Of a DNA stretch of 61,800 bases, positions 1 through 61,800 are shown piece by piece. This stretch comes from Segetibacter sp. (GTDB lineage Bacteria > Bacteroidota > Bacteroidia > Chitinophagales > Chitinophagaceae), in the NCBI GenBank assembly GCA_028288485.1, contig JAQBNO010000206.1:1-61800 (forward strand), given 5' to 3'. Every line of letters starts with the position of its first letter. Position 1 is the stretch's first letter. Below the pieces are notes generated by a model. It was not told the origin of the DNA and did no database searches. It saw only the letters and a list, made by a program, of their open reading frames with translations. The translations under genes and the position numbers were made by a program.

Positions 1-158
1 TTTCGAAAGTCCGGTACTGCGTTGATTGCCTCCTGTACTGTTTTGAAATTTCCGCTGCCATCTTTGGCAACCACAAAATCGTATTTGACTGGTTGTGCTA
101 TTACTGCTGCCGACATAGTCAGCAGCATTACGTACATGAGTAACTGTATCGACTTCAT
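1..158 (-). CDS. Pectinesterase (CE8), N-terminal part, runs off the window
   Basis: The first 52 codons of a minus-strand gene are visible, beginning with ATG at 158. They encode a signal peptide (MKSIQLLMYVMLLTMSAAVIAQ) cut near residue 22, followed by the family's opening strand, VVAKDGSGNFKTVQEAINAV. This is the same opening as the two complete pectinesterases at 5640-7579, which carry VAKDGTGNYKTIQEAI and VAANGTGDYTTVQAAF. The enzyme would de-esterify methylated homogalacturonan in the periplasm or outside the cell. The active site lies outside the window, so activity cannot be judged. A candidate LacI-type operator sits about 50 bases upstream (209-226). Confidence 0.85.
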   Translation of the reverse strand, partial: MKSIQLLMYVMLLTMSAAVIAQPVKYDFVVAKDGSGNFKTVQEAINAVPDFR

Positions 159-162
159 TCGG

Positions 163-226
163 TTTATATTTTATTTTTCGGCTGCGAACAGTGTAAATTC
201 CTTTCAACATCGTTCCGGTGAACGGC
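163..226 (-). promoter_or_regulatory. Promoter region with candidate LacI-type operator, upstream of pectinesterase
   Basis: ATCGTT (209-214), a six-base spacer, then AACGGC (221-226). Inside it CGTTC and GAACG form a perfect inverted repeat around CGGT. The block from here to the start codon resembles the region upstream of the GH43 gene (3165-3218): both carry TTACACTGT on the minus strand and an A/T-rich leader, and the ATCGTT arm is 46-51 bases before the ATG in both. The arm plus spacer geometry matches the palindrome between susC and lacI. Operator function is inferred. Confidence 0.5.
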
Positions 227-408
227 ACAAATAGAGTTTCTGCGTTGTACGGTTTGTTCTTTTATCGACATTATTAACGCGCCTTTTTATTTCTTTGTGT
301 TTAACGGTGTGGTCTTAAATGCAGGAGATCGCCGCGTGGTGGCAATAACCTAGATCGTTTTTCATGACTGTACGACCATTACTCCTCACCGCAGTTGTTT
401 AACGGTTA

Positions 409-1371
409 TCATTTTCTCTTTTTTCCCTTTTTAAACACCTTGTCTAAAAATCGAACGGTATAATCGACGGTAGGTTGAAACCAGGGATGAAACAGCCAGA
501 AAGGGTGAGGTGTATCGGGGACTGTATGAACTTCTGAATAGATGCCGTGGGCGTTCAACTTCTTAATCATATCATCTCTTCCGGCATGAAAACGCGGAAG
601 CGAACTATTGATAAAAAGAGTTGGCGGTGTGTTTTTACCTACGTGTGTTAAGGCCGAAGCTTCTTCCCAAATTTTTGGTCTTTGTTCATACGTTCCTCCT
701 AGCCATTCGGCGGCTACCTGACCTTCCGCAGATTCAGGATGTTTAAATGCAAGCACTCCGTCAATGTCTATAATTGCCTGTACGTCGCTTGATTGTTCTA
801 GATGGCCTTCATTTCCTTCCAGTTTTTTATTGCCGTTTGTTGTTCCTACAAGCGCTGCCAACTGGCCACCTGCTGAAACACCATGAACAGCAATTTTAGA
901 TTTGTCAAGGTTATAATCTTTAGCATTGGCACGCATAAATCGTATTGCTGCTTTTACATCATGAACTGCTGCGGGGTATTGTATTTCAGGCGACAGGCGA
1001 TACTCAACCGCTACTGCAACGTATCCTTTTGCCGCAATTTGTTGCGCCATGGCCACCGACATTGATTTGTCACCAGATTTCCATCCGCCGCCAAAAATCA
1101 ATATAACTCCGGGGTAACCTTTTTTACTTGTTGCTTGTGGATAGAAAACATCCAAATGAAGATCGCGATTGCCAGGTGAGCTAAAAACAATGTTTTCTTT
1201 GGACAAAACACCTCCCGGCATTTTTGGTTCTGCGATCTCTATTTGCGGAAATTTTTTCTTCTCTTTATTATAAGCGCTGTAGACAGTAAAGGATGTATCA
1301 CGGGGAATATTTGGTTGTTGGGCAATACAAATGTTAGCGGTTAATGTAAGTATCAATAGGAGCTTTTTCAT
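409..1371 (-). CDS. Secreted alpha/beta-hydrolase esterase (BD-FAE/acetylesterase-like)
   Basis: A 320-residue protein with a signal peptide ending near residue 18 (ICIAQ). It has an alpha/beta hydrolase fold: the oxyanion motif FGGGW (residues 93-97), the nucleophile elbow GVSAGG with Ser166, a likely acid at Asp266 or Asp267, and a histidine at 289 (TPHPFW). The family includes acetyl and feruloyl esterases acting on plant polysaccharide side groups. In this pectin locus, removal of acetyl groups from pectic galacturonan or released oligosaccharides is the likely job, but that is inferred from neighbours. It lies between GH43 and a pectinesterase on the same strand, with about 140 bases to the GH43 stop. 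Confidence 0.8.
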   Translation of the reverse strand: MKKLLLILTLTANICIAQQPNIPRDTSFTVYSAYNKEKKKFPQIEIAEPKMPGGVLSKENIVFSSPGNRDLHLDVFYPQATSKKGYPGVILIFGGGWKSGDKSMSVAMAQQIAAKGYVAVAVEYRLSPEIQYPAAVHDVKAAIRFMRANAKDYNLDKSKIAVHGVSAGGQLAALVGTTNGNKKLEGNEGHLEQSSDVQAIIDIDGVLAFKHPESAEGQVAAEWLGGTYEQRPKIWEEASALTHVGKNTPPTLFINSSLPRFHAGRDDMIKKLNAHGIYSEVHTVPDTPHPFWLFHPWFQPTVDYTVRFLDKVFKKGKKRK

Positions 1372-1514
1372 ATGTTTTATTTATAAGGGAATGAGTGATT
1401 TAAAACGGGCGCTCTTGTTTCTAATCGGTTTTGCAGAAACAGCACCCAAAAATGCAAGAGTGCGACGTCACCGAAGTTTAGCAGACGTACAAATCGCGGA
1501 CATAAAAAAGTTTT

Positions 1515-3155
1515 CTATCGAACCGGCTCAAATCTGAAATAGTCATAGTCAGCAAAACCAGAATCGTTGATCTGGCTATCTCTTGTGCAAAACAACCCTA
1601 CTTTTGAACCTTTCCAGCGGGCAACTTCTGCCTGGAACACTTCGCCAACATCAATAAACTTTTGCCCATCGGCACTGTAGCTGAACCTGCACTTTGCGCC
1701 ATTGGTAACTTTCACCCTAAAATAAACAGTGGGATCAGTCATCTTCATAATAACCTTTTCAACTTCCGGCTTTCCTTTTACCGCGTCCCTGCAAACAAGA
1801 TGTACGAGATTAATGCCATCTTTTGTACTTTTTAAAGCAAGCCCTGCATAACTAAATCCCATAATTACCACACCGGTCTTTTCATTAATCAGACGAGTGT
1901 TAGGCCTGAAAGTTAATTTAGTCGTTACCATAAACTCGTCCGCGGGAAACTTTTGCAGCAAAACATTTGGTGCGCTCCACAGGTTATTGGTGCTGTCAAA
2001 CTTATTATCGGAATATAACCGCAGAGAGCCATTGGCAGGATTCATAAACGACCAGGTACCTTTTGGATTGGCTTGCCATTGCCACTGCAATCCTAGAGTT
2101 GTTCCCTCAAATTCATCACTGTCGGCTGGTGTTGTTACAGGATAATATTTTTTTACATGGGGCTTTTTATAGATAAGCACCGGTTCGCCTTTACCATCAT
2201 TATCTGCGTCGGTTCCCATAACCGGCCAGTCGTTTATCCATTTCATCGGCTGCAGGTGCACCACACGTCCGTAAGCCTCCTTATCCTGGAAGTGGAGGAA
2301 CCAGTCTTCACCGGTTTGTGTATCAACCCATGCTCCCTGGTGCGGCCCGTTGATAATTGTTTTTCCTTGCTCCATTACAACCCGCCTTTCATAAGGACCA
2401 TACACATTTTTTGATCGTAGAGCCAGTTGCCAACCTGTAGGCACTCCGCCTGCAGGCGCGAAAATGTAATAGTAACCGTTGCGCTTATAAAACTTCGGAC
2501 CTTCAATGGTTGCATCAGTTTCGTGGCCGTCGTAAACAATCACGCCTGCATCGAGCGTTTTGGTTCCTTCCGCATTCATTTTTTTAACCGTTATAATACT
2601 CTTGATACCGGCACGGCTTCCTGCCCAACCATGAACCAGGTAAACCTGCCCATCGTCATCCCAAAGCGGACAAGGATCGATTAAGCCTTTCCCTCCTTCA
2701 ACTAAAACAGGATCGGACCAGGGACCCGCAGCATTTTTTGCCCTGGTAAGGTAAATACCAAAATCGGGATCGGGATAGTATAAGTAAAACTCATCGTTAT
2801 GATAACGCAGAGCAGGAGCCCAAACACCTTCGCCATGGCGGGGAACAGAAAAATGTTCAAAAGGAGGCTGACGTTTTAGGGCATGACCAATAATGGTCCA
2901 GTTTACCAGGTCCTTTGAATGCAGGATTGGCAAACCTGGAACGTCTTCAAAACTGGAAGAAACCAAATAAAAATCATCGCCCACTCTTACGGCATCAGGG
3001 TCGGAATAATCAGCATTTAAGACGGGGTTTTTGTAGGTTCCGTTTCCCTGGTCAGCTACCCAAACTTTTGAAACAAATGGTGTTTTTGAAGGCTGGGAAA
3101 AAGAACCAAGGTTTAAGGCTGATAACACTGATAACACGAGCCACTTTCTTATCAT
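1515..3155 (-). CDS. GH43-family glycoside hydrolase (arabinofuranosidase/xylosidase-like)
   Basis: A 546-residue secreted protein with a signal peptide of about 20 residues. The five-bladed propeller begins at about residue 42 (NPVLNADYSDPDAV). Candidate catalytic residues are Asp52 as general base, Asp160 (GLIDP) as pKa modulator and Glu218 (ATIEGPKF) as general acid, the GH43 arrangement. Residues from about 350 on form a second beta-sandwich domain typical of GH43 enzymes with a C-terminal concanavalin-like module. In a pectin locus the likely target is arabinan or galactan side chains of rhamnogalacturonan I, an inference from context. A candidate operator lies 46 bases upstream. Confidence 0.88.
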   Translation of the reverse strand: MIRKWLVLSVLSALNLGSFSQPSKTPFVSKVWVADQGNGTYKNPVLNADYSDPDAVRVGDDFYLVSSSFEDVPGLPILHSKDLVNWTIIGHALKRQPPFEHFSVPRHGEGVWAPALRYHNDEFYLYYPDPDFGIYLTRAKNAAGPWSDPVLVEGGKGLIDPCPLWDDDGQVYLVHGWAGSRAGIKSIITVKKMNAEGTKTLDAGVIVYDGHETDATIEGPKFYKRNGYYYIFAPAGGVPTGWQLALRSKNVYGPYERRVVMEQGKTIINGPHQGAWVDTQTGEDWFLHFQDKEAYGRVVHLQPMKWINDWPVMGTDADNDGKGEPVLIYKKPHVKKYYPVTTPADSDEFEGTTLGLQWQWQANPKGTWSFMNPANGSLRLYSDNKFDSTNNLWSAPNVLLQKFPADEFMVTTKLTFRPNTRLINEKTGVVIMGFSYAGLALKSTKDGINLVHLVCRDAVKGKPEVEKVIMKMTDPTVYFRVKVTNGAKCRFSYSADGQKFIDVGEVFQAEVARWKGSKVGLFCTRDSQINDSGFADYDYFRFEPVR

Positions 3156-3164
3156 TTATATTTT

Positions 3165-3218
3165 TTATTTTTTGTAGCCGACAGTGTAACAATTTTAAAC
3201 ATCGTTCCCGCATTTGGC
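3165..3218 (-). promoter_or_regulatory. Promoter region with candidate LacI-type operator half-site, upstream of GH43
   Basis: ATCGTTCCCG at 3201-3210, followed by a poorly kept right arm (TTTGGC, 3213-3218). Going toward the GH43 start codon the minus strand shows TTACACTGT and then an A/T-rich leader, as in the pectinesterase promoter at 163-226. The sequence ATCGTTCCCG is identical to the left half of the palindrome at 14854-14871. Confidence 0.45.
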
Positions 3219-3405
3219 TCGACACTTTTACATGCAGTAATTCTATTCGCCCCGGCGAAGGCATAAAGAAAAACAAATATTGCTTGTAAACTTAGGCTGT
3301 TTCATATTACAGCATTAAGAAAAGGAACATAAAAAACCGGCAGGTAGCGTTTCAGCTCTTTGCCCGACCGCCGAACAGAGTGCTAACAGCATAAGAGTGC
3401 GACCT

Positions 3406-3480
3406 TTCGACAAGCTCATGGTAAACTGCTACACCCTGTTAAATTATTGAGTAACAGTTGAACTGAGCGTAGCAACGATG
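3406..3480 (+). repeat. Dispersed repeat family B, copy 1
   Basis: It runs from TTCGACAAGCTCATGGTAAA to GAGCGTAGCAACGATG. The same two end blocks about 75 bases apart occur at 16138, 20724, 24082 and 34973. It is non-coding and intergenic. A fragment of family A (AAGAGTGCGAC) touches its left end at 3392. Confidence 0.6.
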
Positions 3481-3604
3481 TATCAACCAAGAAAAAATGC
3501 CTGTACCAAAATAAAAAGCTACATGTTTAACCTTAATACAATGATCAGCGACGCGCTGCACTAAGGTTATATGAATGAAAGGCATTTTACCGGTATAAAA
3601 ATCA

Positions 3605-3942
3605 TTATTGGCACCCCGGGTTTTGAGTGAACGCTTCCCTGTTTGTCACCGCATCGGCCTGGCTGCCGGGAATGGGACGCACCGTATAAAAAGGCTGAAT
3701 GTTAGGTGCAACATCAGGAGGTCTACTTCCAGTTCAACGTTTCGAAGGCGGGTTACCGGAAGGCTAAAATTTCCACTGTCGTCGGTCCTGGTACCGCTAT
3801 TTGTACCCCTGACGACAACGGAAACACCGGGTAAGCCGGCGCCCGTAATTTTTTCCGTTACCCTACCGGTAATCCTCCCGGATTGCGCCCGCAACTGTAG
3901 CAGGCTAAAGAGAAAGAGTGAGAGTAATAGAGCTTTCTTCAT
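3605..3942 (-). pseudogene. SusC/SusD deletion scar (SusC N-terminus fused to SusD C-terminus)
   Basis: From the ATG at 3942 the minus strand encodes a signal peptide (MKKALLLSLFLFSLLQLRAQ) and the start of a SusC carboxypeptidase-regulatory domain, GRITGRVTEKITGAGLPGV, up to DDSGNFSLPVTRL. SusC homology then stops. In another frame, 3733 down to the stop at 3605-3607, the DNA reads TGSRPPDVAPNIQPFYTVRP, then IPGSQADAVTNREAFTQNPG, CQ and stop. That is the usual SusD C-terminus; compare IRPIPQAQIDLS and TQNPGY at the end of the SusD at 47011-48705. About 4.5 kb of a susC-susD pair appears to have been deleted, leaving both outer ends. It cannot make a functional porin. Confidence 0.75.
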
Positions 3943-4172
3943 ACAGCAAATTTTGCGGGTAAACTAAAAAATTATAAATATTGATATAAACAAATGGAGA
4001 AATGACGTTCCCGAAATTTTATCTGGTTAACATTCATTCTGACGATACCTTACTAAAATCGATAATGCAGGTGAGGTACACAAAAAGGATACTCTTATAT
4101 TCAGGAACATTCTTTAGCCCAACTTTCTTAAGATTAAAAAGGTGGAATAGCAAAGGACCTTAAGATCCCGTT

Positions 4173-5603
4173 TTACCTGCCCGTCAAACTATTTATATAA
4201 ACTTCCACATTGTTGTAAAACCTATGCAGGTTAACTTTAGCCGCATCGGAAGCATCCTTTGGATTTAGTTTATTCCTGGTTTCCCAGGTGTCCGGCATTC
4301 CATCGTTATCACTGTCTATAGCCGCAGGTGCAGACTTCAGCGCGGGCCATGCGTTTACAGTAATACTATATTCAGTTCCATGAGGAAAACCGCCCTGAAC
4401 ATCAATCAAACGGCCTGTCCTGTTTCTTACGTCATTTATAATTCTCTGATCGAGCGTATCTCTGGTTGGCAAGATCGCGCCGACACTTTTCAATATAAGC
4501 TGATAGGCTTCTTCAGCATTTTGTGTATTAACAGCTTCTGCAGGAAATGGTATTTCAACTTTCGAATAAACCGTATCTGCTTGCGTACCTTCATTCATAA
4601 CTACTCCCATCCAATTATTGTGTGTAACAGCAGGCGAACCGTCGACATAATTGCCTGAGATATAAAATTTGCCGTAAGGAAGCCTGGCCGTTTTGTACGG
4701 ATTAAAAACCCTGGCCTTTGCACTACTGCTTGTGGAAGGCCCGTATTTATAATAGTTATTCACCAGGTTATAATTACCACCTTCACCCGCATATGCATTG
4801 TTGGTTGCCCAGTTATAAATCACATTATTCCTAAAATCAACAAACTCATTCGAAATATTCCTGTTTCCATCGAAACGTGGAGTACGATTGGCGCAATGAG
4901 CAAAAAGATTGTGGTGGGCCGAAGTATGTTTGCCGCCCCAGATACCCCCAAACCCGTGATGCTCATAATCCTTATCCCCTGTTTCGAAATGATACGAATA
5001 GTTGAGCGGTTCGGAGATCAAATTCCATTGAAGAGTCGTGCTGTCGCCGGCGTAAACGGAAAAAACTTCGTCGGTACTCCAACTAACACTGCAGTGGTCG
5101 ATGATGATATTGTTTCTCCTGGTTCCGCCAATAGCATCATCGCTTCCATTTCCATGAACCATTCCACCTCTTTGGTTTTTATCGCCCATCCTGAAACGCA
5201 TGTGCCTGATAATAATGTTATTTCCGCCAAGGGTAACAGGAAAATCAGCCAGGCAAATTCCATCACCGGGAGCAGTTTGACCTGCCACTGTTGTGTTCGA
5301 ATTAAAAGCAATCCTCGACAGAAGACGAATTGTACCCGATACCTTAAATACAATAATTTTTGGGCCTTTTGTATCAACTGCAAATCTCAGGCTTCCTGGT
5401 CCGCTATCGTTTAAATTAGAAACAATCAACACCCTACCTCCCCGCCCACCTGTAGCATATTTCCCAAAACCTTCAGCACCCGGAAAAGCAATAGCGCCGT
5501 TTGAATCACCGACAGGTATATTTGCTGTAAATTTTCGGGCTCCACACGAAAGTGTACAGGCAGCAGCGAGAATGAACACAATCGGTAAAAGCTTTTTTTT
5601 CAT
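4173..5603 (-). CDS. Pectate lyase (PL1 family) lipoprotein
   Basis: I chose the ATG at 5603 over an in-frame ATG at 5630 because it begins directly with a lipoprotein signal (MKKKLLPIVFILAAACTLSC) whose lipobox ends at Cys20; the longer form adds nine residues before it. The mature protein starts with AIAFPGAEGFGKYATGGRGG, the standard opening of PL1 lyases of this type, and continues with right-handed beta-helix sequence including IIDHCSVSWSTDEVFSVY and a RTPRFDGN segment. The C-terminus (DSDNDGMPDTWE) has a calcium-binding, thrombospondin-3-like look. It cleaves de-esterified polygalacturonate by beta-elimination. The pectinesterase gene immediately upstream ends at 5640 and the pair should be co-transcribed. 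Confidence 0.88.
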   Translation of the reverse strand: MKKKLLPIVFILAAACTLSCGARKFTANIPVGDSNGAIAFPGAEGFGKYATGGRGGRVLIVSNLNDSGPGSLRFAVDTKGPKIIVFKVSGTIRLLSRIAFNSNTTVAGQTAPGDGICLADFPVTLGGNNIIIRHMRFRMGDKNQRGGMVHGNGSDDAIGGTRRNNIIIDHCSVSWSTDEVFSVYAGDSTTLQWNLISEPLNYSYHFETGDKDYEHHGFGGIWGGKHTSAHHNLFAHCANRTPRFDGNRNISNEFVDFRNNVIYNWATNNAYAGEGGNYNLVNNYYKYGPSTSSSAKARVFNPYKTARLPYGKFYISGNYVDGSPAVTHNNWMGVVMNEGTQADTVYSKVEIPFPAEAVNTQNAEEAYQLILKSVGAILPTRDTLDQRIINDVRNRTGRLIDVQGGFPHGTEYSITVNAWPALKSAPAAIDSDNDGMPDTWETRNKLNPKDASDAAKVNLHRFYNNVEVYINSLTGR

Positions 5604-5639
5604 TAGTTGTTTCTTTTTTAGAGAGGCCATAAAACGAGA

Positions 5640-6617
5640 CTATAACTTTCGGCCAAAAGGGTTCCAGTTATTTAAAACCGATTTGACTGTTATGTTTCCT
5701 GCTTCTTTGTTGGTTAATTGTTTTGTCCAGCTAAGGCGTAACGTTGTATTTGCACCGGGACCATAACTTTTATATTCCGCGTAACGGGCCGTTTTATGAT
5801 TATCATTATTATTCCATACCGACCACCCTTCGGCCCTGATATGCCTGTCGATATAGCAATGGATATAGGTCACACTCGAATAAGGTCGCCATGGCCGGCC
5901 CAGAGAAACAGTGGTTAAAGCTGAGTCGCCGGTTAAAATGCAATCATTAAAAACATAACCGAAAGCATGTTCTTTTGGAGTAGACGCCGCAGTGATATGC
6001 GAGTTTTTTTTGCTGTGAATATGGCATTGCTCGAACCAGGCGGTGGATGAACCAAAAATAAAATCGGTCGTTCCTTCAATGTAACAATTTTTATAATATT
6101 GCCTGCTCTTATCGTTATTGGTAAAAAGAATGTCCTGGTTTCCGATAAAACGGCAATTGTTGAAAGCTGCTTTATCACCGTCGACTTCTATGGCAACAGC
6201 CTGGCCTGCGGTAAATCCTGCATCGTTTTGAAATGTGATGTTTTCTGCAATAAAATTATCGGCCTTCATAAAAAAGCTGGCAGAAGTTCGGGTATTAATG
6301 GTGTCTCCTGTAGGTGAGACTTTGCCGGTATGATCGTTATAGGTAAGAACGGTACCGAACTTGTCTTCGCCTATCAGCGTCACGAAAGTTTTTCCTGAAT
6401 CTAAATGAAGCTTTTCCTTATAAGTACCATTTTTAATAAAGATCGTGGTCTTCTTTTTACTACCAAAAGGAACAGAGTTAAAAGCAGCCTGAACAGTTGT
6501 GTAATCCCCGGTTCCGTTGGCAGCAACAGTTATTAACCGTGCGTTCTGCGCATCAAGGTCGATTGCAGAAAACAGCAGCATTACCACGATGAATATCGAA
6601 ACACCTTTCAGCTTCAT
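5640..6617 (-). CDS. Pectinesterase (CE8), second copy
   Basis: A 325-residue secreted pectin methylesterase with a signal peptide ending near Ala23. The catalytic set of the family is complete: Gln139 (TAGQAVA), Gln161-Asp162 (GNQDILF), Asp185 (DFIFG), Arg241 and Trp243 (LGRPWRP). It removes methyl esters from homogalacturonan, creating the substrate for the pectate lyase whose gene follows. Its ATG overlaps the stop of the neighbouring pectinesterase by four bases (ATGA at 6614-6617), so translation is likely coupled. The two proteins are clear paralogues but well diverged, suggesting different methylation patterns as substrates. Confidence 0.92.
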   Translation of the reverse strand: MKLKGVSIFIVVMLLFSAIDLDAQNARLITVAANGTGDYTTVQAAFNSVPFGSKKKTTIFIKNGTYKEKLHLDSGKTFVTLIGEDKFGTVLTYNDHTGKVSPTGDTINTRTSASFFMKADNFIAENITFQNDAGFTAGQAVAIEVDGDKAAFNNCRFIGNQDILFTNNDKSRQYYKNCYIEGTTDFIFGSSTAWFEQCHIHSKKNSHITAASTPKEHAFGYVFNDCILTGDSALTTVSLGRPWRPYSSVTYIHCYIDRHIRAEGWSVWNNNDNHKTARYAEYKSYGPGANTTLRLSWTKQLTNKEAGNITVKSVLNNWNPFGRKL

Positions 6618-7579
6618 TCTCTTATATCTTTTGATGGATTCCAGTTATGAAAAATGTTTGTAAGCGTGTATTCCTTTGCCTCGTCGTCGGTTAACTGGTG
6701 CGACCAAAACACCCTTTCCAACGGTTTAAAGCCTTCGCCCCTATTTTTGTATTCGGCATAATAAGCGGTTTTCTCATTACTTGCTTTATCCCAGTTGTTC
6801 CAGCCCTCGGACTTTATAACATTGCTCAAATCGGATTTTATAAAAACGACTTTCGCAAAAGGCCTCCATGGACGGCCAAGGTAAAAAGAATTGGGAGGTG
6901 CATCGCCGGTAATGCGGCAATTCAAAAAGACATAACCATACTTTACACTATCAGGAGTCGATGCTGCTGTTATGTATCTTCCTCCTTTTTTGCAAAAGAT
7001 TTCGCAGTCTTCAAATACAGCGGTGGATGGACCGAAGATAAAATCGGTAGTGCCTTCAATATAACAGTTCTTGTAATATTGCCTTGCATTATAATCGGTG
7101 TAAATAGTATCCTGGAAACCAAGAAAACGACAGTTTTTAAAGGTTGACCTGTCACTTGCAACCCACACAGCTAATGCCTGTCCAACAGGACCGGAAGAAT
7201 TTTGAAAGGTGATGTTTTCAGCAGAAAATCCGGGACCAAAGATGTAAAAACTGGCAGAGCCTGCGGTAGCGACCTCTTCCCCAAAAATATTTTTCTTTGT
7301 ATAATAGTCATCGTAAGTAAGAATTGTTTTGTCGACACTCTCCCCAACAAAACGCACATTTCTTTTTGAAGTTGCCAATACGAGTTTTTCCTTGTAAATA
7401 CCGTTTTTAATGAAAATGACGGTTTCTTTTTGCCGCATATCCGGAACCGCGCTGATCGCTTCCTGGATGGTTTTATAATTACCGGTTCCGTCTTTTGCTA
7501 CAACAAGGCGTTTCAACTGCCCCTGAACGTGCAATAAACTTATTAGTAAAACAGCAATGAATAAACTCACTTTTTTCAT
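6614..7579 (-). CDS. Pectinesterase (CE8), first copy of the tandem pair
   Basis: A 321-residue secreted methylesterase with a signal peptide ending near Gly20. Active-site residues are all present: Gln134 (PVGQALA), Gln156-Asp157 (GFQDTIY), Asp179 (DFIFG), Arg236 and Trp238 (LGRPWRP). It lies five bases after the stop-side end of the acetylesterase gene at 7585 and overlaps the next pectinesterase by four bases, so acetylesterase, two methylesterases and lyase form one compact operon. The combination removes acetyl and methyl groups before backbone cleavage. Confidence 0.92.
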   Translation of the reverse strand: MKKVSLFIAVLLISLLHVQGQLKRLVVAKDGTGNYKTIQEAISAVPDMRQKETVIFIKNGIYKEKLVLATSKRNVRFVGESVDKTILTYDDYYTKKNIFGEEVATAGSASFYIFGPGFSAENITFQNSSGPVGQALAVWVASDRSTFKNCRFLGFQDTIYTDYNARQYYKNCYIEGTTDFIFGPSTAVFEDCEIFCKKGGRYITAASTPDSVKYGYVFLNCRITGDAPPNSFYLGRPWRPFAKVVFIKSDLSNVIKSEGWNNWDKASNEKTAYYAEYKNRGEGFKPLERVFWSHQLTDDEAKEYTLTNIFHNWNPSKDIRE

Positions 7580-7584
7580 CAGTT

Positions 7585-8361
7585 TTACTTATTAGGTTGT
7601 CTTACAACGATCCTTTCTGCCAGTTCTAATTTTAAATTCCTGATCTCTGCCAAAACAAGTTGTGCTATTTTGCGGGCACCAAACTCGTTGAAGTGAGTGT
7701 TGTCGTTTTGCCCTTCAGGGAAAAGCGGTTCCTGCCCCGGTTCGTATTGCATGAATAATAGCTTTGCGTTTTTAGGTCCCATTTGTTGTAATAGCTCACG
7801 GCTCTTTTTGTCCAGGTCAATAACCGGAGTGTTATATTGTGTCGCTACATCAAATACTGCCTGGGTGTACTCAACATGGGTTTCTTTCATTGTCCCCGTG
7901 CTATCGAACGACATTCTTGTTACAGGCGTAATTAAAACGGCACTTGCTTTCTTTGCCCTTGCCTCGTTGATGAACTTTACCAGGTTCTTTTTATAATCAG
8001 CAACCGACGTATATCTAGCCGCATATTGTGGTTCTTTCGCCTCGTCGTTATGGCCGAATTGAATAAGCACGTAATCACCTTCCTGCATACCCTCGGCCAC
8101 GGGTCGCCAAAGATTTTCATTTAGAAAGGTACGGGTACTTCTTCCACCCCTTGCGCGGTTATCTATGGTGACGGTGGAGTCGAAGAAATAGACAAAAGGC
8201 ATTCCCCAACCTGTTAATGGAGCCCTTGCAGGTTCGTATGCGCACATGGTAGAGTCTCCAATTAACCAAACTTTGATTTTCCTTTTTGGAGGTAATGCAA
8301 AAGACATCAGTACTAAAAGTGCCGTTAAAATTCCATTCCGCCGTATAAAGTGAAACATCAT
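7585..8361 (-). CDS. Rhamnogalacturonan acetylesterase (CE12, SGNH hydrolase)
   Basis: A 258-residue protein with an N-terminal hydrophobic export segment. SGNH blocks are complete: Ser37 in IGDSTM, Gly in RGGRS near 73, Asn105 in QFGHND, and Asp220 with His223 in DNTHFNE. CE12 enzymes remove acetyl groups from rhamnogalacturonan I or pectin. Two ATG codons sit side by side (8361 and 8358) and either could start it. It is first of the compact esterase and lyase operon; the gap to the preceding acetylesterase is about 195 bases. Confidence 0.88.
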   Translation of the reverse strand: MMFHFIRRNGILTALLVLMSFALPPKRKIKVWLIGDSTMCAYEPARAPLTGWGMPFVYFFDSTVTIDNRARGGRSTRTFLNENLWRPVAEGMQEGDYVLIQFGHNDEAKEPQYAARYTSVADYKKNLVKFINEARAKKASAVLITPVTRMSFDSTGTMKETHVEYTQAVFDVATQYNTPVIDLDKKSRELLQQMGPKNAKLLFMQYEPGQEPLFPEGQNDNTHFNEFGARKIAQLVLAEIRNLKLELAERIVVRQPNK

Positions 8362-8556
8362 TACTAATTGTGGTTTACAATCTCTTTATTTTTTGATTAC
8401 AGTAACTCTTTTTTTCCTCCGTCTTATTGTACCATTGGTCTTTTTGGTACCAGCTGAAGTTTGTCCAGCATCATCCTTGCGTCGCAATCACTTTGTCGGC
8501 ATCACATTGGGGAGCTACAGCATTGTTGAAAACCCTGCTGCAATTTTAGACAGTTA

Positions 8557-9321
8557 TCATTTTTTGGCTGGTGGTTTTACAATTCTTCCTGCTAAATCAA
8601 GGCGAAGGTTGCGGATATCTGCCAATACAATTTCAGCCATCTTTCGTGCGCCCAATTCGTTGAAGTGGGTATTATCAATAATGCCATTTGGATAGTTCGG
8701 GTGTTCCCCCGGAACTAAATGATTAAACAACAACTTCGAATCTTCCGGACCGAACTGCTGTAGTAAAGCCTGGCTTTTTACGTCGAGATCAATCAGTGGA
8801 ACATTTGTTTCGCGGGCTACGGAACGAACAATTTCAGAATAAACATCATGTGTGCCTGCCACTTTGCCGGTTGCCGAGTCGAAATTTCTTCTTGCAACCG
8901 GAGTGATCAATACAGGCAAAGCTTTTTTACTTCGCGTTTCTGTAACATACCTTACCAGGTTTGCTTTGAATTCATCCGGCTTTGTTGATGCGGCCTTGGT
9001 TTGCACCTCGTCGTTATGCCCAAACTGGATAAAGACATAATCGCCCTCATTCATATTGTCGAGAACGGGTTGCCAGCGATTTTCGGCAAAAAACGATTTA
9101 GTACTACGTCCGTTAACAGCCCGGTTATCTACTTCAACAGTTGTATCGAAGAAATAAGTAAAGGGCGTGCCCCAACCCGTTTCAGGATAAGCCCTGGTCT
9201 CTTTTTTTGCACAGGTTGAATCTCCTATAAGCCAGACCTTAATTTTTTTTCGGTCTGCGGCTATGCATGACAGCAGAAACAAAAAACCGATAGATGATAT
9301 GTTAACAAGATAGTGACGCAT
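8557..9321 (-). CDS. Rhamnogalacturonan acetylesterase (CE12), second paralogue
   Basis: A 254-residue SGNH hydrolase with Ser35 (IGDSTC), Asn103 (QFGHND), Asp216 and His219 (DNTHFNE). The N-terminus FLFLLSC gives a possible lipobox at Cys19, so it may be a lipoprotein, unlike its neighbour. It shares long stretches with the paralogue at 7585-8361 but differs at many positions, so it is an old duplication or a separate acquisition. The substrate is inferred to be acetylated rhamnogalacturonan. A terminator-like hairpin lies upstream at 9519-9552, so it may have its own promoter in 9322-9518. Confidence 0.86.
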   Translation of the reverse strand: MRHYLVNISSIGFLFLLSCIAADRKKIKVWLIGDSTCAKKETRAYPETGWGTPFTYFFDTTVEVDNRAVNGRSTKSFFAENRWQPVLDNMNEGDYVFIQFGHNDEVQTKAASTKPDEFKANLVRYVTETRSKKALPVLITPVARRNFDSATGKVAGTHDVYSEIVRSVARETNVPLIDLDVKSQALLQQFGPEDSKLLFNHLVPGEHPNYPNGIIDNTHFNELGARKMAEIVLADIRNLRLDLAGRIVKPPAKK

Positions 9322-9429
9322 ATTTCGAAGTTGATAAAAAATCGGGGAAAGAACGTTATGGAAATTCTACAGTTTAATGGAAAAAGAAACAAAAAGTTCA
9401 ATAGAATACCTGTAAGTAAAAGTGAGTGC

Positions 9430-9464
9430 CCCTTCGATTCTTCTGGGTAAACTCCACGATGGAA
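9430..9464 (+). repeat. Degenerate fragment of dispersed repeat family B
   Basis: CCCTTCGATTCTTCTGGGTA then AACTCCACGATGG resembles the conserved end blocks of family B with most of the middle lost. Confidence 0.3.
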
Positions 9465-9518
9465 ATGTGGTTTTACTGTTGGTGAACCAATAATTCCAAA
9501 ACTTGTAAACTTACGATT

Positions 9519-9552
9519 AAACAAAAGGCCGCTTTAGCAGCCCCTTTTTGTT
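9519..9552 (-). terminator. Hairpin terminator after the first susC-susD pair
   Basis: On the minus strand, AAAGGGGCTGCT and AGCGGCCTTT form a slightly imperfect stem around AA, followed by TTTTGTTT. It starts about 17 bases after the SusD stop at 9569, and would reduce read-through from susCD into the esterase genes. Confidence 0.6.
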
Positions 9553-9568
9553 TGTATAGCCTTTCATA

Positions 9569-11386
9569 TTAATAGTTCGGGTTTTGTTTCAACACTCCCC
9601 TGTAGGCGTCTAAAGTTTGCTGGTCGTAAGGGAACAACTCGCTTTTATTGGGTGTAAAGAAATAAGCAATTGCATCGATGTAATGAGCATTTGTATTTCC
9701 AACATTCAACGTATTATCGGTTCTTACAAGATCTTGCCGCCAGTTTGTTCTTGTATATCCTGTTATCGTTGTAGCAGTAGGACCGGGCTTGTAAAATGAA
9801 TTTAGGCGCTCGATCTCCTCCCCGTTATTCTTCCAGTACATGTACAAAGGAACATTGGCGTAAGGGCCCACCCCATCACGAAGCTGTGTAAGTTTAGTTC
9901 TTATTTCACCTGTTTGCGGAGCAACTTTTTGTGCCAGCAAATTCCACCTGATTAGGTCGTATTTGCGAATACCTTCGCCACCAAACTCCAGGTAACGTTC
10001 GTTTACGATTGCATTGAAAAAGCCTGTTTTATCAGTAGGTGTAGCACTAATTCTGCTTTCATTTCCTTTAAATCCTCTTTTGCGCACTTCCTCAAAAGCC
10101 GCAATCGCTTCGGTAGTTGGTCCGTTATTAATTTCGTTTACCGCTTCAGCATACATTAATAACACATCTGCCATGCGGATGAGCGACCAGTTGAAACTTA
10201 AATTTAGTGCAGGACCAGGTAAAGCAGGAACGCGCCAATCTCTCCTGTATTTACCATCTGTTATCTGTGTTAAAGTCCTGAGACTTTTAGTATTATTTGC
10301 ATTGATCTGGTATACAGGTGCCGTTACGTCCCGGCGGGTATCAATGGAATCGTAAGCATAAAAAAGAATGGGCAACATCATAACACCACCACCACCACCA
10401 CCATATCTCGAAGCTGAATTAACACTGGTACCGCTGTACTGGCCCATACGACTGTCGGAGTTGCCATTACCACCACCGGCACCTACTTCAAAGAGAATTT
10501 CGCCAAAAGGATCGTAAGTAAATGAAGCAACGTTTCGCCAAATGTTTTCAAAATTGGGGTTAAGGGTGTGTTGCTCTCTTCTTGCCATAATTTCGGCACA
10601 TTCGTCACGGGCAATGGTATAATACTTAAGGAAATCGGCCCTGCGCTCCATAGTTTTGCTTTCAGTTCTCAAAGAATAGCCACCTCTGAATAAGGCAAGC
10701 CTGGCACGAAGTGCTTTTACCGCTCCTTTGGTAATGCGCTCATTTCTTTGAACTTCGGTTCTCCAGGGCACCAAATCTTTGGCAACCGCGAGGTCATTAA
10801 TTAAATGATCGTAGGTAGAATCGCGGTTAGAGCCTGGAACAAACAGGTCTGAACGGGTATAGGAAGGTGAAAAAGGAGCAGGTACATCGCCCCAGTTCCT
10901 GATAAGTTCGTACAAGAATTGAGCTCTCAGGGTTAACGCTTCACCATGCAAACGACGTAATTCCTTTTTTTCGGCATCAGTACCATTGTTATATTGGTCC
11001 ATTAAAGGAATTTGGGCGATGCAAAGATTGGCCTTCTCTACGCCGCGGTATAACTGAATAAACGGGTTCCTAAGTTCAGAATTTGATAAAAGCAACTGGT
11101 AACGGCCAATGCCGCGCCGACCATTATCAAGACCACCACTGGTCATACCTTCATCCGAATCGAATGGGTAATACAGGTTTATACGGATACCGTAGCCGTT
11201 ATCACCTTGTAATTCATCATATACTCCTAAAACCGTATTGTAGGCATTGTTTACATTAGAAAAAGCCTCGCCCACGCTTATTTGCGATACCGGTTCTACT
11301 GAAAGATATTTTTTGCACCCAAACGTTGTGATAACTACCACGAACGCGATGATTAAATGTATCTTTTTAAAAGAAACTATTTTCAT
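9569..11386 (-). CDS. SusD/RagB-family outer-membrane glycan-binding lipoprotein
   Basis: ATG at 11386 gives a 605-residue lipoprotein with lipobox TFGC about 24 residues in, followed by KKYLSVEPVSQISVGEAFSN, the standard SusD opening. TPR-like helices with EALTLRAQFLYELIRNWGDV and the C-terminal helix LIRWNLLAQK follow. It binds glycan fragments at the cell surface and hands them to its SusC partner. An upstream in-frame TTG (11395) is a poorer start. The SusC stop is 16 bases upstream. An unusual Gly-rich stretch (about residue 340, GGGGGGV) lies in a loop. Ligand is inferred as a pectic oligosaccharide from location. Confidence 0.92.
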   Translation of the reverse strand: MKIVSFKKIHLIIAFVVVITTFGCKKYLSVEPVSQISVGEAFSNVNNAYNTVLGVYDELQGDNGYGIRINLYYPFDSDEGMTSGGLDNGRRGIGRYQLLLSNSELRNPFIQLYRGVEKANLCIAQIPLMDQYNNGTDAEKKELRRLHGEALTLRAQFLYELIRNWGDVPAPFSPSYTRSDLFVPGSNRDSTYDHLINDLAVAKDLVPWRTEVQRNERITKGAVKALRARLALFRGGYSLRTESKTMERRADFLKYYTIARDECAEIMARREQHTLNPNFENIWRNVASFTYDPFGEILFEVGAGGGNGNSDSRMGQYSGTSVNSASRYGGGGGGVMMLPILFYAYDSIDTRRDVTAPVYQINANNTKSLRTLTQITDGKYRRDWRVPALPGPALNLSFNWSLIRMADVLLMYAEAVNEINNGPTTEAIAAFEEVRKRGFKGNESRISATPTDKTGFFNAIVNERYLEFGGEGIRKYDLIRWNLLAQKVAPQTGEIRTKLTQLRDGVGPYANVPLYMYWKNNGEEIERLNSFYKPGPTATTITGYTRTNWRQDLVRTDNTLNVGNTNAHYIDAIAYFFTPNKSELFPYDQQTLDAYRGVLKQNPNY

Positions 11387-11402
11387 TATTAGCAATTAAA
11401 AG

Positions 11403-14400
11403 TTAGAGACTAAGATTGATTCCGAATACCCATGTTTTAGTTCTTGGATAACCGGCGAAATCCACACCCGGCGTTAATGGGTCTGAGCGGCGGGTATTCA
11501 CCTCAGGATCATAACCTGTATAGTTGGTAAAGGTAGCCAGGTTATTTACGGTGCCATAAATACGCAGGTTAGAGATTTTGAGGCGTTGTAAAGCTTTTTG
11601 AGGAATTGTATATCCTAAGGTTACGTTATTCAGGCGAAGAAAAGACCCGTCTTCGACTGCCCAGGAATGAAGAAAGAAACGGTTACTATTTACGGGCGAC
11701 CAGATCTTTGCATTCGCATTTATTGTAGCCAGCTCTTTTGGATCTGTTACTACCTGCCCCTGGCTGTTAATATTTGTCCAGCGGTCCCTCATAATACCTA
11801 AAACATTCAGGTTAGGAAAGCTTGCATCGGTCCACTCAATTTTATTGGCGTTGTAGATGTCGTTGCCGACTACCCAGTTAACAAACACGCTGAGGTCGAA
11901 ATTCTTATAGGTGAATTGGTTGTTCCAACCACCCATAAACTTAGGGTTTGCCCTGCCGATAACCGTTCTGTCGCTGTCGGAGGTAATTCTTCCGTCGCCA
12001 TTAATGTCCCTGATTTTCAGCGCACCAGGACGAATAGTTCCGGAGATAATTGACGCGTCGGGAATGCCGGTTTTAAGCCGGTAGGCGCCTGTTGTGGTAT
12101 TATAATCGAAGTCTTCGATCTTATACATTCCATCGGTTACAAAGCCATACATTAACCCTACTGGCTCGCCTACTTTCACCAAATAATCATCTGCACCGTC
12201 GGAGCCCTGCCAACCAGCGCTGCGTGTGGTCTGTCGGATAGGTCCGAGGTTTTCAACCCTGTTTTTATTGAACGACAGGTTGAAGTTCGAGGACCAGTTA
12301 AAGTTCTTTTTCTGAATTGGTGTAGCGTTTATCTGGAACTCCAGGCCGGTATTTGAAGTAGATCCAACGTTTTGAATCTGTTGGGTATAGCCTAAGGTTG
12401 GCGGAATGTTCACTGCCAATAACAGGTTGTTTCCTTTATTTTTATACGCGTCTACTGTTAACTGCAGCCGGCTGCGGAAAAATGAAAGGTCGAGGCCGAC
12501 GTTTTGAGAAATGTTTTTTTCCCATTTAAGACTTGGGTTTGCTAAAGATTGGGGCGAATTGGCTGTTAATATTGCATGGTTCAAAGCATATTGACCGCTA
12601 ATATTATATAGCTGCAGGTATAACAAATCTCCAATCCTGTTGTTACCCGCTGCTCCGTAGCCCACACGGATCTTAGCGTCGTTGATAAAGCCTACTCCCT
12701 CCATGAATTTCTCTTGTCCGAACCTATATGCTATTGTTCCTGAAGGAAATACCAGGGCTCCATTCTCATAGCTAAACTTGGTAGATCTATCGGAACGAAC
12801 ACTTACAGTTGCCAAAAACTTCTTTTTAAAAGCATAATTAACACGACCAAACAAGGAAAATATTCTGCCTGGAGGCGCTACATTCGATACCGGGTTAGGT
12901 TGTTGAAAGCCGGAGCCAGCAGGGGGGTTACCCGCTGAAAGTCTTGCAAATGCATTCTCAGGCGAGATACCGGCAGGAAAATATCTCACTTCGGTACCAA
13001 GCGTGTTTCCCTTTAGTTCATAAATTTCCTGTCCCACTAACACGTCGATATCATGTGCCTCGTTAATCTCAGTTCGGGTGTACTGGAGTGTATTTGAATT
13101 ATTGATCGTCCTTGTTTCCTGTGAGCCTATCACTACCACAGGTAAAGAAGCATTATTACGTGCAAGACTGGTAATTACACCTGAGAAAGCATTCTGCTTT
13201 GCGCTGCTGTTGTCGAAACCGAAGGTGCTCCTGAAGTTTAGATTTCTGACAATGCTATAGTTAATATAACCGCTCAGGTTAATTCCCCTGGTATAGGCTC
13301 TCCTGTATTCCGACCCGTTAAGAAGAATCGGGTTGGTAAGACCGGCTGAAATACGAAAAGCATCCTCATCGAACTCGTCTATGCTTGGAGCAGTCGGTAT
13401 ATCAAAAGGCCGGTATTGAATGCTGTGACGAAGACGGTTGGTGGTTCTTGTGCCGCTTTCTGTTGTACCTGCTCCTTTTATCACCTGGTCAATGTAACGA
13501 ACAGTCAAACCTACCCTGAACTTATCTGATGCACGATGATCTAATTTAAAATTTACCAGCTTACGATTAAACCCGGATTCCAGTAGAATCCCTTTTTCAT
13601 CGTTTGCCGTAAGACTTAAATTGAATGTCGTATTAGCATTGCCACCACTAATGGAAACGTTATTATTGAGGTAGGGTGCTTTTCTTCCAAACACCTGGTC
13701 CTGCCAATTGATCTCCGGTATATTTTTGTAGACGTTCAAGGTGTCCCAGGTACTGCCATAAATTTTATTAAAGTTTTCTATCTCGGTTGTTCCTGCTAAA
13801 CGGCTTCTCTCCCATTGGGCTACTACGAATTCGTATGGATTTAATACGTCCATTTTCCTGAAAATTTGTCTGAAGCCAACAGCACCGTTATAAGAGACCA
13901 CTGTTTTACCTGATCTCCCAGATTTTGTAGTGATGATCACTACTCCGTTTGCACCCCTTGCACCATAGATGGCAGTGGTAGATGCGTCTTTCAAAACGTC
14001 GATAGAAGCAATGTCTTGCGGAGAAATAACCTGTAAGGCGTTTTCAACCTGGATTCCGTCTACAATATAAATCGGCGAGTTATCCTGGGTAATCGAACCG
14101 CCGCCGCGGATCCTGATAACTACCTCGGCGCCTGGCGCACCTTCAGCAGATGTTACCTGCACACCGGCAAGTCTTCCGGTAAGTGCTTCTGCTGCTGAAG
14201 ACAGGGGTACATCTCTTAATTGTTTTGCGTTTACCGACGATACAGAGCCTGTAAGGTCTCTTCTTCTAACTGAAGAATAACCTACAACCACAACATCGTC
14301 GAGGTTACCTTGTCCTTTACGTAAACGAACCAGGAGGTTCTCCCCATTCCTGGCAGTAACCGTTTGAGAAGCGTAGCCAACATAAGTGAAGGTAACTTTC

Positions 14401-14609
14401 GCTGAACTTCGGGCAGGTACATTAATAGAAAAATTACCGTTCTGATCGGTGCTTACTCCTTGCCTGGTTTCTGCAACGGAAACAGATACTCCCGACAGAC
14501 CGGCATTTGAACTGTCGTCCAGGACCTGCCCTTTAATAGCGAGTGTTTGCCCCTCTACAGTATAAAGGCCGAGGGCAAATAAGAAAACCAGAAACAACTT
14601 TCGTTTCAT
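11403..14609 (-). CDS. SusC/RagA-family TonB-dependent outer-membrane transporter
   Basis: 1068 residues: signal peptide (to about 20), carboxypeptidase-regulatory domain (about 24-105, IKGQVLDDSSNAGLSGVSV), the plug with VVVGYSSVRRRDLTGSVSSV (about 107-125) and IYIVDGIQVE, TTAIYGARGANGVVIITTK, then a beta-barrel ending in KTWVFGINLSL with a terminal Leu. It imports oligosaccharides captured by SusD using TonB energy. No N-terminal anti-sigma-binding extension is present, so control is more likely through the divergent LacI regulator than through an ECF sigma pair. It is the first gene of the leftward operon. Confidence 0.94.
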   Translation of the reverse strand: MKRKLFLVFLFALGLYTVEGQTLAIKGQVLDDSSNAGLSGVSVSVAETRQGVSTDQNGNFSINVPARSSAKVTFTYVGYASQTVTARNGENLLVRLRKGQGNLDDVVVVGYSSVRRRDLTGSVSSVNAKQLRDVPLSSAAEALTGRLAGVQVTSAEGAPGAEVVIRIRGGGSITQDNSPIYIVDGIQVENALQVISPQDIASIDVLKDASTTAIYGARGANGVVIITTKSGRSGKTVVSYNGAVGFRQIFRKMDVLNPYEFVVAQWERSRLAGTTEIENFNKIYGSTWDTLNVYKNIPEINWQDQVFGRKAPYLNNNVSISGGNANTTFNLSLTANDEKGILLESGFNRKLVNFKLDHRASDKFRVGLTVRYIDQVIKGAGTTESGTRTTNRLRHSIQYRPFDIPTAPSIDEFDEDAFRISAGLTNPILLNGSEYRRAYTRGINLSGYINYSIVRNLNFRSTFGFDNSSAKQNAFSGVITSLARNNASLPVVVIGSQETRTINNSNTLQYTRTEINEAHDIDVLVGQEIYELKGNTLGTEVRYFPAGISPENAFARLSAGNPPAGSGFQQPNPVSNVAPPGRIFSLFGRVNYAFKKKFLATVSVRSDRSTKFSYENGALVFPSGTIAYRFGQEKFMEGVGFINDAKIRVGYGAAGNNRIGDLLYLQLYNISGQYALNHAILTANSPQSLANPSLKWEKNISQNVGLDLSFFRSRLQLTVDAYKNKGNNLLLAVNIPPTLGYTQQIQNVGSTSNTGLEFQINATPIQKKNFNWSSNFNLSFNKNRVENLGPIRQTTRSAGWQGSDGADDYLVKVGEPVGLMYGFVTDGMYKIEDFDYNTTTGAYRLKTGIPDASIISGTIRPGALKIRDINGDGRITSDSDRTVIGRANPKFMGGWNNQFTYKNFDLSVFVNWVVGNDIYNANKIEWTDASFPNLNVLGIMRDRWTNINSQGQVVTDPKELATINANAKIWSPVNSNRFFLHSWAVEDGSFLRLNNVTLGYTIPQKALQRLKISNLRIYGTVNNLATFTNYTGYDPEVNTRRSDPLTPGVDFAGYPRTKTWVFGINLSL

Positions 14610-14853
14610 AGAGGGAAGCTTTTCGGGTGAAGATTTATCGTTAAGTAAGTAAGACCATTTGCAACTAAGTCGCGCTGCATTTTATATTGTATTTCTAACT
14701 AATATTTTGAGGAAGGGCTGTCTATTCTTTAAAATTGCGTGTAATGCACAACCGGGTATAAGGCAGAGTAAGCAAGCAATCCTCGAATTATTAATAACAA
14801 TTCTATACATATTTTCTAAACATAAAATCTTTACCGCTTACTATTTTTATGCA

Positions 14854-14871
14854 ATCGTTCCCGATAACGAT
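14854..14871. promoter_or_regulatory. Candidate LacI-type operator between susC and lacI
   Basis: Perfect palindromic arms ATCGTT (14854-14859) and AACGAT (14866-14871) around CCCGAT. It lies in the 366-base divergent intergenic region. The same left arm plus CC occurs upstream of the left-edge pectinesterase (209-226) and GH43 (3201-3218). LacI-family proteins bind palindromes of this size. Confidence 0.55.
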
Positions 14872-14935
14872 GCCACTCGCTTTAAACCGCGTTGTACATT
14901 GCAGCTATTCGACTTTTTACTACTTGTAAATAATA

Positions 14936-14943
14936 TAACTTTG
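14936..14943 (+). promoter_or_regulatory. Candidate -7 promoter element of the lacI-type gene
   Basis: TAACTTTG fits the Bacteroidota -7 consensus TAnnTTTG. It lies 33 bases before the ATG at 14976. A clear -33 TTTG is lacking; CTTTTTAC is near the expected place. Confidence 0.4.
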
Positions 14944-14975
14944 ATTACGATCCGCTTAAACACCTGTTTTACTTT

Positions 14976-16109
14976 ATGAGATTTGAAGCTGTAACGATAA
15001 AAGATATTGCCCGCGAACTAGGGCTAAGTACATCCACAGTTTCAAGGGCTTTAAGAGATAGTTACGAAATAAGCTCCGACACAAAAAAAATAGTGCTGGA
15101 ATGTGCCGACCGGTTGCACTATACACCTAACCCGATAGCTTTAAGCCTTAAAGAAAAGAGAAGCCGTTCTATCGGGGTTATTGTTTGCGAAATAGCCAAC
15201 AGCTACTTCTCTCAAATTATCAATGGCATTGAATCTATCGCTTATAACAAGGGTTATAACGTTATCATTTCACAAAGCCATGAGTCGTTCGAAAGGGAGG
15301 TTAAGGACTTAAATTATCTTGCTTCGCGCTCTATTGACGGTTTAATTATCTCAGTGTCGTCGGAAACGGAAAATATGGAGCACCTTAAAAAACTGCACGA
15401 TCGCGGCTTGCCGATCGTATTTTTCGACCGGGTGTCGGAAGAAATGAAAACGCATTTGGTTATCGTCGATAATTTTAAAGGCGCCTATGAAGCAACGGCT
15501 CACTTAATTCAAAACGGCTACAAAAAGATCGCTTGTCTTGCAAATTCCAGCCATTTATCAATTGCAAAAGAAAGAATCGGGGGATATAAACAGGCGCTTA
15601 TTGACAATGGATTTTCGATAGATGAAACGATTATAAAATACAACAATCATGGCGGAATAGAACGGCATGAAATCGAAAAAAACATGGAAGAATTAATCAG
15701 CCTCGGCGAAAGACCCGATGCTGTGCTGGGTTTAAGCGATAAATTGACAACAGGAGCACTCAGGTTTCTTCAGCACAAGGGGATTAACGTGCCAAATGAA
15801 ATGGGGCTTATCGGCTTTTCCAATTCTGACCTTACTGAACTTTTAAACCCCTCTTTAAGCATTATCAGGCAGCCTGCATTACAGATGGGTAAAACTGCGA
15901 TGGAACTTTTACTGCAATTGATTGAAAGCAAACGACCAACAACGCAGTTTGCAAAAAAGGTTTTACATACTGAATTGATTGTGAGGAATTCAACGAAAAG
16001 AACCGGCTCGTTAAACCACGTGAAATCAATTACCGCTGCAGTAAACATCGGGTGCTTGCAATTAGCTCACCTGCTTTCGGCCGAAATATTAAAGGCAGTT
16101 TTTTTGTAG
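14976..16109 (+). CDS. LacI-family transcriptional regulator
   Basis: A 377-residue regulator. The DNA-binding helix-turn-helix is at residues 6-25 (VTIKDIARELGLSTSTVSRA), followed by the hinge helix (YTPNPIALSLKEKRS, about 50-63). The periplasmic-binding-protein-like effector domain follows (SIGVIVCEIANSYFSQIING to HTELIVRNS, about residue 350). The C-terminal 25 or so residues (SITAAVNIGCLQLAHLLSAE) extend beyond the family's usual end and may be drift of the stop codon. Divergent orientation from susC and three matching palindromes in the pectin locus make it the likely local repressor, responding to a pectic sugar or its degradation product. Confidence 0.92.
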   Translation: MRFEAVTIKDIARELGLSTSTVSRALRDSYEISSDTKKIVLECADRLHYTPNPIALSLKEKRSRSIGVIVCEIANSYFSQIINGIESIAYNKGYNVIISQSHESFEREVKDLNYLASRSIDGLIISVSSETENMEHLKKLHDRGLPIVFFDRVSEEMKTHLVIVDNFKGAYEATAHLIQNGYKKIACLANSSHLSIAKERIGGYKQALIDNGFSIDETIIKYNNHGGIERHEIEKNMEELISLGERPDAVLGLSDKLTTGALRFLQHKGINVPNEMGLIGFSNSDLTELLNPSLSIIRQPALQMGKTAMELLLQLIESKRPTTQFAKKVLHTELIVRNSTKRTGSLNHVKSITAAVNIGCLQLAHLLSAEILKAVFL

Positions 16110-16137
16110 CCAGCTCAATATCTTTATTTTAACAGCC

Positions 16138-16210
16138 GTTGCCACGCTCGGTTCACAAGTAGTTTTTCATAGCAGCGTAGCAATTTTTACCCTGAGCGTA
16201 GTCGAAGGGT
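16138..16210 (-). repeat. Dispersed repeat family B, copy 2
   Basis: It begins GTTGCCACGCTCGGTTCACA and ends ACCCTGAGCGTAGTCGAAGG on the plus strand, the reverse complement of copies 1 and 3. A partial tandem duplicate (GGAGTCGAAGGGTA) follows at 16219-16232. Confidence 0.6.
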
Positions 16211-16377
16211 ACCCGGGCGGAGTCGAAGGGTACGGGCGTGTCCGGGGGGTCGCACCGGTGTACTCCAAAAAAAGGCGCAGCAGAGGAGAACCACGAAAAC
16301 ACCAGGAACTTTAAGTAGCACGAAAAGTATAAGTAGTTCGAGGGCCGGGTTTATAGAAAAGTTGTGGCGATAAACTC

Positions 16378-17427
16378 TTAATATTCTACCACTCTCCTTT
16401 GGTGGCTACTTTTGAATGCCGCCTCTATAACCTTTACAACCTCTAAACCATCTTCGGCAGTTACAGGCACTGGTTTACCAAACCGTATTGCCTGGTAAAC
16501 TCCTTCAAAATACGCCATATAATTTCCCTTTGGGGATGCTATATGTTCCCTTATAATTTCACCATTTCTTTCGGTGTGCAGCAATCCTTTTTCGCTTTCA
16601 GGATCAACGCCCCAATTTTCGCCAGTTGGAATTTTCCCTGCCTGCAACTCTCCTTCCTGTATATCTGAACGGGTTTTTAAAAAGGAACCTTTTGTTCCGT
16701 GCAACACGAAAGAAGGAAAAGGTTCTCTTGCCTGGTAGCTTCCTTTCAGTCTTACTCTTTTCCCCTGGTAATACAGCAGCAACTCGAAATAATCATCTAC
16801 CTGCGAAATAGGTCGCATGATATAAATATCGCCAAAAACGGCTTCCGGCTTTCCAAACAAATACAAAGCCTGGTCGAGCAAATGTGAACCAAGATCGAAT
16901 AAAGCTCCTGTTCCCGGTCCCGGAACTTCTTTATGTGCTTTAGGATTTAATTCTTCCTTAAACCGGTCGAAATGAAATTCAGCTTCTACAATTTCGCCCA
17001 GCCACTTTTCATCCACTGCCTGTTTAATTATCTGGTAGTCGCTGTCCCACCGCCGGTTATGATAAACCGCTATTTTCTTTTGTTGCTTTGACGCTAATTT
17101 TATCAGTTCCTCTCCTTCGCGACTGTCTGTTACAAATGGTTTTTCTACGATAACGTGCTTCCCGGCTTCTAATGCTTTCTTTGCATATTCGTAATGGCTT
17201 GCATTTGGCGTGTTCACTATTACGAGTTCGATAGTTTCATCTGCCAGCATTTCTTCTAAAGTATCAAACGATTTAACCGCGGGGTAAAATTGGGTGACGG
17301 TTTTCTTGCTTCTTTCAAAAACGCCATACAAATTAAAACCCGGGTGCAGGTTTACAAATGGTGCATGAAAAACCCTTCCCGACATGCCGAAAGAACATAG
17401 AGCCGTTTGTATTGGAGAACTGTTCAT
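16378..17427 (-). CDS. Gfo/Idh/MocA-family oxidoreductase (cytosolic)
   Basis: A 349-residue NAD(P)-dependent sugar or polyol dehydrogenase. The N-terminal Rossmann part begins SFGMSGRVFHAPFV, and the conserved EKP motif (VEKPFVTD) near residue 95 supplies the catalytic lysine. HNRRWDSD and FDLGSHLLDQALYLFG follow, with the latter histidine as the usual second catalytic residue. No signal peptide is seen. The sequence is closest in look to the YdgJ/YvaA-type group of this family (myo- or scyllo-inositol-like dehydrogenases); substrate cannot be set. It lies beyond lacI on the opposite strand and may belong to the pectin locus only by neighbourhood. Confidence 0.85.
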   Translation of the reverse strand: MNSSPIQTALCSFGMSGRVFHAPFVNLHPGFNLYGVFERSKKTVTQFYPAVKSFDTLEEMLADETIELVIVNTPNASHYEYAKKALEAGKHVIVEKPFVTDSREGEELIKLASKQQKKIAVYHNRRWDSDYQIIKQAVDEKWLGEIVEAEFHFDRFKEELNPKAHKEVPGPGTGALFDLGSHLLDQALYLFGKPEAVFGDIYIMRPISQVDDYFELLLYYQGKRVRLKGSYQAREPFPSFVLHGTKGSFLKTRSDIQEGELQAGKIPTGENWGVDPESEKGLLHTERNGEIIREHIASPKGNYMAYFEGVYQAIRFGKPVPVTAEDGLEVVKVIEAAFKSSHQRRVVEY

Positions 17428-17854
17428 AGCGTTTGATTTGAACTATTTAGCCTGCTTCTTACTTGTATTGCCCCTATAATCGCAGATAGAAACAACACTT
17501 TTAAAAAGCAGGACTCACAAATATTTTTAGGTTGGTGATCTTTTACCCGCCAAATATATAGAAGGAATGTTACCGGGCAGGAAATATATCACCGGCAGTT
17601 CTATAAACAGTATGTAAAAAAGCCATGTTTGTTTTTTTACTATAGAGAAAAGATGCCCTAAGATTTTCGGATGAACGAAATGCGACGCAACGATGATGCT
17701 ATGAAATACAAATGTTAGTATCAAAAAAATGGAGTAAAGAAGTAACATGTCGTTCTTTTAAATTACAAATAGAACAAGCTAAATAGCCAGGAAAAATCAA
17801 GAGACCTCAATTTTGAAAAAGGATTTACAAAATGCACCAGGCGGTAAGCGACTG
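17428..17854. other. Intergenic region between the oxidoreductase and ligD
   Basis: A 427-base stretch. It contains a weak family A repeat fragment (17682-17711) and a minus-strand open frame of 73 codons (17527-17748) with two hydrophobic segments (LLYSIFLILTFVFHSIIVAS and WLFYILFIELPVIYFLPG). The open frame could be a small membrane protein, but the overlapping repeat and lack of recognisable relatives make this doubtful. Nothing else is seen. Confidence 0.3.
17682..17711 (+). repeat. Dispersed repeat family A, partial copy
   Basis: TGCGACGCAACGATGATGCT and then ATGAAATACA. It keeps the GCGACGCAACGATG core of family A. Confidence 0.45.
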
Positions 17855-19981
17855 TTAACCACCCAAATTTTCCAGGCATTTGGTTAGATCAACTGCATTT
17901 TTAGGATCAAGAATTGGGGCAAAAAGATCTCCGATTTTCTTCACTCTCGCAGGAACTGTTTTAAGCGTAAACTCTTTTGGCGAAAGACCTTTCTTTACTT
18001 CGCTCCAGTCTAAAGGTGTTGAAACTGTTGCGCCTTTTTTAGGCCGCATGCTATACACACATGCAATGGTTTGACCCTTGCGGTTTTGCAGGTAATCCAT
18101 GTAGATCTTATCCTTGCTTCTTTTGCTTAAACTTCTTTCTAACGTTGTAAACTCGGGGATAAGTTGAGTTGCCATCATACAAACAAGGTTAGCAAAATCC
18201 TTTGCCTGGTCATAATCATATTTTTTACCCAAAGGCACGTACACGTGCAGACCGGAAGCACCGGAAGTTTTGCAAATGCTGAGGGCACCTGCCTGGTCGA
18301 GGATACCTTTTACAACCAGCGCCGCTTCGATCACCTGGTCGAAAGTATTGTTATCGCTGGGATCAATGTCGATGATCATGTAATCAGGATTATCGAGTGA
18401 TTTTACACGGGAATGCCAGGGATTTATTTCTATACAACCGAGATTAACGAGGTATAACAGGGTGACTTTGTTGTTACATAAAATATAATCAATGTCTTTT
18501 TTTACCGAGTCGGAATACAAGGGAATATGCTCTACCCAGGAAGGCGCTTCATCCCCTGCGTCTTTATGAAAGAACCCTTTCTGATTAATGCCGTTTGGGG
18601 TTCGAAACAGCGACTCTGGCCTATCTTTTAAGTAAGGAAGAATGAGGTCAGCCATTAAATCGTAATAATCTAAAACATCGCCTTTTGTAATGCCGTCATC
18701 AGGGAAAAAGATTTTTGTTCGGTTAGTAGTTTTCAGCTCTGCCTTACCTGTTTTATAGACCTTTTCTTTTTCATTATTTACAACATCTTTAGAGGCTGTT
18801 TCAGTTTTCGCTTCGCCCGCTTTTTTCGCGGTCTTTTTTGCCGTGGATTTCTTTGCCGGCTCTTTTACAGGATCAATATTTTTTGCAGCAGCTCTTTTAG
18901 CAGGCGCTTTTTTCTTTTCTGCCTCGGCCGGAATTTCTTTGTCAGTGACTTTTTTACCTGCTTTTTTTGCAGGCTTTTCTGCTATAGGTTGCGTTTCTTC
19001 ATCCATTGTATTACCTGTTTCCATTTCGGCAGCTTTTATGAATTGAGAATTTACCTCTTTTGCCGGTTTATCTTCCCGAAGTCTTAAAAAGATAGGATGT
19101 CTTAATTTCCCGTCCGACGTCCATTCGGTAAACTTTATTTCGCACACGTACTTCGGTTCAACCCAGGTGACGGGCATGTTAGTTTTAACCCGTTCATCAA
19201 AAGGTGATTTATCTCTTATAAGCGGTTGAAGTTTTGCATACATCTCTTTGAGCAATTTCCCATCGAAACCAGAACCTGTATGTCCTGCATACGTTAGTTT
19301 TCCGTTGATCATTGTTCCTAAAACCAACGCACCAAAATATTTTCTTCCACCACGGGGAGCTGTAAAACCTGCAATGATTGCCTCATCAGACTGGTGATGC
19401 TTTATTTTAAGCCAGTCCGCCGATCTCTTTCCCGGGTAATATTCGCTGTCTTTTCTTTTCGCCATTATTCCTTCAAGGTTCTTTTGTTTGATTGCCTCGA
19501 AAAAATCTTCACCTCTTTCCTCGATATGATCACTGTACTTTATTACCTCGTTCTTTTTCAGGATTTCTGCCAGTTGCTTTTTCCTTTCGATTAAGGGTAC
19601 GTTATACAGCTTTTTCCCATTTAATTCGAGCAGGTCAAAAACATAATATTGTATAGGGAAATTGCGGTAGGAATCGTAATGCTGCAGCTTTTGAAAATCA
19701 GGGTTACCTTCTTCATTTAAAACAACTATTTCGCCGTCTAAAACTGCCTGAACTTTCATTTTTGAAAGTTCAGCTACTACATCGGGATAGGTAGCAAGAA
19801 ATGAATTTCCGTTGCGTGAATACAGCTTTACATCGCCCTTATTAACTTCTGCAATTGCCCGGTAGCCATCCCATTTTATTTCGTACAGCCAGTCTTCCTT
19901 TGAAAATGCCGTATCGGTATCTTTTGCAAGCATTGCAGGAATATAGTCGTCCAGCTTTCGAGAGGAAGGTTCTGCTGGCAT
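17855..19981 (-). CDS. ligD: LigD: ATP-dependent DNA ligase plus polymerase/primase domain
   Basis: About 708 residues. The ligase domain opens with MLAKDTDTAFSKEDWLYEIK, where the lysine before WDGYRA (about residue 36) is the adenylation site; nucleotidyltransferase and OB domains run to about 310. A Lys/Ala/Glu-rich linker follows (about 320-400), then the LigD polymerase domain with FFPDDGITKGDVLDYYDLMA and the metal motif IDIDPSD. It seals double-strand breaks together with Ku. ATG at 19981 forms TGATG with the stop of the phosphoesterase gene, so coupling is likely; GTG at 19984 is another possible start. Unusually the 3'-phosphoesterase domain is a separate gene, and order is ligase then polymerase. 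Confidence 0.92.
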   Translation of the reverse strand: MPAEPSSRKLDDYIPAMLAKDTDTAFSKEDWLYEIKWDGYRAIAEVNKGDVKLYSRNGNSFLATYPDVVAELSKMKVQAVLDGEIVVLNEEGNPDFQKLQHYDSYRNFPIQYYVFDLLELNGKKLYNVPLIERKKQLAEILKKNEVIKYSDHIEERGEDFFEAIKQKNLEGIMAKRKDSEYYPGKRSADWLKIKHHQSDEAIIAGFTAPRGGRKYFGALVLGTMINGKLTYAGHTGSGFDGKLLKEMYAKLQPLIRDKSPFDERVKTNMPVTWVEPKYVCEIKFTEWTSDGKLRHPIFLRLREDKPAKEVNSQFIKAAEMETGNTMDEETQPIAEKPAKKAGKKVTDKEIPAEAEKKKAPAKRAAAKNIDPVKEPAKKSTAKKTAKKAGEAKTETASKDVVNNEKEKVYKTGKAELKTTNRTKIFFPDDGITKGDVLDYYDLMADLILPYLKDRPESLFRTPNGINQKGFFHKDAGDEAPSWVEHIPLYSDSVKKDIDYILCNNKVTLLYLVNLGCIEINPWHSRVKSLDNPDYMIIDIDPSDNNTFDQVIEAALVVKGILDQAGALSICKTSGASGLHVYVPLGKKYDYDQAKDFANLVCMMATQLIPEFTTLERSLSKRSKDKIYMDYLQNRKGQTIACVYSMRPKKGATVSTPLDWSEVKKGLSPKEFTLKTVPARVKKIGDLFAPILDPKNAVDLTKCLENLGG

Positions 19982-20598
19982 CACGACTTTTTTTTTACCG
20001 GTTTTTTGCCGGGCTTGTTTTCGGCCAGCCAGGTATTTATAGGGGAATCTCGAGGAGTATCATCTTCGCTGTTGTATGCTTCATCTGTTGCATAACTGTC
20101 GCGGTGCTTTATCAGTAACCAGCTTTTTGCGTCGGGATCTTTTAATCGTACCAGCGCAAATTCGCCTTTCAATTTTTTACCCTCTAAAACAAATTTCAGG
20201 TTTCCGGATTCAAGGCCCGCAAGCAAAAGTTTTTCATTGTCTTTTGCGTTTCCCTGGTCTTCCAGCGCGGTATAAGTTCCACTGTCCCAAATCTCAACAA
20301 TACCTCCGCCGTAATTACCTTCGGGAATTATTCCTGCAAAGTCTTTGTAATCGTATGGATGGTCTTCCACCATCATCGCCAATCGTTTATCGTGTGGGTT
20401 AAGGCTCGGTCCTTTGGGAACCGCCCAGCTTTTTAATACGCCCTCCATTTCGAGCCTGAAATCGTAATGTAACCGTGACGCTTTATGGCGTTGAACAACA
20501 AACGAAAGTTTCGTTGGTTCCTTTTGTTTGTTCTCCTTTCCCGAGGGCTCGGAAGTCTGCTTAAAATCGCGCTTCTTATTATAGGCAGTTAAACTCAT
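19981..20598 (-). CDS. LigD-type 3'-phosphoesterase (separate PE-domain protein)
   Basis: A 205-residue protein carrying the LigD phosphoesterase domain: LSFVVQRHKASRLHYDFRLE (about 29-48), SWAVPKGPSLNPHDKRLAM, VEDHPYDYKDFAGIIPEGNY. The HxxxxLHYDFRLE histidines and the DHP histidine are metal-binding or catalytic positions known for this domain. It trims 3'-phosphate and ribonucleotide ends before ligation. Fused to ligase and polymerase in Pseudomonas LigD, here it is a stand-alone gene whose TGA overlaps the ligase ATG. The first 25 residues are charged and probably disordered; a basic tail (KPGKKPVKKKS) ends it. Confidence 0.9.
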   Translation of the reverse strand: MSLTAYNKKRDFKQTSEPSGKENKQKEPTKLSFVVQRHKASRLHYDFRLEMEGVLKSWAVPKGPSLNPHDKRLAMMVEDHPYDYKDFAGIIPEGNYGGGIVEIWDSGTYTALEDQGNAKDNEKLLLAGLESGNLKFVLEGKKLKGEFALVRLKDPDAKSWLLIKHRDSYATDEAYNSEDDTPRDSPINTWLAENKPGKKPVKKKS

Positions 20599-20698
20599 AG
20601 TTGTAATAATCTGCTGAATCTGTTAAACCTGCATCAAAGCGTGCAGATGCTGTAAAATTTACCAACAACGTTTCCGATGCTGCGGAACCGCCTATACA

Positions 20699-20803
20699 CA
20701 TCGTTGCAGCACAAAAATTGCTACCCTTCGGCTTTGCCCAGGGTAAACTCGTACGTTCAGTTTAATTCATAGCTTAAAAGCTGAACTGAGCGTAGCAACG
20801 ATG
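20699..20803. repeat. Family B repeat copy 3 with inverted CATCGTTGC/GCAACGATG ends
   Basis: CATCGTTGC at 20699-20707 and GCAACGATG at 20795-20803 are exact inverted ends of a 105-base block. Inside, from 20724, lies family B (CCCTTCGGCTTTGCCCAGGG to GCAACGATG). It separates ku from the phosphoesterase gene. Confidence 0.55.
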
Positions 20804-20847
20804 ACGCCATTAAAACAGGTGCCGGTATCCTGCAAACAATTGAACTT

Positions 20848-21627
20848 TTATGACGCTTTCTTCTTTTTTGTCGTACCAAGGCTTGCTTTCAATTGCGACA
20901 TCAGGTCTTCAGTAGCACTGTGCACTACCTTCATTTTAGCCGGCGCAGGTTTTGCACCTTTAGCCTTAGCCTGTATCACCTTCATTAATTCTTCGGTGTA
21001 AGTATCTTTAAAGGCAGAAATATCGAACTTCGAAGTCAACTGATCAATTAGCGATATCGCCATATCTAATTCAGCTTTCTTTATAACCGGTTCTTCAGGC
21101 AGGTTCAATTCTGAGGGGTCGCGGACTTCTTCGGCAAAACGGATCCTGTTTAAAATAATCACCTTATCACGCGGACGCAAAATCGCTAATCCTTCTTTAT
21201 TGCGCATAACAAAAGTAGCAATACCTACTTTTTTTGTTTTCAACAACGCTGCTCTTAACAGGGCATATGCTCTCGTTCCGCTTTTATCGGGTTCGAGGTA
21301 ATAGGGCGTTTCGAAATATACGCTATCAATCTCTTCTTCTTTTACAAAGTCCGAAATTTCAATCGTCTTCGTTTTTTTTGCATTAGCTGCTTCGAAATCT
21401 TTTTCGTCGAGAAGTACGTATTTATCTTCAATTTTGTAACCCTTCACAATCGCGTCCCACTCTACCGGTTTCTGAGATTTTTCGTTTATCCGCTGGTATT
21501 TGATTCTCGAAAGGTCGTTTTTGTCAAGCATATCCAGGTTAAGTTCGCTTCGTTCAGTGGCACTGTACATTTTCACGGGTATATTTACCAGCCCGAAGCC
21601 AATAGCACCTGTCCAGATTGATCTCAT
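20848..21627 (-). CDS. ku: Ku DNA end-binding protein (NHEJ)
   Basis: A 259-residue bacterial Ku beginning [20 protein letters not shown], the standard signature, with the central ring-forming region ([20 protein letters not shown]) and a short basic C-terminal tail ending TTKKKKAS. It binds double-strand DNA ends as a dimer and recruits LigD. It lies upstream of the two LigD-type genes on the same strand; a 250-base gap with a repeat suggests a second promoter or long leader between them. Length matches the usual bacterial Ku of 250-300 residues. Confidence 0.95.
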
Positions 21628-22016
21628 AAATTATAGTTTTACCAGTTAAACATTTTATCGCTGTCACCCGCTTTCACTGAAGCTGATTTTATTTTGAACG
21701 TCCTTTGACGGCCAATATTATTACTAAAGCATTCATTATCATATGCATAAAAGTTCGTGCCTTTTATAAAAGAAAGAAACAGGATTATATAAAAAGGCTT
21801 AAAAAATCATTCGAGGAAAATAATCTACACTGCCCTTCTTTTTATTTCATTTACAATCTTTTATAAATTTTTCTCCGGATGTTTCTTTTGAAAAAAAATA
21901 TTATTATTGCTCTTCCATTTGTTTTCTTACTGGAGTTGTAAGAATATGAATGGCATGATTTTATCTCTAATTGTCATAACTATCTTTACAATAATTCACC
22001 CTTTAAATTTTTCAAG
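21628..22016. other. Divergent intergenic region between ku and the Asp-rich gene
   Basis: A 389-base, A/T-rich stretch expected to hold promoters for ku (leftward) and the Asp-rich gene (rightward). No repeat copy, open frame or clear consensus promoter was found. Confidence 0.4.
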
Positions 22017-22286
22017 ATGATAACACCTGTCAAGCAATCGACCGACGGATTAACAAATGAGGACTATAGTTTAGACTACTTTTCAGTCACTTCTGCACTC
22101 TCTGTAGATGATGACGATGATATTGTTGACGATGATGATATTGATGACGACGACCTTGATGTTGACGATATAGATGAAGTAGATGTAGATGATGTAGACG
22201 AAGATCCTGTAATTGACGACGCAGATTTAGACGATGACCTGGATCTCGATGAAGATGACGACGATGACGAAGACGATGTTATTTAA
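22017..22286 (+). CDS. Extremely Asp-rich small protein of unknown function
   Basis: 89 residues. After a normal N-terminus (MITPVKQSTDGLTNEDYSLD, YFSVTSALS) the rest is nearly all Asp, Glu, Val, Ile and Leu in runs such as DDDDDIVDDDDIDDDDLDV. The net charge is strongly negative with almost no basic residues after position 6. It is an independent cistron with its own hairpin terminator right after the stop, which supports it as a real gene. Similar short acidic proteins are common in Bacteroidota genomes but I know no function. Binding of calcium or a basic protein, or DNA mimicry near the NHEJ genes, are only possibilities. Confidence 0.75.
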   Translation: MITPVKQSTDGLTNEDYSLDYFSVTSALSVDDDDDIVDDDDIDDDDLDVDDIDEVDVDDVDEDPVIDDADLDDDLDLDEDDDDDEDDVI

Positions 22287-22292
22287 ATCCAT

Positions 22293-22324
22293 AAAAAAAG
22301 AGGCGCGTTGTTGCCTCTTTTTTT
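22293..22324 (+). terminator. Rho-independent terminator of the Asp-rich gene
   Basis: AAAGAGGC (22297-22304), an eight-base loop, GCCTCTTT (22313-22320), then a run of T. It lies ten bases after the stop codon. Confidence 0.85.
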
Positions 22325-22368
22325 ATGTACAAAATTTACTTCGGCAACGAAATGTTTAGTTACACCTG

Positions 22369-22863
22369 TTAGCCCTTTTTCTCAGCCAAATACTCCCGGA
22401 CGTTTTGAATCACCTGCTTTGAATAATCCACCTGCACCTCGTATGGGTGCTTTTCGGGCGAGGTGAGTTTTTTGGTTAAAACAATTTCGTTTTTATACGC
22501 AAGCGAAAAAAATGCAAAAAGCCCTTCTTCCTCGCATTCAGGCACAATAGACGCATACCCTGTTATTCCGATCCCGTAATCACTCGCAAACATTTTGCTT
22601 ACTTCTACTGCCATTGTATGGGCAATTTTTGCTGCTACACAATTCACTTTGCTTCCTAAAATGGGGTCAATATGTAAATGCCTTGCTTTCTGGCCAATAT
22701 TGTATGCAGTAATACCTCCCTGGAAATATTTAGACGCTTCCACTCCGGCCGAAAAAGCAGCTTGCAAATGCCCAGCGGTAACACTTTCAGCAACTGCTAT
22801 CGTCTCTTCATTATTCACTAAAAGATCTTTTACAGCATTTATTTGCTCCTCGTTATATATCAT
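22369..22863 (-). CDS. pncC: CinA C-terminal-family protein (PncC-like nicotinamide-nucleotide amidohydrolase)
   Basis: A 164-residue stand-alone CinA C-terminal domain. The family signature is plain: ETIAVAESVTAGHLQAAFSA (Ser22 region), then YFQGGITAYNIGQKARHLHI and GIGITGYAS. Stand-alone members deamidate nicotinamide mononucleotide, recycling NMN to NaMN, which is produced by NAD-dependent ligase. The proximity to a DNA ligase locus may be coincidence as LigD uses ATP. The length is that of the family's single-domain form. Confidence 0.85.
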   Translation of the reverse strand: MIYNEEQINAVKDLLVNNEETIAVAESVTAGHLQAAFSAGVEASKYFQGGITAYNIGQKARHLHIDPILGSKVNCVAAKIAHTMAVEVSKMFASDYGIGITGYASIVPECEEEGLFAFFSLAYKNEIVLTKKLTSPEKHPYEVQVDYSKQVIQNVREYLAEKKG

Positions 22864-22896
22864 GATTTCTTATTGAAGTTGTACTTGTTTAAAAGT

Positions 22897-22937
22897 AAAA
22901 TGCAGCCAGTATTATGATAGATAAACTGGCTGCATTT
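22897..22937. terminator. Bidirectional hairpin between pncC-like gene and the small Gly-rich gene
   Basis: AAAATGCAGCCAGT and ACTGGCTGCATTT form a 13-base-pair stem around a 14-base loop. On the minus strand it follows the stop at 22955 by about 18 bases and ends in TTTTACTTTT, so it most likely terminates that gene. Confidence 0.7.
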
Positions 22938-22954
22938 AAGATTAACGCTTTTAA

Positions 22955-23251
22955 TTAAATGTTTTCTGCTGCACTTCCTTCCTGCTGGCCTCCTGCGTTG
23001 TCAGCACCGCCATCCAAACCTAACCTGCTTCCTGCTTTAGATCCATTATCCGCTCCGCCGCCCGTATCGCCTTTCACTGTATTCGGGCCACCGTCGTGAT
23101 GTACCCTTCCATAGTTTGCTTCATCAGAGTCGTTACTACTACCTGAGATGCCCATACTGCCACCAATGGTACCATTATTCATGTTGCCTGCATCCTGGTC
23201 TCTTTCTGCATTGCTTTCGCCGGGTGTAAATTCGTTTTCATTATTTATCAT
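22955..23251 (-). CDS. Small Gly/Asn/Asp-rich hypothetical protein
   Basis: 98 residues, rich in Gly, Asn, Asp, Ala and Ser, without hydrophobic core or signal peptide; probably disordered. Stretches such as GGSMGISGSSND and GGGADNGSKAGSRLGLDGGA dominate. A strong Shine-Dalgarno sequence, AGGAGG, lies five bases upstream of the ATG, which is rare in this window and argues that the gene is expressed. Low-complexity proteins of this type occur in Bacteroidota and are sometimes stress-linked, but no function can be assigned. A hairpin terminator follows it. Confidence 0.65.
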   Translation of the reverse strand: MINNENEFTPGESNAERDQDAGNMNNGTIGGSMGISGSSNDSDEANYGRVHHDGGPNTVKGDTGGGADNGSKAGSRLGLDGGADNAGGQQEGSAAENI

Positions 23252-23322
23252 AGTTACCTCCTGTTTTTTTTATTGAATTAAAAGGGTAAAAATCCATGCC
23301 ATGTAAACAACATCCTAGTCCC

Positions 23323-23949
23323 TCAACCTTTTCCCAATACCCCGCTTACCAGGCTTTTCCATTGTGGGTTCGACATTCCCGCGACAGCTCCTGTTCCTAC
23401 AATAGCATTCCTGATCTTGTCAATAAAACTCTCGGTGGCTGCCGTGTTTGGCACTTCATTTCTTCCCAGTACAGCCGCTGTCACTACCATTTTCTCCCTC
23501 AATACTAAAAAATTACTGGTTGCTTTGTCAGAAAAGAAATGGGCAACATCGTCGTTGGTTGTGGTAGGATTATCAGTGGGACGAACTCTGACCAGGATAA
23601 ATTCCCTGTCTTCAGCAGCGTCTTGCTTTTCTTCAATAGCCTCTACTTTAACCCAATCAAATCCCTCACCTGCTTTCGATCCCGGGCCCGGGACATCTAT
23701 TTTAAAATGAAACCCGACCTTCGGTTCGCCTTGTACTTCTCGTCCGCTTTCGTCTGTCAGCCTGAACACTGCGCTTGCTGTGCCGCATATCTTGTCCCAC
23801 TCATTCACGTTTAAAAGTCGTTTTTTAGCAACCCCAAATAATTGTTGGGCTTCTTCTATACTGCCCGTTTCTTCTTTGGCTACAATGTCTTTCTGATCTC
23901 CTTCTACCTTTTCGGGTAGCGGAACGCCTTTCGTTTCTATTTCTGGCAT
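23323..23949 (-). CDS. Hypothetical protein, 208 residues
   Basis: No family recognised. The N-terminal 50 residues are charged (VPLPEKVEGDQKDIVAKEE) and the middle is a probable beta-rich domain (FHFKIDVPGP, WVKVEAIEE, REFILVRVRPTDN). It continues with DDVAHFFSDKATSNFLVL. The C-terminus is Gly/Ala-rich (IVGTGAVAGMSNPQWKSLVS). There is no signal peptide or membrane segment. It lies 70 bases upstream of the Gly-rich gene on the same strand and may be expressed with it. Codon use looks like that of neighbouring genes. Confidence 0.65.
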   Translation of the reverse strand: MPEIETKGVPLPEKVEGDQKDIVAKEETGSIEEAQQLFGVAKKRLLNVNEWDKICGTASAVFRLTDESGREVQGEPKVGFHFKIDVPGPGSKAGEGFDWVKVEAIEEKQDAAEDREFILVRVRPTDNPTTTNDDVAHFFSDKATSNFLVLREKMVVTAAVLGRNEVPNTAATESFIDKIRNAIVGTGAVAGMSNPQWKSLVSGVLGKG

Positions 23950-24081
23950 ATCTTTTAATTTAGATGTTCGAATACCTATTAAAACAAAAATTCATACCAA
24001 CCTCAAAAAAAAACGAATGCGTTGTTTTGTTGTGCAAGCGATTTTTTTGTTGGCCTGAATCGTTTCTACTATTTTACTTTT

Positions 24082-24149
24082 GTTGCCACGCTCGGTTCAC
24101 AGGCAGTTTTTCATGGCGGCGTGGCAGTTTACCCTGAGCCTGTCGAAGA
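24082..24149 (-). repeat. Dispersed repeat family B, copy 4
   Basis: GTTGCCACGCTCGGTTCACA to ACCCTGAGCCTGTCGAAGAG, close in sequence and spacing to the copy at 16138. Confidence 0.6.
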
Positions 24150-24201
24150 GTCGAACTCTTATACATATTCATTCTATTCAGCAATTAATTAAACAAACAA
24201 T

Positions 24202-25509
24202 ATGAAAAGAAACCTGGCACTTGTGGCTAACCTGTTATTACTTATTTCCTGTACTATTTTTTCTACCCAGGCACAGCCAACCCAACAATTGGTAAGAGTT
24301 GTAGTTGCTCCTGATCACACTAACTGGACCTATAAAACCGGGGAGGAAGTGAAGTTTTCAATAACTGTTTTAAGAGCGGGCAACCCAATTTCGAATGTGA
24401 AAATTAAATATGAGATCGGGCCCGAGAAAATGGACGCTGTTAAAAGTGATTCGTTAATTGTGGCTAACGGGAACATTACTATTAACGGCGGCACACTAAA
24501 AACGCCTGGTTTTCTTCGCTGTACAGTTATTGCTGAAGTAGAAAACAAACAATACAGAAGCCTGGCTACTGCAGCTTTTGACCCCGGGACCATAAAACCT
24601 ACTGAAGAAAATCCTGCAGATTTTATCGAGTTCTGGGACAAGGCAAAGGCGGATCTTGTAAAAATTCCGATGGACGCACGAATGACATTGCTACCGGAAC
24701 GTTGCACTGAAAATGTAAACGTGTATCACGTAAACCTGCAAAACTACCGAGTTGGCACAAGGCTCTTTGGTATTTTGTGTGTGCCGAAAAAAGAAGGGAA
24801 ATACCCGGCATTACTGAGGGTACCAGGTGCAGGCGTGAGACCGTATGCCGGTGATGTCGCCGCTGCCGAAAAAGGTATTATCACTTTTGAAATAGGCATA
24901 CATGGAATACCGGTAAACATGGATCCAAGTGTTTATACAAGCATGGGTTCAGGTATTTTAAGCGATTACCCCAGCTATAACCTCGACGACCGCGACAGGT
25001 ATTTTTATAAGCGTGTGTATATGGGCTGTATCCGCGCAAACGATTTTTTAACCAGCCTCCCCCAATTCGATGGACAGAACCTGGGAGTAGCAGGCGGAAG
25101 CCAGGGAGGTGCGTTGTCAATTGTTACTGCAGCTTTAGACAGCCGGGTTAAATTTTTAGCAGCTCATTATCCGGCACTCAGCGATGTTACCGGGTACCTC
25201 AAAGGTCGTGCAGGTGGATGGCCTCATTTATTTTCAAAAAACAATGTTTTGCATAACAACACCCCGCAGAAGTTAAAAACCGTGCAATATTACGATGTCG
25301 TAAATTTTGCGAGGTTGTTAAAAGTTCCCGGAATATATTCGTGGGGCTTTAACGATGAAACCTGTCCGCCTACTTCGATGTATGCTGCTTATAATGTTAT
25401 CAGCGCTCCCAAAACCCTGTTCTTAGCGTTGGAAACGGGGCACTGGACTTTCCCCGAACAGAATGAAAAAACAAACAACTGGATGGTTGAGCAATTGAAA
25501 AAACAATAA
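24202..25509 (+). CDS. Secreted acetyl xylan esterase-type hydrolase (CE7-like, AXE1 fold)
   Basis: 435 residues with a signal peptide ending near Ala24 (STQAQ). An N-terminal beta-sandwich (about 28-128) precedes an AXE1/cephalosporin-C deacetylase-like alpha/beta hydrolase domain. Nucleophile Ser300 lies in VAGGSQGG, with Asp384 (GFNDETCPPTS) and His414 (ETGHW) completing the triad. Members deacetylate xylo-oligosaccharides and other acetylated sugars. The extra N-terminal domain is seen in Bacteroidota members. It is alone on the plus strand, facing away from the preceding gene; a convergent terminator lies well downstream at 26174. Confidence 0.88.
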   Translation: MKRNLALVANLLLLISCTIFSTQAQPTQQLVRVVVAPDHTNWTYKTGEEVKFSITVLRAGNPISNVKIKYEIGPEKMDAVKSDSLIVANGNITINGGTLKTPGFLRCTVIAEVENKQYRSLATAAFDPGTIKPTEENPADFIEFWDKAKADLVKIPMDARMTLLPERCTENVNVYHVNLQNYRVGTRLFGILCVPKKEGKYPALLRVPGAGVRPYAGDVAAAEKGIITFEIGIHGIPVNMDPSVYTSMGSGILSDYPSYNLDDRDRYFYKRVYMGCIRANDFLTSLPQFDGQNLGVAGGSQGGALSIVTAALDSRVKFLAAHYPALSDVTGYLKGRAGGWPHLFSKNNVLHNNTPQKLKTVQYYDVVNFARLLKVPGIYSWGFNDETCPPTSMYAAYNVISAPKTLFLALETGHWTFPEQNEKTNNWMVEQLKKQ

Positions 25510-26173
25510 AGAAAACTAGAATTGTCACTTTTTTTTCGTTGCAAGGAGCGTTAAGCAACGAACGCTTGGAGATTTGCATGAATGCCTGGACTTGCGACGG
25601 CTGAAGGTGGACAAGTGCAGATAGGTAGCATGTTCGTTGTAGCAGAACGGAGCAAATTTTAGCCATTTTTCTGATGCCTTGAATTTTCTTTGGTCACTTT
25701 CTTTGTTTCAAGACAAAGAAAGTGACACAGCGTGACTGAACAGACACAGCAAGCTATGACGAGACATAAACTGCCGATAACAGTGCGTTTATAAAATTGT
25801 GGCTGAACGGTAGGCATTCGACTTTAAATCACTATTTTGCTTTCGCGGTCAATTGCAACTGACGTTTTTCAATTGCCACAACTTCATATACACTTTAAAC
25901 TAACGTGCACGCATAAACTTTCAAAAAACTTTCAATTACGGGTGAAGCTATTAGTGAGAGAATAAACGGAAATCATTAGTCCTCGAAATCAAGTTTAGGA
26001 GAACAAAAATCAACGAGAGGGTATGTAGAACAGTAATGCTTTGTTGTTCTAAAAAATAATAGATGTGCCGGCTGCTATGTCCTGCGTCTGATAATGCGTT
26101 TTCCATCTTCAGTCCGTAAGACCCGAAAATTTAGTAAGTTGTTTAAATAGAAAAGTTCTGCTACGTCAGGTAT
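25510..26173. other. Non-coding stretch with inverted repeats
   Basis: No convincing gene in 660 bases. An inverted repeat, CACTTTCTTTG and CAAAGAAAGTG (about 25694-25724), surrounds a short loop. A larger inverted pair, AATTGTGGC (about 25794-25802) and GCCACAA (about 25875), encloses 70 bases including CAATTGCAACTGACG and TTTTTCAATTG. The block may be the remains of a small mobile element or a structured RNA, but no family was recognised. Confidence 0.4.
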
Positions 26174-26217
26174 AAATAAAGTGGGATTTGCTGCTTTGCG
26201 CAAATCCCACTTTATTT
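26174..26217. terminator. Strong bidirectional terminator, 17-base-pair stem
   Basis: AAATAAAGTGGGATTTG (26174-26190) and CAAATCCCACTTTATTT (26201-26217) are perfect complements around a ten-base loop, followed by TTTT on the plus strand. It lies between the convergent esterase gene and dehydratase gene. Confidence 0.8.
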
Positions 26218-26422
26218 TTTTAAAAGACATACCGAGAATGCCCAACAATGATATTATTGTTAAATGGAGCGTCGCAAGCAAAGCTGCATTTGTTTATGCA
26301 GCTGGTAACCAAAAGAATCGGAAGCTATCAATAAACCTTTAATTAGCTGGTTGGTGCCAACAGGTAACCTGCTACTCTAACCATACAAACTTTGTTATTG
26401 ATTGAGCATTTCCGCCACCGGG

Positions 26423-27709
26423 CTACACGAAGAAAGGCACATCCGGTAATGCATATTTCTTCATGCCTTCTTCATTTAAATCAACGCCAATTCCAGGTTT
26501 TTCAGAAACAGTAATAAAGCCGTCTTTTACCCAATCGCCATCATATTTTACAATGTCTTTCCACATTTGGTTTGTATGAAAATAGGCCTGCCATTCCAGT
26601 ATCATAAAATTAGGCACTGAGGCGCAGACGTGACAGGAAGCCATGCAGCCAAGAAATGACGCCACCATGTGGGGCGAAAACGGCTTGTAATATAAGTTAG
26701 CAAGGTTGGCAATACGTTGTCCTTCTCCCAATCCTCCGGTTTTTTGCAGATCGGGCATGACAATATCTATAGCCCCGATTTCGAGTGCTCTTCTGAAACC
26801 ATGAGCCATGTAATTGTTTTCACCATAACAGATGGGTATGCTGGTAGACTCGGTGAGCGATTTATAAATGTCTATATTTTCTGTAGGCATAGGCTCTTCA
26901 AGCCACATCAAATTGTATTTCTCTAAACGCTGGGCGACAGCTTGTGCCGTTACATAATCATATCTTCCATGCATGTCTATACAGATATCAATTTTAGGCC
27001 CTACCGCTTCCCTTGCCGCAGCAACCTGTTCCTCCATCCTTATTAACTCACCCGGACTCATCGTCCAGTTATAGCGGTCATATTTGTTTGGATCCGCTGC
27101 CTCGTCGATATCGTATTTAATAGCATTGAAACCCATGCTTACCCCTTTTTTTCCTGCATCCTGGTACTCCTTAACCGGCGGGTTCCTGATCGCATAAAAA
27201 ACTGTATCATAGTATACCCTAATCCTATCCCTAAACTTTCCACCTAATAACCGATACACCGGTACACCTAATGCTTTTCCGGCAATATCCCAAAGCGCAA
27301 TTTCTATAGCAGATAATACGGCTACATACATACCGGCCTGTGCTCCCTCAAAAATACCGCCTTTACGTATTTCGTCGAATATGCGATGGATATCTAATGG
27401 ATTTCTGCCCGTGAGGCGATTACCAAACCTCTTAACCAGGTAATAAGTTCCCGGTACAGCATCCACTCCTTCGCCATAACCTACAATACCCTGGTTAGTT
27501 GTTATTTTAATATACAGGCTGTTGACACCTTTGATAAACGCCGGGGTAACGCTTTCGATTTTTAAATCTGAAGGTGGAGAGGCCATTGGTGTTTTTTCAA
27601 TTGCTTCCTCCATTGGTTTGCCAAAGGTTGCCAGTGGGGCAAGTGGGGCCATTGCAGCAGCCAGCGCTGCCTTAGATAAAAATGATCTTCTTGAAGTTGA
27701 GTTTGACAT
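26423..27709 (-). CDS. Exported enolase-superfamily sugar-acid dehydratase (MR/MLE-type)
   Basis: ATG at 27709 gives 428 residues beginning MSNSTSRRSFLSKAALAAAM, a Tat signal with RRSFLSK; a TTG 96 bases upstream only extends into repeat-like sequence. The capping domain spans about 48-165 and the barrel follows. Candidate metal ligands are Asp245 (DICIDMHGRY, with His247), Glu271 (WLEEP) and Glu297 (CYGENNY); His347 (FSPH) is the likely catalytic residue, resembling galactonate-type dehydratases. It would dehydrate an aldonic or uronic acid to a 2-keto-3-deoxy acid. Such enzymes are normally cytosolic, so the Tat signal is unusual. The RraA-like and BASS genes lie just upstream on the same strand. 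Confidence 0.88.
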   Translation of the reverse strand: MSNSTSRRSFLSKAALAAAMAPLAPLATFGKPMEEAIEKTPMASPPSDLKIESVTPAFIKGVNSLYIKITTNQGIVGYGEGVDAVPGTYYLVKRFGNRLTGRNPLDIHRIFDEIRKGGIFEGAQAGMYVAVLSAIEIALWDIAGKALGVPVYRLLGGKFRDRIRVYYDTVFYAIRNPPVKEYQDAGKKGVSMGFNAIKYDIDEAADPNKYDRYNWTMSPGELIRMEEQVAAAREAVGPKIDICIDMHGRYDYVTAQAVAQRLEKYNLMWLEEPMPTENIDIYKSLTESTSIPICYGENNYMAHGFRRALEIGAIDIVMPDLQKTGGLGEGQRIANLANLYYKPFSPHMVASFLGCMASCHVCASVPNFMILEWQAYFHTNQMWKDIVKYDGDWVKDGFITVSEKPGIGVDLNEEGMKKYALPDVPFFV

Positions 27710-27723
27710 TAGTTGATCTTTTA

Positions 27724-27855
27724 ATGTAATTAGATGAGTGAGTGGTGAGTTGGCTGCAGTGAGCGGCGAGCGCCGAGTGGTGAATAGGCAGTGGTTCATG
27801 CTCAATAGTCAATGGTGAATGAGGCATCCATACTCACAACTCACTATTCACCATC
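27724..27855. repeat. Degenerate low-complexity repeat (AGTGAGTGGTGAATGG-like)
   Basis: Recurring GAGTGGTGAG, GTGGTGAATAG, CAATGGTGAATGAG and CTCACTATTCACCAT units on both strands fill the gap between the dehydratase and RraA-like genes. It is non-coding. Confidence 0.55.
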
Positions 27856-27856
27856 A

Positions 27857-28795
27857 TTACCAGGTGCGGTCTTTTAAATATTCCTGGATCTGTTCTTTGG
27901 GAACCGGAAGCTCACTGATATGATCGTTCAGCCATTTAGAGAAGTCTTTCTCTATTTCATCACTCCAGCGCGCATCTATCTGGCCAGCGGTATATTTACC
28001 CTCCCTTAAGCGCAGGTGTCCAAACATATCCCTTAAGCGTACAACTTCTGATGTCTTTACTACTTTTTCGGCTAAATGCGGAGGGATAAAGATGACAATG
28101 CCGCTCTTTCCTAAAACTACATCGCCCGGCATTACGGTTACCTGCCGGATTCGTGTTGGCTGATTAATACCAATGATCATGGTATTGAGGTCGCCGGGCG
28201 GATTGTGATACGAAGGATCGTAACTGGTGTAATACGATGTAAAACCACCTATTTCTTTTAAACCTTCAACATCTCTTAAAGCACCGTCATAAACAATACC
28301 ATTGCCGGTTTTTGCAAAAATGGCATTCCCAACGTTGTCTCCAATTGTCGGACCATTTTTATGTGCTCCAAACTGGTCCGCTACATACACGTCGCCTTTA
28401 ACTAACAACTCGACCGGCCAGCTATTTTGACCTTTTTTTCCGGCTTTTTTCCCCCTGGCATCAATTGCTCCCCATACGTCGGGACGGGCGGGCATAAACG
28501 TTGCCGTTACGGCTCGTCCAACCAAAACACTGTCTGGATTGATTTGTTGCCAGCCTTCAGCGATCTGGTAACCATAACCTGCATTTTTCATAACTGCCCA
28601 GGCCTCTTCCACGCTTACCAGTTTCATGCGTTTCATGAGGTTATCGGGAACCTTCGGGCGACCATCAGGAAACCGTTCCCCCTTCCACTCAGGCGTTAAA
28701 AAAAGGAGATCTTCTTTAGAAATCTGTTGAGTTTTCGCTTGCTGATAAAATGCGGAGAGCAGGAAAATAAGTAATAGGAATTTTAACCTTAACAT
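27857..28795 (-). CDS. Secreted RraA-family protein (aldolase/decarboxylase-like)
   Basis: 312 residues from the ATG at 28795; an upstream ATG at 28846 would precede the signal peptide with 17 extra residues. Signal peptide MLRLKFLLLIFLLSAFYQQA is followed by an RraA-type domain with GPTIGDNVGNAI, YDGALRDVEG (Arg174, Asp175, the family's substrate-binding pair) and the end strand GKSGIVIFIPPHLAEKVV. Relatives are 4-hydroxy-4-methyl-2-oxoglutarate aldolases/oxaloacetate decarboxylases as well as RNase E inhibitors; export rules out the last. With the neighbouring dehydratase it could act on a keto-deoxy acid in the periplasm. Export of this family is unusual. Confidence 0.8.
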   Translation of the reverse strand: MLRLKFLLLIFLLSAFYQQAKTQQISKEDLLFLTPEWKGERFPDGRPKVPDNLMKRMKLVSVEEAWAVMKNAGYGYQIAEGWQQINPDSVLVGRAVTATFMPARPDVWGAIDARGKKAGKKGQNSWPVELLVKGDVYVADQFGAHKNGPTIGDNVGNAIFAKTGNGIVYDGALRDVEGLKEIGGFTSYYTSYDPSYHNPPGDLNTMIIGINQPTRIRQVTVMPGDVVLGKSGIVIFIPPHLAEKVVKTSEVVRLRDMFGHLRLREGKYTAGQIDARWSDEIEKDFSKWLNDHISELPVPKEQIQEYLKDRTW

Positions 28796-28928
28796 AGAAG
28801 ATCGTATTGTGTGAGTAAAAATTTTAAAAAACCCCGACGCCCTCAAGGGGGCTTAATAACGCGATAACAGACGACCCAAGAATGCCCGGAAGAAATCCAA
28901 TTGCCAGGCTCATAAAAGAAAAAATAAT

Positions 28929-30077
28929 CTAAAGCTGCACAACACTTGAACCAGAAACATCCTTTTCATCTTTGGTGGCTTCATTTTCAACTTCCGGCGG
29001 CAGGCGGTTGTGCCACCAACTGGAAATTGAAGAACCTGTAATATTCATCATAGGTCCGAAAATAGCAGGTGCTAATCCAACCGTTGCCATCTTACCCATC
29101 GTTAAAGCAAGCCCCGAAGCAAGACCGGCATTCTGCATACCTACTTCCAGTGCTATCGTTCTGCAGTCTCTTTCAGGAAATTTCAACAATCGACCCGACC
29201 AATACCCCAGAAAAAAACCGGCGGCATTATGAATGAATGTAGCAATGATCAATAAGCCGCCCACTTTTAACAGGTTATCTCTGCCCGCGGCAACCATAAC
29301 CGTAAGAATTAGGGCGATGCCAACCATGGAAAGAATAGGCATAGCTTTATCGAGCCAACTGAATTTTCCATGGACCAGGTAGTGAAAAAGTAAGCCACCT
29401 ACAATGGGTATGATCACGATCTTAGTGATGTCCCAAACCATTGCCCAGAAATGTATTTCTACGAAACTGCCGCCCAACAGGTTCATTAATAAAGGCGTTA
29501 AAAAAGGAGCCAGCAAAGTAGATATGGTAGTTACTGAGACTGAAAGGGCAAGATTAGCCCTTGCCAGGTACGACATTACGTTGGAGGCCAGTCCGCTCGG
29601 GCAACAGCCCACCAGGATAATTCCTGCCGCAATTTCGCCTGGAAAATCAAACAGGTTCGCAACCGCAAATCCGATTAAAGGCATAATAGTATAATGGCAA
29701 ACAATTCCTACAATAATTCCTTTTGGCATGCGGAGTACCTGCGCAAAATCTGCAAGGCTTAATTCGGTTCCCATTCCAAACATAATTATTTGAAGCAAGG
29801 GAATAATAAGCGCCGAAAACTTAAAGCTGCCAACGCTGATAAAATGTTGGGGATAATACATGGCGAGGCTTACCACGGCCAGGATAATTACGGTAAACGA
29901 TAAACCTCTTAAAAATTTATTTCCCCGGAAACCGATTGCCAGGCAGGTAAAAAACAGCATCAGCACCCAGCCACCCCACGTATGGATTTGCCGGATTGTA
30001 ATAAAAATATATACAACGAAAAACAGGGCTGCTGGCAAGTAAAAAAAATTATAGATCGATTTATTTGAAGAATTCAT
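28929..30077 (-). CDS. BASS-family sodium-dependent organic anion transporter
   Basis: 382 residues with about ten membrane segments and family motifs IIPLLQIIMFGMGTELSLAD, ILVGCCPSGLASNVMSYLAR and LEVGMQNAGLASGLA. The two NA-site regions around GCCPSG and VGMQNAG match bile-acid:sodium symporter relatives. These transporters import organic acids such as pyruvate, pantoate or keto acids with sodium. As first gene in a row with the exported dehydratase and RraA-like protein, import of their acid product is a reasonable inference. The C-terminal 25 residues are polar and cytoplasmic. Confidence 0.88.
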   Translation of the reverse strand: MNSSNKSIYNFFYLPAALFFVVYIFITIRQIHTWGGWVLMLFFTCLAIGFRGNKFLRGLSFTVIILAVVSLAMYYPQHFISVGSFKFSALIIPLLQIIMFGMGTELSLADFAQVLRMPKGIIVGIVCHYTIMPLIGFAVANLFDFPGEIAAGIILVGCCPSGLASNVMSYLARANLALSVSVTTISTLLAPFLTPLLMNLLGGSFVEIHFWAMVWDITKIVIIPIVGGLLFHYLVHGKFSWLDKAMPILSMVGIALILTVMVAAGRDNLLKVGGLLIIATFIHNAAGFFLGYWSGRLLKFPERDCRTIALEVGMQNAGLASGLALTMGKMATVGLAPAIFGPMMNITGSSISSWWHNRLPPEVENEATKDEKDVSGSSVVQL

Positions 30078-30182
30078 AAAGGTTCAAGGTTCGTAACAAC
30101 AAGTAGTAAGGAAGGTTCCGGTAATACCCGGACTTCTGTCACTTGTGCAATTTGAATTAAAATATCTTTTTTGGGTGTACCC

Positions 30183-30226
30183 GACTCAACTATTACTATT
30201 CGGCTTTACTTGCGTCGCACTCTTCA
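30183..30226 (-). repeat. Dispersed repeat family A copy
   Basis: Minus strand reads GAAGAGTGCGACGCAAGTAA then AGCCGAATAGTAATAG. It matches the copy at 61348 at most positions. Confidence 0.5.
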
Positions 30227-30283
30227 TCATTTTTACCCGCTGGGGGCAAAAACACTGAAAAGCGTGCAGGGAAGTGCCTTCCA

Positions 30284-30573
30284 TTATTGATCTTCTATTA
30301 GTTTATTTATCCCACCATACCCTTGTACTAAGTTTATCAGGCCCTTGCCTCGCTATTGCGGCGTTTACATTTTCAGTATCACCGGCAGTTCAGATAGTTT
30401 TACTGTTTTTGACCTGTATCGTCACTGAAGGTACCGGTTCGTTGTTTTCATTGGTTACAACTCCTGAAATAGTTTGACAATAAGCTGCTGTAGAAAAAAA
30501 ATGAAATTAGTAAGAGAGAAGATAGCAGTTTGCTAAAGGCCGGCGCACTGGCCAGCTTAAATTTTAATCTCAT
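30284..30573 (-). pseudogene. SusC-type gene remnant with homopolymer frameshift
   Basis: ATG at 30573 starts a signal peptide (MRLKFKLASAPAFSKLLSSL, LLISFFF). After a run of eight T the frame shifts by one; read in the next frame it continues STAAYCQTISGVVTNENNEP then VPSVTIQVKNSKT, which is the opening of a SusC carboxypeptidase-regulatory domain, then stops at 30390. Further along another frame reads LVQGYGGINKL, resembling the VVVQGYG box of the plug. Nothing of the barrel remains. It is a broken and deleted TonB-dependent receptor gene. A sequencing error in the T run cannot by itself restore it, as most of the gene is missing. Confidence 0.65.
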
Positions 30574-30804
30574 AATGGCAAGTCGTTTGGGTAAGAAATC
30601 CGGTTACAAATTGAAGATAATACTAAACTGTTAATAAAAGTCAAAGGGTTTGTCCTGCCAGGAAAAAAAAAATAAGGCAACTACCGACGAATTTTACCTG
30701 AATCAAAAGACCGGGTTTACGTGGAAATAAAGCGATTAAAAGGCAGGGTGATGAGCAGGCTGTATATATTTTAAGGAATAGGGAAAAAACCGGGAGAATT
30801 ATTA

Positions 30805-30855
30805 TGGGCCAAACCCAAATACCTGCTTTCGGCAGTAGTTGCGTCGCACACTTTT
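30805..30855 (-). repeat. Dispersed repeat family A copy
   Basis: Minus strand: AAAAGTGTGCGACGCAACTA ... GGCCCATAATAATTC, keeping both conserved ends of the family (GTGCGACGCAAC and GGCCCATAA). Confidence 0.55.
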
Positions 30856-30940
30856 ACTTTCTTACTTCATTGAGCCCCTGTAGAAGCCACGAATAAGCTT
30901 TTGAATAAAAGTTTACTCTTTTTCAGCAAATGAAAATTGT

Positions 30941-30980
30941 AAAAAAAAACTGCAACAAAGTGTGTGGACCTTGTTGCAGT
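30941..30980 (-). terminator. Rho-independent terminator of the ThuA/cytochrome gene
   Basis: ACTGCAACAA and TTGTTGCAGT pair around a 12-base loop, followed on the minus strand by a run of nine T. It lies 23 bases after the stop at 31004. Confidence 0.85.
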
Positions 30981-31003
30981 CTTCCTGTCAGCTGTTTAAT
31001 CGA

Positions 31004-34000
31004 CTATTTTTTTAATGTCAGTATATATCTCGCTATTTCCATGGCGTCTTGTTTAGGAATTTGTGGATGCGGTGTCATTGGTATTTGGCCCCATGCACCT
31101 GCTCCACCCGAAATTATCTTTCCAGCCAATCTTTCTAATACCGCCGGACTACTTTTATAACGTTTCGCAATATCCGCAAATGCAGGTCCAACCAGTCTCT
31201 GCTTTACTGCGTGGCAGGCTTTACAGTCACTTTTAGCCATTAGGGCCATTCCCTGGCTTGCCGACACTGTTGGCTTTTTGACCGGGGCAGATGGTTTCTT
31301 TAGGTTGTCACCCGGCAATTTTCTCACCGGAGCTTTTGGCCCTGTTGGAGGCGTTGTAATCGGCTTTTCTCCGGTTTTCGGTTTTTTCTCATTTTCCGGC
31401 TCTGCAACAACCTCTTTCCCTCCACCCTCAAACCTGACCCAATCTACCGAACCGATATTTTTGTTAGGTGTATCGAGCTTTACAAAGAGAAAATACAGGT
31501 CATGCTTTCCAGTCACATCCGATACCGGTGCGCTTAATTCAACAAACTTATTTCTAGCACCCGTTGGCTTATAATTTAAAGTGCTGACAACTTTTCCTTG
31601 TAGCGAATCAATATGTACCCTAATTGTCGCACCCTTGTCCAACGACGCTATTCTATATGTAACGTTGTCGATGTCGTGCAGGTCGATGTTTTTAAACATA
31701 AAATACGACCTGTTGTTAAGACCGGCCAACCCCTGGTCTGTCTTGCGCAGGTTATAAACGTTATCCGCGTCTTCCACCTGCACTTTAGCCGGACGTAAAA
31801 CCAATACGTCCCTGTTGGTAAGCGGAGTAATAGCACCGCCTTTATCGGTATATGAAGCGGTGAGGATATACCTGCCTTCTTCACCTCCGCCAACGTGTTC
31901 GCCTAATATTACAGAACCTTCCTGCGGAAGCGCTTTTTCTTCCCGCTTATTAGAAACTGAAAGAACATATTTCACGATCTCTGTTGCATCTTCTTTTGAT
32001 AATTGAGGGTGTGCACTCATTGAGGGTTCTCCCCACACACCTGAACCGCCAGTGATAATTTTATTGGCGAGGTAACCCGGCGCATTCTTATCATTTATAT
32101 ACTTTTTGGAAATAGCCATGAAAGAAGGACCGACTGATTTTGCATCCATCTGGTGGCAGGCTTTACAATCGCTGTTGGCCATTAACGACAAACCATAGTT
32201 GTAGTTTTCATTAATTTGCTGGTGTCCCATCTGTGCCTGTGCACCGGCAACTTTAGGAATGTATTTTAAAGACACCTTTACATTCTTTTTATCGATTGCA
32301 CCATCTTCTTTATCGGATACATCTACCTTATAGTTCAACGCGGTGGTTTTACTAAAGAAAAATGTACTGTTGTCTGTAGCACGGATAGCAACCTGCGGTA
32401 AGGTGTTGCCCACTTTAATTTCCATCGTATCGCTACTGCTGCTGCCGTTCTGGTCGGTTACTTTTAAAACTGCGTTATAAACGCCGTTGTTGCCAAAGGT
32501 GTAGGAAGGATTGGGCAGTGTAGAAATTGGCTTGCCGTCAACGCTCCATTCATAGGTAAGCCTGTCATCTTCATCGGGATCGAAGCTGTTACGACTTGCA
32601 AACGTTACTTTTAACGGGGCTAGCCCAATCGTATCTCTTGTGTTTATTTTTGCAACAGGTGCCCTGTTTCCTCCGTTATAGTCGATACGCACTAACCGGG
32701 CATCTGTATTATTGATCCCGTAGACTGAACCGTATTCAAGCATATACATTGAGCCGTCGGGGCCAATTTCAACATCAACCGGACGGCGAAAATCGCCATT
32801 GGTTGCCATGAAAGGATCCATTCTCTTGTAATTATAATTCTCGTCTAACCGCACGGCAAAAACCCAGTTTCGCATCCAGTCATAAATGAAAAAAGCTTTG
32901 TCGTAAAAAGCCGGCAGTTTTGTTGATGAAGTTGAAGCAGCATCATAATGATAGATGGGGCCGCCCATTGCACACCTTCCACCAACGCCTAAAGCCGGAA
33001 ATTCTTCTGCCAGGTTGTATGGGTAATATATCAAAGGTTTTTGAGGGGCCGGAAGAAGTTTAATACCGGTATTGTTGGGCGAGTTATTTGTCGGGCCGCT
33101 TTCATTAAATAAGGGGCCGATTGCTTTTGTAGCGAAGTCCGAATCATTATAGGCTTTGTTGTTACCAACAAAAAACGGCCAGCCAAAATTACCCGGCTGG
33201 CGTGCCTGGTTAAATTCATCATAGCCCCTTGGACCGTGGCGGCTGTCCTGGCCTGCATCAGGACCAATTTCGCCCCAATATAGAAAAGAAGTCTCCTGGT
33301 CAACAGCAATCCTATATGGATTACGGCAACCCATAACGTAAATTTCAGAACGGGTTCCCGGCGTGCCTTTAGGAAACAAATTACCTTCAGGCACGGTATA
33401 AGAGCCATCGGGCTCGGGATGAATACGTAAAATTTTACCGCGAAGATCATTGGGATTACCTGCAGAGCGTTGTGCATCATAAATCTGACGTCCTGGTCTT
33501 TCATCCATCGGTGCATAGCCGTCTGATTGAAAAGGCACAGTATTATCTCCGGTACCAATAAACAAGTTTCTGTTTTTATCCCACGCTAATGATCCCCCCG
33601 TATGCGCACTAACTTCAAGGTCGATCGGGATTTTTATGATTATTTTTTCGGAGGCTATATCGAGGGTGCCGTCCTGGGAAATAACAAAGCGGGAAATATT
33701 CTGGTGATATTGAGAGTCGGTATTCGAAGAATAAAAGAAATAGATATAATTGTTTTGGCTGAAATCAGGATCAAGCGTAATGCCTATTAAACCGTTCAAA
33801 TATTTTTCTACTGCTTTTACAGGGAAATCGTATACCAGCTTTGTTTTTTTGGCTACCGGGTCGTACATATAAAACTTCCCGCCTCGCTCTGTAAAAAACA
33901 CACGACCGTCGGGAGCAACCGCTAATTCCATCGGCTCATTCAAATCGTCGGAAAGAATCGTTTTCGTGAAACGGTTATCCTCAGGTGATTTAACTGCATA

Positions 34001-34789
34001 GGCTTTTGAATAATCTAAAGGCTGGTTATTTCCGATCGCATATTTAATTCCTCCCAACAAATGTTGCAGGTATTGCGTATCAAAGTAGCTTTCTTTGGTG
34101 TGACCAGCGCCAGTATAAAAAGCCCTTCCACCGTCAAACTCGTGGTACCAGATAAAAGGATGAGTGTCGCCGTTTTGACCGCCCTGGTAAGTAGTCTCGT
34201 CGAGGTTTGCCAACACTTTCAGGTCGGGTTGTATGTTTTTGAAATTGTACCACTCATCAAAACGTTCCCAGTTTTGCGGTAAAACAGAAGAAGCCGGGTG
34301 GTTTTTATCTGTAACAATAATGGTAGCTTTTTGCTGCCTGGGATGACTGAGAAATTGAGCGCCCACCAGTTTATTATACCATGGCCAGTCGTATTCGGTA
34401 TCGGTGGCTGCATGAATGCCAACAAAATTACCGCCTGCCTGTATATAGCGTTCAAAAGCTACCTGCTGGTCGGCATTCAGAACATTACCCGTAGTACTTA
34501 AAAAAATGACCGCGCTATATTGTTTCAGGCTGTCTTCAATAAAATAGGCCGAATTGGAAGTGGTATCAACGGTGAACGCGTTCTCACTTCCCAACTTTTG
34601 AATGGCCGCTGCACCGGTAGGAATAGATTCATGAAAATACCCCTTCGTTTTGGTAAATACCAGCACCCGCGGCTTCACTACCGGCTGCGAACCGGCAGTA
34701 TTGGTCTTTGAAGTTTTACAAGCGTAAAAAATGCTGAAGCAACAAACGACAGCAGTTAAGGCAAGTAACAGTTTTTGTTTAGATAACAT
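31004..34789 (-). CDS. Multidomain redox lipoprotein: ThuA - PQQ-type propeller - PKD - cytochrome c - CBM-like - cytochrome c
   Basis: 1261 residues. Lipobox FYAC at Cys24. Domains: ThuA-like (about 40-255, VLVFTKTKGYFHESIP, GIHAATDTEYDWPWY); soluble glucose/sorbosone-dehydrogenase-type propeller (about 273-705, LNEPMELAVAPDGRVFFTER, RGKILRIHPEPDG, RNPYRIAVD); PKD (about 708-795); cytochrome c with C875xxC878H879 and likely Met924; carbohydrate-binding-like module (about 1000-1122); Pro/Lys linker; second cytochrome c with C1189xxC1192H1193 and Met1238. It would oxidise a sugar at the propeller, pass electrons through two haems, and may transform the keto-sugar through ThuA. Similar fusions are known in Bacteroidota genomes but function is unproven. 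Confidence 0.85.
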   Translation of the reverse strand: MLSKQKLLLALTAVVCCFSIFYACKTSKTNTAGSQPVVKPRVLVFTKTKGYFHESIPTGAAAIQKLGSENAFTVDTTSNSAYFIEDSLKQYSAVIFLSTTGNVLNADQQVAFERYIQAGGNFVGIHAATDTEYDWPWYNKLVGAQFLSHPRQQKATIIVTDKNHPASSVLPQNWERFDEWYNFKNIQPDLKVLANLDETTYQGGQNGDTHPFIWYHEFDGGRAFYTGAGHTKESYFDTQYLQHLLGGIKYAIGNNQPLDYSKAYAVKSPEDNRFTKTILSDDLNEPMELAVAPDGRVFFTERGGKFYMYDPVAKKTKLVYDFPVKAVEKYLNGLIGITLDPDFSQNNYIYFFYSSNTDSQYHQNISRFVISQDGTLDIASEKIIIKIPIDLEVSAHTGGSLAWDKNRNLFIGTGDNTVPFQSDGYAPMDERPGRQIYDAQRSAGNPNDLRGKILRIHPEPDGSYTVPEGNLFPKGTPGTRSEIYVMGCRNPYRIAVDQETSFLYWGEIGPDAGQDSRHGPRGYDEFNQARQPGNFGWPFFVGNNKAYNDSDFATKAIGPLFNESGPTNNSPNNTGIKLLPAPQKPLIYYPYNLAEEFPALGVGGRCAMGGPIYHYDAASTSSTKLPAFYDKAFFIYDWMRNWVFAVRLDENYNYKRMDPFMATNGDFRRPVDVEIGPDGSMYMLEYGSVYGINNTDARLVRIDYNGGNRAPVAKINTRDTIGLAPLKVTFASRNSFDPDEDDRLTYEWSVDGKPISTLPNPSYTFGNNGVYNAVLKVTDQNGSSSSDTMEIKVGNTLPQVAIRATDNSTFFFSKTTALNYKVDVSDKEDGAIDKKNVKVSLKYIPKVAGAQAQMGHQQINENYNYGLSLMANSDCKACHQMDAKSVGPSFMAISKKYINDKNAPGYLANKIITGGSGVWGEPSMSAHPQLSKEDATEIVKYVLSVSNKREEKALPQEGSVILGEHVGGGEEGRYILTASYTDKGGAITPLTNRDVLVLRPAKVQVEDADNVYNLRKTDQGLAGLNNRSYFMFKNIDLHDIDNVTYRIASLDKGATIRVHIDSLQGKVVSTLNYKPTGARNKFVELSAPVSDVTGKHDLYFLFVKLDTPNKNIGSVDWVRFEGGGKEVVAEPENEKKPKTGEKPITTPPTGPKAPVRKLPGDNLKKPSAPVKKPTVSASQGMALMAKSDCKACHAVKQRLVGPAFADIAKRYKSSPAVLERLAGKIISGGAGAWGQIPMTPHPQIPKQDAMEIARYILTLKK

Positions 34790-34828
34790 GATTGTAATGA
34801 TTTCTAAAGTGAAAAGTTCTTAAATAAG

Positions 34829-34880
34829 TGTTGCAGGTTGCAGGATACAAGTTGCAGGTTACAAGATACAAGTTGCCGTT
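34829..34880. repeat. Short degenerate tandem repeat (GTTGCAGGTTACAAG-like)
   Basis: Units of GTTGCAGG, TTGCAGGATACAAG, TTGCAGGTTACAAG and ATACAAGTTGC follow one another, just upstream of the ThuA gene. Confidence 0.55.
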
Positions 34881-34972
34881 ACCGGCTACCGGTAACCGAT
34901 TTGTCATCCTTACTCTTCTGCACGGTAACTTAGTCCAGTACAAGGGTGCCCTTCAACGAGCTCCGGGTATAC

Positions 34973-35041
34973 TCCTTCGGCAAGCTTAGGGTAAACTGCC
35001 CCGCTGAACAACGCATTACTGTACAAGCGAGCGTGGCAACG
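34973..35041 (+). repeat. Dispersed repeat family B, copy 5
   Basis: CTTCGGCAAGCTTAGGGTAA to GAGCGTGGCAACGG. A family A-like fragment, GTACAAGGGTGC, lies just upstream at 34938. Confidence 0.55.
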
Positions 35042-35132
35042 GCTGTTCAAATAGTGATATATCCGTTGGCTCAAAAATATCATTTACAACCAAACGGGTG
35101 CTACATCAAACTTTCTGCTAAAACCCTTGAAC

Positions 35133-38100
35133 CTATACCTTCTTTTTTAAAGTGGAAAGATATTCCAGGAGATTTGCGAGGTCTTGTGTTGACATGCTTT
35201 CATGTAAGCCCTCGGGCATCATCGACACTTTCAACTGCTTTATTGATTTCACGTCGCTCGTTTTCAAACTTTGTTTAGCGCCTCCCGGAAATTTCAACAA
35301 AATATCCGTTTCGGTCTTACTTGCGATGATCCCGGTAAGCGTAGACCCGTCCTTTAATTTCAATTCGTATCCCTCATTATTAAAAGCAATCCCCTCAGAA
35401 GGATAAACGATAGATTTCAGTAGTCCTTCTTTCGGGTACTTTGAACCTATTTCTGTTAATCTCGGACCGAAGTCTAAACCTTCGTTGCTTACCTGGTGGC
35501 ACACAGCACAAGTATTTGTAAACACACCCTTACCACTTGCAGCACTCGCTTTTAACCTTACCAATTCGGGCATCTGTGGCACTTTTTTAACTAGCTGTGT
35601 TTTCGCATTTGGTAAATAGGCCGCCGCTTCGTTTCGAACCGACCTGCGCCACGCTCCCTGTACACTCGATACAACATCGGGCACCAAACTCTGGGGAATT
35701 TTTTTACTTTTCAATAATTCCAATACCAGGTCTTCAGCACCTCCGCTTCTACCCAACCTTGAGGCAGCCTGCTTTCTTATTGCCATTGGATAATTGGGAG
35801 ATAAGGTGATCATTTTAAGCATGTCGATCGATTCTTTACTTCCAACCCTGCCGATAGAGGTTAGCAGCGCATTTGTGCGGGTAGAGTCCTTACCTGTTAT
35901 TACAGTCATTGCAAGTGGACCGCCTCCATATTTCAATAGCAACCCGGCTGCGTCCCTGCCCATCCCCTGCCTGTATTTTGAAATAGCCAATTCAAGAAGC
36001 TGCTTGTTTTCAGTTTTCAATTCGTATCGCCTTACCAGTTCAATATATTCCGGCGTTCCCGGTACTGACCGTAACAATTTATTCAACGCATTTTGCGCAA
36101 TCAATGATCCTTTAACTGTATTAACATCGAGAGCATGCAAAACAAGCCTGTTAATGGAAGTATCGTTGCTATTTGCGGCAATCATGTCGACCAGTAGTTT
36201 AGATTTTAAGGGGCCGGGGTTAAAATCGAATGCCCGAAAATACCGTAACCTCGCATTAACCGGAACTTCGCGTTGAGAGGCCAGTTGTGCCAAATACGGC
36301 ACTGCGAGATCGGTGCGTGAGCGCCATACAATATCTTTTGATGCAGCATTTTGCAAAGGATCTTTTACCCGCGATTTATACGCTGCGAAAAAACTGTCCC
36401 ATTGCCCGTCGGCACCGATGCCCAAAGCCTCCAGGTACCACCTGTCGCTATTATGTTTACTGGCGAGGGTAGCCCATAGTTCTGGTGCTTCCGCAGATTT
36501 ATTATGACGCAAGGCTATAGCCAACTCCCGGCGAACCTGGATATCCTCATCGTTTACCAGTTGCCGAACAACACTTATTATATCGACATGCATTTCTCTC
36601 GCAGCTCTTATCCCCATGATTTTTAAGTCGGGGTCTGATTGCTGTATTGCCTGGCTAAGATATTGAAGCACATTTGCCTTCGGCATTTTTATCAATGCCC
36701 AAAAAGCTCTTGCACGCATTTTCGGGTTAGATGCAGTCTTCCAGGTATTCTCCAGTTCAGGTACTGCTTGTTCACCCATTGCCTGCAACGCAGTCCACGC
36801 CTTGAAACGGGTAGCGAGATTAGGACTCTGCAAGGCTTTTACGGCAGTTGCAGGTGTAGAATAATCATGCTTAGGTATATTATAGGCAGTGCCGGGAGGA
36901 GCTATCCGGTAGATTCTTCCTTTCTCCAGGTCCCCGACCTGGTGACCACCAACACCCGGGTCGTACCAGTCAGCAATAATTAACGAACCATCGGGGGCAA
37001 CACATATATCAGCAGGGCGAAACCATTTATCTTTTTCGCCTTTTACAATATTTACCATTTCGGCTGAATAACCGGCACCGTTCTTTTTTACGGGGTACGA
37101 GCGCACCACGTTAGTACCGGCATCTGTATGAATCATCTGGTCGTGAAACTGCTTTGGTAACAAGGAACCTTCATACAAGACAATACCCGTTGGAGAACCT
37201 CCTAATGTTTGTAAAAGGTTTGGCACAACCCCGGGGTCATTTAAATGCCAGTGGCGAAGCGGAATAGAATCTTCCAGGTTTGTACGGTTTTCCTGCCAGC
37301 TTGCATTTGTAATTTCGTCTCTGTAACCGTAGTTGCCATGTTCCATTACGTAATTGATCCTCACTCCGCGGTTTCCATCATCATCATTATCACTTTGCCA
37401 TAAAGTACCATAACTATCTACTGCCACTTCATAAGGGTTGCGGAAATTTTGTGCCAGCACTTCTACGTGAGAACCATCAGGATCGCAACGCAGCACCAGT
37501 CCCTGCTTATATTTCTTTGGGCCGATCTCATCACCTTCCTGGTCAAGCACGGTTTTACCGTTTTTATCCTTCAGCGTTTGTCCTTCGTTACCCATATTAA
37601 AATACAGTTTGCCATCGGGGCCAAACGTAAACGCGTGAACACCGTGATCATGCTGTTCGCCTCCGATGCCCTGGAAGATTACTTCTTTCCGGTCGGCTTT
37701 ATCGTCTCCATTGTCGTCGTAAAACGCCCAGATGAAAGGACTTTGGGAAACCAAAACCCGGTTACCCAAAACACAAATTCCCAAAGGAGCGTTCAGCTCA
37801 GATCCCTGGTAAAAAACTTTAGCCGTATCGGCGTTCCCATCCCCGTTATTATCTTCAAGAATGACAATGCGATCACCTTTATCATCGGTCGCATTTCCCG
37901 TAATAGCGGGCCGGTAATTATAGGCTTCCGTCACCCATACCCGGCCTCGCTCATCCACATCTATATTTGTTGGATTTTTGAGCATTGGTTCCATAGCGAA
38001 TGGCTGTACTTCCAGCCCGCTAAACGCTTCGAGGCCGTTTACAGTGTTTTCAAAAGCATCCCGAGCGTCCTTCGTGTTATTAAAAGCGGTGGAGATAAGA

Positions 38101-38171
38101 AGGCAGCAAAGTAAAAAAGAAATAAGCAAGGCGGCTTTACCCTTGTATTTACCGGTTAAGTTTGTACTCAT
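35133..38171 (-). CDS. PVC-type propeller dehydrogenase with HEAT repeats and C-terminal haem domain
   Basis: 1012 residues from ATG at 38171, chosen because it starts a signal peptide (ALLISFLLCCLLIST); the frame is open to an ATG at 38231. The propeller (about 45-425) begins LEVQPFAMEPMLKNPTNIDV, the signature of the putative membrane-bound dehydrogenase family first seen in Planctomycetes and Verrucomicrobia. HEAT-like repeats (about 440-830) follow, then a cytochrome-c-like haem-binding domain with CAVCH at 888-892 and a Met-rich end (SMMPEGLHE). Sugar oxidation with electron transfer is the expected role; substrate unknown. Periplasmic. The 340 bases separating it from the ThuA gene hold repeats, so the two may be transcribed separately. 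Confidence 0.85.
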   Translation of the reverse strand: MSTNLTGKYKGKAALLISFLLCCLLISTAFNNTKDARDAFENTVNGLEAFSGLEVQPFAMEPMLKNPTNIDVDERGRVWVTEAYNYRPAITGNATDDKGDRIVILEDNNGDGNADTAKVFYQGSELNAPLGICVLGNRVLVSQSPFIWAFYDDNGDDKADRKEVIFQGIGGEQHDHGVHAFTFGPDGKLYFNMGNEGQTLKDKNGKTVLDQEGDEIGPKKYKQGLVLRCDPDGSHVEVLAQNFRNPYEVAVDSYGTLWQSDNDDDGNRGVRINYVMEHGNYGYRDEITNASWQENRTNLEDSIPLRHWHLNDPGVVPNLLQTLGGSPTGIVLYEGSLLPKQFHDQMIHTDAGTNVVRSYPVKKNGAGYSAEMVNIVKGEKDKWFRPADICVAPDGSLIIADWYDPGVGGHQVGDLEKGRIYRIAPPGTAYNIPKHDYSTPATAVKALQSPNLATRFKAWTALQAMGEQAVPELENTWKTASNPKMRARAFWALIKMPKANVLQYLSQAIQQSDPDLKIMGIRAAREMHVDIISVVRQLVNDEDIQVRRELAIALRHNKSAEAPELWATLASKHNSDRWYLEALGIGADGQWDSFFAAYKSRVKDPLQNAASKDIVWRSRTDLAVPYLAQLASQREVPVNARLRYFRAFDFNPGPLKSKLLVDMIAANSNDTSINRLVLHALDVNTVKGSLIAQNALNKLLRSVPGTPEYIELVRRYELKTENKQLLELAISKYRQGMGRDAAGLLLKYGGGPLAMTVITGKDSTRTNALLTSIGRVGSKESIDMLKMITLSPNYPMAIRKQAASRLGRSGGAEDLVLELLKSKKIPQSLVPDVVSSVQGAWRRSVRNEAAAYLPNAKTQLVKKVPQMPELVRLKASAASGKGVFTNTCAVCHQVSNEGLDFGPRLTEIGSKYPKEGLLKSIVYPSEGIAFNNEGYELKLKDGSTLTGIIASKTETDILLKFPGGAKQSLKTSDVKSIKQLKVSMMPEGLHESMSTQDLANLLEYLSTLKKKV

Positions 38172-38289
38172 GTTTTCAATGGCTTTTAAATCGTAGTAGC
38201 GACAATTATAGTTGAAGATAAGGATATACACAAATACTTTTCACAACAATATTAGGTCGTTCTTTGAAGTAGATGAAACAGGGTAAAGA

Positions 38290-38348
38290 TTTTTTGGGGG
38301 ACCAGCAAAAAGTTCTCCTGTCAACCCCGTTGTGTCACACTCTTGTAC
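38290..38348 (-). repeat. Dispersed repeat family A copy
   Basis: Minus strand GTACAAGAGTGTGACACAAC, then a diverged middle and ...GGTCCCCCAAAAAA at the other end. Confidence 0.5.
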
Positions 38349-38599
38349 TTGCAGCTCTTTTTTTCATCAAGTGCAATTTTGCAGGACCGCTTATTTTCGC
38401 CGTAGCCTTCCTCCGCTTGGTTGTAAGCTGGTGAATAAAAACGGGTTACTTTTACTATGTCATTTCCAGGAACTCTTTTAAGATACGGCTACAGTTTTTC
38501 TTAACCCTTACGGACATCTGAAGGACCCGGACAAACATTTTTACGAATAAAACATTGTCACATCAAAAGAGCACTTTTTACCTTTAAATTACTTTACTT

Positions 38600-38607
38600 T
38601 AGGTTTG
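38600..38607 (+). promoter_or_regulatory. Candidate -7 promoter element for the exported isomerase gene
   Basis: TAGGTTTG fits TAnnTTTG, about 115 bases before the ATG at 38722. Confidence 0.3.
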
Positions 38608-38721
38608 AATGTTCAAAAGCATTTAAACCTTCTTAACCAAACCAAGTCAAGTATTCAACGATTTAGGTAATTTCACCCTTATTTTCTCCACAAAGTTCGA
38701 TAAAAACTTAACTCAGCCATA

Positions 38722-39618
38722 ATGAAAAAGCAATTATCAAGGCGCTCTGCTCTAAAAACTATTACCGGCGGCGCTGCATTTCTTTCAACGGCTCTTTCAC
38801 TTCCCAGTGCTGCAAGAGCTGAGATCATGAAAGAAGATTTGAAAGAACTGAAATTCAAAGGAAATATCAACCATTCTGTTTGTAAATGGTGTTATCCTAA
38901 AATTGAACTGAACGACTTCTGCAAGGCAGTAAAAGAAATGGGAATATCGTCTGTAGAACTGCAGGGACCTGCTGAATGGCCAACGATTCAAAAGTACGGA
39001 CTTACCTGCGCGATGCCGTGGGGAGCGGGAAAGGGAATCAATGACGGATGGAACAACCCAGCATTGCATGATGAATTATTGGCGAGTTTCGAAGAGGTGA
39101 TTCCGAAAGCTGCGAATGCAGGATTGGATAAAATCATTACTTTTTCAGGAAACCGCAAAGGTTTAAGCGACGAACAGGGTCTCGAGAATTGTGCAAAAGG
39201 CTTGAAGCGCCTGATGAAAACCGCCGAAAAATACAAGGTTACTGTAACAATGGAATTATTGAACAGTAAGGTTAATCACAAAGATTACCAGTGCGACCAT
39301 ACCAAATGGGGGGCAGAACTCGCTAAAATGATTGGTTCGGAAAGGTTCAAATTGTTGTACGACATTTATCACATGCAGATCATGGAAGGCGACGTAATTG
39401 CAACTATTAAAGAATATCATCCTTATATCAGTCACTATCATACTGCAGGCGTTCCAGGACGAGGAGAAATAGATGATTCGCAGGAGCTGAACTATCCTGC
39501 AATCGTTAAGGCTATTGTGGCTACAGGTTATAAAGGTTTCCTGGGACAGGAGTTTGTTCCAAAACATGCTGTTCCTTTAGATTCATTAAAAGAGAGCATT
39601 AAGATCTGCGATATATAG
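38722..39618 (+). CDS. Tat-exported hydroxypyruvate isomerase-like TIM-barrel protein
   Basis: 298 residues. The N-terminus MKKQLSRRSALKTITGGAAF is a Tat signal (SRRSALK). The xylose isomerase-like barrel carries the hydroxypyruvate-isomerase pattern: TVTMELLN (Glu), LLYDIYHMQIMEGD (Asp, His), HYHTAGVPGRGE (His), and GFLGQEF (Glu). Members isomerise or epimerise keto/aldo sugars and small hydroxy-keto acids using a divalent metal. Export suggests action on free sugars in the periplasm, consistent with the redox dehydrogenases next door. It is the only plus-strand gene between 30 and 57 kb apart from small ones; a strong terminator lies 75 bases after its stop. Confidence 0.87.
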   Translation: MKKQLSRRSALKTITGGAAFLSTALSLPSAARAEIMKEDLKELKFKGNINHSVCKWCYPKIELNDFCKAVKEMGISSVELQGPAEWPTIQKYGLTCAMPWGAGKGINDGWNNPALHDELLASFEEVIPKAANAGLDKIITFSGNRKGLSDEQGLENCAKGLKRLMKTAEKYKVTVTMELLNSKVNHKDYQCDHTKWGAELAKMIGSERFKLLYDIYHMQIMEGDVIATIKEYHPYISHYHTAGVPGRGEIDDSQELNYPAIVKAIVATGYKGFLGQEFVPKHAVPLDSLKESIKICDI

Positions 39619-39692
39619 AGAGGTGCCGGTTGAGAGATGACGGATGACAGAACAAGCTTGTTCATTTAACTGGTTTATACGCAAATTTTTAT

Positions 39693-39737
39693 AATAACAA
39701 AGGGTAAAAGATGCTACATCTTTTACCCTTTGTTATT
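39693..39737. terminator. Bidirectional terminator, long stem
   Basis: AATAACAAAGGGTAAAAGATG (39693-39713) pairs with its exact complement at 39717-39737 around CTA, followed by TTTTTAT. It serves the convergent genes on either side. Confidence 0.85.
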
Positions 39738-39771
39738 TTTATACCCGTTGAACTATTTGAAACGTGAATGC

Positions 39772-40131
39772 TTATTCGCCTATTTGTGCTAATAACATGT
39801 CTGATAGATTTTTGTAAGCCGATACAAGCGACTCGAGAATTGATATTTCCATGTTAATGATGGAAAATCTTTCCGCTTCGCTGTATTCATTGTGATTATC
39901 AATTCCTACCCTTGATATTTCTTTTCTGAACCTTAGGAGTTGCGTGTGAATACACTCTGCATATGTACGGTTAATAGTCCTCGCCTGGAAATGAAAATCG
40001 TCAAATAACCCTTCAGTTTTCAATCTCTCGGTGAGGCTCTCGAATTTCTTTATCATCTCATTCAAATACGTCTCAGAGTCTTCAGAAAATCGATTCATTA
40101 ATTCAACAATAGTTTCCTTTTTTGCAGTCAT
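39772..40131 (-). CDS. Hypothetical helical protein, 119 residues
   Basis: ATG at 40131 gives 119 residues beginning MTAKKETIVELMNRFSEDSE; an upstream TTG would add 24 residues of poor quality. The protein is charged and almost wholly alpha-helical (ETYLNEMIKKFESLTERLKT and SIINMEISILESLVSAYKNL), with no signal or membrane segment. It has no family I can name. A perfect palindrome lies about 107 bases upstream (40238-40259). Function unknown; a four-helix bundle such as a small regulatory or binding protein is plausible. Confidence 0.6.
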   Translation of the reverse strand: MTAKKETIVELMNRFSEDSETYLNEMIKKFESLTERLKTEGLFDDFHFQARTINRTYAECIHTQLLRFRKEISRVGIDNHNEYSEAERFSIINMEISILESLVSAYKNLSDMLLAQIGE

Positions 40132-40237
40132 ATTATTTAAAGAACGATTAAGTCCGGTTTTTATTTTTAAAATTGCCCGCTTTGTAATCAAAAACTCTGT
40201 CAAGTTTCGTATAAGCTCAAATATTAACTACGATTGA

Positions 40238-40259
40238 TTTGTAGTATATGTACTACAAA
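40238..40259. promoter_or_regulatory. Perfect operator-like palindrome
   Basis: TTTGTAGTA (40238-40246) and TACTACAAA (40251-40259) are exact inverted repeats around TATG. It sits upstream of the small helical gene (minus) and of the orphan plus-strand terminator at 40338. The shape, with GTAGTA/TACTAC arms, recalls operators of BlaI/MecI/CopY-type repressors, but that assignment is a guess. Confidence 0.45.
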
Positions 40260-40337
40260 GATTTGAAGTTTACAGCTACATATGGAACCTAATCTGCAAC
40301 CTACTTTTGCGGTATAATTGTTACTAATCCCCCAATC

Positions 40338-40369
40338 AAGCTCCGTTAATTTAGCGGGGCTTTTTTTTT
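40338..40369 (+). terminator. Rho-independent terminator without an upstream gene
   Basis: AGCTCCG (40339-40345) pairs with CGGGGCT (40355-40361) with one G-U pair, followed by nine T. No plus-strand gene ends here. Confidence 0.7.
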
Positions 40370-40414
40370 ACTAACAAAGGCAAGACGTGCAGCAGTAATT
40401 TTAGAACTTTATAT

Positions 40415-40444
40415 AAAAAAAGAGGCTGCAAAATAAGCAGCCTC
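40415..40444 (-). terminator. Terminator of the Gfo/Idh gene
   Basis: On the minus strand GAGGCTGC, loop, GCAGCCTC and then TTTTTTT; about 48 bases after the stop at 40492. Confidence 0.8.
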
Positions 40445-40491
40445 CTCATGTATTTATAAGATCCATTTGTTAAAACCTGTTTAATTACTTA

Positions 40492-41610
40492 TCATTCTGT
40501 ACTTAGTGTAAACTCAGGCAATGATAGTTGCTTTCCTCCCTGCATGGCAGACTCATGGGCAAGAATACCAACACAGGTAATGTTTGCGGATTGCCTTGCA
40601 TTTGGAAAAGGTTCCCTTTTATCGTGAAGTGCAGTAAGAAACTCGTTCACAAGATGAGGATGAGAACCACCATGTCCTGATCCCTGCAGGAAAGACAAAT
40701 GTACCTTGCTATCCGCATCGTATACGCCACCGGTTGTAAAAGCCTGAATTTCTTCGGGCAACAAGTGAGCATAATCGGGAATCTTTACTTTTTCAGGTTT
40801 TTCTCCGGTATGGATAACAGATTCTTCGTGTTCAATTAAAGTCCATTCAAAAGATTTTTTAGAACCATATACGTCAAAGCTTTCGCGGTATTGGCGGGCA
40901 GTATTGAACAGCGAACGGGTAACTTCAGCAGCAAGATCAGAATTGCGGAATTTAATATGGCAACTCTCAATGGCAAAAGGAGATCCGTATTTACTGATCA
41001 GGTTTTCATCTATTCGTCCTGAGCCATAGCAGGAAACATTTTCCGCATCTGCTTTTGCCAATGCTACTACCGGACCTACACAATGGGTGGCATAATGCAT
41101 CGGTGGTAATCCTTCCCAGTAACCCGGCCAGCCTGCCATTTCCTGTTGGTGCGAGGCACGAAGAAACTGCAGTTTGCCCATTTCACCTTTTTCATACATT
41201 TCTTTTACAAAAAGAAATTCGCGGCTGTACACCACTGTTTCCATCATCATGTATGTGAGGCCCGTTTCCTTCACCGCTTCTACTATCTGGCGGCATTCTT
41301 CAACAGTGGTAGCCATTGGTACTGTGCAAGCTACATGTTTCCCGGCCCGTAATGCTGCAATAGATTGTTCAGCATGGCTCTGAATCGGCGTGTTGATATG
41401 AACAATATCCACATTCGGATCTTTCAGCAAATCGTTGTAGTCGCTATACCTGGTGTCAATTCCGAAAGCATCACCAACTTCGTTTAGCTTTTCGGTACTT
41501 CTTTGGCAGATTGCATACATATTAGCGTAAGGATGGCGTTGGTAGATTGGAATAAATTCTGCTCCAAACCCCAAACCGACGATAGCAACATTAAATTTTT
41601 TTTGATTCAT
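40492..41610 (-). CDS. Gfo/Idh/MocA-family oxidoreductase (cytosolic)
   Basis: 372 residues with Rossmann start VAIVGLGFGAEFIPIYQRHP and no signal peptide. The position usually filled by EKP is TVPMATTVEE (CTVPMA, about residue 97), so the family's catalytic lysine is not at its normal place, a real oddity. MHYATHCVGP holds a conserved His. The 3-keto-glycoside pathway described in Bacteroides includes Gfo/Idh enzymes that interconvert sugars and 3-keto-sugars; this gene lies beside a DUF1080 gene as there. Role in reducing or oxidising keto-sugars is inferred. The loss of the Lys suggests either altered chemistry or another acid/base residue. Confidence 0.85.
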   Translation of the reverse strand: MNQKKFNVAIVGLGFGAEFIPIYQRHPYANMYAICQRSTEKLNEVGDAFGIDTRYSDYNDLLKDPNVDIVHINTPIQSHAEQSIAALRAGKHVACTVPMATTVEECRQIVEAVKETGLTYMMMETVVYSREFLFVKEMYEKGEMGKLQFLRASHQQEMAGWPGYWEGLPPMHYATHCVGPVVALAKADAENVSCYGSGRIDENLISKYGSPFAIESCHIKFRNSDLAAEVTRSLFNTARQYRESFDVYGSKKSFEWTLIEHEESVIHTGEKPEKVKIPDYAHLLPEEIQAFTTGGVYDADSKVHLSFLQGSGHGGSHPHLVNEFLTALHDKREPFPNARQSANITCVGILAHESAMQGGKQLSLPEFTLSTE

Positions 41611-41829
41611 CTTATAAGTTTTACGAATGCTTCAATAATAATCAGGAGATCTTTTAGTTTATTAAAAATAGTGAAGAAGTTGTTAATGCAGCGTTTTGCC
41701 GCTACCCGATTAAAATTCTCTTAGTCGCCAAATAGTGAAAAAAAGTATTCCGAACGACGTAACGACTGCTTTATAGTAATAATTAGGCCCGGCTAAAACC
41801 AACGCATTATTGTCACCCTCAAGTAAGTC

Positions 41830-42750
41830 TTATCGTTCAACCACGTATTGTTTCCATAAACCAGTCAATTCGTCATTGTTCCGGGTACCGGTATAAATCA
41901 CTATCCTGTAGCGAACAATTTCAGTTTCTCCTTTGTTCAATTTCCAATCACCCATAATCTGTCGCGAAGGGCCCAGCCCATATTGCGTATCAGTTCTCCA
42001 GGGTATTGGGAAACCTTTGTTATCAGGATGATCGAAAACAGCCATATGGCCCCAATCATTTCGCCCTTCGACCGCCACTCCTACATCGGCCCAAATAGCC
42101 CGTTGCGCCTCAATTTCCATATTACGTTGCCCGGCCGCATTTACTATTTCAGCAGCAGTTCCTTTTTTCCAGGGCATTCTTAAAAACAAGCCGCCAACAT
42201 AAAATTTTCCAAAAGTTATGTTCGTTTTTGCTTCACCTCTCCATTCAAGATCGAGCAGGTATTTACCGTTTTGTTCCTGTAAAGACCAGTTACCGGTTTC
42301 AGTTAGTGTGGTGTTTCCTTTTTCGTCAATTAAATCGTACACTGTCTGCCATTTAACCTGCCGGCCTTTTGCCGTAACTACGCTGGCAGAAACCTTTCGC
42401 CAATAATCACTTTGATATTTCATAAAATAGTCCCTTCCATTTACCAGTTTCAGCCCCCAGTAAATGCCTGTCTGATGCGGGTGATGCTCCGGGCGATACT
42501 CAGTAAGTACGCCGTTACCGTCAGGTGCAATGATCGGATGGAGATAAGGTCTTTCGCCTGGCTTTGCTATTTGTGTAAGCAACGACTGTTTGCCATTGGC
42601 GCTAAAGACAGAAATAGCTCCCGTCTCCTTGTCCTGCCTGACCTCGAAACTCTTTTTTGAATTGTTTCCTGTTTGGCTGTTATTATGCGTGGTACTACAT
42701 GCCGAACTTAATACAGCAACAATTACGATTGCTACGACGGATTTGATCAT
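41830..42750 (-). CDS. DUF6807 (PmoA-like) lipoprotein
   Basis: 306 residues. Lipobox SSAC at Cys18 (VLSSACSTTHNN). The domain carries RPYLHPIIAPDGNGVLTEYR followed by PEHHPHQTGIYWG, the family hallmark, and DWGHMAVFDHPDN. Pfam once called this family methane oxygenase PmoA, but the name is misleading: members are found in sugar-degradation loci and function is not known to me. The HHPHQ cluster could bind metal. It follows the double DUF1080 gene by nine bases and is clearly in the same operon. Confidence 0.82.
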   Translation of the reverse strand: MIKSVVAIVIVAVLSSACSTTHNNSQTGNNSKKSFEVRQDKETGAISVFSANGKQSLLTQIAKPGERPYLHPIIAPDGNGVLTEYRPEHHPHQTGIYWGLKLVNGRDYFMKYQSDYWRKVSASVVTAKGRQVKWQTVYDLIDEKGNTTLTETGNWSLQEQNGKYLLDLEWRGEAKTNITFGKFYVGGLFLRMPWKKGTAAEIVNAAGQRNMEIEAQRAIWADVGVAVEGRNDWGHMAVFDHPDNKGFPIPWRTDTQYGLGPSRQIMGDWKLNKGETEIVRYRIVIYTGTRNNDELTGLWKQYVVER

Positions 42751-42759
42751 ACTTACTTT

Positions 42760-44142
42760 TTACTTCAGTTCCCTGATTTTAATACTTCGAAAATAAACGC
42801 TCTTTCCACGCCCTTCCAATAGAATATGACCTTTGGGGGCCATTCCAAAAGCCGGAATGTCTTTGTATTTGCTCTTCGCTACCAGGTCAAGATATTCAGA
42901 TGATCCACGTTTGTATTCGAGAATCTTGTAGCCATTTAAATAGTATTCTACCGCGTTATCGGGAAACACCTTAATCACGCCTTGATTCCATTCGCCGGTC
43001 CTTTTAGTGTGAAGACGTGTTTTTTGGGAGGCAAGCAGGTCTGCAAGCGCACCAAGTGTTCGATTGCCTGTTACACCCGGCATTGAATCATCCACTATCT
43101 GGTATTCCAATGCTGCCACTGCAGTAACCTTCGAAGTTTCTTTGTTTTGCCCCAGGTCTCCTACAAAATATTTAACTCCGCTGTTTGCACCTTTTGTGAG
43201 CTTAAAATCAAATTTTAATTCAAAAGGGCCGAACTCTTTTTTAGTCATAATATCCCTGCCATCGACAGGCTCGCCTTCCGGGGAGACTACCACACTTAAT
43301 TCGCTGTCTTTTATCTGCCAGCTATTATCAGGGAACCGGGATGTATAAGCATCTCTCCAGCCCTTAGTTGTTTTCCCATCCCATAACAGGGAATATCCAT
43401 TTTTTTTCTCCTGGGCGGACAAATTATTGGGAATGGTATTGACAACAAATATTTCGTCAGGAGGTGAAGGTTTAATATTGCTGGTTTTTATACGAATGTT
43501 ACGAAAACGTACCTGGTTACCACCCGGGGGATCAGTTGGATTATTCGCATGTAGCTGAAGACCGATAAATCCGGAAGGGATCTCTGCATCTTCAAGATGA
43601 GAAATCGGAATACCGTTCACCCAGGTTCTGATAGTAGTTCCAAAACATTCAATTCTGTAATTATTCCACTGATGATTTTTATAGGCTGCTTTACCGGGAA
43701 TGTTTAATTCGGTAGTGTATAGCCAGTTCCTGCGGCCGCCTTCATCATAAATACTGCCACTCCACTTTTGAGGCTTTGGATCTATTTCCATCTGGTAGCC
43801 ATGTACCCGGTAGTTAAGATAATCGGCAGTGCTGCGACTACGAAACTGAACACCTGAATTATTCATTAATGTATCTATTGATACTTCAAGTTCAAGGATA
43901 AAATCTCCGTATTCTTTTTCTGTACAAAGGAATCCGTTTGGCTGGCCATGAACATCCGTTCCAACAATAACACCATCCTTTACTTCCCATTTATGCTTAC
44001 CGTTAAGTTCCCTCCAGCCGGTCATGTCCTTGCCATTAAAGAGAACCTGCCAACCATTATTTTCAGGCTGAGCGATACAGCCAAAATGAAATAAAGTAAA
44101 TATTAATAAGGCAAACTTTGCTGGAAATTTAAATTTTATCAT
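42760..44142 (-). CDS. Lipoprotein with two DUF1080 (3-keto-disaccharide hydrolase-like) domains
   Basis: 460 residues; lipobox FHFGC near residue 22. Two concanavalin-like DUF1080 repeats: about 28-215 (GWQVLFNGKDMTGWRELNGK, GVQFRSR, GYQMEID) and about 245-460 (YSLLWDGKTTKGWRDAYTSR, GVKYFVGD, EYQIVDD). Characterised DUF1080 proteins cleave 3-keto-glycosides by elimination and hydration. Two different domains in one chain suggest two substrates or a catalytic and a binding half. Cell-surface or periplasmic. It heads the operon with the DUF6807 gene; the PQQ dehydrogenase gene is 270 bases upstream across a family A repeat. Confidence 0.88.
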   Translation of the reverse strand: MIKFKFPAKFALLIFTLFHFGCIAQPENNGWQVLFNGKDMTGWRELNGKHKWEVKDGVIVGTDVHGQPNGFLCTEKEYGDFILELEVSIDTLMNNSGVQFRSRSTADYLNYRVHGYQMEIDPKPQKWSGSIYDEGGRRNWLYTTELNIPGKAAYKNHQWNNYRIECFGTTIRTWVNGIPISHLEDAEIPSGFIGLQLHANNPTDPPGGNQVRFRNIRIKTSNIKPSPPDEIFVVNTIPNNLSAQEKKNGYSLLWDGKTTKGWRDAYTSRFPDNSWQIKDSELSVVVSPEGEPVDGRDIMTKKEFGPFELKFDFKLTKGANSGVKYFVGDLGQNKETSKVTAVAALEYQIVDDSMPGVTGNRTLGALADLLASQKTRLHTKRTGEWNQGVIKVFPDNAVEYYLNGYKILEYKRGSSEYLDLVAKSKYKDIPAFGMAPKGHILLEGRGKSVYFRSIKIRELK

Positions 44143-44250
44143 TAGTAAAACCTTTTAGGCGAAATCAATTCAATAATTATAACCGCGTTCCTATGTAACA
44201 TCATACCCCCTGCCGCGTAAATTTGTTGATTGCTGCACGCTGTACTAAAT

Positions 44251-44310
44251 GTACAAGTGTGCGACGCAACGATGAAAAATAGTAGCAATACTGCACGGCC
44301 CATAAAAACT
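44251..44310 (+). repeat. Dispersed repeat family A, best-preserved copy
   Basis: Starts GTACAAGTGTGCGACGCAAC, then GATGAAAAATAGTAGCAATA, then CTGCACGGCCCATAAAAACT. About 60 bases. Closest match is the copy at 46761-46816, with a 30-base identical core. Confidence 0.65.
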
Positions 44311-44411
44311 ACTGCACGTTTTTAACGATGCAAAAGTATTATGGCGCAGGCAGAAACTGGACTCACACTTTAACTGCCCTTTATTACCTTGCTATTTAAG
44401 CCTCGCATGTT

Positions 44412-46682
44412 TTACTTTTTATCAGGGAGTGCAAAGGCCACATATTTGTCGCCGGACTTGGTTCTTTGTTTACCTCCACCACCGCACGCTATCACCAAAA
44501 ATTGCTTCCCATTTACCTCGTACACAGTAGGGGTAGCAATACCGGCAGCAGGCAGGCTTGCTTCCCATAACAATTCGCCTGTTTTTTTATTGAAACCCCT
44601 GATCTTTTCATCTCTTGTTGCGGCGATAAATATTACACCTCCTGCCGTAACTACTGATGAACCAAAGTTTTCACTTCCCGCGTGGATGCCTTTTGCCTTT
44701 AATTCGGGGTAGTCGCCGATGGTTTGCTTCCATTCTACTTCGCCGGTATTTAAGTTAATTGCTGAAAGGTGTCCCCATGGTGGTTTTACTGCCGGGTAAC
44801 CCTCTTTAGTCAAAAACTTACCGCCGCTCATCCTGTACGGACTTTTGAAATTTGGAGGAAGCTCTTCCCTGTCGGAAACACTAAACCTTTGGTTTTGTTT
44901 TGCTTTCAGATTAAGCACATAAGAAGCTATAGCCGTCTTTTGTTCTTCCGCCAGGTGCATAAACGGAGGCATATTATTTCGCCCTGTTGTAATCAAACTT
45001 TTAAAAGACGCTTCGTCGTATTTTATGCTGCGGTTTAGATTGCTACCTTTTTCAATTCCTATCAAAGAAGGATTCGCGGCTAATGCAGGATTTGTTTCTC
45101 CCCCTCTCCTGTCTACACCGTGGCATCCGGCACACTGCGCTTCAAACAACGATTTGCCGACTTGCAGATTGGTTCTTACCGTTGCCCTACTGGTTGTATC
45201 CGGTTTATTAATATCCGACATTTGTACTACCCATGGCGATTCATTTGCATTCACATACATTATGCCCGTAGTAGGATCGTACGACGGTCCGCCCCATTCT
45301 GTTCCTCCATTCCATCCCGGGTTTTGTAAAGTTCCCTGCACAGATGGGGGGTTCCACATGTTGTCGGTTTTGTAAGACCTGAATTTCTTTAGAATATCCT
45401 GGTAGGAAGAATCCGGTATTCCGTCTTTAAAAAGATCGGCTTCAGTTATTACCTGTCGAACAAAAGGCTTAAAGAAAGTTGGAATCGGTTGTGTCGGCGC
45501 AGTTTTTTCACCGGCAAGGTCAGAGGTTGGAACAGGCTTTTCCTCGATTGGGTGAATGGGCTTACCTGTAACCCTGTCAAACATATAAATAAAACCGGTT
45601 TTACCCACTTGCACTACCACATCTACCTGTTTTCCGTCTTTTTTTATGGTAGCCAAAATGGGATGAGTAGGAATGTCCCAGTCCCAAAGATCATGATGAA
45701 CTGTCTGGAAATGCCACCGCAATTTGCCTGTTGCAGCATCTAACGCTAATACCGAGTTTGAATAAAGATTATTACCCTTCCTATTGCCGCCATAAAAGTC
45801 AGGTGTGGCAGATCCGGTTCCCGCAAATACCATCCCTCTCGCTTCATCGAGGCTGAAACCACCCCATACGTTGGCTCCTCCAACATAGGTATAAGCTTCC
45901 GGATTTTCCCAGGATTCATAGCCCGGCTCTCCCGGTTGTGGAATAGTATGAAATATCCAGCGTTGTTTCCCGGTGTGTACATCATAAGCCCTGATATGTC
46001 CCTGCGCAGATTGAGCAGCTTCAGACAAACGTGAACCGACAATGATCAGGTCTTTATAGATAATTCCAGGGCTGGTGTTGGAGATATGCAGATCATACTC
46101 GTTTTTCATTCCCAACCCCTCATGAAGATCTACAATTCCATTATTACCAAACGATGTAATAACTTTCCCTGTAAGCGCATCGATGCAATACAAAGCATGA
46201 CCTCCACCGGGGGTATACAAAATCCGCTGATCGTCTTCCGAGCCCTTATAAAAGGCTATTCCCCTTGAAATTTTAGTAGAATAAGCGAAAGGCCCGCGCC
46301 CTATATTTTTACCTTTCTCGGGAACTGTTACCGGATCATATACCCATTTCTCTTTGCCTGTAGCGGCGTCCAATGCAAATAGTTTAAGCTGGGGATTAAG
46401 CCCGTAAAGAATGCCGTCCACAACTATCGCATTTGTTTTCATATCGGTAGTGTTTGTTGCCGATGCCTGGCCCGAGGAATAGGTCCACGCTACCTGCAGG
46501 TTTTTAACGTTATCCGTATTAACCTGCGTTAAAGAAGAATACTTTATATTTTCACTGGTGCCACCATAAACCTTCCAGTCTTTGTATTTCTCGTCGGCTT
46601 TGGAAGTACAAGATGCTGCAGAAAATAAGATCCCAATGGAAACAAAAAGCAGCTTTGTATTTGTTATTTTTAAAGGAAACAT
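44412..46682 (-). CDS. PQQ-dependent dehydrogenase with a cytochrome c domain inserted in the propeller
   Basis: 756 residues from ATG at 46682 (MFPLKITNTKLLFVSIGILF, lipobox SAASC). An upstream TTG gives no better start. The eight-bladed quinoprotein propeller has WVYDPVTVPEKGKNIGRGPF, and tryptophan-docking repeats such as ATGKLRWHFQTVHHDLWDWD. A class I cytochrome c with CAGCH at 517-521 and a methionine in NMPPFMH near 571-576 interrupts the propeller, which resumes with WGHLSAINLNTGEVEW. It oxidises alcohols or aldoses at PQQ and passes electrons to the built-in haem. Substrate is unknown; the context suggests sugars. Confidence 0.87.
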   Translation of the reverse strand: MFPLKITNTKLLFVSIGILFSAASCTSKADEKYKDWKVYGGTSENIKYSSLTQVNTDNVKNLQVAWTYSSGQASATNTTDMKTNAIVVDGILYGLNPQLKLFALDAATGKEKWVYDPVTVPEKGKNIGRGPFAYSTKISRGIAFYKGSEDDQRILYTPGGGHALYCIDALTGKVITSFGNNGIVDLHEGLGMKNEYDLHISNTSPGIIYKDLIIVGSRLSEAAQSAQGHIRAYDVHTGKQRWIFHTIPQPGEPGYESWENPEAYTYVGGANVWGGFSLDEARGMVFAGTGSATPDFYGGNRKGNNLYSNSVLALDAATGKLRWHFQTVHHDLWDWDIPTHPILATIKKDGKQVDVVVQVGKTGFIYMFDRVTGKPIHPIEEKPVPTSDLAGEKTAPTQPIPTFFKPFVRQVITEADLFKDGIPDSSYQDILKKFRSYKTDNMWNPPSVQGTLQNPGWNGGTEWGGPSYDPTTGIMYVNANESPWVVQMSDINKPDTTSRATVRTNLQVGKSLFEAQCAGCHGVDRRGGETNPALAANPSLIGIEKGSNLNRSIKYDEASFKSLITTGRNNMPPFMHLAEEQKTAIASYVLNLKAKQNQRFSVSDREELPPNFKSPYRMSGGKFLTKEGYPAVKPPWGHLSAINLNTGEVEWKQTIGDYPELKAKGIHAGSENFGSSVVTAGGVIFIAATRDEKIRGFNKKTGELLWEASLPAAGIATPTVYEVNGKQFLVIACGGGGKQRTKSGDKYVAFALPDKK

Positions 46683-46760
46683 TGTTGTAGTTAGTTTTTT
46701 TATAATCAAAAGTTTGCACCCTTCACCTTATACACACTTGTTATAGCTGTGTATTGTTTT

Positions 46761-46816
46761 TTTGTGATCCAAACTTTATTGCTACTATTTTTCATCGTTG
46801 CGTCGCACCCTTGTAC
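46761..46816 (-). repeat. Dispersed repeat family A copy
   Basis: Minus strand GTACAAGGGTGCGACGCAAC, GATGAAAAATAGTAGCAATA, then a diverged end. It shares the 30-base core GCGACGCAAC...AGCAATA with the copy at 44251. Confidence 0.65.
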
Positions 46817-46926
46817 CGCTGGCTTCACCTGGGCGGCCCGTTGTACAATATGCAGCAAAACGCAAATTTGCAGGCTTTAAGTGCAGGAACGTTACCTTTC
46901 TAATCATACTTGTTCCGGGGCTTAAA

Positions 46927-46984
46927 ATTGGCAGCAGCAATCATATATTCATCCAATGCGATGATTTGTTTTTACTGCTGCCAA
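46927..46984 (-). terminator. Possible terminator after the second susD
   Basis: TTGGCAGCAG and CTGCTGCCAA pair across about 38 bases, 27 bases after the SusD stop at 47011. The loop is long and the T tract is short, so this is tentative. Confidence 0.35.
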
Positions 46985-47010
46985 CTCTCTGCTTACCCGA
47001 AAAGCATCAA

Positions 47011-48705
47011 TTAGTAACCTGGGTTCTGTGTCAGAACAGATTGTCCGTCTTTTTTAGACAGGTCAATTTGCGCCTGCGGAATTGGTCTTATTTCGTGCTG
47101 GCCTACCAGGAATGTTTTATTTAGAAGTGAAGGCAGTATTTTACCATCTACTTCGAGGTACTTGTTAAGTACTGGTCCCGCAATACCCCAGCGAACCAAA
47201 TCAAAGAAACGTGCACCTTCAAGCGCGAACTCGAGGCGTTCCTCGTGGCGGATAGCCAGTCGTGCAGCTTCCACGTTTGCGAAATCTGATGGATACGGTT
47301 CAACCTTGTAGTTGGCTGCCGGTGTACCATTGTCGAACTTAACAACATTGGAGCCTTTAGCGCGGTTACGTATCAGGTTTACAAGCGTTGTAGCATTTCG
47401 TAGTGATCCTACTTCTGCTTCACATTCTGCAAGCCATAGTATTACATTGCTCAACTTGAATTTTCTGAAGTTGTTTGCATTAGCCCCCGGACGTTGCGTT
47501 GTGCTGGAATAAATATTTTTTTCGGCTTTTAAATAGGTCGACTTCTTCGACATATACGGACCGCCGTTATTAGGATCACGAATCCAGGAAATAGTGGGAA
47601 TGCCCCAGTCAAAATCCGGAACACCAGGTCGTGCTACCGTCCAATCGAGACGTGGATCAACAAATTGCTTATAAGGAACAGTTTGTCCTGTAGGGTCAAA
47701 TGGAAGTATATCAGCGGCACTGTAATTAGTTGCGTCAGCTTTTAATGGAAGGCCGTTGCCATCTACCCTGAATGCGCTTACAAGTGAATGTGAAGGCTGG
47801 AAGAAATTGCTGGATGATTTAAAAGACGACGAGTTTAGTCCATCACCAAGATTTGCGTTACTGGCGCCGAAGCCGTCATTAACTGAATACTGAACTTCGA
47901 AAATAGATTCAGCATTGTTGACAGTGGCGATAAGAAAATTTTGAATAAAGTCAGGAACGAGTTTAAATCCTCCGTTCGTATAAACATCCTGTAGTAAAGG
48001 CATTGCTTCAGCAAACTTCCGTTGGGCGAGGTAAACACGGGCGAGATAAGTTTTTGCAGCCCATTTTGTTGCACGTCCCTTATCCACCCATGAGTTAGGG
48101 AGATTATCGATCGCATATTTCAGGTCGGTCACGATTTCGGGCCAAACAAGATGATCATTGGGAACCTCTGAAGGATTTACCGTGTTCTCGTCTATATACG
48201 GCACCTTACCATGTACATTCGTTAATTCAACATAGTAATGGGCCCGCAGAAACCTGGCCTGCGCCTGTGCCTGCAATTTTTCCAGGTCTGTCATACCAGT
48301 AGCAAGTTTCGCTGCCTTCAATACATCATTACACCGTACTATACCGTCGTACTCCAGCATCCAATGACTGTTAACATAAGTGTTGTCAGCTGTTAAATAA
48401 AAGCCGGCAATATCATTGATCAATGCCTGGTCACCTGAATTGGACCCTTTATAAGCATCACCACCGGCAACACTTCCCCAAACCCAGTTAGAAACTGCGG
48501 CCGGCCATCCCTCGGCCTGCGGGGTTTTATTATTTACGCCATCTACATCGGCGTACGCACCTATTAAGAGCAGATTTACTCCGTCCTTGTTCAGCAACGT
48601 TTCAAAGCTGGCTTGCCCTTTTGGCTTAAGCTCGAACCAGTCTTTTTTACAGGAAGTAAGGAAAAGTGTAAAACCTGTAATGGTAAAAAGAAATATTTTT
48701 TTCAT
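47011..48705 (-). CDS. SusD/RagB-family glycan-binding lipoprotein, second pair
   Basis: 564 residues with lipobox LTSC (about residue 19, TLFLTSCKKDWFELKPKGQA). TPR-like helices (AQAQARFLRAHYYVELTNVH), the SusD-typical EERLEFALEGARFFDLVRWG, and the C-terminus IRPIPQAQIDLSKKDGQSVL ending in TQNPGY. It captures a glycan at the cell surface for the SusC encoded 43 bases upstream. Sequence differs widely from the first SusD, implying another ligand. Substrate is unclear; no polysaccharide lyase or GH is next to it, which suggests uptake of sugars or small glycosides handled by the oxidative genes. Confidence 0.92.
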   Translation of the reverse strand: MKKIFLFTITGFTLFLTSCKKDWFELKPKGQASFETLLNKDGVNLLLIGAYADVDGVNNKTPQAEGWPAAVSNWVWGSVAGGDAYKGSNSGDQALINDIAGFYLTADNTYVNSHWMLEYDGIVRCNDVLKAAKLATGMTDLEKLQAQAQARFLRAHYYVELTNVHGKVPYIDENTVNPSEVPNDHLVWPEIVTDLKYAIDNLPNSWVDKGRATKWAAKTYLARVYLAQRKFAEAMPLLQDVYTNGGFKLVPDFIQNFLIATVNNAESIFEVQYSVNDGFGASNANLGDGLNSSSFKSSSNFFQPSHSLVSAFRVDGNGLPLKADATNYSAADILPFDPTGQTVPYKQFVDPRLDWTVARPGVPDFDWGIPTISWIRDPNNGGPYMSKKSTYLKAEKNIYSSTTQRPGANANNFRKFKLSNVILWLAECEAEVGSLRNATTLVNLIRNRAKGSNVVKFDNGTPAANYKVEPYPSDFANVEAARLAIRHEERLEFALEGARFFDLVRWGIAGPVLNKYLEVDGKILPSLLNKTFLVGQHEIRPIPQAQIDLSKKDGQSVLTQNPGY

Positions 48706-48748
48706 ATAGTGTATATTATAATACTATGATTAATTAGGAGGTTTGTCT

Positions 48749-51700
48749 TTATAATTTCATGTTGAAACCGAACATGAAAATTCTTGAAGTTGGATAAACT
48801 GAATTATCAATTCCCTGTTCAGTAACCTCAGGATCTAAGCCGCTGTATTTTGTTATGGTAAAGAGGTTAACTGCCTGGAAATAGACACGCAGGCTGCCCA
48901 GCTTCAGTTTAGAGAGCATTTTAGGAGTTAATGTATAACCTAGTTGAAGGTTTTTCAAACGTGCATAGTCTCCGTTCTCGATAAAGTAGGTAGATGGCAA
49001 TTGCATGTTTGCATCGTTATTGATAGTAATTGGCACAGTTATATTTGCACCGCTCGCATAACGGTCAGGTGTCCAGGATTCGTACAAGCGCTTTCTCAGG
49101 TAGTTACCATCATTACGGATGAAGAGCATGTTGCGACTTACAGAATTTATGATCTTTCTTCCCTGTAGGCCCTGTAAAAACAGGTCGAGGTCCCAACTCT
49201 TATATTTAAGGTCAACATTAAAGCCATAAGACAAATTAGGATTGCCATCACCAAGAAAGGTACGATCTGTCGGAGTAATTTTTCCGTCGCCGTTCACGTC
49301 TTTGAACTTAAATACACCTGGCATGCTGTACACGTCAACCCCGGCAACATTGGGATTGAATTTCGGAGATTTGGCAACCTCTTCGGCAGTATTAAAAATG
49401 CCTTCAACAATATAGCCATAAAACGACTCCAGTGCCTTTCCTGTAACAGTAGCAGTATTGAAACTTGCTTCAGTGGCATTTCCAAAACGGATCTCGTTAG
49501 GATTACCGTTCAGCTTAACTACCTGGTTTTTGTAATGCGAGATATTGGCATTCACTGTATAACTAAAGTCTTTACTTGCCCGGCCGCGATACGTCAACAT
49601 CAGGTCAAAACCAGTATTCTTCATTTCACCAATGTTAACATTCGGCAAAATTACTTCACCCCAGGTTGCAGGTTTAGAGTCAGAATAAAGCATATCTATT
49701 GTAGATCGGCTGTATACATCTAAACTTGCTTCAAATTTTGACTTAAACAACGATACATCAACACCAACATTCGTTGCTATACTCGTTTCCCACCTTCCGT
49801 TTGGATTTCCCAATGTTGACTGGTGCATTCCTGCTGTTGCAGCGCTCCTGCTTGAACCGCTGATATTGTAGTAAGATTCAAATCCATTTGCAATAAAAGT
49901 CGTATAGGCATTATAGTTACCCACATTATCGTTACCGTTCTTGCCCCAGCCTGCACGAAGCTTCAGGTCGGTTATCCAGTTTATGTCATCCATAAAACCT
50001 TCCTGCGAAATTCTCCAACCGGCAGAAAATGCGGGGAAAGTACCCCAACGGTATTTGCCTACGAACCTTGAAGAGGCGTCACGGCGAATCACTCCCTCCA
50101 AAAGGTACTTTCCCTTATAATCGTAGTTTAACCTGCCGAAATAAGAGAAAAGCCTGTTCTGGTCGAAGGATCCCGTATTAACCACATCTCTTTGACCAGC
50201 ACTTAAAACCATATAATCAAGATCTGTAAATGCGAAGGTTGAACGGCCACCGGAAACAAATTGGGTGCTGTTATCAACCGCCTCTGTACCGACTAAAACA
50301 TTAAAATGATGATCGTCTTTAATAGTCTTCAGATAATTCAATGTATTTACCCAGTTGTATTGTAAACCGGTATTCGAGGAGGATGTGAGATTGCTTACCA
50401 GTTGGGTTTGGTTAAATTCAGGATCTATAAGGGTACGGTCTAATGATTTTCCTTCATCGAAACTAACACCGAACAAAGTTTTGAAGATCAGGTCCTTGGT
50501 GAAGGAAATTTGTGCATAAGGGCTGGCCTGCATCAATAATCTCCTGTTATAATCATCATTGTTTCTTATCAATTCAGCTACCGGGTTACGCTGGTTACCC
50601 GTCGAAGGGGTCTTTGACCCTGCAAAGTTTCCCCTGATGTCGTAGATAGGCAGAAGCGGGCTAATGCTCAGCACAGCGGTTGCTGGTGCTGTTCCCACCG
50701 TGCCCTTTAAATTAATGTATGTACTACTAAGGCTTACGCCAATTTTTGCCCAGTTGTTCACTTGAACATCGGCATTTGATCGGAGTGAGTACCTTTTAAA
50801 GCCTCCGTTTGTTGCTTTATTAAAGGCATCTCCACCATAGTTTACAATACCCTTTTGGTCCAAATATCCGCCAGAAATGGAAAAATTACTTTTACCTGCA
50901 ACTCCTCCACTTACCGAAAGGTTATATTCCTGGATGGGCGCTTTTATAAAAACTTTTTCATACCAATCTATTTCTCCCTTGTTCGTCCTGGTTATTCCAT
51001 TATAAGGGGTTGGATAGCTATAAGTGCTTTCGTCAACCTCGCCTTGCATTTTGCCTGCGGGAAAGATGTAGTCGGGAAGTCGCGGTGTTGCACCAACTCC
51101 GTATTGTGCATTGCCCCAACCAGCATCGCCGGGTCTAAGACCCATGTTTTTAAATTTCTGCCAAAGGTTTTCTCCTGCCTCCTGCGAATTCATTAAATCA
51201 GGACGATTGGTTTTCTCCTGAATACCATAACGAACATCAAAACTCAAACTAGGCTGTCCGCCTTTACCACGCTTTGTTGTTACTACGATAACACCATTTG
51301 CAGCTCGTGAGCCGTATATCGCCGAAGATGAAGCATCTTTTAATACTGTCATAGACTCGATGTCGTTTGGATTTATGTTATCCATACTCGTTCTCGGGAT
51401 GCCATCAACAACGTAGAGCGGGTTATTATTTCCTAAAGAGCCATAACCACGTACACGCACAACAGCGGCAGCACCCGGAGCATTATTATTCGTAACAGTC
51501 ACACCGGCTGCCCTACCTTGTAGCCGGGAAGCAGGATCACCTGTTGGAATAGCACGTAAATCCTCTTCCTTAACGGTAGCGACAGCACCGGTAAGGCTTT
51601 TTTTCTGTTGTACACCATAACCTACTACTACAACTTCTTGTAGTGCTGTTCCTGCAGTGGCCATAGCCAGATCAATTACTGATCTGTTATTAACAGGCAA

Positions 51701-52015
51701 TTCTTGTGGGGTAAGTCCGATAAAAGTAAAAACCAAAGTACCATTGCGGTTTGGAACGTTAATAGAGTACTTCCCATTCACGTCAGTTGATGTAGCGATC
51801 TGTGTGTTTTTTACCGCTACACTTGCACCAGTAAGTGGCTTGCCGTCCGGGTCCGTTACTGTTCCCGACACCGACAGGTTTTGGGCAGACGTTTGAAGGG
51901 AAGTACTGATGGTGAGTAAAAAAGCGATAAGAAGACTAAGGTGTCTTTTGTGAAGAAAAAGCCGTGGTTTTAAGTAACCCAAGGCAGGGGGTTGAGGGGT
52001 AAATTGTTGTTTCAT
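48749..52015 (-). CDS. SusC/RagA-family TonB-dependent transporter, second pair
   Basis: 1088 residues. An N-terminal extension and signal (LSLLIAFLLTISTSLQTSAQ) precede the carboxypeptidase-regulatory domain (about 48-118, SVSGTVTDPDGKPLTGASVA), the plug (VVVGYGVQQKKSLTGAVATV, about 130-150; SAIYGSRAANGVIVVTTK) and the barrel ending RIFMFGFNMKL. It imports SusD-bound ligands in a TonB-dependent way. No extra anti-sigma-interaction domain is present. The first 40 residues (MKQQFTPQPPALGYLKPRLF) before the hydrophobic stretch make an unusually long signal, so the start may be at a later codon. Confidence 0.93.
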   Translation of the reverse strand: MKQQFTPQPPALGYLKPRLFLHKRHLSLLIAFLLTISTSLQTSAQNLSVSGTVTDPDGKPLTGASVAVKNTQIATSTDVNGKYSINVPNRNGTLVFTFIGLTPQELPVNNRSVIDLAMATAGTALQEVVVVGYGVQQKKSLTGAVATVKEEDLRAIPTGDPASRLQGRAAGVTVTNNNAPGAAAVVRVRGYGSLGNNNPLYVVDGIPRTSMDNINPNDIESMTVLKDASSSAIYGSRAANGVIVVTTKRGKGGQPSLSFDVRYGIQEKTNRPDLMNSQEAGENLWQKFKNMGLRPGDAGWGNAQYGVGATPRLPDYIFPAGKMQGEVDESTYSYPTPYNGITRTNKGEIDWYEKVFIKAPIQEYNLSVSGGVAGKSNFSISGGYLDQKGIVNYGGDAFNKATNGGFKRYSLRSNADVQVNNWAKIGVSLSSTYINLKGTVGTAPATAVLSISPLLPIYDIRGNFAGSKTPSTGNQRNPVAELIRNNDDYNRRLLMQASPYAQISFTKDLIFKTLFGVSFDEGKSLDRTLIDPEFNQTQLVSNLTSSSNTGLQYNWVNTLNYLKTIKDDHHFNVLVGTEAVDNSTQFVSGGRSTFAFTDLDYMVLSAGQRDVVNTGSFDQNRLFSYFGRLNYDYKGKYLLEGVIRRDASSRFVGKYRWGTFPAFSAGWRISQEGFMDDINWITDLKLRAGWGKNGNDNVGNYNAYTTFIANGFESYYNISGSSRSAATAGMHQSTLGNPNGRWETSIATNVGVDVSLFKSKFEASLDVYSRSTIDMLYSDSKPATWGEVILPNVNIGEMKNTGFDLMLTYRGRASKDFSYTVNANISHYKNQVVKLNGNPNEIRFGNATEASFNTATVTGKALESFYGYIVEGIFNTAEEVAKSPKFNPNVAGVDVYSMPGVFKFKDVNGDGKITPTDRTFLGDGNPNLSYGFNVDLKYKSWDLDLFLQGLQGRKIINSVSRNMLFIRNDGNYLRKRLYESWTPDRYASGANITVPITINNDANMQLPSTYFIENGDYARLKNLQLGYTLTPKMLSKLKLGSLRVYFQAVNLFTITKYSGLDPEVTEQGIDNSVYPTSRIFMFGFNMKL

Positions 52016-52834
52016 ATAAAACGCAAGTATTAAGTGGCAATGTTAGGGTTGTAAAGGAAGGTCTTTTATAATAGACCCGATTACTCTATAATATCAAGTT
52101 CCGACTGTTTTTTATCTCGAATTACAATCTTAATAACTATTATTGGTTAAATAAGTGTCATAAAGACACGCGATTTTTGCAATACAAGCATGTTAGATTG
52201 CAGGGGTTTTTAAAAAAATTGCTTCCCTTTCGCGGAGAAGGAAAAATATATTACCAGCACACTCGACTCCTTTTTGCCGACAAATAATCTATTCCCCGAG
52301 CTACGTTATTTCCTGGCCAAACAGCCGCGGATACCCCGAAACAATTTGTCGTCTTCGTAGTGAATAATTCCGAACGAACTTATCTTAGAAACTGACTAAG
52401 TTTTATTTTTGGTTACGAGCAGCCGTTTTTTATGGCGTCAACGTTGCGTCGCATTACGTTAATCTGCACCGCACCTGGCACCCCTTGCTTCAATGCAAAG
52501 TCTATAAAACGGTTTTAGACCGCTTCTTAGGGAATGAGCGTGTAAAGAGTAAAAATCACTTGAGTCTTGAAAAAGGGTACTGAGTAACTTTACTTTCAAC
52601 GAATCATAAGCAAAGACAGGATAGATGGGTTTTGCGCAGCAACGATGTCAGTTGCAATAGAAAGATTCCTCCTGCATCCGAATAACATGGCCGTTGCCTT
52701 GCCGGAACGAAAAGTGGGCATTAAAAACGAGGATCTATTGTTAAGAATATTTTTACTAGTGCAACAGGTAAGAATGTAAAAATACCTGTACGCAAAACTC
52801 TTTTACTGATGTAAGTAAACCGGGGTTTTATAAA
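52016..52834. other. Long intergenic region upstream of susC
   Basis: 819 bases without a convincing gene. A partial family A copy lies at 52426-52456 and a GCAGCAACGATG fragment near 52636. The part next to susC (52016-52140) is A/T-rich and probably holds its promoter. Nothing else was recognised. Confidence 0.45.
52426..52456 (-). repeat. Dispersed repeat family A, partial copy
   Basis: Minus strand ATGCGACGCAACGTTGACGC then CATAAAAAACGG. The internal portion is deleted, leaving both ends. Confidence 0.45.
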
Positions 52835-53698
52835 TTACGCAATAAACAGGTTGCGTAAAAAATGAAGGCCTTCCGAAGCAAATCTGTCCTGGCTTTCGGC
52901 CATTGGATGCCAGAAGCATACAGCGCCGGCAAGTTCTTTATTTTCAGGCGTAAAACTTTCTATGGAAACCGTTCCTTTATAATTGATTGCTTCCAGGCCT
53001 CTTTTATAAGCATCCCAACGGGTTTGACCGGTTCCGGGTGTACCACGGTAGTTCTCTGAAACCTGGAAATGAATGAGTTTGTCACCTGCGCTGATAATTG
53101 CCTTTTCTACATCCGGCTCTTCAATATTCATGTGAAAGCCATCGAGGATTATTTTAGCAGCTGGATGAGAAATATCATCTATGAGGCGAATGACATCTGC
53201 TGCAGTGTTAACCAAATCTGATTCGAACCTGTTCAGCGGTTCTAATGCGATCTCAAGGTTACGTTCCCCTGCCATCCCGCAAACCTTCTGCAGGTTTTTT
53301 ACTGCCAGTTCCCATTCCTTTTTTCGTTGTTCGGGAGGAACCATCCTGGCTTTACCTACAGCGGAATACATAGGGCCGGCCAAAAAAGAGGTGTCCCACG
53401 CATTACATAAATCGAAACACGAACGGAGGTAAGCAAAACAATTTTCATGAATGGCAGGATCTTCATGTGTAAGGTCGCGTGTAGGGCCAAAGGCCGCACA
53501 AACTACTGCATGCAAACCGTAATCTTTCAACCCTTGTTTTACAGCTTTTGCATCAATTAAAGCCGGGTCTTCCACGGCAATTTCAACTGCATCAAATCCC
53601 ATGTCTGCAACCTTTGAAAATATTGCAGGTATAGATTCTGTTGTAAAAGGTGAGGTCCAGAGCCAGGTTGTAACGCCAAATTTAATTTGCAGGGGCAT
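52835..53698 (-). CDS. D-tagatose 3-epimerase-like TIM-barrel sugar epimerase (cytosolic)
   Basis: 287 residues without a signal peptide. Family motifs: start IKFGVTTWLWTSPFTTESIP; EIALEPLNRFESDLVNTAAD (metal Glu); KIILDGFHMNIEE (Asp, His); HFQVSENYRGTPGTGQ (His, Arg); VSIESF (second metal Glu). This pattern fits D-tagatose/D-psicose 3-epimerase and L-ribulose 3-epimerase relatives, which act at C3 of ketoses. Handling C3-modified sugars fits a 3-keto-sugar pathway. Minus strand between the second susC and the ThuA/cupredoxin gene; gaps on either side suggest its own transcript or a shared one with the upstream gene. Confidence 0.88.
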   Translation of the reverse strand: MPLQIKFGVTTWLWTSPFTTESIPAIFSKVADMGFDAVEIAVEDPALIDAKAVKQGLKDYGLHAVVCAAFGPTRDLTHEDPAIHENCFAYLRSCFDLCNAWDTSFLAGPMYSAVGKARMVPPEQRKKEWELAVKNLQKVCGMAGERNLEIALEPLNRFESDLVNTAADVIRLIDDISHPAAKIILDGFHMNIEEPDVEKAIISAGDKLIHFQVSENYRGTPGTGQTRWDAYKRGLEAINYKGTVSIESFTPENKELAGAVCFWHPMAESQDRFASEGLHFLRNLFIA

Positions 53699-53763
53699 GA
53701 TGTTGGTTTATTAACTAAGTGTTGCGATTGGTTGTTTGTCGGGCGACCAACAACGGCAAAGCT

Positions 53764-53797
53764 GTACAAGTGAGTGACACAACGATGTTGAAAAAGG
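53764..53797 (+). repeat. Dispersed repeat family A, partial copy
   Basis: GTACAAGTGAGTGACACAAC then GATGTTGAAAAAGG. It belongs to the GTGAGTGACACAACGATG subtype also seen at 58565 and 61580. Confidence 0.5.
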
Positions 53798-53942
53798 ATT
53801 TGAAGCTTGTTCAACAAAGTCACTCATTATATAAAAGTTCTTGTTACCAGGAAATTTATTGTGCCGGATGATTGTGGTTGGTGCGCCGACCAACAAGGGC
53901 GGAAAGGTATTTTTTCTTATTGAACATTGATTATTGAGCATC

Positions 53943-53978
53943 GAGCATTGAAAATTTTTTATTTAATTTTCAATGCTC
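53943..53978. repeat. Perfect 14-base hairpin in intergenic DNA
   Basis: GAGCATTGAAAATT (53943-53956) and AATTTTCAATGCTC (53965-53978) pair around eight bases, flanked by degenerate copies of GAGCATCGAGCATTG and CAATGCTCAACA. It lies 49 bases downstream of the stop of the ThuA/cupredoxin gene and may act as its terminator, though a T tract is lacking. Confidence 0.55.
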
Positions 53979-54026
53979 AACACCCAGTTTTCAACACTCA
54001 TCGTATAACATTAATCTAACTTGTTT

Positions 54027-57000
54027 CTATTGTGTTACCCTTAAAATACCTTGCATAATTCTCCAGTGACCAGGGAAAGTACAAACGTAAGGATAGTCGC
54101 CCGGTGTTTTAGGTACTGTAAAAGTGAGGGTAAATTTACCTCCTGGGTTAACAAGCGGAGTGGCTTGCAATACCTCTGGCATCCTTGGTACATAATTCAA
54201 CTTGGTACCGTTGGGATCCATTGCCAGCTTATCGGCTGCGACCCCTACTTTCTCGGTTGTTTTTGGTTTTATCAACACAAGGTTGTGCTGCATATGATCG
54301 GGATTTTGGAAAACGATCTGGATTGTAGTACCGGCTTTTGCGGTAATTAAAGTTTGCCTGAATTTCATTACATCTTTAATTACACTTACAACAATTACTT
54401 TTGAAACTACCGGTTTTCCGGCTGCTGCAACGCTCTTGGGTGAGCCAGGTGTAAACACCTCGAGTCGGCCACCGGTTAAAGCCGCACGGATCCTAAAAGT
54501 ATCGGGGTAGTCTCCTACCTTGTCTTTACCAAGTTTGTCTTCAACGCCAACCCTTAAACCCTGCTTGAAAGGCACTGTAAACAATCCTGAGGCGAGTGTG
54601 TTTGCAACTTGTTTACCATTAATTGTCAGTCCCATTGCACCCTCTTTCAGCAAAGTTGCCCTGAAGGTTACCTTGCCTGTAGCTGGTAAGCTTTCACTGT
54701 TTAAGGAGTATGACTTTCCTTCCTGGTTTACCTGGAAATACAATTTATTTTCCTTCAGGAATAGGCCATAGCCGTTCAGTATATCGCCATGAGCTGCTAC
54801 TAAACCCTGGTAAGGAAGATCCCTGAACTTTGTTAAATCACCTGAGATATTAATTTCCTTATTCGTTACATCGGGCGCTTCAATTACCGGTGCAGCCGGA
54901 CCTCTGCGTATCGTAAGAGGAACAGAAGTAATCCTGTTGAGCATAGCCAGGCGCTGTGCCAATGAAGCTTCACCGATGTTGGTGGTGGCAGTAGCTACTC
55001 CTCTCCTGGTGAAGGCAGCCGCGAAACTGGTTTGATTGTTGGCAGCCGCTGCAGTAATAGCATATTTCAACCAGGTATCTTTTTCATTTTCTGGTTTCAG
55101 CGCAACATTTACCAGTGCTTCACCAATCTCCGCAGCAGGTTTCATATCGGCTAAGGCAAGGATTGCAGCCATTTTAACTCGTCCGTCGGCATCGTCCAGA
55201 ACCTTTGCTCTCTGTATTGCAAGAAATGTAGCTGTGGTTCTTGGTAAAACCTGTAAAGCTGCCCTGCGCACACCTGCAACCGGGTGAGATAATGCTTTAA
55301 CTGCCACATCTAACGCTTCTTTGTTGGTACCGTCCAATGCTTTTAAACCGTGCATGGTCCAAAGTGCATGAACAGCCGACGGGTTAATTCCTGCTTCGTC
55401 TGCTTTTGGATTTCTAACCAGTTTATATAATTCAGGCAAAACAGTCTTGTCACCATTCTCAACCAATAAACGTTGAGCGGTTGTGCGCCAGAACATGTTA
55501 TTATTGGAAAGTGCGGTTATAAGACCTTTAGAATCGGTTTTGCTTAAAGTAAGGGTATTCTTCTGGTCTCTTTCTTTATATACAATACGGTAAATACGGC
55601 CACGTTCGTGGTCCCTTAATGGATTAATATAAGCATTTCCCTTACCGTTCTGCGCCTGGTATCCACCGCGATCAGGTGAAGGAGTTGGATTATGCTGGAT
55701 AATGAAATCGTACCAATCGGCAACCCAAAGAGAGCCATCAGGACCAACTTCTGCATGTACGGGTCCAGCCCAATCGTCGCCACTGGTAAGTATATTCCAT
55801 CCGTCTCCATCTTCTTTAAAGCCTGCTCCGTCCTGCTTCAGTATGGTTCGGTGAATGACCCGACCAGTAGGTTCATTTACAAAGGCCACCCTGTTCCAAT
55901 ATTCCTTTGGGAAGTTCCTTGCAGTATACAGGTTATGACCTGCTGCTGCAGTGAATCCGCCCTGTACATCTACCTGGCGAAGATTTTTTGTTCCAACGTG
56001 CATTTCATAGTGCGCATCCAATTTTTCAACGCCGGATTCATCAATTTTACCCATAGCGAGGTACTTCCGGTCGATACCATAAAAGCCTGTATGTGTGTTA
56101 TTTGCTGTGGAAATAAACACATCAAAATCTTCTGAAAAACCAAGGCCCCAGGTATTGTTACTGGTGGTAGAAAGGTATTCCATTTTTTTACCGTCGGGTG
56201 TGAAGCGGTAAAGACCTGAACTGAACCTCATAGCACTATCGCCTACTTTACCATTAAAGCCAGAATAACCAACAACACCCCAAATTTTATTATCCAGTCC
56301 GTAGTGAAGGTTAGATGCCTGGGCATGGGTATCATCTTTACCCCAACCGGTAATAATAGGTTGCCTGATATCAGCTTTATCATCGCCATTCGTATCCTTC
56401 AGGAATAGAAAGGAAGGAGCATTGCTGACAACAATACCGCCGTTAGAAAATACAAAGCTGGTTGGAATGTTTAATTTATCGGCAAAAACGGTAAATTTAT
56501 CTGCCTTGCCGTCGCCGTTTGTGTCTTCACAAATTTTAATACGGTCATCTCCTGTATCACCCTCTTTTATCTCGTTAGGATAATCTATCGTTTCAATCAC
56601 CCACAGTCTTCCTCTTTCATCCCAGTTCATGAAAACGGGGTTCCTGATGTCGGGTTCAGAAGCAAACAATTGCAGGTCAAATCCAGGGGGAACTTGCGTT
56701 AAAGTCATAGATTCCTGGGGTGTCAAAGGGGACTGAAATTTTGGAGGAGGATTACGACGCTCGTAATTCGGGATTTGTGCGTCTTCAGTATAAGTTGGTT
56801 GAGCTATCTTAAAAGCTGCAAGATTGGCTTTCGCCTTATCTCCTACGGCCCACAAAATTCCGTTCTTCACCAGGCTTAAAAATCCGGGATTGTTAAAAGT
56901 AACCTCATCATGACCATAAGCGGTATAAAATACTCTTCCGTCACCATAAGGTCTAACCCAGGTATAGGGCTCGTGATGGTTGCCCTCTACCCTTTCAGAT

Positions 57001-57542
57001 AATACCTCGATATTCTTGCTGATTTTGGTATGAACATAGGTTTCATCTTTGGTCATAAAAGCGTTGATGCCTTTCATAACCGCGTGCTCGGGTTTAACAA
57101 TCACTGCAGGAAAAGAATCTACTTTATGGGTAGAAAACTGTCCCCCGATCATTTCTACTACCTCGGGTGAGTTACGGAAGCAGTAAGAAGCGCAATGAAG
57201 CGGAATAAACCCCTTACCCCCTCTTACAAAACCAAGCAGCGCTTTTTCCTGGTCCTTGCTTATTTCATCATAGTTCGCATACAAAACCAGCCCGTCATAA
57301 TTCTTCAGGTTGGCTTCATTCATCGCGTTTGGATCATTTGAATAAGTAATATTTATCCCGTCCTTAAAATATTCCTTGTTTAATATATCAGCGAGCACCT
57401 GCGAATCGTGGTGTTTGCTTTTATGACCCAAAAACAAGATTTCAAGGCGACGGGGCTTATCAGTATCTATATTTCTTGCTGCGATAAAGCAAATAGAAAA
57501 AAGACAAATAAGACCTAAGAGGAGACGTTTGTGTATATTCAT
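54027..57542 (-). CDS. Multidomain redox protein: ThuA - PVC-type propeller - HEAT - concanavalin-like - azurin-like cupredoxin
   Basis: 1171 residues with a signal peptide (LLLGLICLFSICFIAARN). Domains: ThuA (about 30-245, LEILFLGHKSKHHDSQVLAD, IPLHCASYCFRN); propeller (about 285-650, FDLQLFASEPDIRNPVFMNW); HEAT-like repeats (about 665-865); a beta-sandwich of DUF1080/LamG type (about 885-1035); and a C-terminal type 1 copper domain. In the last, His1086 (MQHN), Cys1154, His1159 and Met1163 in CTFPGHWRIM match azurin's ligands with identical spacing (C-x4-H-x3-M). Electrons from the propeller can pass to copper rather than haem, unlike the two other dehydrogenases here. ThuA suggests keto-sugar chemistry. 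Divergent from the AraC gene. Confidence 0.88.
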   Translation of the reverse strand: MNIHKRLLLGLICLFSICFIAARNIDTDKPRRLEILFLGHKSKHHDSQVLADILNKEYFKDGINITYSNDPNAMNEANLKNYDGLVLYANYDEISKDQEKALLGFVRGGKGFIPLHCASYCFRNSPEVVEMIGGQFSTHKVDSFPAVIVKPEHAVMKGINAFMTKDETYVHTKISKNIEVLSERVEGNHHEPYTWVRPYGDGRVFYTAYGHDEVTFNNPGFLSLVKNGILWAVGDKAKANLAAFKIAQPTYTEDAQIPNYERRNPPPKFQSPLTPQESMTLTQVPPGFDLQLFASEPDIRNPVFMNWDERGRLWVIETIDYPNEIKEGDTGDDRIKICEDTNGDGKADKFTVFADKLNIPTSFVFSNGGIVVSNAPSFLFLKDTNGDDKADIRQPIITGWGKDDTHAQASNLHYGLDNKIWGVVGYSGFNGKVGDSAMRFSSGLYRFTPDGKKMEYLSTTSNNTWGLGFSEDFDVFISTANNTHTGFYGIDRKYLAMGKIDESGVEKLDAHYEMHVGTKNLRQVDVQGGFTAAAGHNLYTARNFPKEYWNRVAFVNEPTGRVIHRTILKQDGAGFKEDGDGWNILTSGDDWAGPVHAEVGPDGSLWVADWYDFIIQHNPTPSPDRGGYQAQNGKGNAYINPLRDHERGRIYRIVYKERDQKNTLTLSKTDSKGLITALSNNNMFWRTTAQRLLVENGDKTVLPELYKLVRNPKADEAGINPSAVHALWTMHGLKALDGTNKEALDVAVKALSHPVAGVRRAALQVLPRTTATFLAIQRAKVLDDADGRVKMAAILALADMKPAAEIGEALVNVALKPENEKDTWLKYAITAAAANNQTSFAAAFTRRGVATATTNIGEASLAQRLAMLNRITSVPLTIRRGPAAPVIEAPDVTNKEINISGDLTKFRDLPYQGLVAAHGDILNGYGLFLKENKLYFQVNQEGKSYSLNSESLPATGKVTFRATLLKEGAMGLTINGKQVANTLASGLFTVPFKQGLRVGVEDKLGKDKVGDYPDTFRIRAALTGGRLEVFTPGSPKSVAAAGKPVVSKVIVVSVIKDVMKFRQTLITAKAGTTIQIVFQNPDHMQHNLVLIKPKTTEKVGVAADKLAMDPNGTKLNYVPRMPEVLQATPLVNPGGKFTLTFTVPKTPGDYPYVCTFPGHWRIMQGILRVTQ

Positions 57543-57679
57543 GGCAATACGTTAATTCGTTATAGCGAAATTAGACAGCGAATATCGGGAAATTGATTTA
57601 CAAAAGATGTTATGATTATATCAAAAATTGACTGTATTTTGTCATTAAATTAATTGAATTTTCAGAATTAGAGAAAACA

Positions 57680-58549
57680 TTGAAAACTGCCCTTCATAAA
57701 TCTGCCATTCCGGAGACTAAAATATTTTTAGTAAGAGACCTGCAGGAAAAGCACTTCGATGCAACCTGGCATTCCCATTCGGAGTACCAGCTCTTCCTGG
57801 TGATTGAAGGATCGGGCACTCGTTTTATTGGCGATAGCATCAAACACTTTGGCCCGGGAGAACTGGTGTTTACCGGCCCTCATCTACCGCATCTATGGCG
57901 AAGCGAGGAAGCGTATTTTGAAAAAAACAGTGAACTACAAACAAGGGGAATTGTAATTTACCTGAACGAACATTTTTTAGGTGAAGACATATTGGCCAAA
58001 GAGGAATTCGTGCACCTCAAAAAGCTCTTCACAAAATCGATGCGGGGACTCGAGTTTTACGGCAACAAAAAGGAGCAGGTAATCCAATTGATGAATGAGC
58101 TAACTCAAATGCAGGGAATTGAAAGTGTTATTCATTTACTTCAAATTCTTACCATTCTTTCTTCAACCAAAGAATATCATTATATCTCCCCGCTTACCTA
58201 TCAAAGTCCGCTTAAAGAATTAGAAACAGACAGGATGAACCAGGTGTACGAATACATTTTTAAAAACTACCGTAAGAAAGTGTTGCTTGAAGATGTAGCC
58301 GCTTTACTTCACATGACCCCCACTTCTTTCAGCCGTTATTTCTCATCTATAAATAACAAGCCCTTCTCCCGTTTTCTTTCAGAGATCAGGATCAAACATG
58401 CGTGTAAGATGCTGAACGAAACCGAAGAGTCTATTTCAAATATCTGTTACGATTCCGGCTTTAATACCCTTTCCAATTTCAACAACCAGTTTAAGGAAGT
58501 TATGTCGAAAACGCCGATGGAGTATAAGAAGGAGTTTAGGAATCTGTGA
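57680..58549 (+). CDS. AraC-family transcriptional regulator
   Basis: 289 residues starting at TTG (57680), as no ATG exists in the first 140 codons of the frame; it starts KTALHKSAIPETKIFLVRDL. N-terminal cupin sensor (about 20-110, HSHSEYQLFLVIEGSGTRFI) and a C-terminal AraC double helix-turn-helix (about 195-288, VLLEDVAALLHMTPTSFSRY, HACKMLNETEESISNICYDS). It should sense a sugar or similar ligand. Divergent transcription from the ThuA/cupredoxin gene across only 137 bases makes that gene, and perhaps the epimerase and SusCD downstream, the likely target. Confidence 0.9.
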   Translation: MKTALHKSAIPETKIFLVRDLQEKHFDATWHSHSEYQLFLVIEGSGTRFIGDSIKHFGPGELVFTGPHLPHLWRSEEAYFEKNSELQTRGIVIYLNEHFLGEDILAKEEFVHLKKLFTKSMRGLEFYGNKKEQVIQLMNELTQMQGIESVIHLLQILTILSSTKEYHYISPLTYQSPLKELETDRMNQVYEYIFKNYRKKVLLEDVAALLHMTPTSFSRYFSSINNKPFSRFLSEIRIKHACKMLNETEESISNICYDSGFNTLSNFNNQFKEVMSKTPMEYKKEFRNL

Positions 58550-58564
58550 AGTAACGACCTGGTC

Positions 58565-58623
58565 TTTTTTGGGGCGCCCGCATTGCTAATTTTGTTCGAC
58601 ATCGTTGTGTCACTCACTTGTAC
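58565..58623 (-). repeat. Dispersed repeat family A copy, GTGACACAACGATG subtype
   Basis: Minus strand GTACAAGTGAGTGACACAAC, GATGTCGAACAAAATTAGCA, ATGCGGGCGCCCCAAAAAA. It keeps the AGCAAT and GGC..CC blocks of the full-length copy at 44251. Confidence 0.6.
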
Positions 58624-59059
58624 GGCAGAGGTTTTTTGCAGCAAAAAGAACAGCCGATAATGACGTTCCACTTCCCGGTAAGTATATTAAAACGAAATAA
58701 AAAAAGAGACGCGAAAAATTTCTTCATTATAATAATTTACCTAAAACAGAAAAACGACGAATATGTACCTGACCGAAGTGGCGAAGCTATATAGTGGCAA
58801 GTATAGCGAATGAACTGTGTAGCAAATTTTTAATGATGCAAAGGAAATAGCGGGCAATGAAAAAAGGAACGAATACACTGTTTGCGCCACAGTCTTGCCC
58901 CCCACCTTATGGAAAATGGAACAGATATAAGAGTTATACAAGATCTTCAGGATATAACAACCTGAAAACTACCGGGCGCTATACGCATGAAAGTGTAAGA
59001 AAATCAGTAATCTGCAAAGCCGCTTACACAGGTTAGGGAATAAGAACACTATTGGGAAA
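58624..59059. other. Non-coding stretch after the AraC gene
   Basis: 436 bases with no gene or recognised element beyond the repeat on its left. It probably holds the decayed 5' part of the esterase remnant at 59060, but no protein homology could be read. Confidence 0.35.
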
Positions 59060-59455
59060 ATGATACGGAACTATTGCCCCATGCTTTCAAAGAGTGACGT
59101 AGAAAATAAATTGCATGAAATAAAACCTGTACTGGTTGATAAGTTTCTGCCGCAGATTACAAAGTTTTATCATCAACTTTCTCTAGAATACGGATATACC
59201 GTGTTACCTGATGAACGAGTAATAGTAACGTTGGGATATCAATATGTAAATTCTCCGGGTAAATTGAATGATGCAATTGAGTTGCTAGAAATGAACGTTA
59301 AAAGCTATCCGGCTTCTTTTATAGTTTATGCTATTCCGGGAGATGCTTATGTTAAAAGAAATGAGAAGAATAAAGCAATTACTATGTATAAAAAAGCAGT
59401 TGAATTAAATCCGAAAGATGAAGACACAAAAAGGAAACTAAAGTCGTTGGAATAA
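59060..59455 (+). pseudogene. Truncated C-terminal TPR tail of an esterase-type alpha/beta hydrolase
   Basis: 131 codons. From about residue 38 it reads KFYHQLSLEYGYTVLPDERV, then NSPGKLNDAIELLEMNVKSYPAS, and a TPR repeat KNKAITMYKKAVELNPKDED to the stop. This is the usual tail of Bacteroidota esterases of the IroE/putative alpha-beta hydrolase kind, whose catalytic domain should precede it. No hydrolase domain is found upstream, so the gene is 5'-truncated. Alternatively it is a small TPR protein in its own right; the match to the esterase tail makes that less likely. Confidence 0.55.
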
Positions 59456-59484
59456 AAAAGCAGCAGCGAACAGGAGTAGTGCCA

Positions 59485-59681
59485 ATAGTGGGGCTGGAGT
59501 CATTGGGGTAACACTTCAATTTATTGGAGTAACATTAATGATGTTCCTCGGGTATCCCTCTATCGGAGAGATGGCTATGCCTTTGCTCCCTATCCAGATA
59601 ACTGTTGCTGTTTGGTTGATCATTAAAGGCTTCAACGAGCCCATGCTAAAGGCCGCCGTCTGGAACACTAAATCAAGTTGA
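59485..59681 (+). pseudogene. C-terminal fragment of a DUF4386-like membrane protein
   Basis: In one frame the DNA reads GVIGVTLQFIGVTLMMFLGY, PSIGEMAMPLLPIQITVAVW and LIIKGFNEPMLKAAVWNTKS, ending in TGA at 59679-59681. Two hydrophobic helices followed by a WLIIKGFN-type end resemble the C-terminus of DUF4386 proteins. No start or N-terminal helices are present; the frame begins directly behind the esterase tail, so a deletion has joined two broken genes. The family assignment is tentative. Confidence 0.45.
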
Positions 59682-59870
59682 CGACAGGAAAACCGCGGGC
59701 CACACTTGCATTTATTGAATGTTGGCTAACGAACATATTTTCAATTATGTATCTTTAAGCTGGCTGCAGTGTGCCTGCAAGCAGAAGTAACATGTAGGCG
59801 AACACCGCAGAAACACTTTAAAGACGCCAGTAATGTCGATTCACCCATTCCGCTCATAACCATACGACAA

Positions 59871-60260
59871 ATGAACAAAGACATAGAAGCGTATAATAGC
59901 AAGCAAACCATTGAAGACAGAGAGATTTGCAAAATATTATCAGCGGAAATTAGCCGCAACTTGCCTGAAGCTGAAAACAAAATTTGGCACGCTCATCCTG
60001 TCTGGTTCCTCGACGGGAACCCGGTGGTCGGTTACAGCAAATTGAAAGACGGTATCCGGTTAATGTTTTGGAGCGGCCAATCATTTGACGAAGATGCTAT
60101 ACAAAAAGAAGGGAGTTTTAAAGCTGCCGGAATCCGTTATACATCTGCTGAACAGGTAAACAGGGTTGATTTGAAACGCTGGCTTGAAAAGTCGCAACAA
60201 ATACAATGGGACTACAAAAACATCGTTAAGCGAAAAGGAGTTTTAGAACGACTAAAATGA
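59871..60260 (+). CDS. DUF1801 (YdhG-like) domain protein
   Basis: ATG at 59871 gives 129 residues; the frame is open further upstream but earlier sequence has no family similarity. It reads MNKDIEAYNSKQTIEDREIC, and IWHAHPVWFLDGNPVVGYSK, then GIRLMFWSGQSFDEDA, which is the DUF1801 pattern (also called iron-chaperone-like YdhG/YyaL-type). Function is unclear; the fold is related to frataxin-like small proteins. The stop overlaps the ATG of the next gene by four bases (ATGA), so the two are co-translated. It looks intact among the surrounding broken genes. Confidence 0.75.
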   Translation: MNKDIEAYNSKQTIEDREICKILSAEISRNLPEAENKIWHAHPVWFLDGNPVVGYSKLKDGIRLMFWSGQSFDEDAIQKEGSFKAAGIRYTSAEQVNRVDLKRWLEKSQQIQWDYKNIVKRKGVLERLK

Positions 60261-60469
60261 AACCGAAAGAACATATTCATCATCATAAAGACGGTTCAAT
60301 TTGGGCAAAAGGACAAATGCTGAATGACCAAATGCATGGCTATTGGGAATGGTTTCGCAAAGACGGTGTTATTATGCGCTCAGGATATTTCGACAATGGC
60401 AAACAAGTTGGTGACTGGACAACTTATGACAAGAACGGCAAAGTTTATAAGGTGACAAAAATGAAGTAA
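60257..60469 (+). CDS. MORN-repeat-like small protein (YwqK-type)
   Basis: 70 residues made of three MORN-variant repeats: GSIWAKGQMLNDQMHGYWEW, FRKDGVIMRSGYFDNGKQVG, DWTTYDKNGKVYKVTKM. Such repeats occur in YwqK-type antitoxin components and other small proteins; no toxin is adjacent, so antitoxin function is not supported. ATG overlaps the DUF1801 stop. Only about one third the size of YwqK proteins. A weak hairpin (AACAGGC and GCCTGTT, 60525-60550) lies 56 bases downstream, without a T tract. Confidence 0.7.
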   Translation: MKPKEHIHHHKDGSIWAKGQMLNDQMHGYWEWFRKDGVIMRSGYFDNGKQVGDWTTYDKNGKVYKVTKMK

Positions 60470-60895
60470 CGCGCCGATTCAATAGAACTTTAATAATCAA
60501 AAGAACACGTGCTGAAGTGGAAGTAACAGGCAATGCGCAACCTGCCTGTTCATTTGCCGCCGGCAATTCAAACAGTTGAGTGGTACAGAATTACACACTT
60601 CTTAAATCGATGAATCCGGGCCTTTAGTTGTGTCTTCCAGTTGAATAATGGAGCAATCAGGCCATCTTTCGAAGTCTTATTCGTGCAATTTATTGAAGAT
60701 GCTTTCGGTAAATATCAAAAGGGATATACAAGTAGTCATTAAAGCCGACTAGAGCAAACGCCCTGTTCCCGAACAATGGTTTATCGAAGCGTGAGAGAAA
60801 TCCCTTAACTTTTTATCTTTACTCAACAACGTTGTTGGTGAAGTACAAAGGCTATCACCCAATAAACACTTGTTCGTACCCGCAATTCAGCTTCA
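60470..60895. other. Probable degraded coding DNA, unidentified
   Basis: An open stretch at about 60628-60748 reads CVFQLNNGAIRPSFEVLFVQ, then FIEDAFGKYQKGYTSSH and stop, and a little further on SKRPVPEQWFIEA and stop in another frame. Both look protein-like but match no family I can name. There is no start codon or promoter to support an intact gene. Confidence 0.3.
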
Positions 60896-61258
60896 ATGCA
60901 AGACATTCCCATAAGGCAAATTAGTGCAACCCAAAAAAGCCGGCTTTCTCACGCAGCTTTACTATATGTGATCTTGCTGCGCTGCTTGCCGGGAAAGACA
61001 TGGTGCAGGAGCTTCACAGACATGATTTTTTTTATGTTCTTGCTTTAAAAAAAGGGACCGGTAATCATGAAATCGACTTTGCTTCCCACGACGTTTGCGA
61101 CAAAGCGGTTTTCTTTATGAGACCCGCGGCAGGTACACCAGCTAGTACTAAAAGCAGAAAGTACCGGATTCCTGATGCAATTCAGGACTGATTTCTATTG
61201 TTCGGAAGACAATGGGTCACATGAGCTATTACGTAAGAAGTATTTGCACAAAATGTGA
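60896..61258 (+). pseudogene. Frameshifted AraC-family regulator, cupin half only
   Basis: ATG at 60896 starts MQDIPIRQISATQKSRL. A first frameshift leads to SRSFTICDLAALLAGKDMVQ, ELHRHDFFYVLALKKGTGNH and EIDFASHDVCDKAVFFMRP. A second leads to QVHQLVLKAESTGFLMQFRT and DFYCSEDNGSHELLRKKYLH, then stop at 61256-61258. Joined, these make a typical AraC-type N-terminal sensor domain (HRHDFFYVLAL and the FMRPGQVHQL turn). The whole DNA-binding half is absent. Two frameshifts plus truncation make this a certain pseudogene, assuming no sequencing error at both sites. Confidence 0.75.
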
Positions 61259-61347
61259 AAAGTCGCCACACGATGTGCGGATGAACCTAATCCCGCAGTG
61301 GCGCACTGGGGTCAAGTTGATTATAAAAGCCGCATTGAGAATACAAA

Positions 61348-61410
61348 GTACAAGAGTGCGACGCAAGAAAAGCATAATAGTAGTAGCTCTGTCTGGCCCA
61401 TAAAAAAAAT
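61348..61410 (+). repeat. Dispersed repeat family A copy
   Basis: GTACAAGAGTGCGACGCAAG, AAAAGCATAATAGTAGTAGC, TCTGTCTGGCCCATAAAAAA. Both ends are conserved relative to the copy at 44251. Confidence 0.6.
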
Positions 61411-61469
61411 CCTTAAGGTTAAGCTGATGGGCCGTGGCGGGAACGATGATTCCACGAAAAACTACTGGC

Positions 61470-61542
61470 GGTAACCAGGCAAATAAAATTAAGGTAGCTT
61501 CTTACAGGCATAAAATTTTCAACATTTTTTATGCGCCTGGTT
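61470..61542. repeat. Inverted repeat in intergenic DNA
   Basis: GTAACCAGGC (61471-61480) pairs with GCGCCTGGTTAT (61533-61544). Between them GCATAAAATTTT and the run up to TTTTTTATGC form a second smaller hairpin. It lies between two oppositely oriented family A copies. Confidence 0.45.
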
Positions 61543-61579
61543 ATATGGCTACTGTTTTTCATCTCTTAATAGTGTGACT

Positions 61580-61640
61580 ATTATTCGGTTGCCGGACAGT
61601 AGAATTTCAATTAAACATCGTTGTGTCACTCACTTGTACG
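61580..61640 (-). repeat. Dispersed repeat family A copy, GTGACACAACGATG subtype
   Basis: Minus strand GTACAAGTGAGTGACACAAC, GATGTTTAATTGAAATTCTA, CTGTCCGGCAACCGAATAA. Opposite in orientation to the copy at 61348. Confidence 0.55.
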
Positions 61641-61724
61641 GCAAATTTTTATGGCACTATTTATAAACTTTAACCATTGCGGTCGACCTCAAACTTCAAA
61701 GTATCTTTTTCCTAACTTCAGCAA

Positions 61725-61800
61725 ATGACTACAGAGGCAATTATAAAAGAAATTAATAAGCTTGATGAAACAGACAAGTTATTTGTGATTGAAAGAACAG
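61725..61800 (+). CDS. N-terminus of a small antitoxin-like protein, runs off the window
   Basis: 25 codons from ATG at 61725: MTTEAIIKEINKLDETDKLF, then VIERT. The pattern, a short helix with alternating Leu and Ile followed by LFVIERT, matches the N-terminus of small Bacteroidota proteins found as antitoxins next to RelE/ParE-type toxins. Only the first quarter is visible, so this is a tentative call; a toxin gene would be expected just beyond the window. Confidence 0.4.
   Translation, partial: MTTEAIIKEINKLDETDKLFVIERT

Follow-up and report, generated by a model that had tools for sequence, protein, structure and literature searches.

The region between positions 26,423 and 58,549 of the window (the whole 61,800-nucleotide stretch of Segetibacter sp. 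DNA analyzed here) is, judged by comparison with related genomes, a row of four or more distinct, adjoining gene sets and not one pathway. One of these sets, unit D (SusCD, PQQ dehydrogenase, DUF1080x2 and DUF6807), is by gene order inserted here within another, unit C (AraC, ThuA-DUF7133-azurin, TIM barrel and Gfo/Idh), which by its recurrence is a phylum-wide operon. Whether unit D inside operon C runs the oxidative glycoside mechanism proposed below was close to an even call, leaning slightly against. In that mechanism a glycoside would be oxidized, probably at C3, by a respiratory quinoprotein and then cleaved by DUF1080 together with DUF6807. The direct basis was gene content, conserved neighborhoods, gene fusions, the separate recruitment of a dehydrogenase, and conserved motifs.

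A Pfam scan of the 18 larger window proteins between 26,423 and 60,260 recovered all families listed in the initial annotation at their positions, and the ORFs matched its description. The four large dehydrogenase-like proteins with three carrier types, two of them ThuA fusions, were borne out by the Pfam domains and CxxCH sites of the four genes, and the double DUF1080, DUF6807, Gfo/Idh, 3-epimerase-like barrel, Tat-like TIM barrel, MR_MLE, RraA, BASS, SusCD and AraC proteins were likewise confirmed. Export signals and compartments were judged by eye from the N-termini; a TatC gene was present in the genome.

Unit D best fits the idea put forward initially, that glycosides are oxidized outside the cytoplasm and then cleaved as keto-glycosides. 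It comprised the following genes:

48749..52015, reverse strand, SusC-like TonB-dependent receptor (Pfam)
47011..48705, reverse strand, SusD-like lipoprotein (Pfam)
44412..46709, reverse strand, PQQ quinohemoprotein dehydrogenase whose propeller carries an inserted cytochrome c, lipoprotein-like start (PF01011, E 1e-189)
42760..44142, reverse strand, double DUF1080 protein (3-keto-disaccharide hydrolase family) with a lipoprotein-like start (PF06439 x2)
41830..42750, reverse strand, DUF6807 protein with a lipoprotein-like start, 9 bases after DUF1080 (PF14100)

The SusC/SusD pair expected of a polysaccharide utilization locus was present, and among the Pfam matches from 26,423 to 58,549 there was no glycoside hydrolase or lyase gene besides DUF1080. 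The PQQ dehydrogenase had the HHDLWD and GGAN motifs, the Lys and the CxxCH site; we take the Asp of HHDLWD to be catalytic in PQQ quinohemoprotein dehydrogenases. The enzyme was closest to the membrane glucose/quinate/shikimate dehydrogenase group, at 502 bits against TIGR03074, below that group's cut-off of 833; the glucose members of this group act at C1. A search for PqqC gave no match in the genome, and 14 controls were silent as well. The closest solved structure to the double DUF1080 protein was 4jqt (392 bits). The DUF6807 model (pLDDT 87.8) was similar to mutarotase-like sandwiches, with TMq of 0.30–0.54 among the 50 matches listed, YidC included. Intergenic gaps in unit D ranged from 9 to about 300 bases, with 819 bases from SusC to the barrel gene, so that a single transcript can only be presumed.

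Extracytoplasmic oxidation with keto-glycoside cleavage gained support for unit D, since PQQ dehydrogenase and DUF6807, often with DUF1080, recur across Bacteroidota, with fusions. Short-type DUF6807 occurred with a PQQ quinohemoprotein or a fused DUF7133-cytochrome c at all 27 judgeable loci elsewhere. Among 17 loci picked purely by DUF6807 similarity, a PQQ dehydrogenase adjoined DUF6807 at 13 (six lineages; eight of the 13 were Cyclobacterium), DUF6807 was fused to DUF7133-HEAT-cytochrome c at three (Cytophagaceae, Planctomycetota and Verrucomicrobiota), and one (L119), with DUF1080x2, DUF6807 and Gfo/Idh in the order of the window, ended at a contig edge. A phylum sample of 11 further fetched short-type loci had a partner throughout, namely 10 DUF7133-cytochrome c fusions and one PQQ dehydrogenase with DUF6807 and DUF1080x2. 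DUF1080 and DUF6807 were fused at 10 of the 13 PQQ-linked loci, DUF6807 fusions were spread over three phyla, and all four fusions checked with Pfam (one DUF1080-DUF6807, three DUF6807-DUF7133) were confirmed. As controls, short-type DUF6807 was found at none of 19 loci around family PQQ dehydrogenases, and a PQQ dehydrogenase at none of 13 loci around DUF1080x2 and none of 29 around other DUF6807 types. Within the fetched DNA, DUF1080 was absent from three of the 13 PQQ-linked loci (L120, L129, and L131) and from all 13 DUF7133-fusion loci; because DUF1080 is no constant partner of DUF6807, the keto-glycoside link is carried by the remaining loci.

Phylogenetic analysis placed the window PQQ dehydrogenase among solitary enzymes of its family (support 96/85), and the 14 other short-DUF6807-linked PQQ dehydrogenases in a separate clade (100/100); the window DUF6807 grouped with the PQQ-linked side (100/99). 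These positions imply that a PQQ dehydrogenase joined DUF6807 at least twice, and on these trees the window enzyme was acquired independently of the 14 others.

Unit C consisted of four genes:

57680..58549, forward strand, AraC-type regulator, divergent from the ThuA-DUF7133-azurin gene (PF12833, cupin)
54027..57542, reverse strand, ThuA-DUF7133 propeller-HEAT-azurin fusion with a signal-like start (Pfam)
52835..53698, reverse strand, 3-epimerase-like TIM barrel without export signal (PF01261)
40492..41610, reverse strand, Gfo/Idh oxidoreductase with no visible export signal, cut off from its partners by unit D (PF01408)

Orthologues of the Gfo/Idh protein, 60–95% identical, were found at 27 other loci, and a ThuA-DUF7133 partner adjoined 23 of them (six of seven in the family, 17 of 20 in the phylum). 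Neither a PQQ dehydrogenase nor short-type DUF6807 occurred in the fetched DNA of these 27 loci, and units C and D were found together in the window only. The barrel gene was present at four of the seven family and 15 of the 20 phylum loci, and a window-like AraC gene at eight of the latter; its divergent position had equivalents in L079, L081, and L083. The fusion protein scored 252 bits against TIGR02604 (cut-off 122), and the two ThuA domains of the window matched PF06283 with 259 and 128 bits. The azurin domain of the fusion protein (PF00127) contained H-N and C-T-F-P-G-H-W-R-I-M, matching the His, Cys, His, Met pattern of type-1 copper ligands in azurin and plastocyanin. The DUF7133 model was poor (pLDDT 61), its propeller matching HHIP best (which we take to be a non-enzyme), then PQQ aldose sugar dehydrogenase, sGDH and AA12. 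In rhizobial ThuAB trehalose oxidation, ThuA likewise goes with a Gfo/Idh enzyme; a ThuA domain with Gfo/Idh nearby is common to that system and the window, whereas the window ThuA follows an export-like start and forms one protein with a propeller and an electron carrier.

In the proposed mechanism, a glycoside would enter the periplasm via SusCD and be oxidized, probably at C3, by the PQQ quinohemoprotein, the ThuA-DUF7133-azurin protein or both, with electrons passing to the respiratory chain via heme c or type-1 copper. The keto-glycoside would be split by the DUF1080 protein, by elimination or hydrolysis, and DUF6807, with its mutarotase-like sandwich fold, may process the keto-glycoside or the keto-sugar product. 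After uptake of the keto-sugar, the 3-epimerase-like barrel and Gfo/Idh, both cytoplasmic, would channel it back into central metabolism. We infer here the substrate, the C3 position, the order of steps, the compartments, the DUF6807 role and DUF7133 as a dehydrogenase. The proposal is weakened by the action at C1 of glucose enzymes in the group nearest to the PQQ dehydrogenase, and by the poor DUF7133 model with HHIP as its best fold match.

LacA of the 3-ketolactose route is a GMC-type dehydrogenase, and in the search for LacA, LacB or LacC this family was not among the Pfam matches of the 18 window proteins. The LacABC and DUF1080 route of Caulobacter and Pedobacter shares with the window periplasmic oxidation, an exported DUF1080, and epimerase and reductase genes nearby, whereas here a PQQ quinohemoprotein or DUF7133 protein would replace LacABC, DUF6807 is added and SusCD is present (PMC9007349). 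The pairing of DUF1080 with a periplasmic dehydrogenase is established, and it counts against the proposal that in the same study no Pedobacter DUF1080 gene had a lactose phenotype (PMC9007349). In the window, the exported DUF1080 was represented by two PF06439 domains behind an N-terminus that looked lipoprotein-like by eye. The BT2156–BT2160 genes of Bacteroides thetaiotaomicron presumably bring DUF1080, Gfo/Idh and TIM-barrel genes together, as here. BT2158 is a periplasmic glycoside 3-dehydrogenase (PMC11300592), unlike the window Gfo/Idh, which lacks an export signal and scored 41 bits against the BT_2158 model (cut-off 750); a periplasmic Gfo/Idh 3-dehydrogenase beside DUF1080 was not found in the window, and oxidation is here ascribed to the quinoproteins. 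A Gfo/Idh gene of 430–475 aa lay near DUF1080x2 at 12 of the 13 family loci fetched (from 63 full-length matches). By analogy, unit D would represent a variation on two known routes, LacABC/DUF1080 and BT2157–BT2158.

A wider reading, which we offer tentatively and at less than even chances, is that DUF6807 marks a cross-phylum respiratory glycoside-cleaving class, that ThuA-DUF7133-azurin, TIM barrel and Gfo/Idh form a second, copper-linked phylum-wide system, and that DUF7133 proteins are new sugar dehydrogenases. A keto-glycoside would be made in the periplasm by either of two interchangeable oxidase modules, PQQ quinohemoprotein or DUF7133-cytochrome c. Its processing would fall to DUF6807, acting alone or alongside DUF1080 and in some cases fused to DUF1080 or the oxidase; both systems would have merged next to one AraC regulator in the window genome. 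The 3-keto-sugar route, in place of direct hydrolysis, is a recently recognized form of glycoside breakdown, and DUF6807 units, if so interpreted, would couple it directly to respiration via quinoproteins or copper proteins. Functional hypotheses would follow for DUF6807, DUF7133 and the export-type ThuA domains found in Bacteroidota; DUF6807-DUF7133 fusions were found in Planctomycetota and Verrucomicrobiota too.

It is unlikely, though worth weighing, that the substrates of the dehydrogenases are free aldoses, polyols or cyclitols, oxidized at C1 or a ring OH, with DUF1080 and DUF6807 serving another purpose. The glucose/quinate/shikimate nature of TIGR03074 agrees with such activity, as do the DUF7133-fusion loci without DUF1080. 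The best NCBIfam model for Gfo/Idh was inositol 2-dehydrogenase (80 bits, far below the cut-off of 355), and the barrel scored with 3-epimerase and IolO models below their cut-offs, best with D-psicose 3-epimerase (171 bits, cut-off 300); for unit C, the combination of a 3-epimerase-like barrel and an IolG-like Gfo/Idh would suggest cyclitols. That DUF1080 is repeatedly linked and fused to dehydrogenase-linked DUF6807 is hard to explain without a keto-glycoside, which speaks against this reading.

That DUF7133 and related propellers are glycosidases with accessory heme or copper domains is improbable: all four proteins bear a heme or copper carrier, which suggests electron transfer, and E. coli BL21(DE3)pLysS, the host in the assay described next, carries lacZ. 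Purified Lac161_ORF7, the TIGR02604-HEAT-cytochrome c protein of Lac161, was reported in 2017 to hydrolyze lactose, glucose release being assayed from protein made in that strain; its Km was like that of LacZ according to the authors, and a GGDEF-domain protein was also active (PMC5342196). The lacZ-carrying host, the LacZ-like Km and the active GGDEF-domain protein make LacZ contamination possible, and this assay of lactose cleavage is weak. The Lac161 cosmid from Verrucomicrobia confers Lac+ in S. meliloti, and its TIGR02604-HEAT-cytochrome c gene, in a possible operon with PF14100, recalls the proximity of the two families in the window (PMC5342196). Together with the reported glucose release from lactose, this locus also speaks for the proposed mechanism. 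The authors read the locus as a new beta-galactosidase; it differs from the window in its enolase-superfamily and DUF377 genes, and the accessible part of the paper names no PQQ dehydrogenase (PMC5342196).

The original view of every gene from 26,423 to 58,549 in one co-ordinated periplasmic oxidative glycoside pathway draws on the shared strand of most genes, many export-like starts and families that suit sugar oxidation, but is very doubtful: the same-genus genome G098 has unit A on contig C2 (545 kb), unit B on C10 (214 kb) and unit C on C1 (835 kb), unit A accompanies sugar-acid genes, the two unit B genes are rarely adjacent and unit C has its own partners. Compared with relatives, the region broke into independent units A, B, C, and D, with a conserved neighborhood for two sub-parts and none for the whole. 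There were 12 ThuA matches in the genome, and uniform placement of that many would by itself give about 0.5 pairs no more than 23 kb apart, so that co-location within 32 kb says less than it appears to.

Unit B included:

31004..34789, reverse strand, ThuA-GSDH-PKD-CBM6 protein with two cytochrome c domains and a lipoprotein-like start (Pfam; two CxxCH, residues 875 and 1189)
35133..38231, reverse strand, DUF7133-HEAT-cytochrome c protein (Pfam; one CxxCH)
38722..39618, forward strand, divergent xylose-isomerase-like TIM barrel with a Tat-like start (PF01261)

The ThuA-GSDH gene adjoined the DUF7133 gene in one of 14 genomes (G098), where the TIM barrel also had an 83% orthologue in the matching place.

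Unit A contained:

26423..27805, reverse strand, MR_MLE sugar-acid dehydratase-like enzyme with Tat motif SRRSFL (PF13378/PF02746; DMHGR, LEEP, GEN and SPH motifs)
27857..28846, reverse strand, RraA-family protein with a signal-like start and a D-X20-R-D motif at residue 170 (PF03737)
28929..30077, reverse strand, BASS transporter (PF01758; PanS-like model 246 bits, below the cut-off of 400)

Sixteen other genomes of the family had the unit, with no azurin, DUF7133 or short-type DUF6807 gene close to it, and in 15 of them sugar-acid catabolism genes were nearby; the transporter gene was present at 12 of the 16 orthologous loci. The dehydratase-like protein scored 237 bits against the galactonate dehydratase model, below its cut-off of 311. 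All 15 RraA orthologue ORFs listed for L009–L025, that of the window included, had D-X20-R-D, which we take to be the motif rule of RraA-type class II pyruvate aldolases. HMG/CHA aldolase and FlDet share the RraA family and this motif with unit A, and FlDet also its keto-sugar-acid context, whereas the RraA protein of unit A has a signal-like start and adjoins a Tat-motif dehydratase and a BASS transporter (PMC8563752).

All protein families named in the initial annotation were found at their places in the window by ORF calls and profile matches, and the four large proteins carried the electron carriers described for them (heme c in three of them, with two sites in one and a single site in each of the others, and a cupredoxin in the fourth). 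The proposed single 32-kb pathway was unsupported; in relatives, the region separated into four units:

26423-30077, unit A: MR_MLE, RraA and BASS genes
31004-39618, unit B: ThuA-GSDH-double cytochrome c, DUF7133-HEAT-cytochrome c and a Tat-like TIM barrel
40492-58549, unit C: AraC, ThuA-DUF7133-azurin, TIM barrel and Gfo/Idh, with unit D lying inside
41830-52015, unit D: SusCD, PQQ quinohemoprotein dehydrogenase, DUF1080x2 and DUF6807

A narrower version of the proposal, confined to units C and D, was backed by gene context; a pathway spanning all of 26423-58549 was not. On gene context rather than chemistry, units C and D are read as a variant form of the keto-glycoside route already known from the periplasm. 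The closeness of two ThuA genes was dropped as evidence, about 0.5 such pairs being expected anyway. The window takes up an entire contig (C115, 61.8 kb) of a 6.38-Mb genome in 220 contigs, and its remainder outside 26423-58549 looks separate. Translations read there included a pectin-type locus at 409-16109 (pectate lyase-like, two pectinesterase-like, two acetylesterase-like and GH43-like proteins, SusCD, and a LacI-like protein) and, between this locus and unit A, Ku-like and split LigD-type genes for non-homologous end joining (17855-21627).

Orthologues of the unit C Gfo/Idh protein (at least 70% identity) occurred in seven other genomes of the family. The ThuA-DUF7133(-azurin) gene adjoined Gfo/Idh in six of these loci, one of which (L084) left its contig inside the fusion, while no partner was seen in the seventh (L085), where the contig starts 1.2 kb upstream; four of the seven loci had the TIM barrel, and four had AraC. 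Among 345 genomes of the phylum, 20 further orthologues (at least 60% identity) were detected and every one was fetched, revealing ThuA-DUF7133 together with azurin at 17 loci, the TIM barrel at 15 and a window-like AraC at eight; the Gfo/Idh partner was missing in L192, L193 and L195. Neither a PQQ dehydrogenase nor DUF6807 of the window's subfamily (hereafter short-type; DUF6807 is PF14100) was seen in the DNA fetched for the 27 other unit C loci, and 13 control DUF1080x2 loci, 12 of them with another Gfo/Idh type, had no DUF7133 and no azurin. Unit C is thus a genuine operon with a phylum-wide distribution. In three of the 17 phylum loci with azurin (L185, L187 and L190), azurin was encoded by its own gene beside ThuA-DUF7133, which suggests a dedicated role for it as electron acceptor. 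The window is unusual in that unit D sits between the TIM-barrel and Gfo/Idh genes of unit C. The arrangement is partly non-unique, since a Chitinophagales MAG contig (L119) carried DUF1080x2, DUF6807 and Gfo/Idh in the window order at 79, 79 and 93% identity. A second, diverged unit C-like set with an extra small ThuA gene was observed at L075 (G000:C128) and L086 (G098:C1, in a same-genus genome), with identities of ∼50% for ThuA-DUF7133-azurin and 49% for Gfo/Idh.

A scan with the DUF6807 protein alone across 84,980 species, each represented by one genome, yielded 17 loci, including L119, which could not be judged. A PQQ dehydrogenase adjoined DUF6807 in 13 of them (L120-L129, L131, L132, and L135), of which eight were from Cyclobacterium, leaving about six independent lineages. 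The other three were DUF6807-DUF7133-HEAT-cytochrome c fusions from, in listed order, Bacteroidota (L130), Planctomycetota (L133), and Verrucomicrobiota (L134). In the planctomycete MAG contig, a Gfo/Idh gene 62% identical to that of the window lay beside the fusion (L133:8760-13792). DUF1080 was fused to DUF6807 in 10 of the 13 PQQ-linked loci (L121-L128, L132, and L135) and absent from the fetched DNA of L120, L129, and L131. Pfam confirmed one DUF1080-DUF6807 fusion and all three DUF6807-DUF7133 fusions, the other nine DUF1080-DUF6807 assignments resting on our own profiles.

Within the phylum, PF14100 was present in 44/345 genomes (88 rows), from which 40 regions were fetched; the remaining 40 or so, some of them pieces at contig edges (in G367 and G363), lie outside the counts given here. 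The short-type profile split the 40 cleanly into 11 loci at 423–465 bits and 29 at no more than 72 bits. The 11 had been chosen from the 88 rows by a match starting at or beyond model position 20, except for G325 (a long open frame); L147, selected in the same way, was of another type (35 bits) and was counted with the others. As a check of this selection, 20 more regions were fetched, and all of their DUF6807 genes were of other types (≤72 bits). Ten of the 11 short-type loci were DUF6807-DUF7133-cytochrome c fusions and one (L146) combined a PQQ dehydrogenase with DUF6807 and DUF1080x2. The 29 other-type loci had no PQQ dehydrogenase (0/29) and no DUF7133 fusion (0/29), with a separate DUF7133 gene in three regions (L203, L205, and L207); a Gfo/Idh gene of 450–503 aa was near in 15 of the 20 fetched last. 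Putative DUF6807-ThuA fusions of the other type, recognized by our own profiles, lay by Gfo/Idh genes of ∼480 aa in L202, L210, and L211.

Altogether, in 27/27 judgeable loci (16 + 11) the partner of short-type DUF6807 was either a DUF7133-cytochrome c protein or a PQQ quinohemoprotein, while the controls showed no PQQ dehydrogenase at 13 DUF1080x2 loci and no short-type DUF6807 at 19 PQQ dehydrogenase loci of the family. A family-wide PQQ dehydrogenase neighborhood was dropped, as these 19 fetched loci had neither DUF1080 nor short-type DUF6807. The best explanation is respiratory oxidation of a glycoside coupled with cleavage by DUF1080/DUF6807. It is put at marginally under even chances, and confidence is lowered because DUF1080 was absent beside many DUF6807 genes: it was near the short type in just 11/17 scan loci and 1/11 phylum loci, which counts against this explanation.

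Phylogenetic analysis of the PQQ dehydrogenase (35 rows) placed the window enzyme, whose branch is long (0.96), with solitary members of its family (96/85; 12 rows in the smallest starred set), and grouped 14 other PQQ dehydrogenases linked to short-type DUF6807 in one clade (100/100); L117, labeled as linked, has DUF6807 of another type and was left out of this count. In the DUF6807 tree (29 rows), the two partner types fell on either side of one branch (100/99), with the window protein on the PQQ-linked side, where it lies close to Parapedobacter and Cyclobacterium (99/97). Because the window dehydrogenase and DUF6807 group differently, the dehydrogenase is read, from sequence comparison, as having probably been swapped beside a retained DUF1080-DUF6807 pair, and such a swap is read as the best evidence for a quinohemoprotein oxidation step within the function. 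All 13 PQQ dehydrogenase rows compared have retained CxxCH, the Lys and the HHDLWD Asp, with L096 deviating at GG[ATV]N and at the Trp/Phe position. A scan of viral contigs found no relative of the window enzyme, and a search for PqqC gave no match, its controls being equally silent.

The predicted structure of DUF6807 was of good confidence (pLDDT 87.8, 15 sequences). Its nearest solved folds, among the matches shown, were GH36 alpha-galactosidases, OpgD/MdoD and aldose 1-epimerases (best E 5e-6; TMq 0.30–0.54 among the same matches, which included YidC). Together with invariant His, Asp, and Arg residues, the modeled fold would suit a sugar enzyme, though no one reaction in particular. A sequence search of solved structures with DUF6807 gave no match, and the DUF7133 prediction was poor. 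In the window's family, 12 of the 13 DUF1080x2 loci fetched have a Gfo/Idh gene of 430–475 aa close by, whereas in the window the PQQ dehydrogenase adjoins DUF1080 instead.

According to PMC9007349, 3-keto-glycosides are the substrates of DUF1080 proteins, and Caulobacter requires a DUF1080 gene along with LacABC for lactose use, while none of the DUF1080 genes of Pedobacter showed a lactose phenotype. PMC11300592 describes BT2158 as a glycoside 3-dehydrogenase of the periplasm, and in another study deletions of BT2157 or BT2158 left growth on raffinose-family sugars unimpaired (PMC11501099). PMC5342196 reports a Lac+ cosmid on which a PF14100 gene and the gene of a TIGR02604-HEAT-cytochrome c protein may share an operon; its phenotype and gene pair are consistent with glycoside oxidation, while the reported cleavage of lactose by the purified TIGR02604-HEAT-cytochrome c protein is doubtful, possibly reflecting LacZ contamination from the expression host. 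Among the open-licence PubMed Central papers searched, none mentioned DUF1080 together with PQQ, one named DUF6807, as the final entry in a numbered series, and one contained any of DUF7133, TIGR02604, or related names.

Orthologues of the unit A RraA protein (at least 70% identity) occurred in 16 other genomes of the 117-genome family sample, which includes the window's own. MR_MLE adjoined RraA in 16/16 loci and BASS was present in 12. Azurin, DUF7133, and short-type DUF6807 genes were absent from the 15–40 kb fetched around each; as stray homologues, G077 had a PQQ dehydrogenase 15 kb off and G048 a fragment, DUF1080 genes occurred in G086 and G027, and G007 and G077 carried ThuA genes. At least one sugar-acid gene (FGGY kinase, aldehyde dehydrogenase, L-arabinonate-dehydratase-like IlvD, FAH-family, GntP permease, or gluconolactonase-like; names assigned from G002 and G083 proteins) was present in every region except that of G007, with IlvD in 12/16 and FGGY in 13/16 (best FGGY model gluconokinase). 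Unit A is thus a sugar-acid module, such genes being near 15/16 loci. In the window (26423-30077) it encodes a Tat-motif dehydratase and an RraA protein with a signal-like start and D-X20-R-D, and signal-like starts and a [ST]RRSF Tat motif were recurrent in relatives. Here and in L039-L068, the dehydratase, RraA lyase and BASS importer may form an extracytoplasmic branch.

Relatives of the unit B DUF7133-HEAT-cytochrome c protein (at least 48% identity) were found in 14 other genomes, yet the ThuA-GSDH fusion adjoined its gene only in the same-genus G098, which also had the Tat-like TIM barrel (83% identity). Six other ThuA-GSDH loci, fetched from nine other full-length ones (at least 57% identity), had no DUF7133 neighbor. 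A looser ThuA-DUF7133-TIM link exists, as a separate ThuA gene of unrelated length and a TIM barrel adjoin the DUF7133 gene in G081 and G077.

The GC profile ran without a step across both ends of unit D, and no repeats convincingly marked them as insertion ends. An interspersed repeat, GTGCGACGCAA, had eight copies in the window with at most one mismatch, against 0.76 expected:

GTGCGACGCAA copies: 8477, 17680, 30210, 30839, 44259, 46798, 52444, 61356

Its core was present in 43/195 fetched loci. The PQQ dehydrogenase gene is flanked by a 58-nt inverted pair of 84% identity, at 44251-44308 and 46759-46816.
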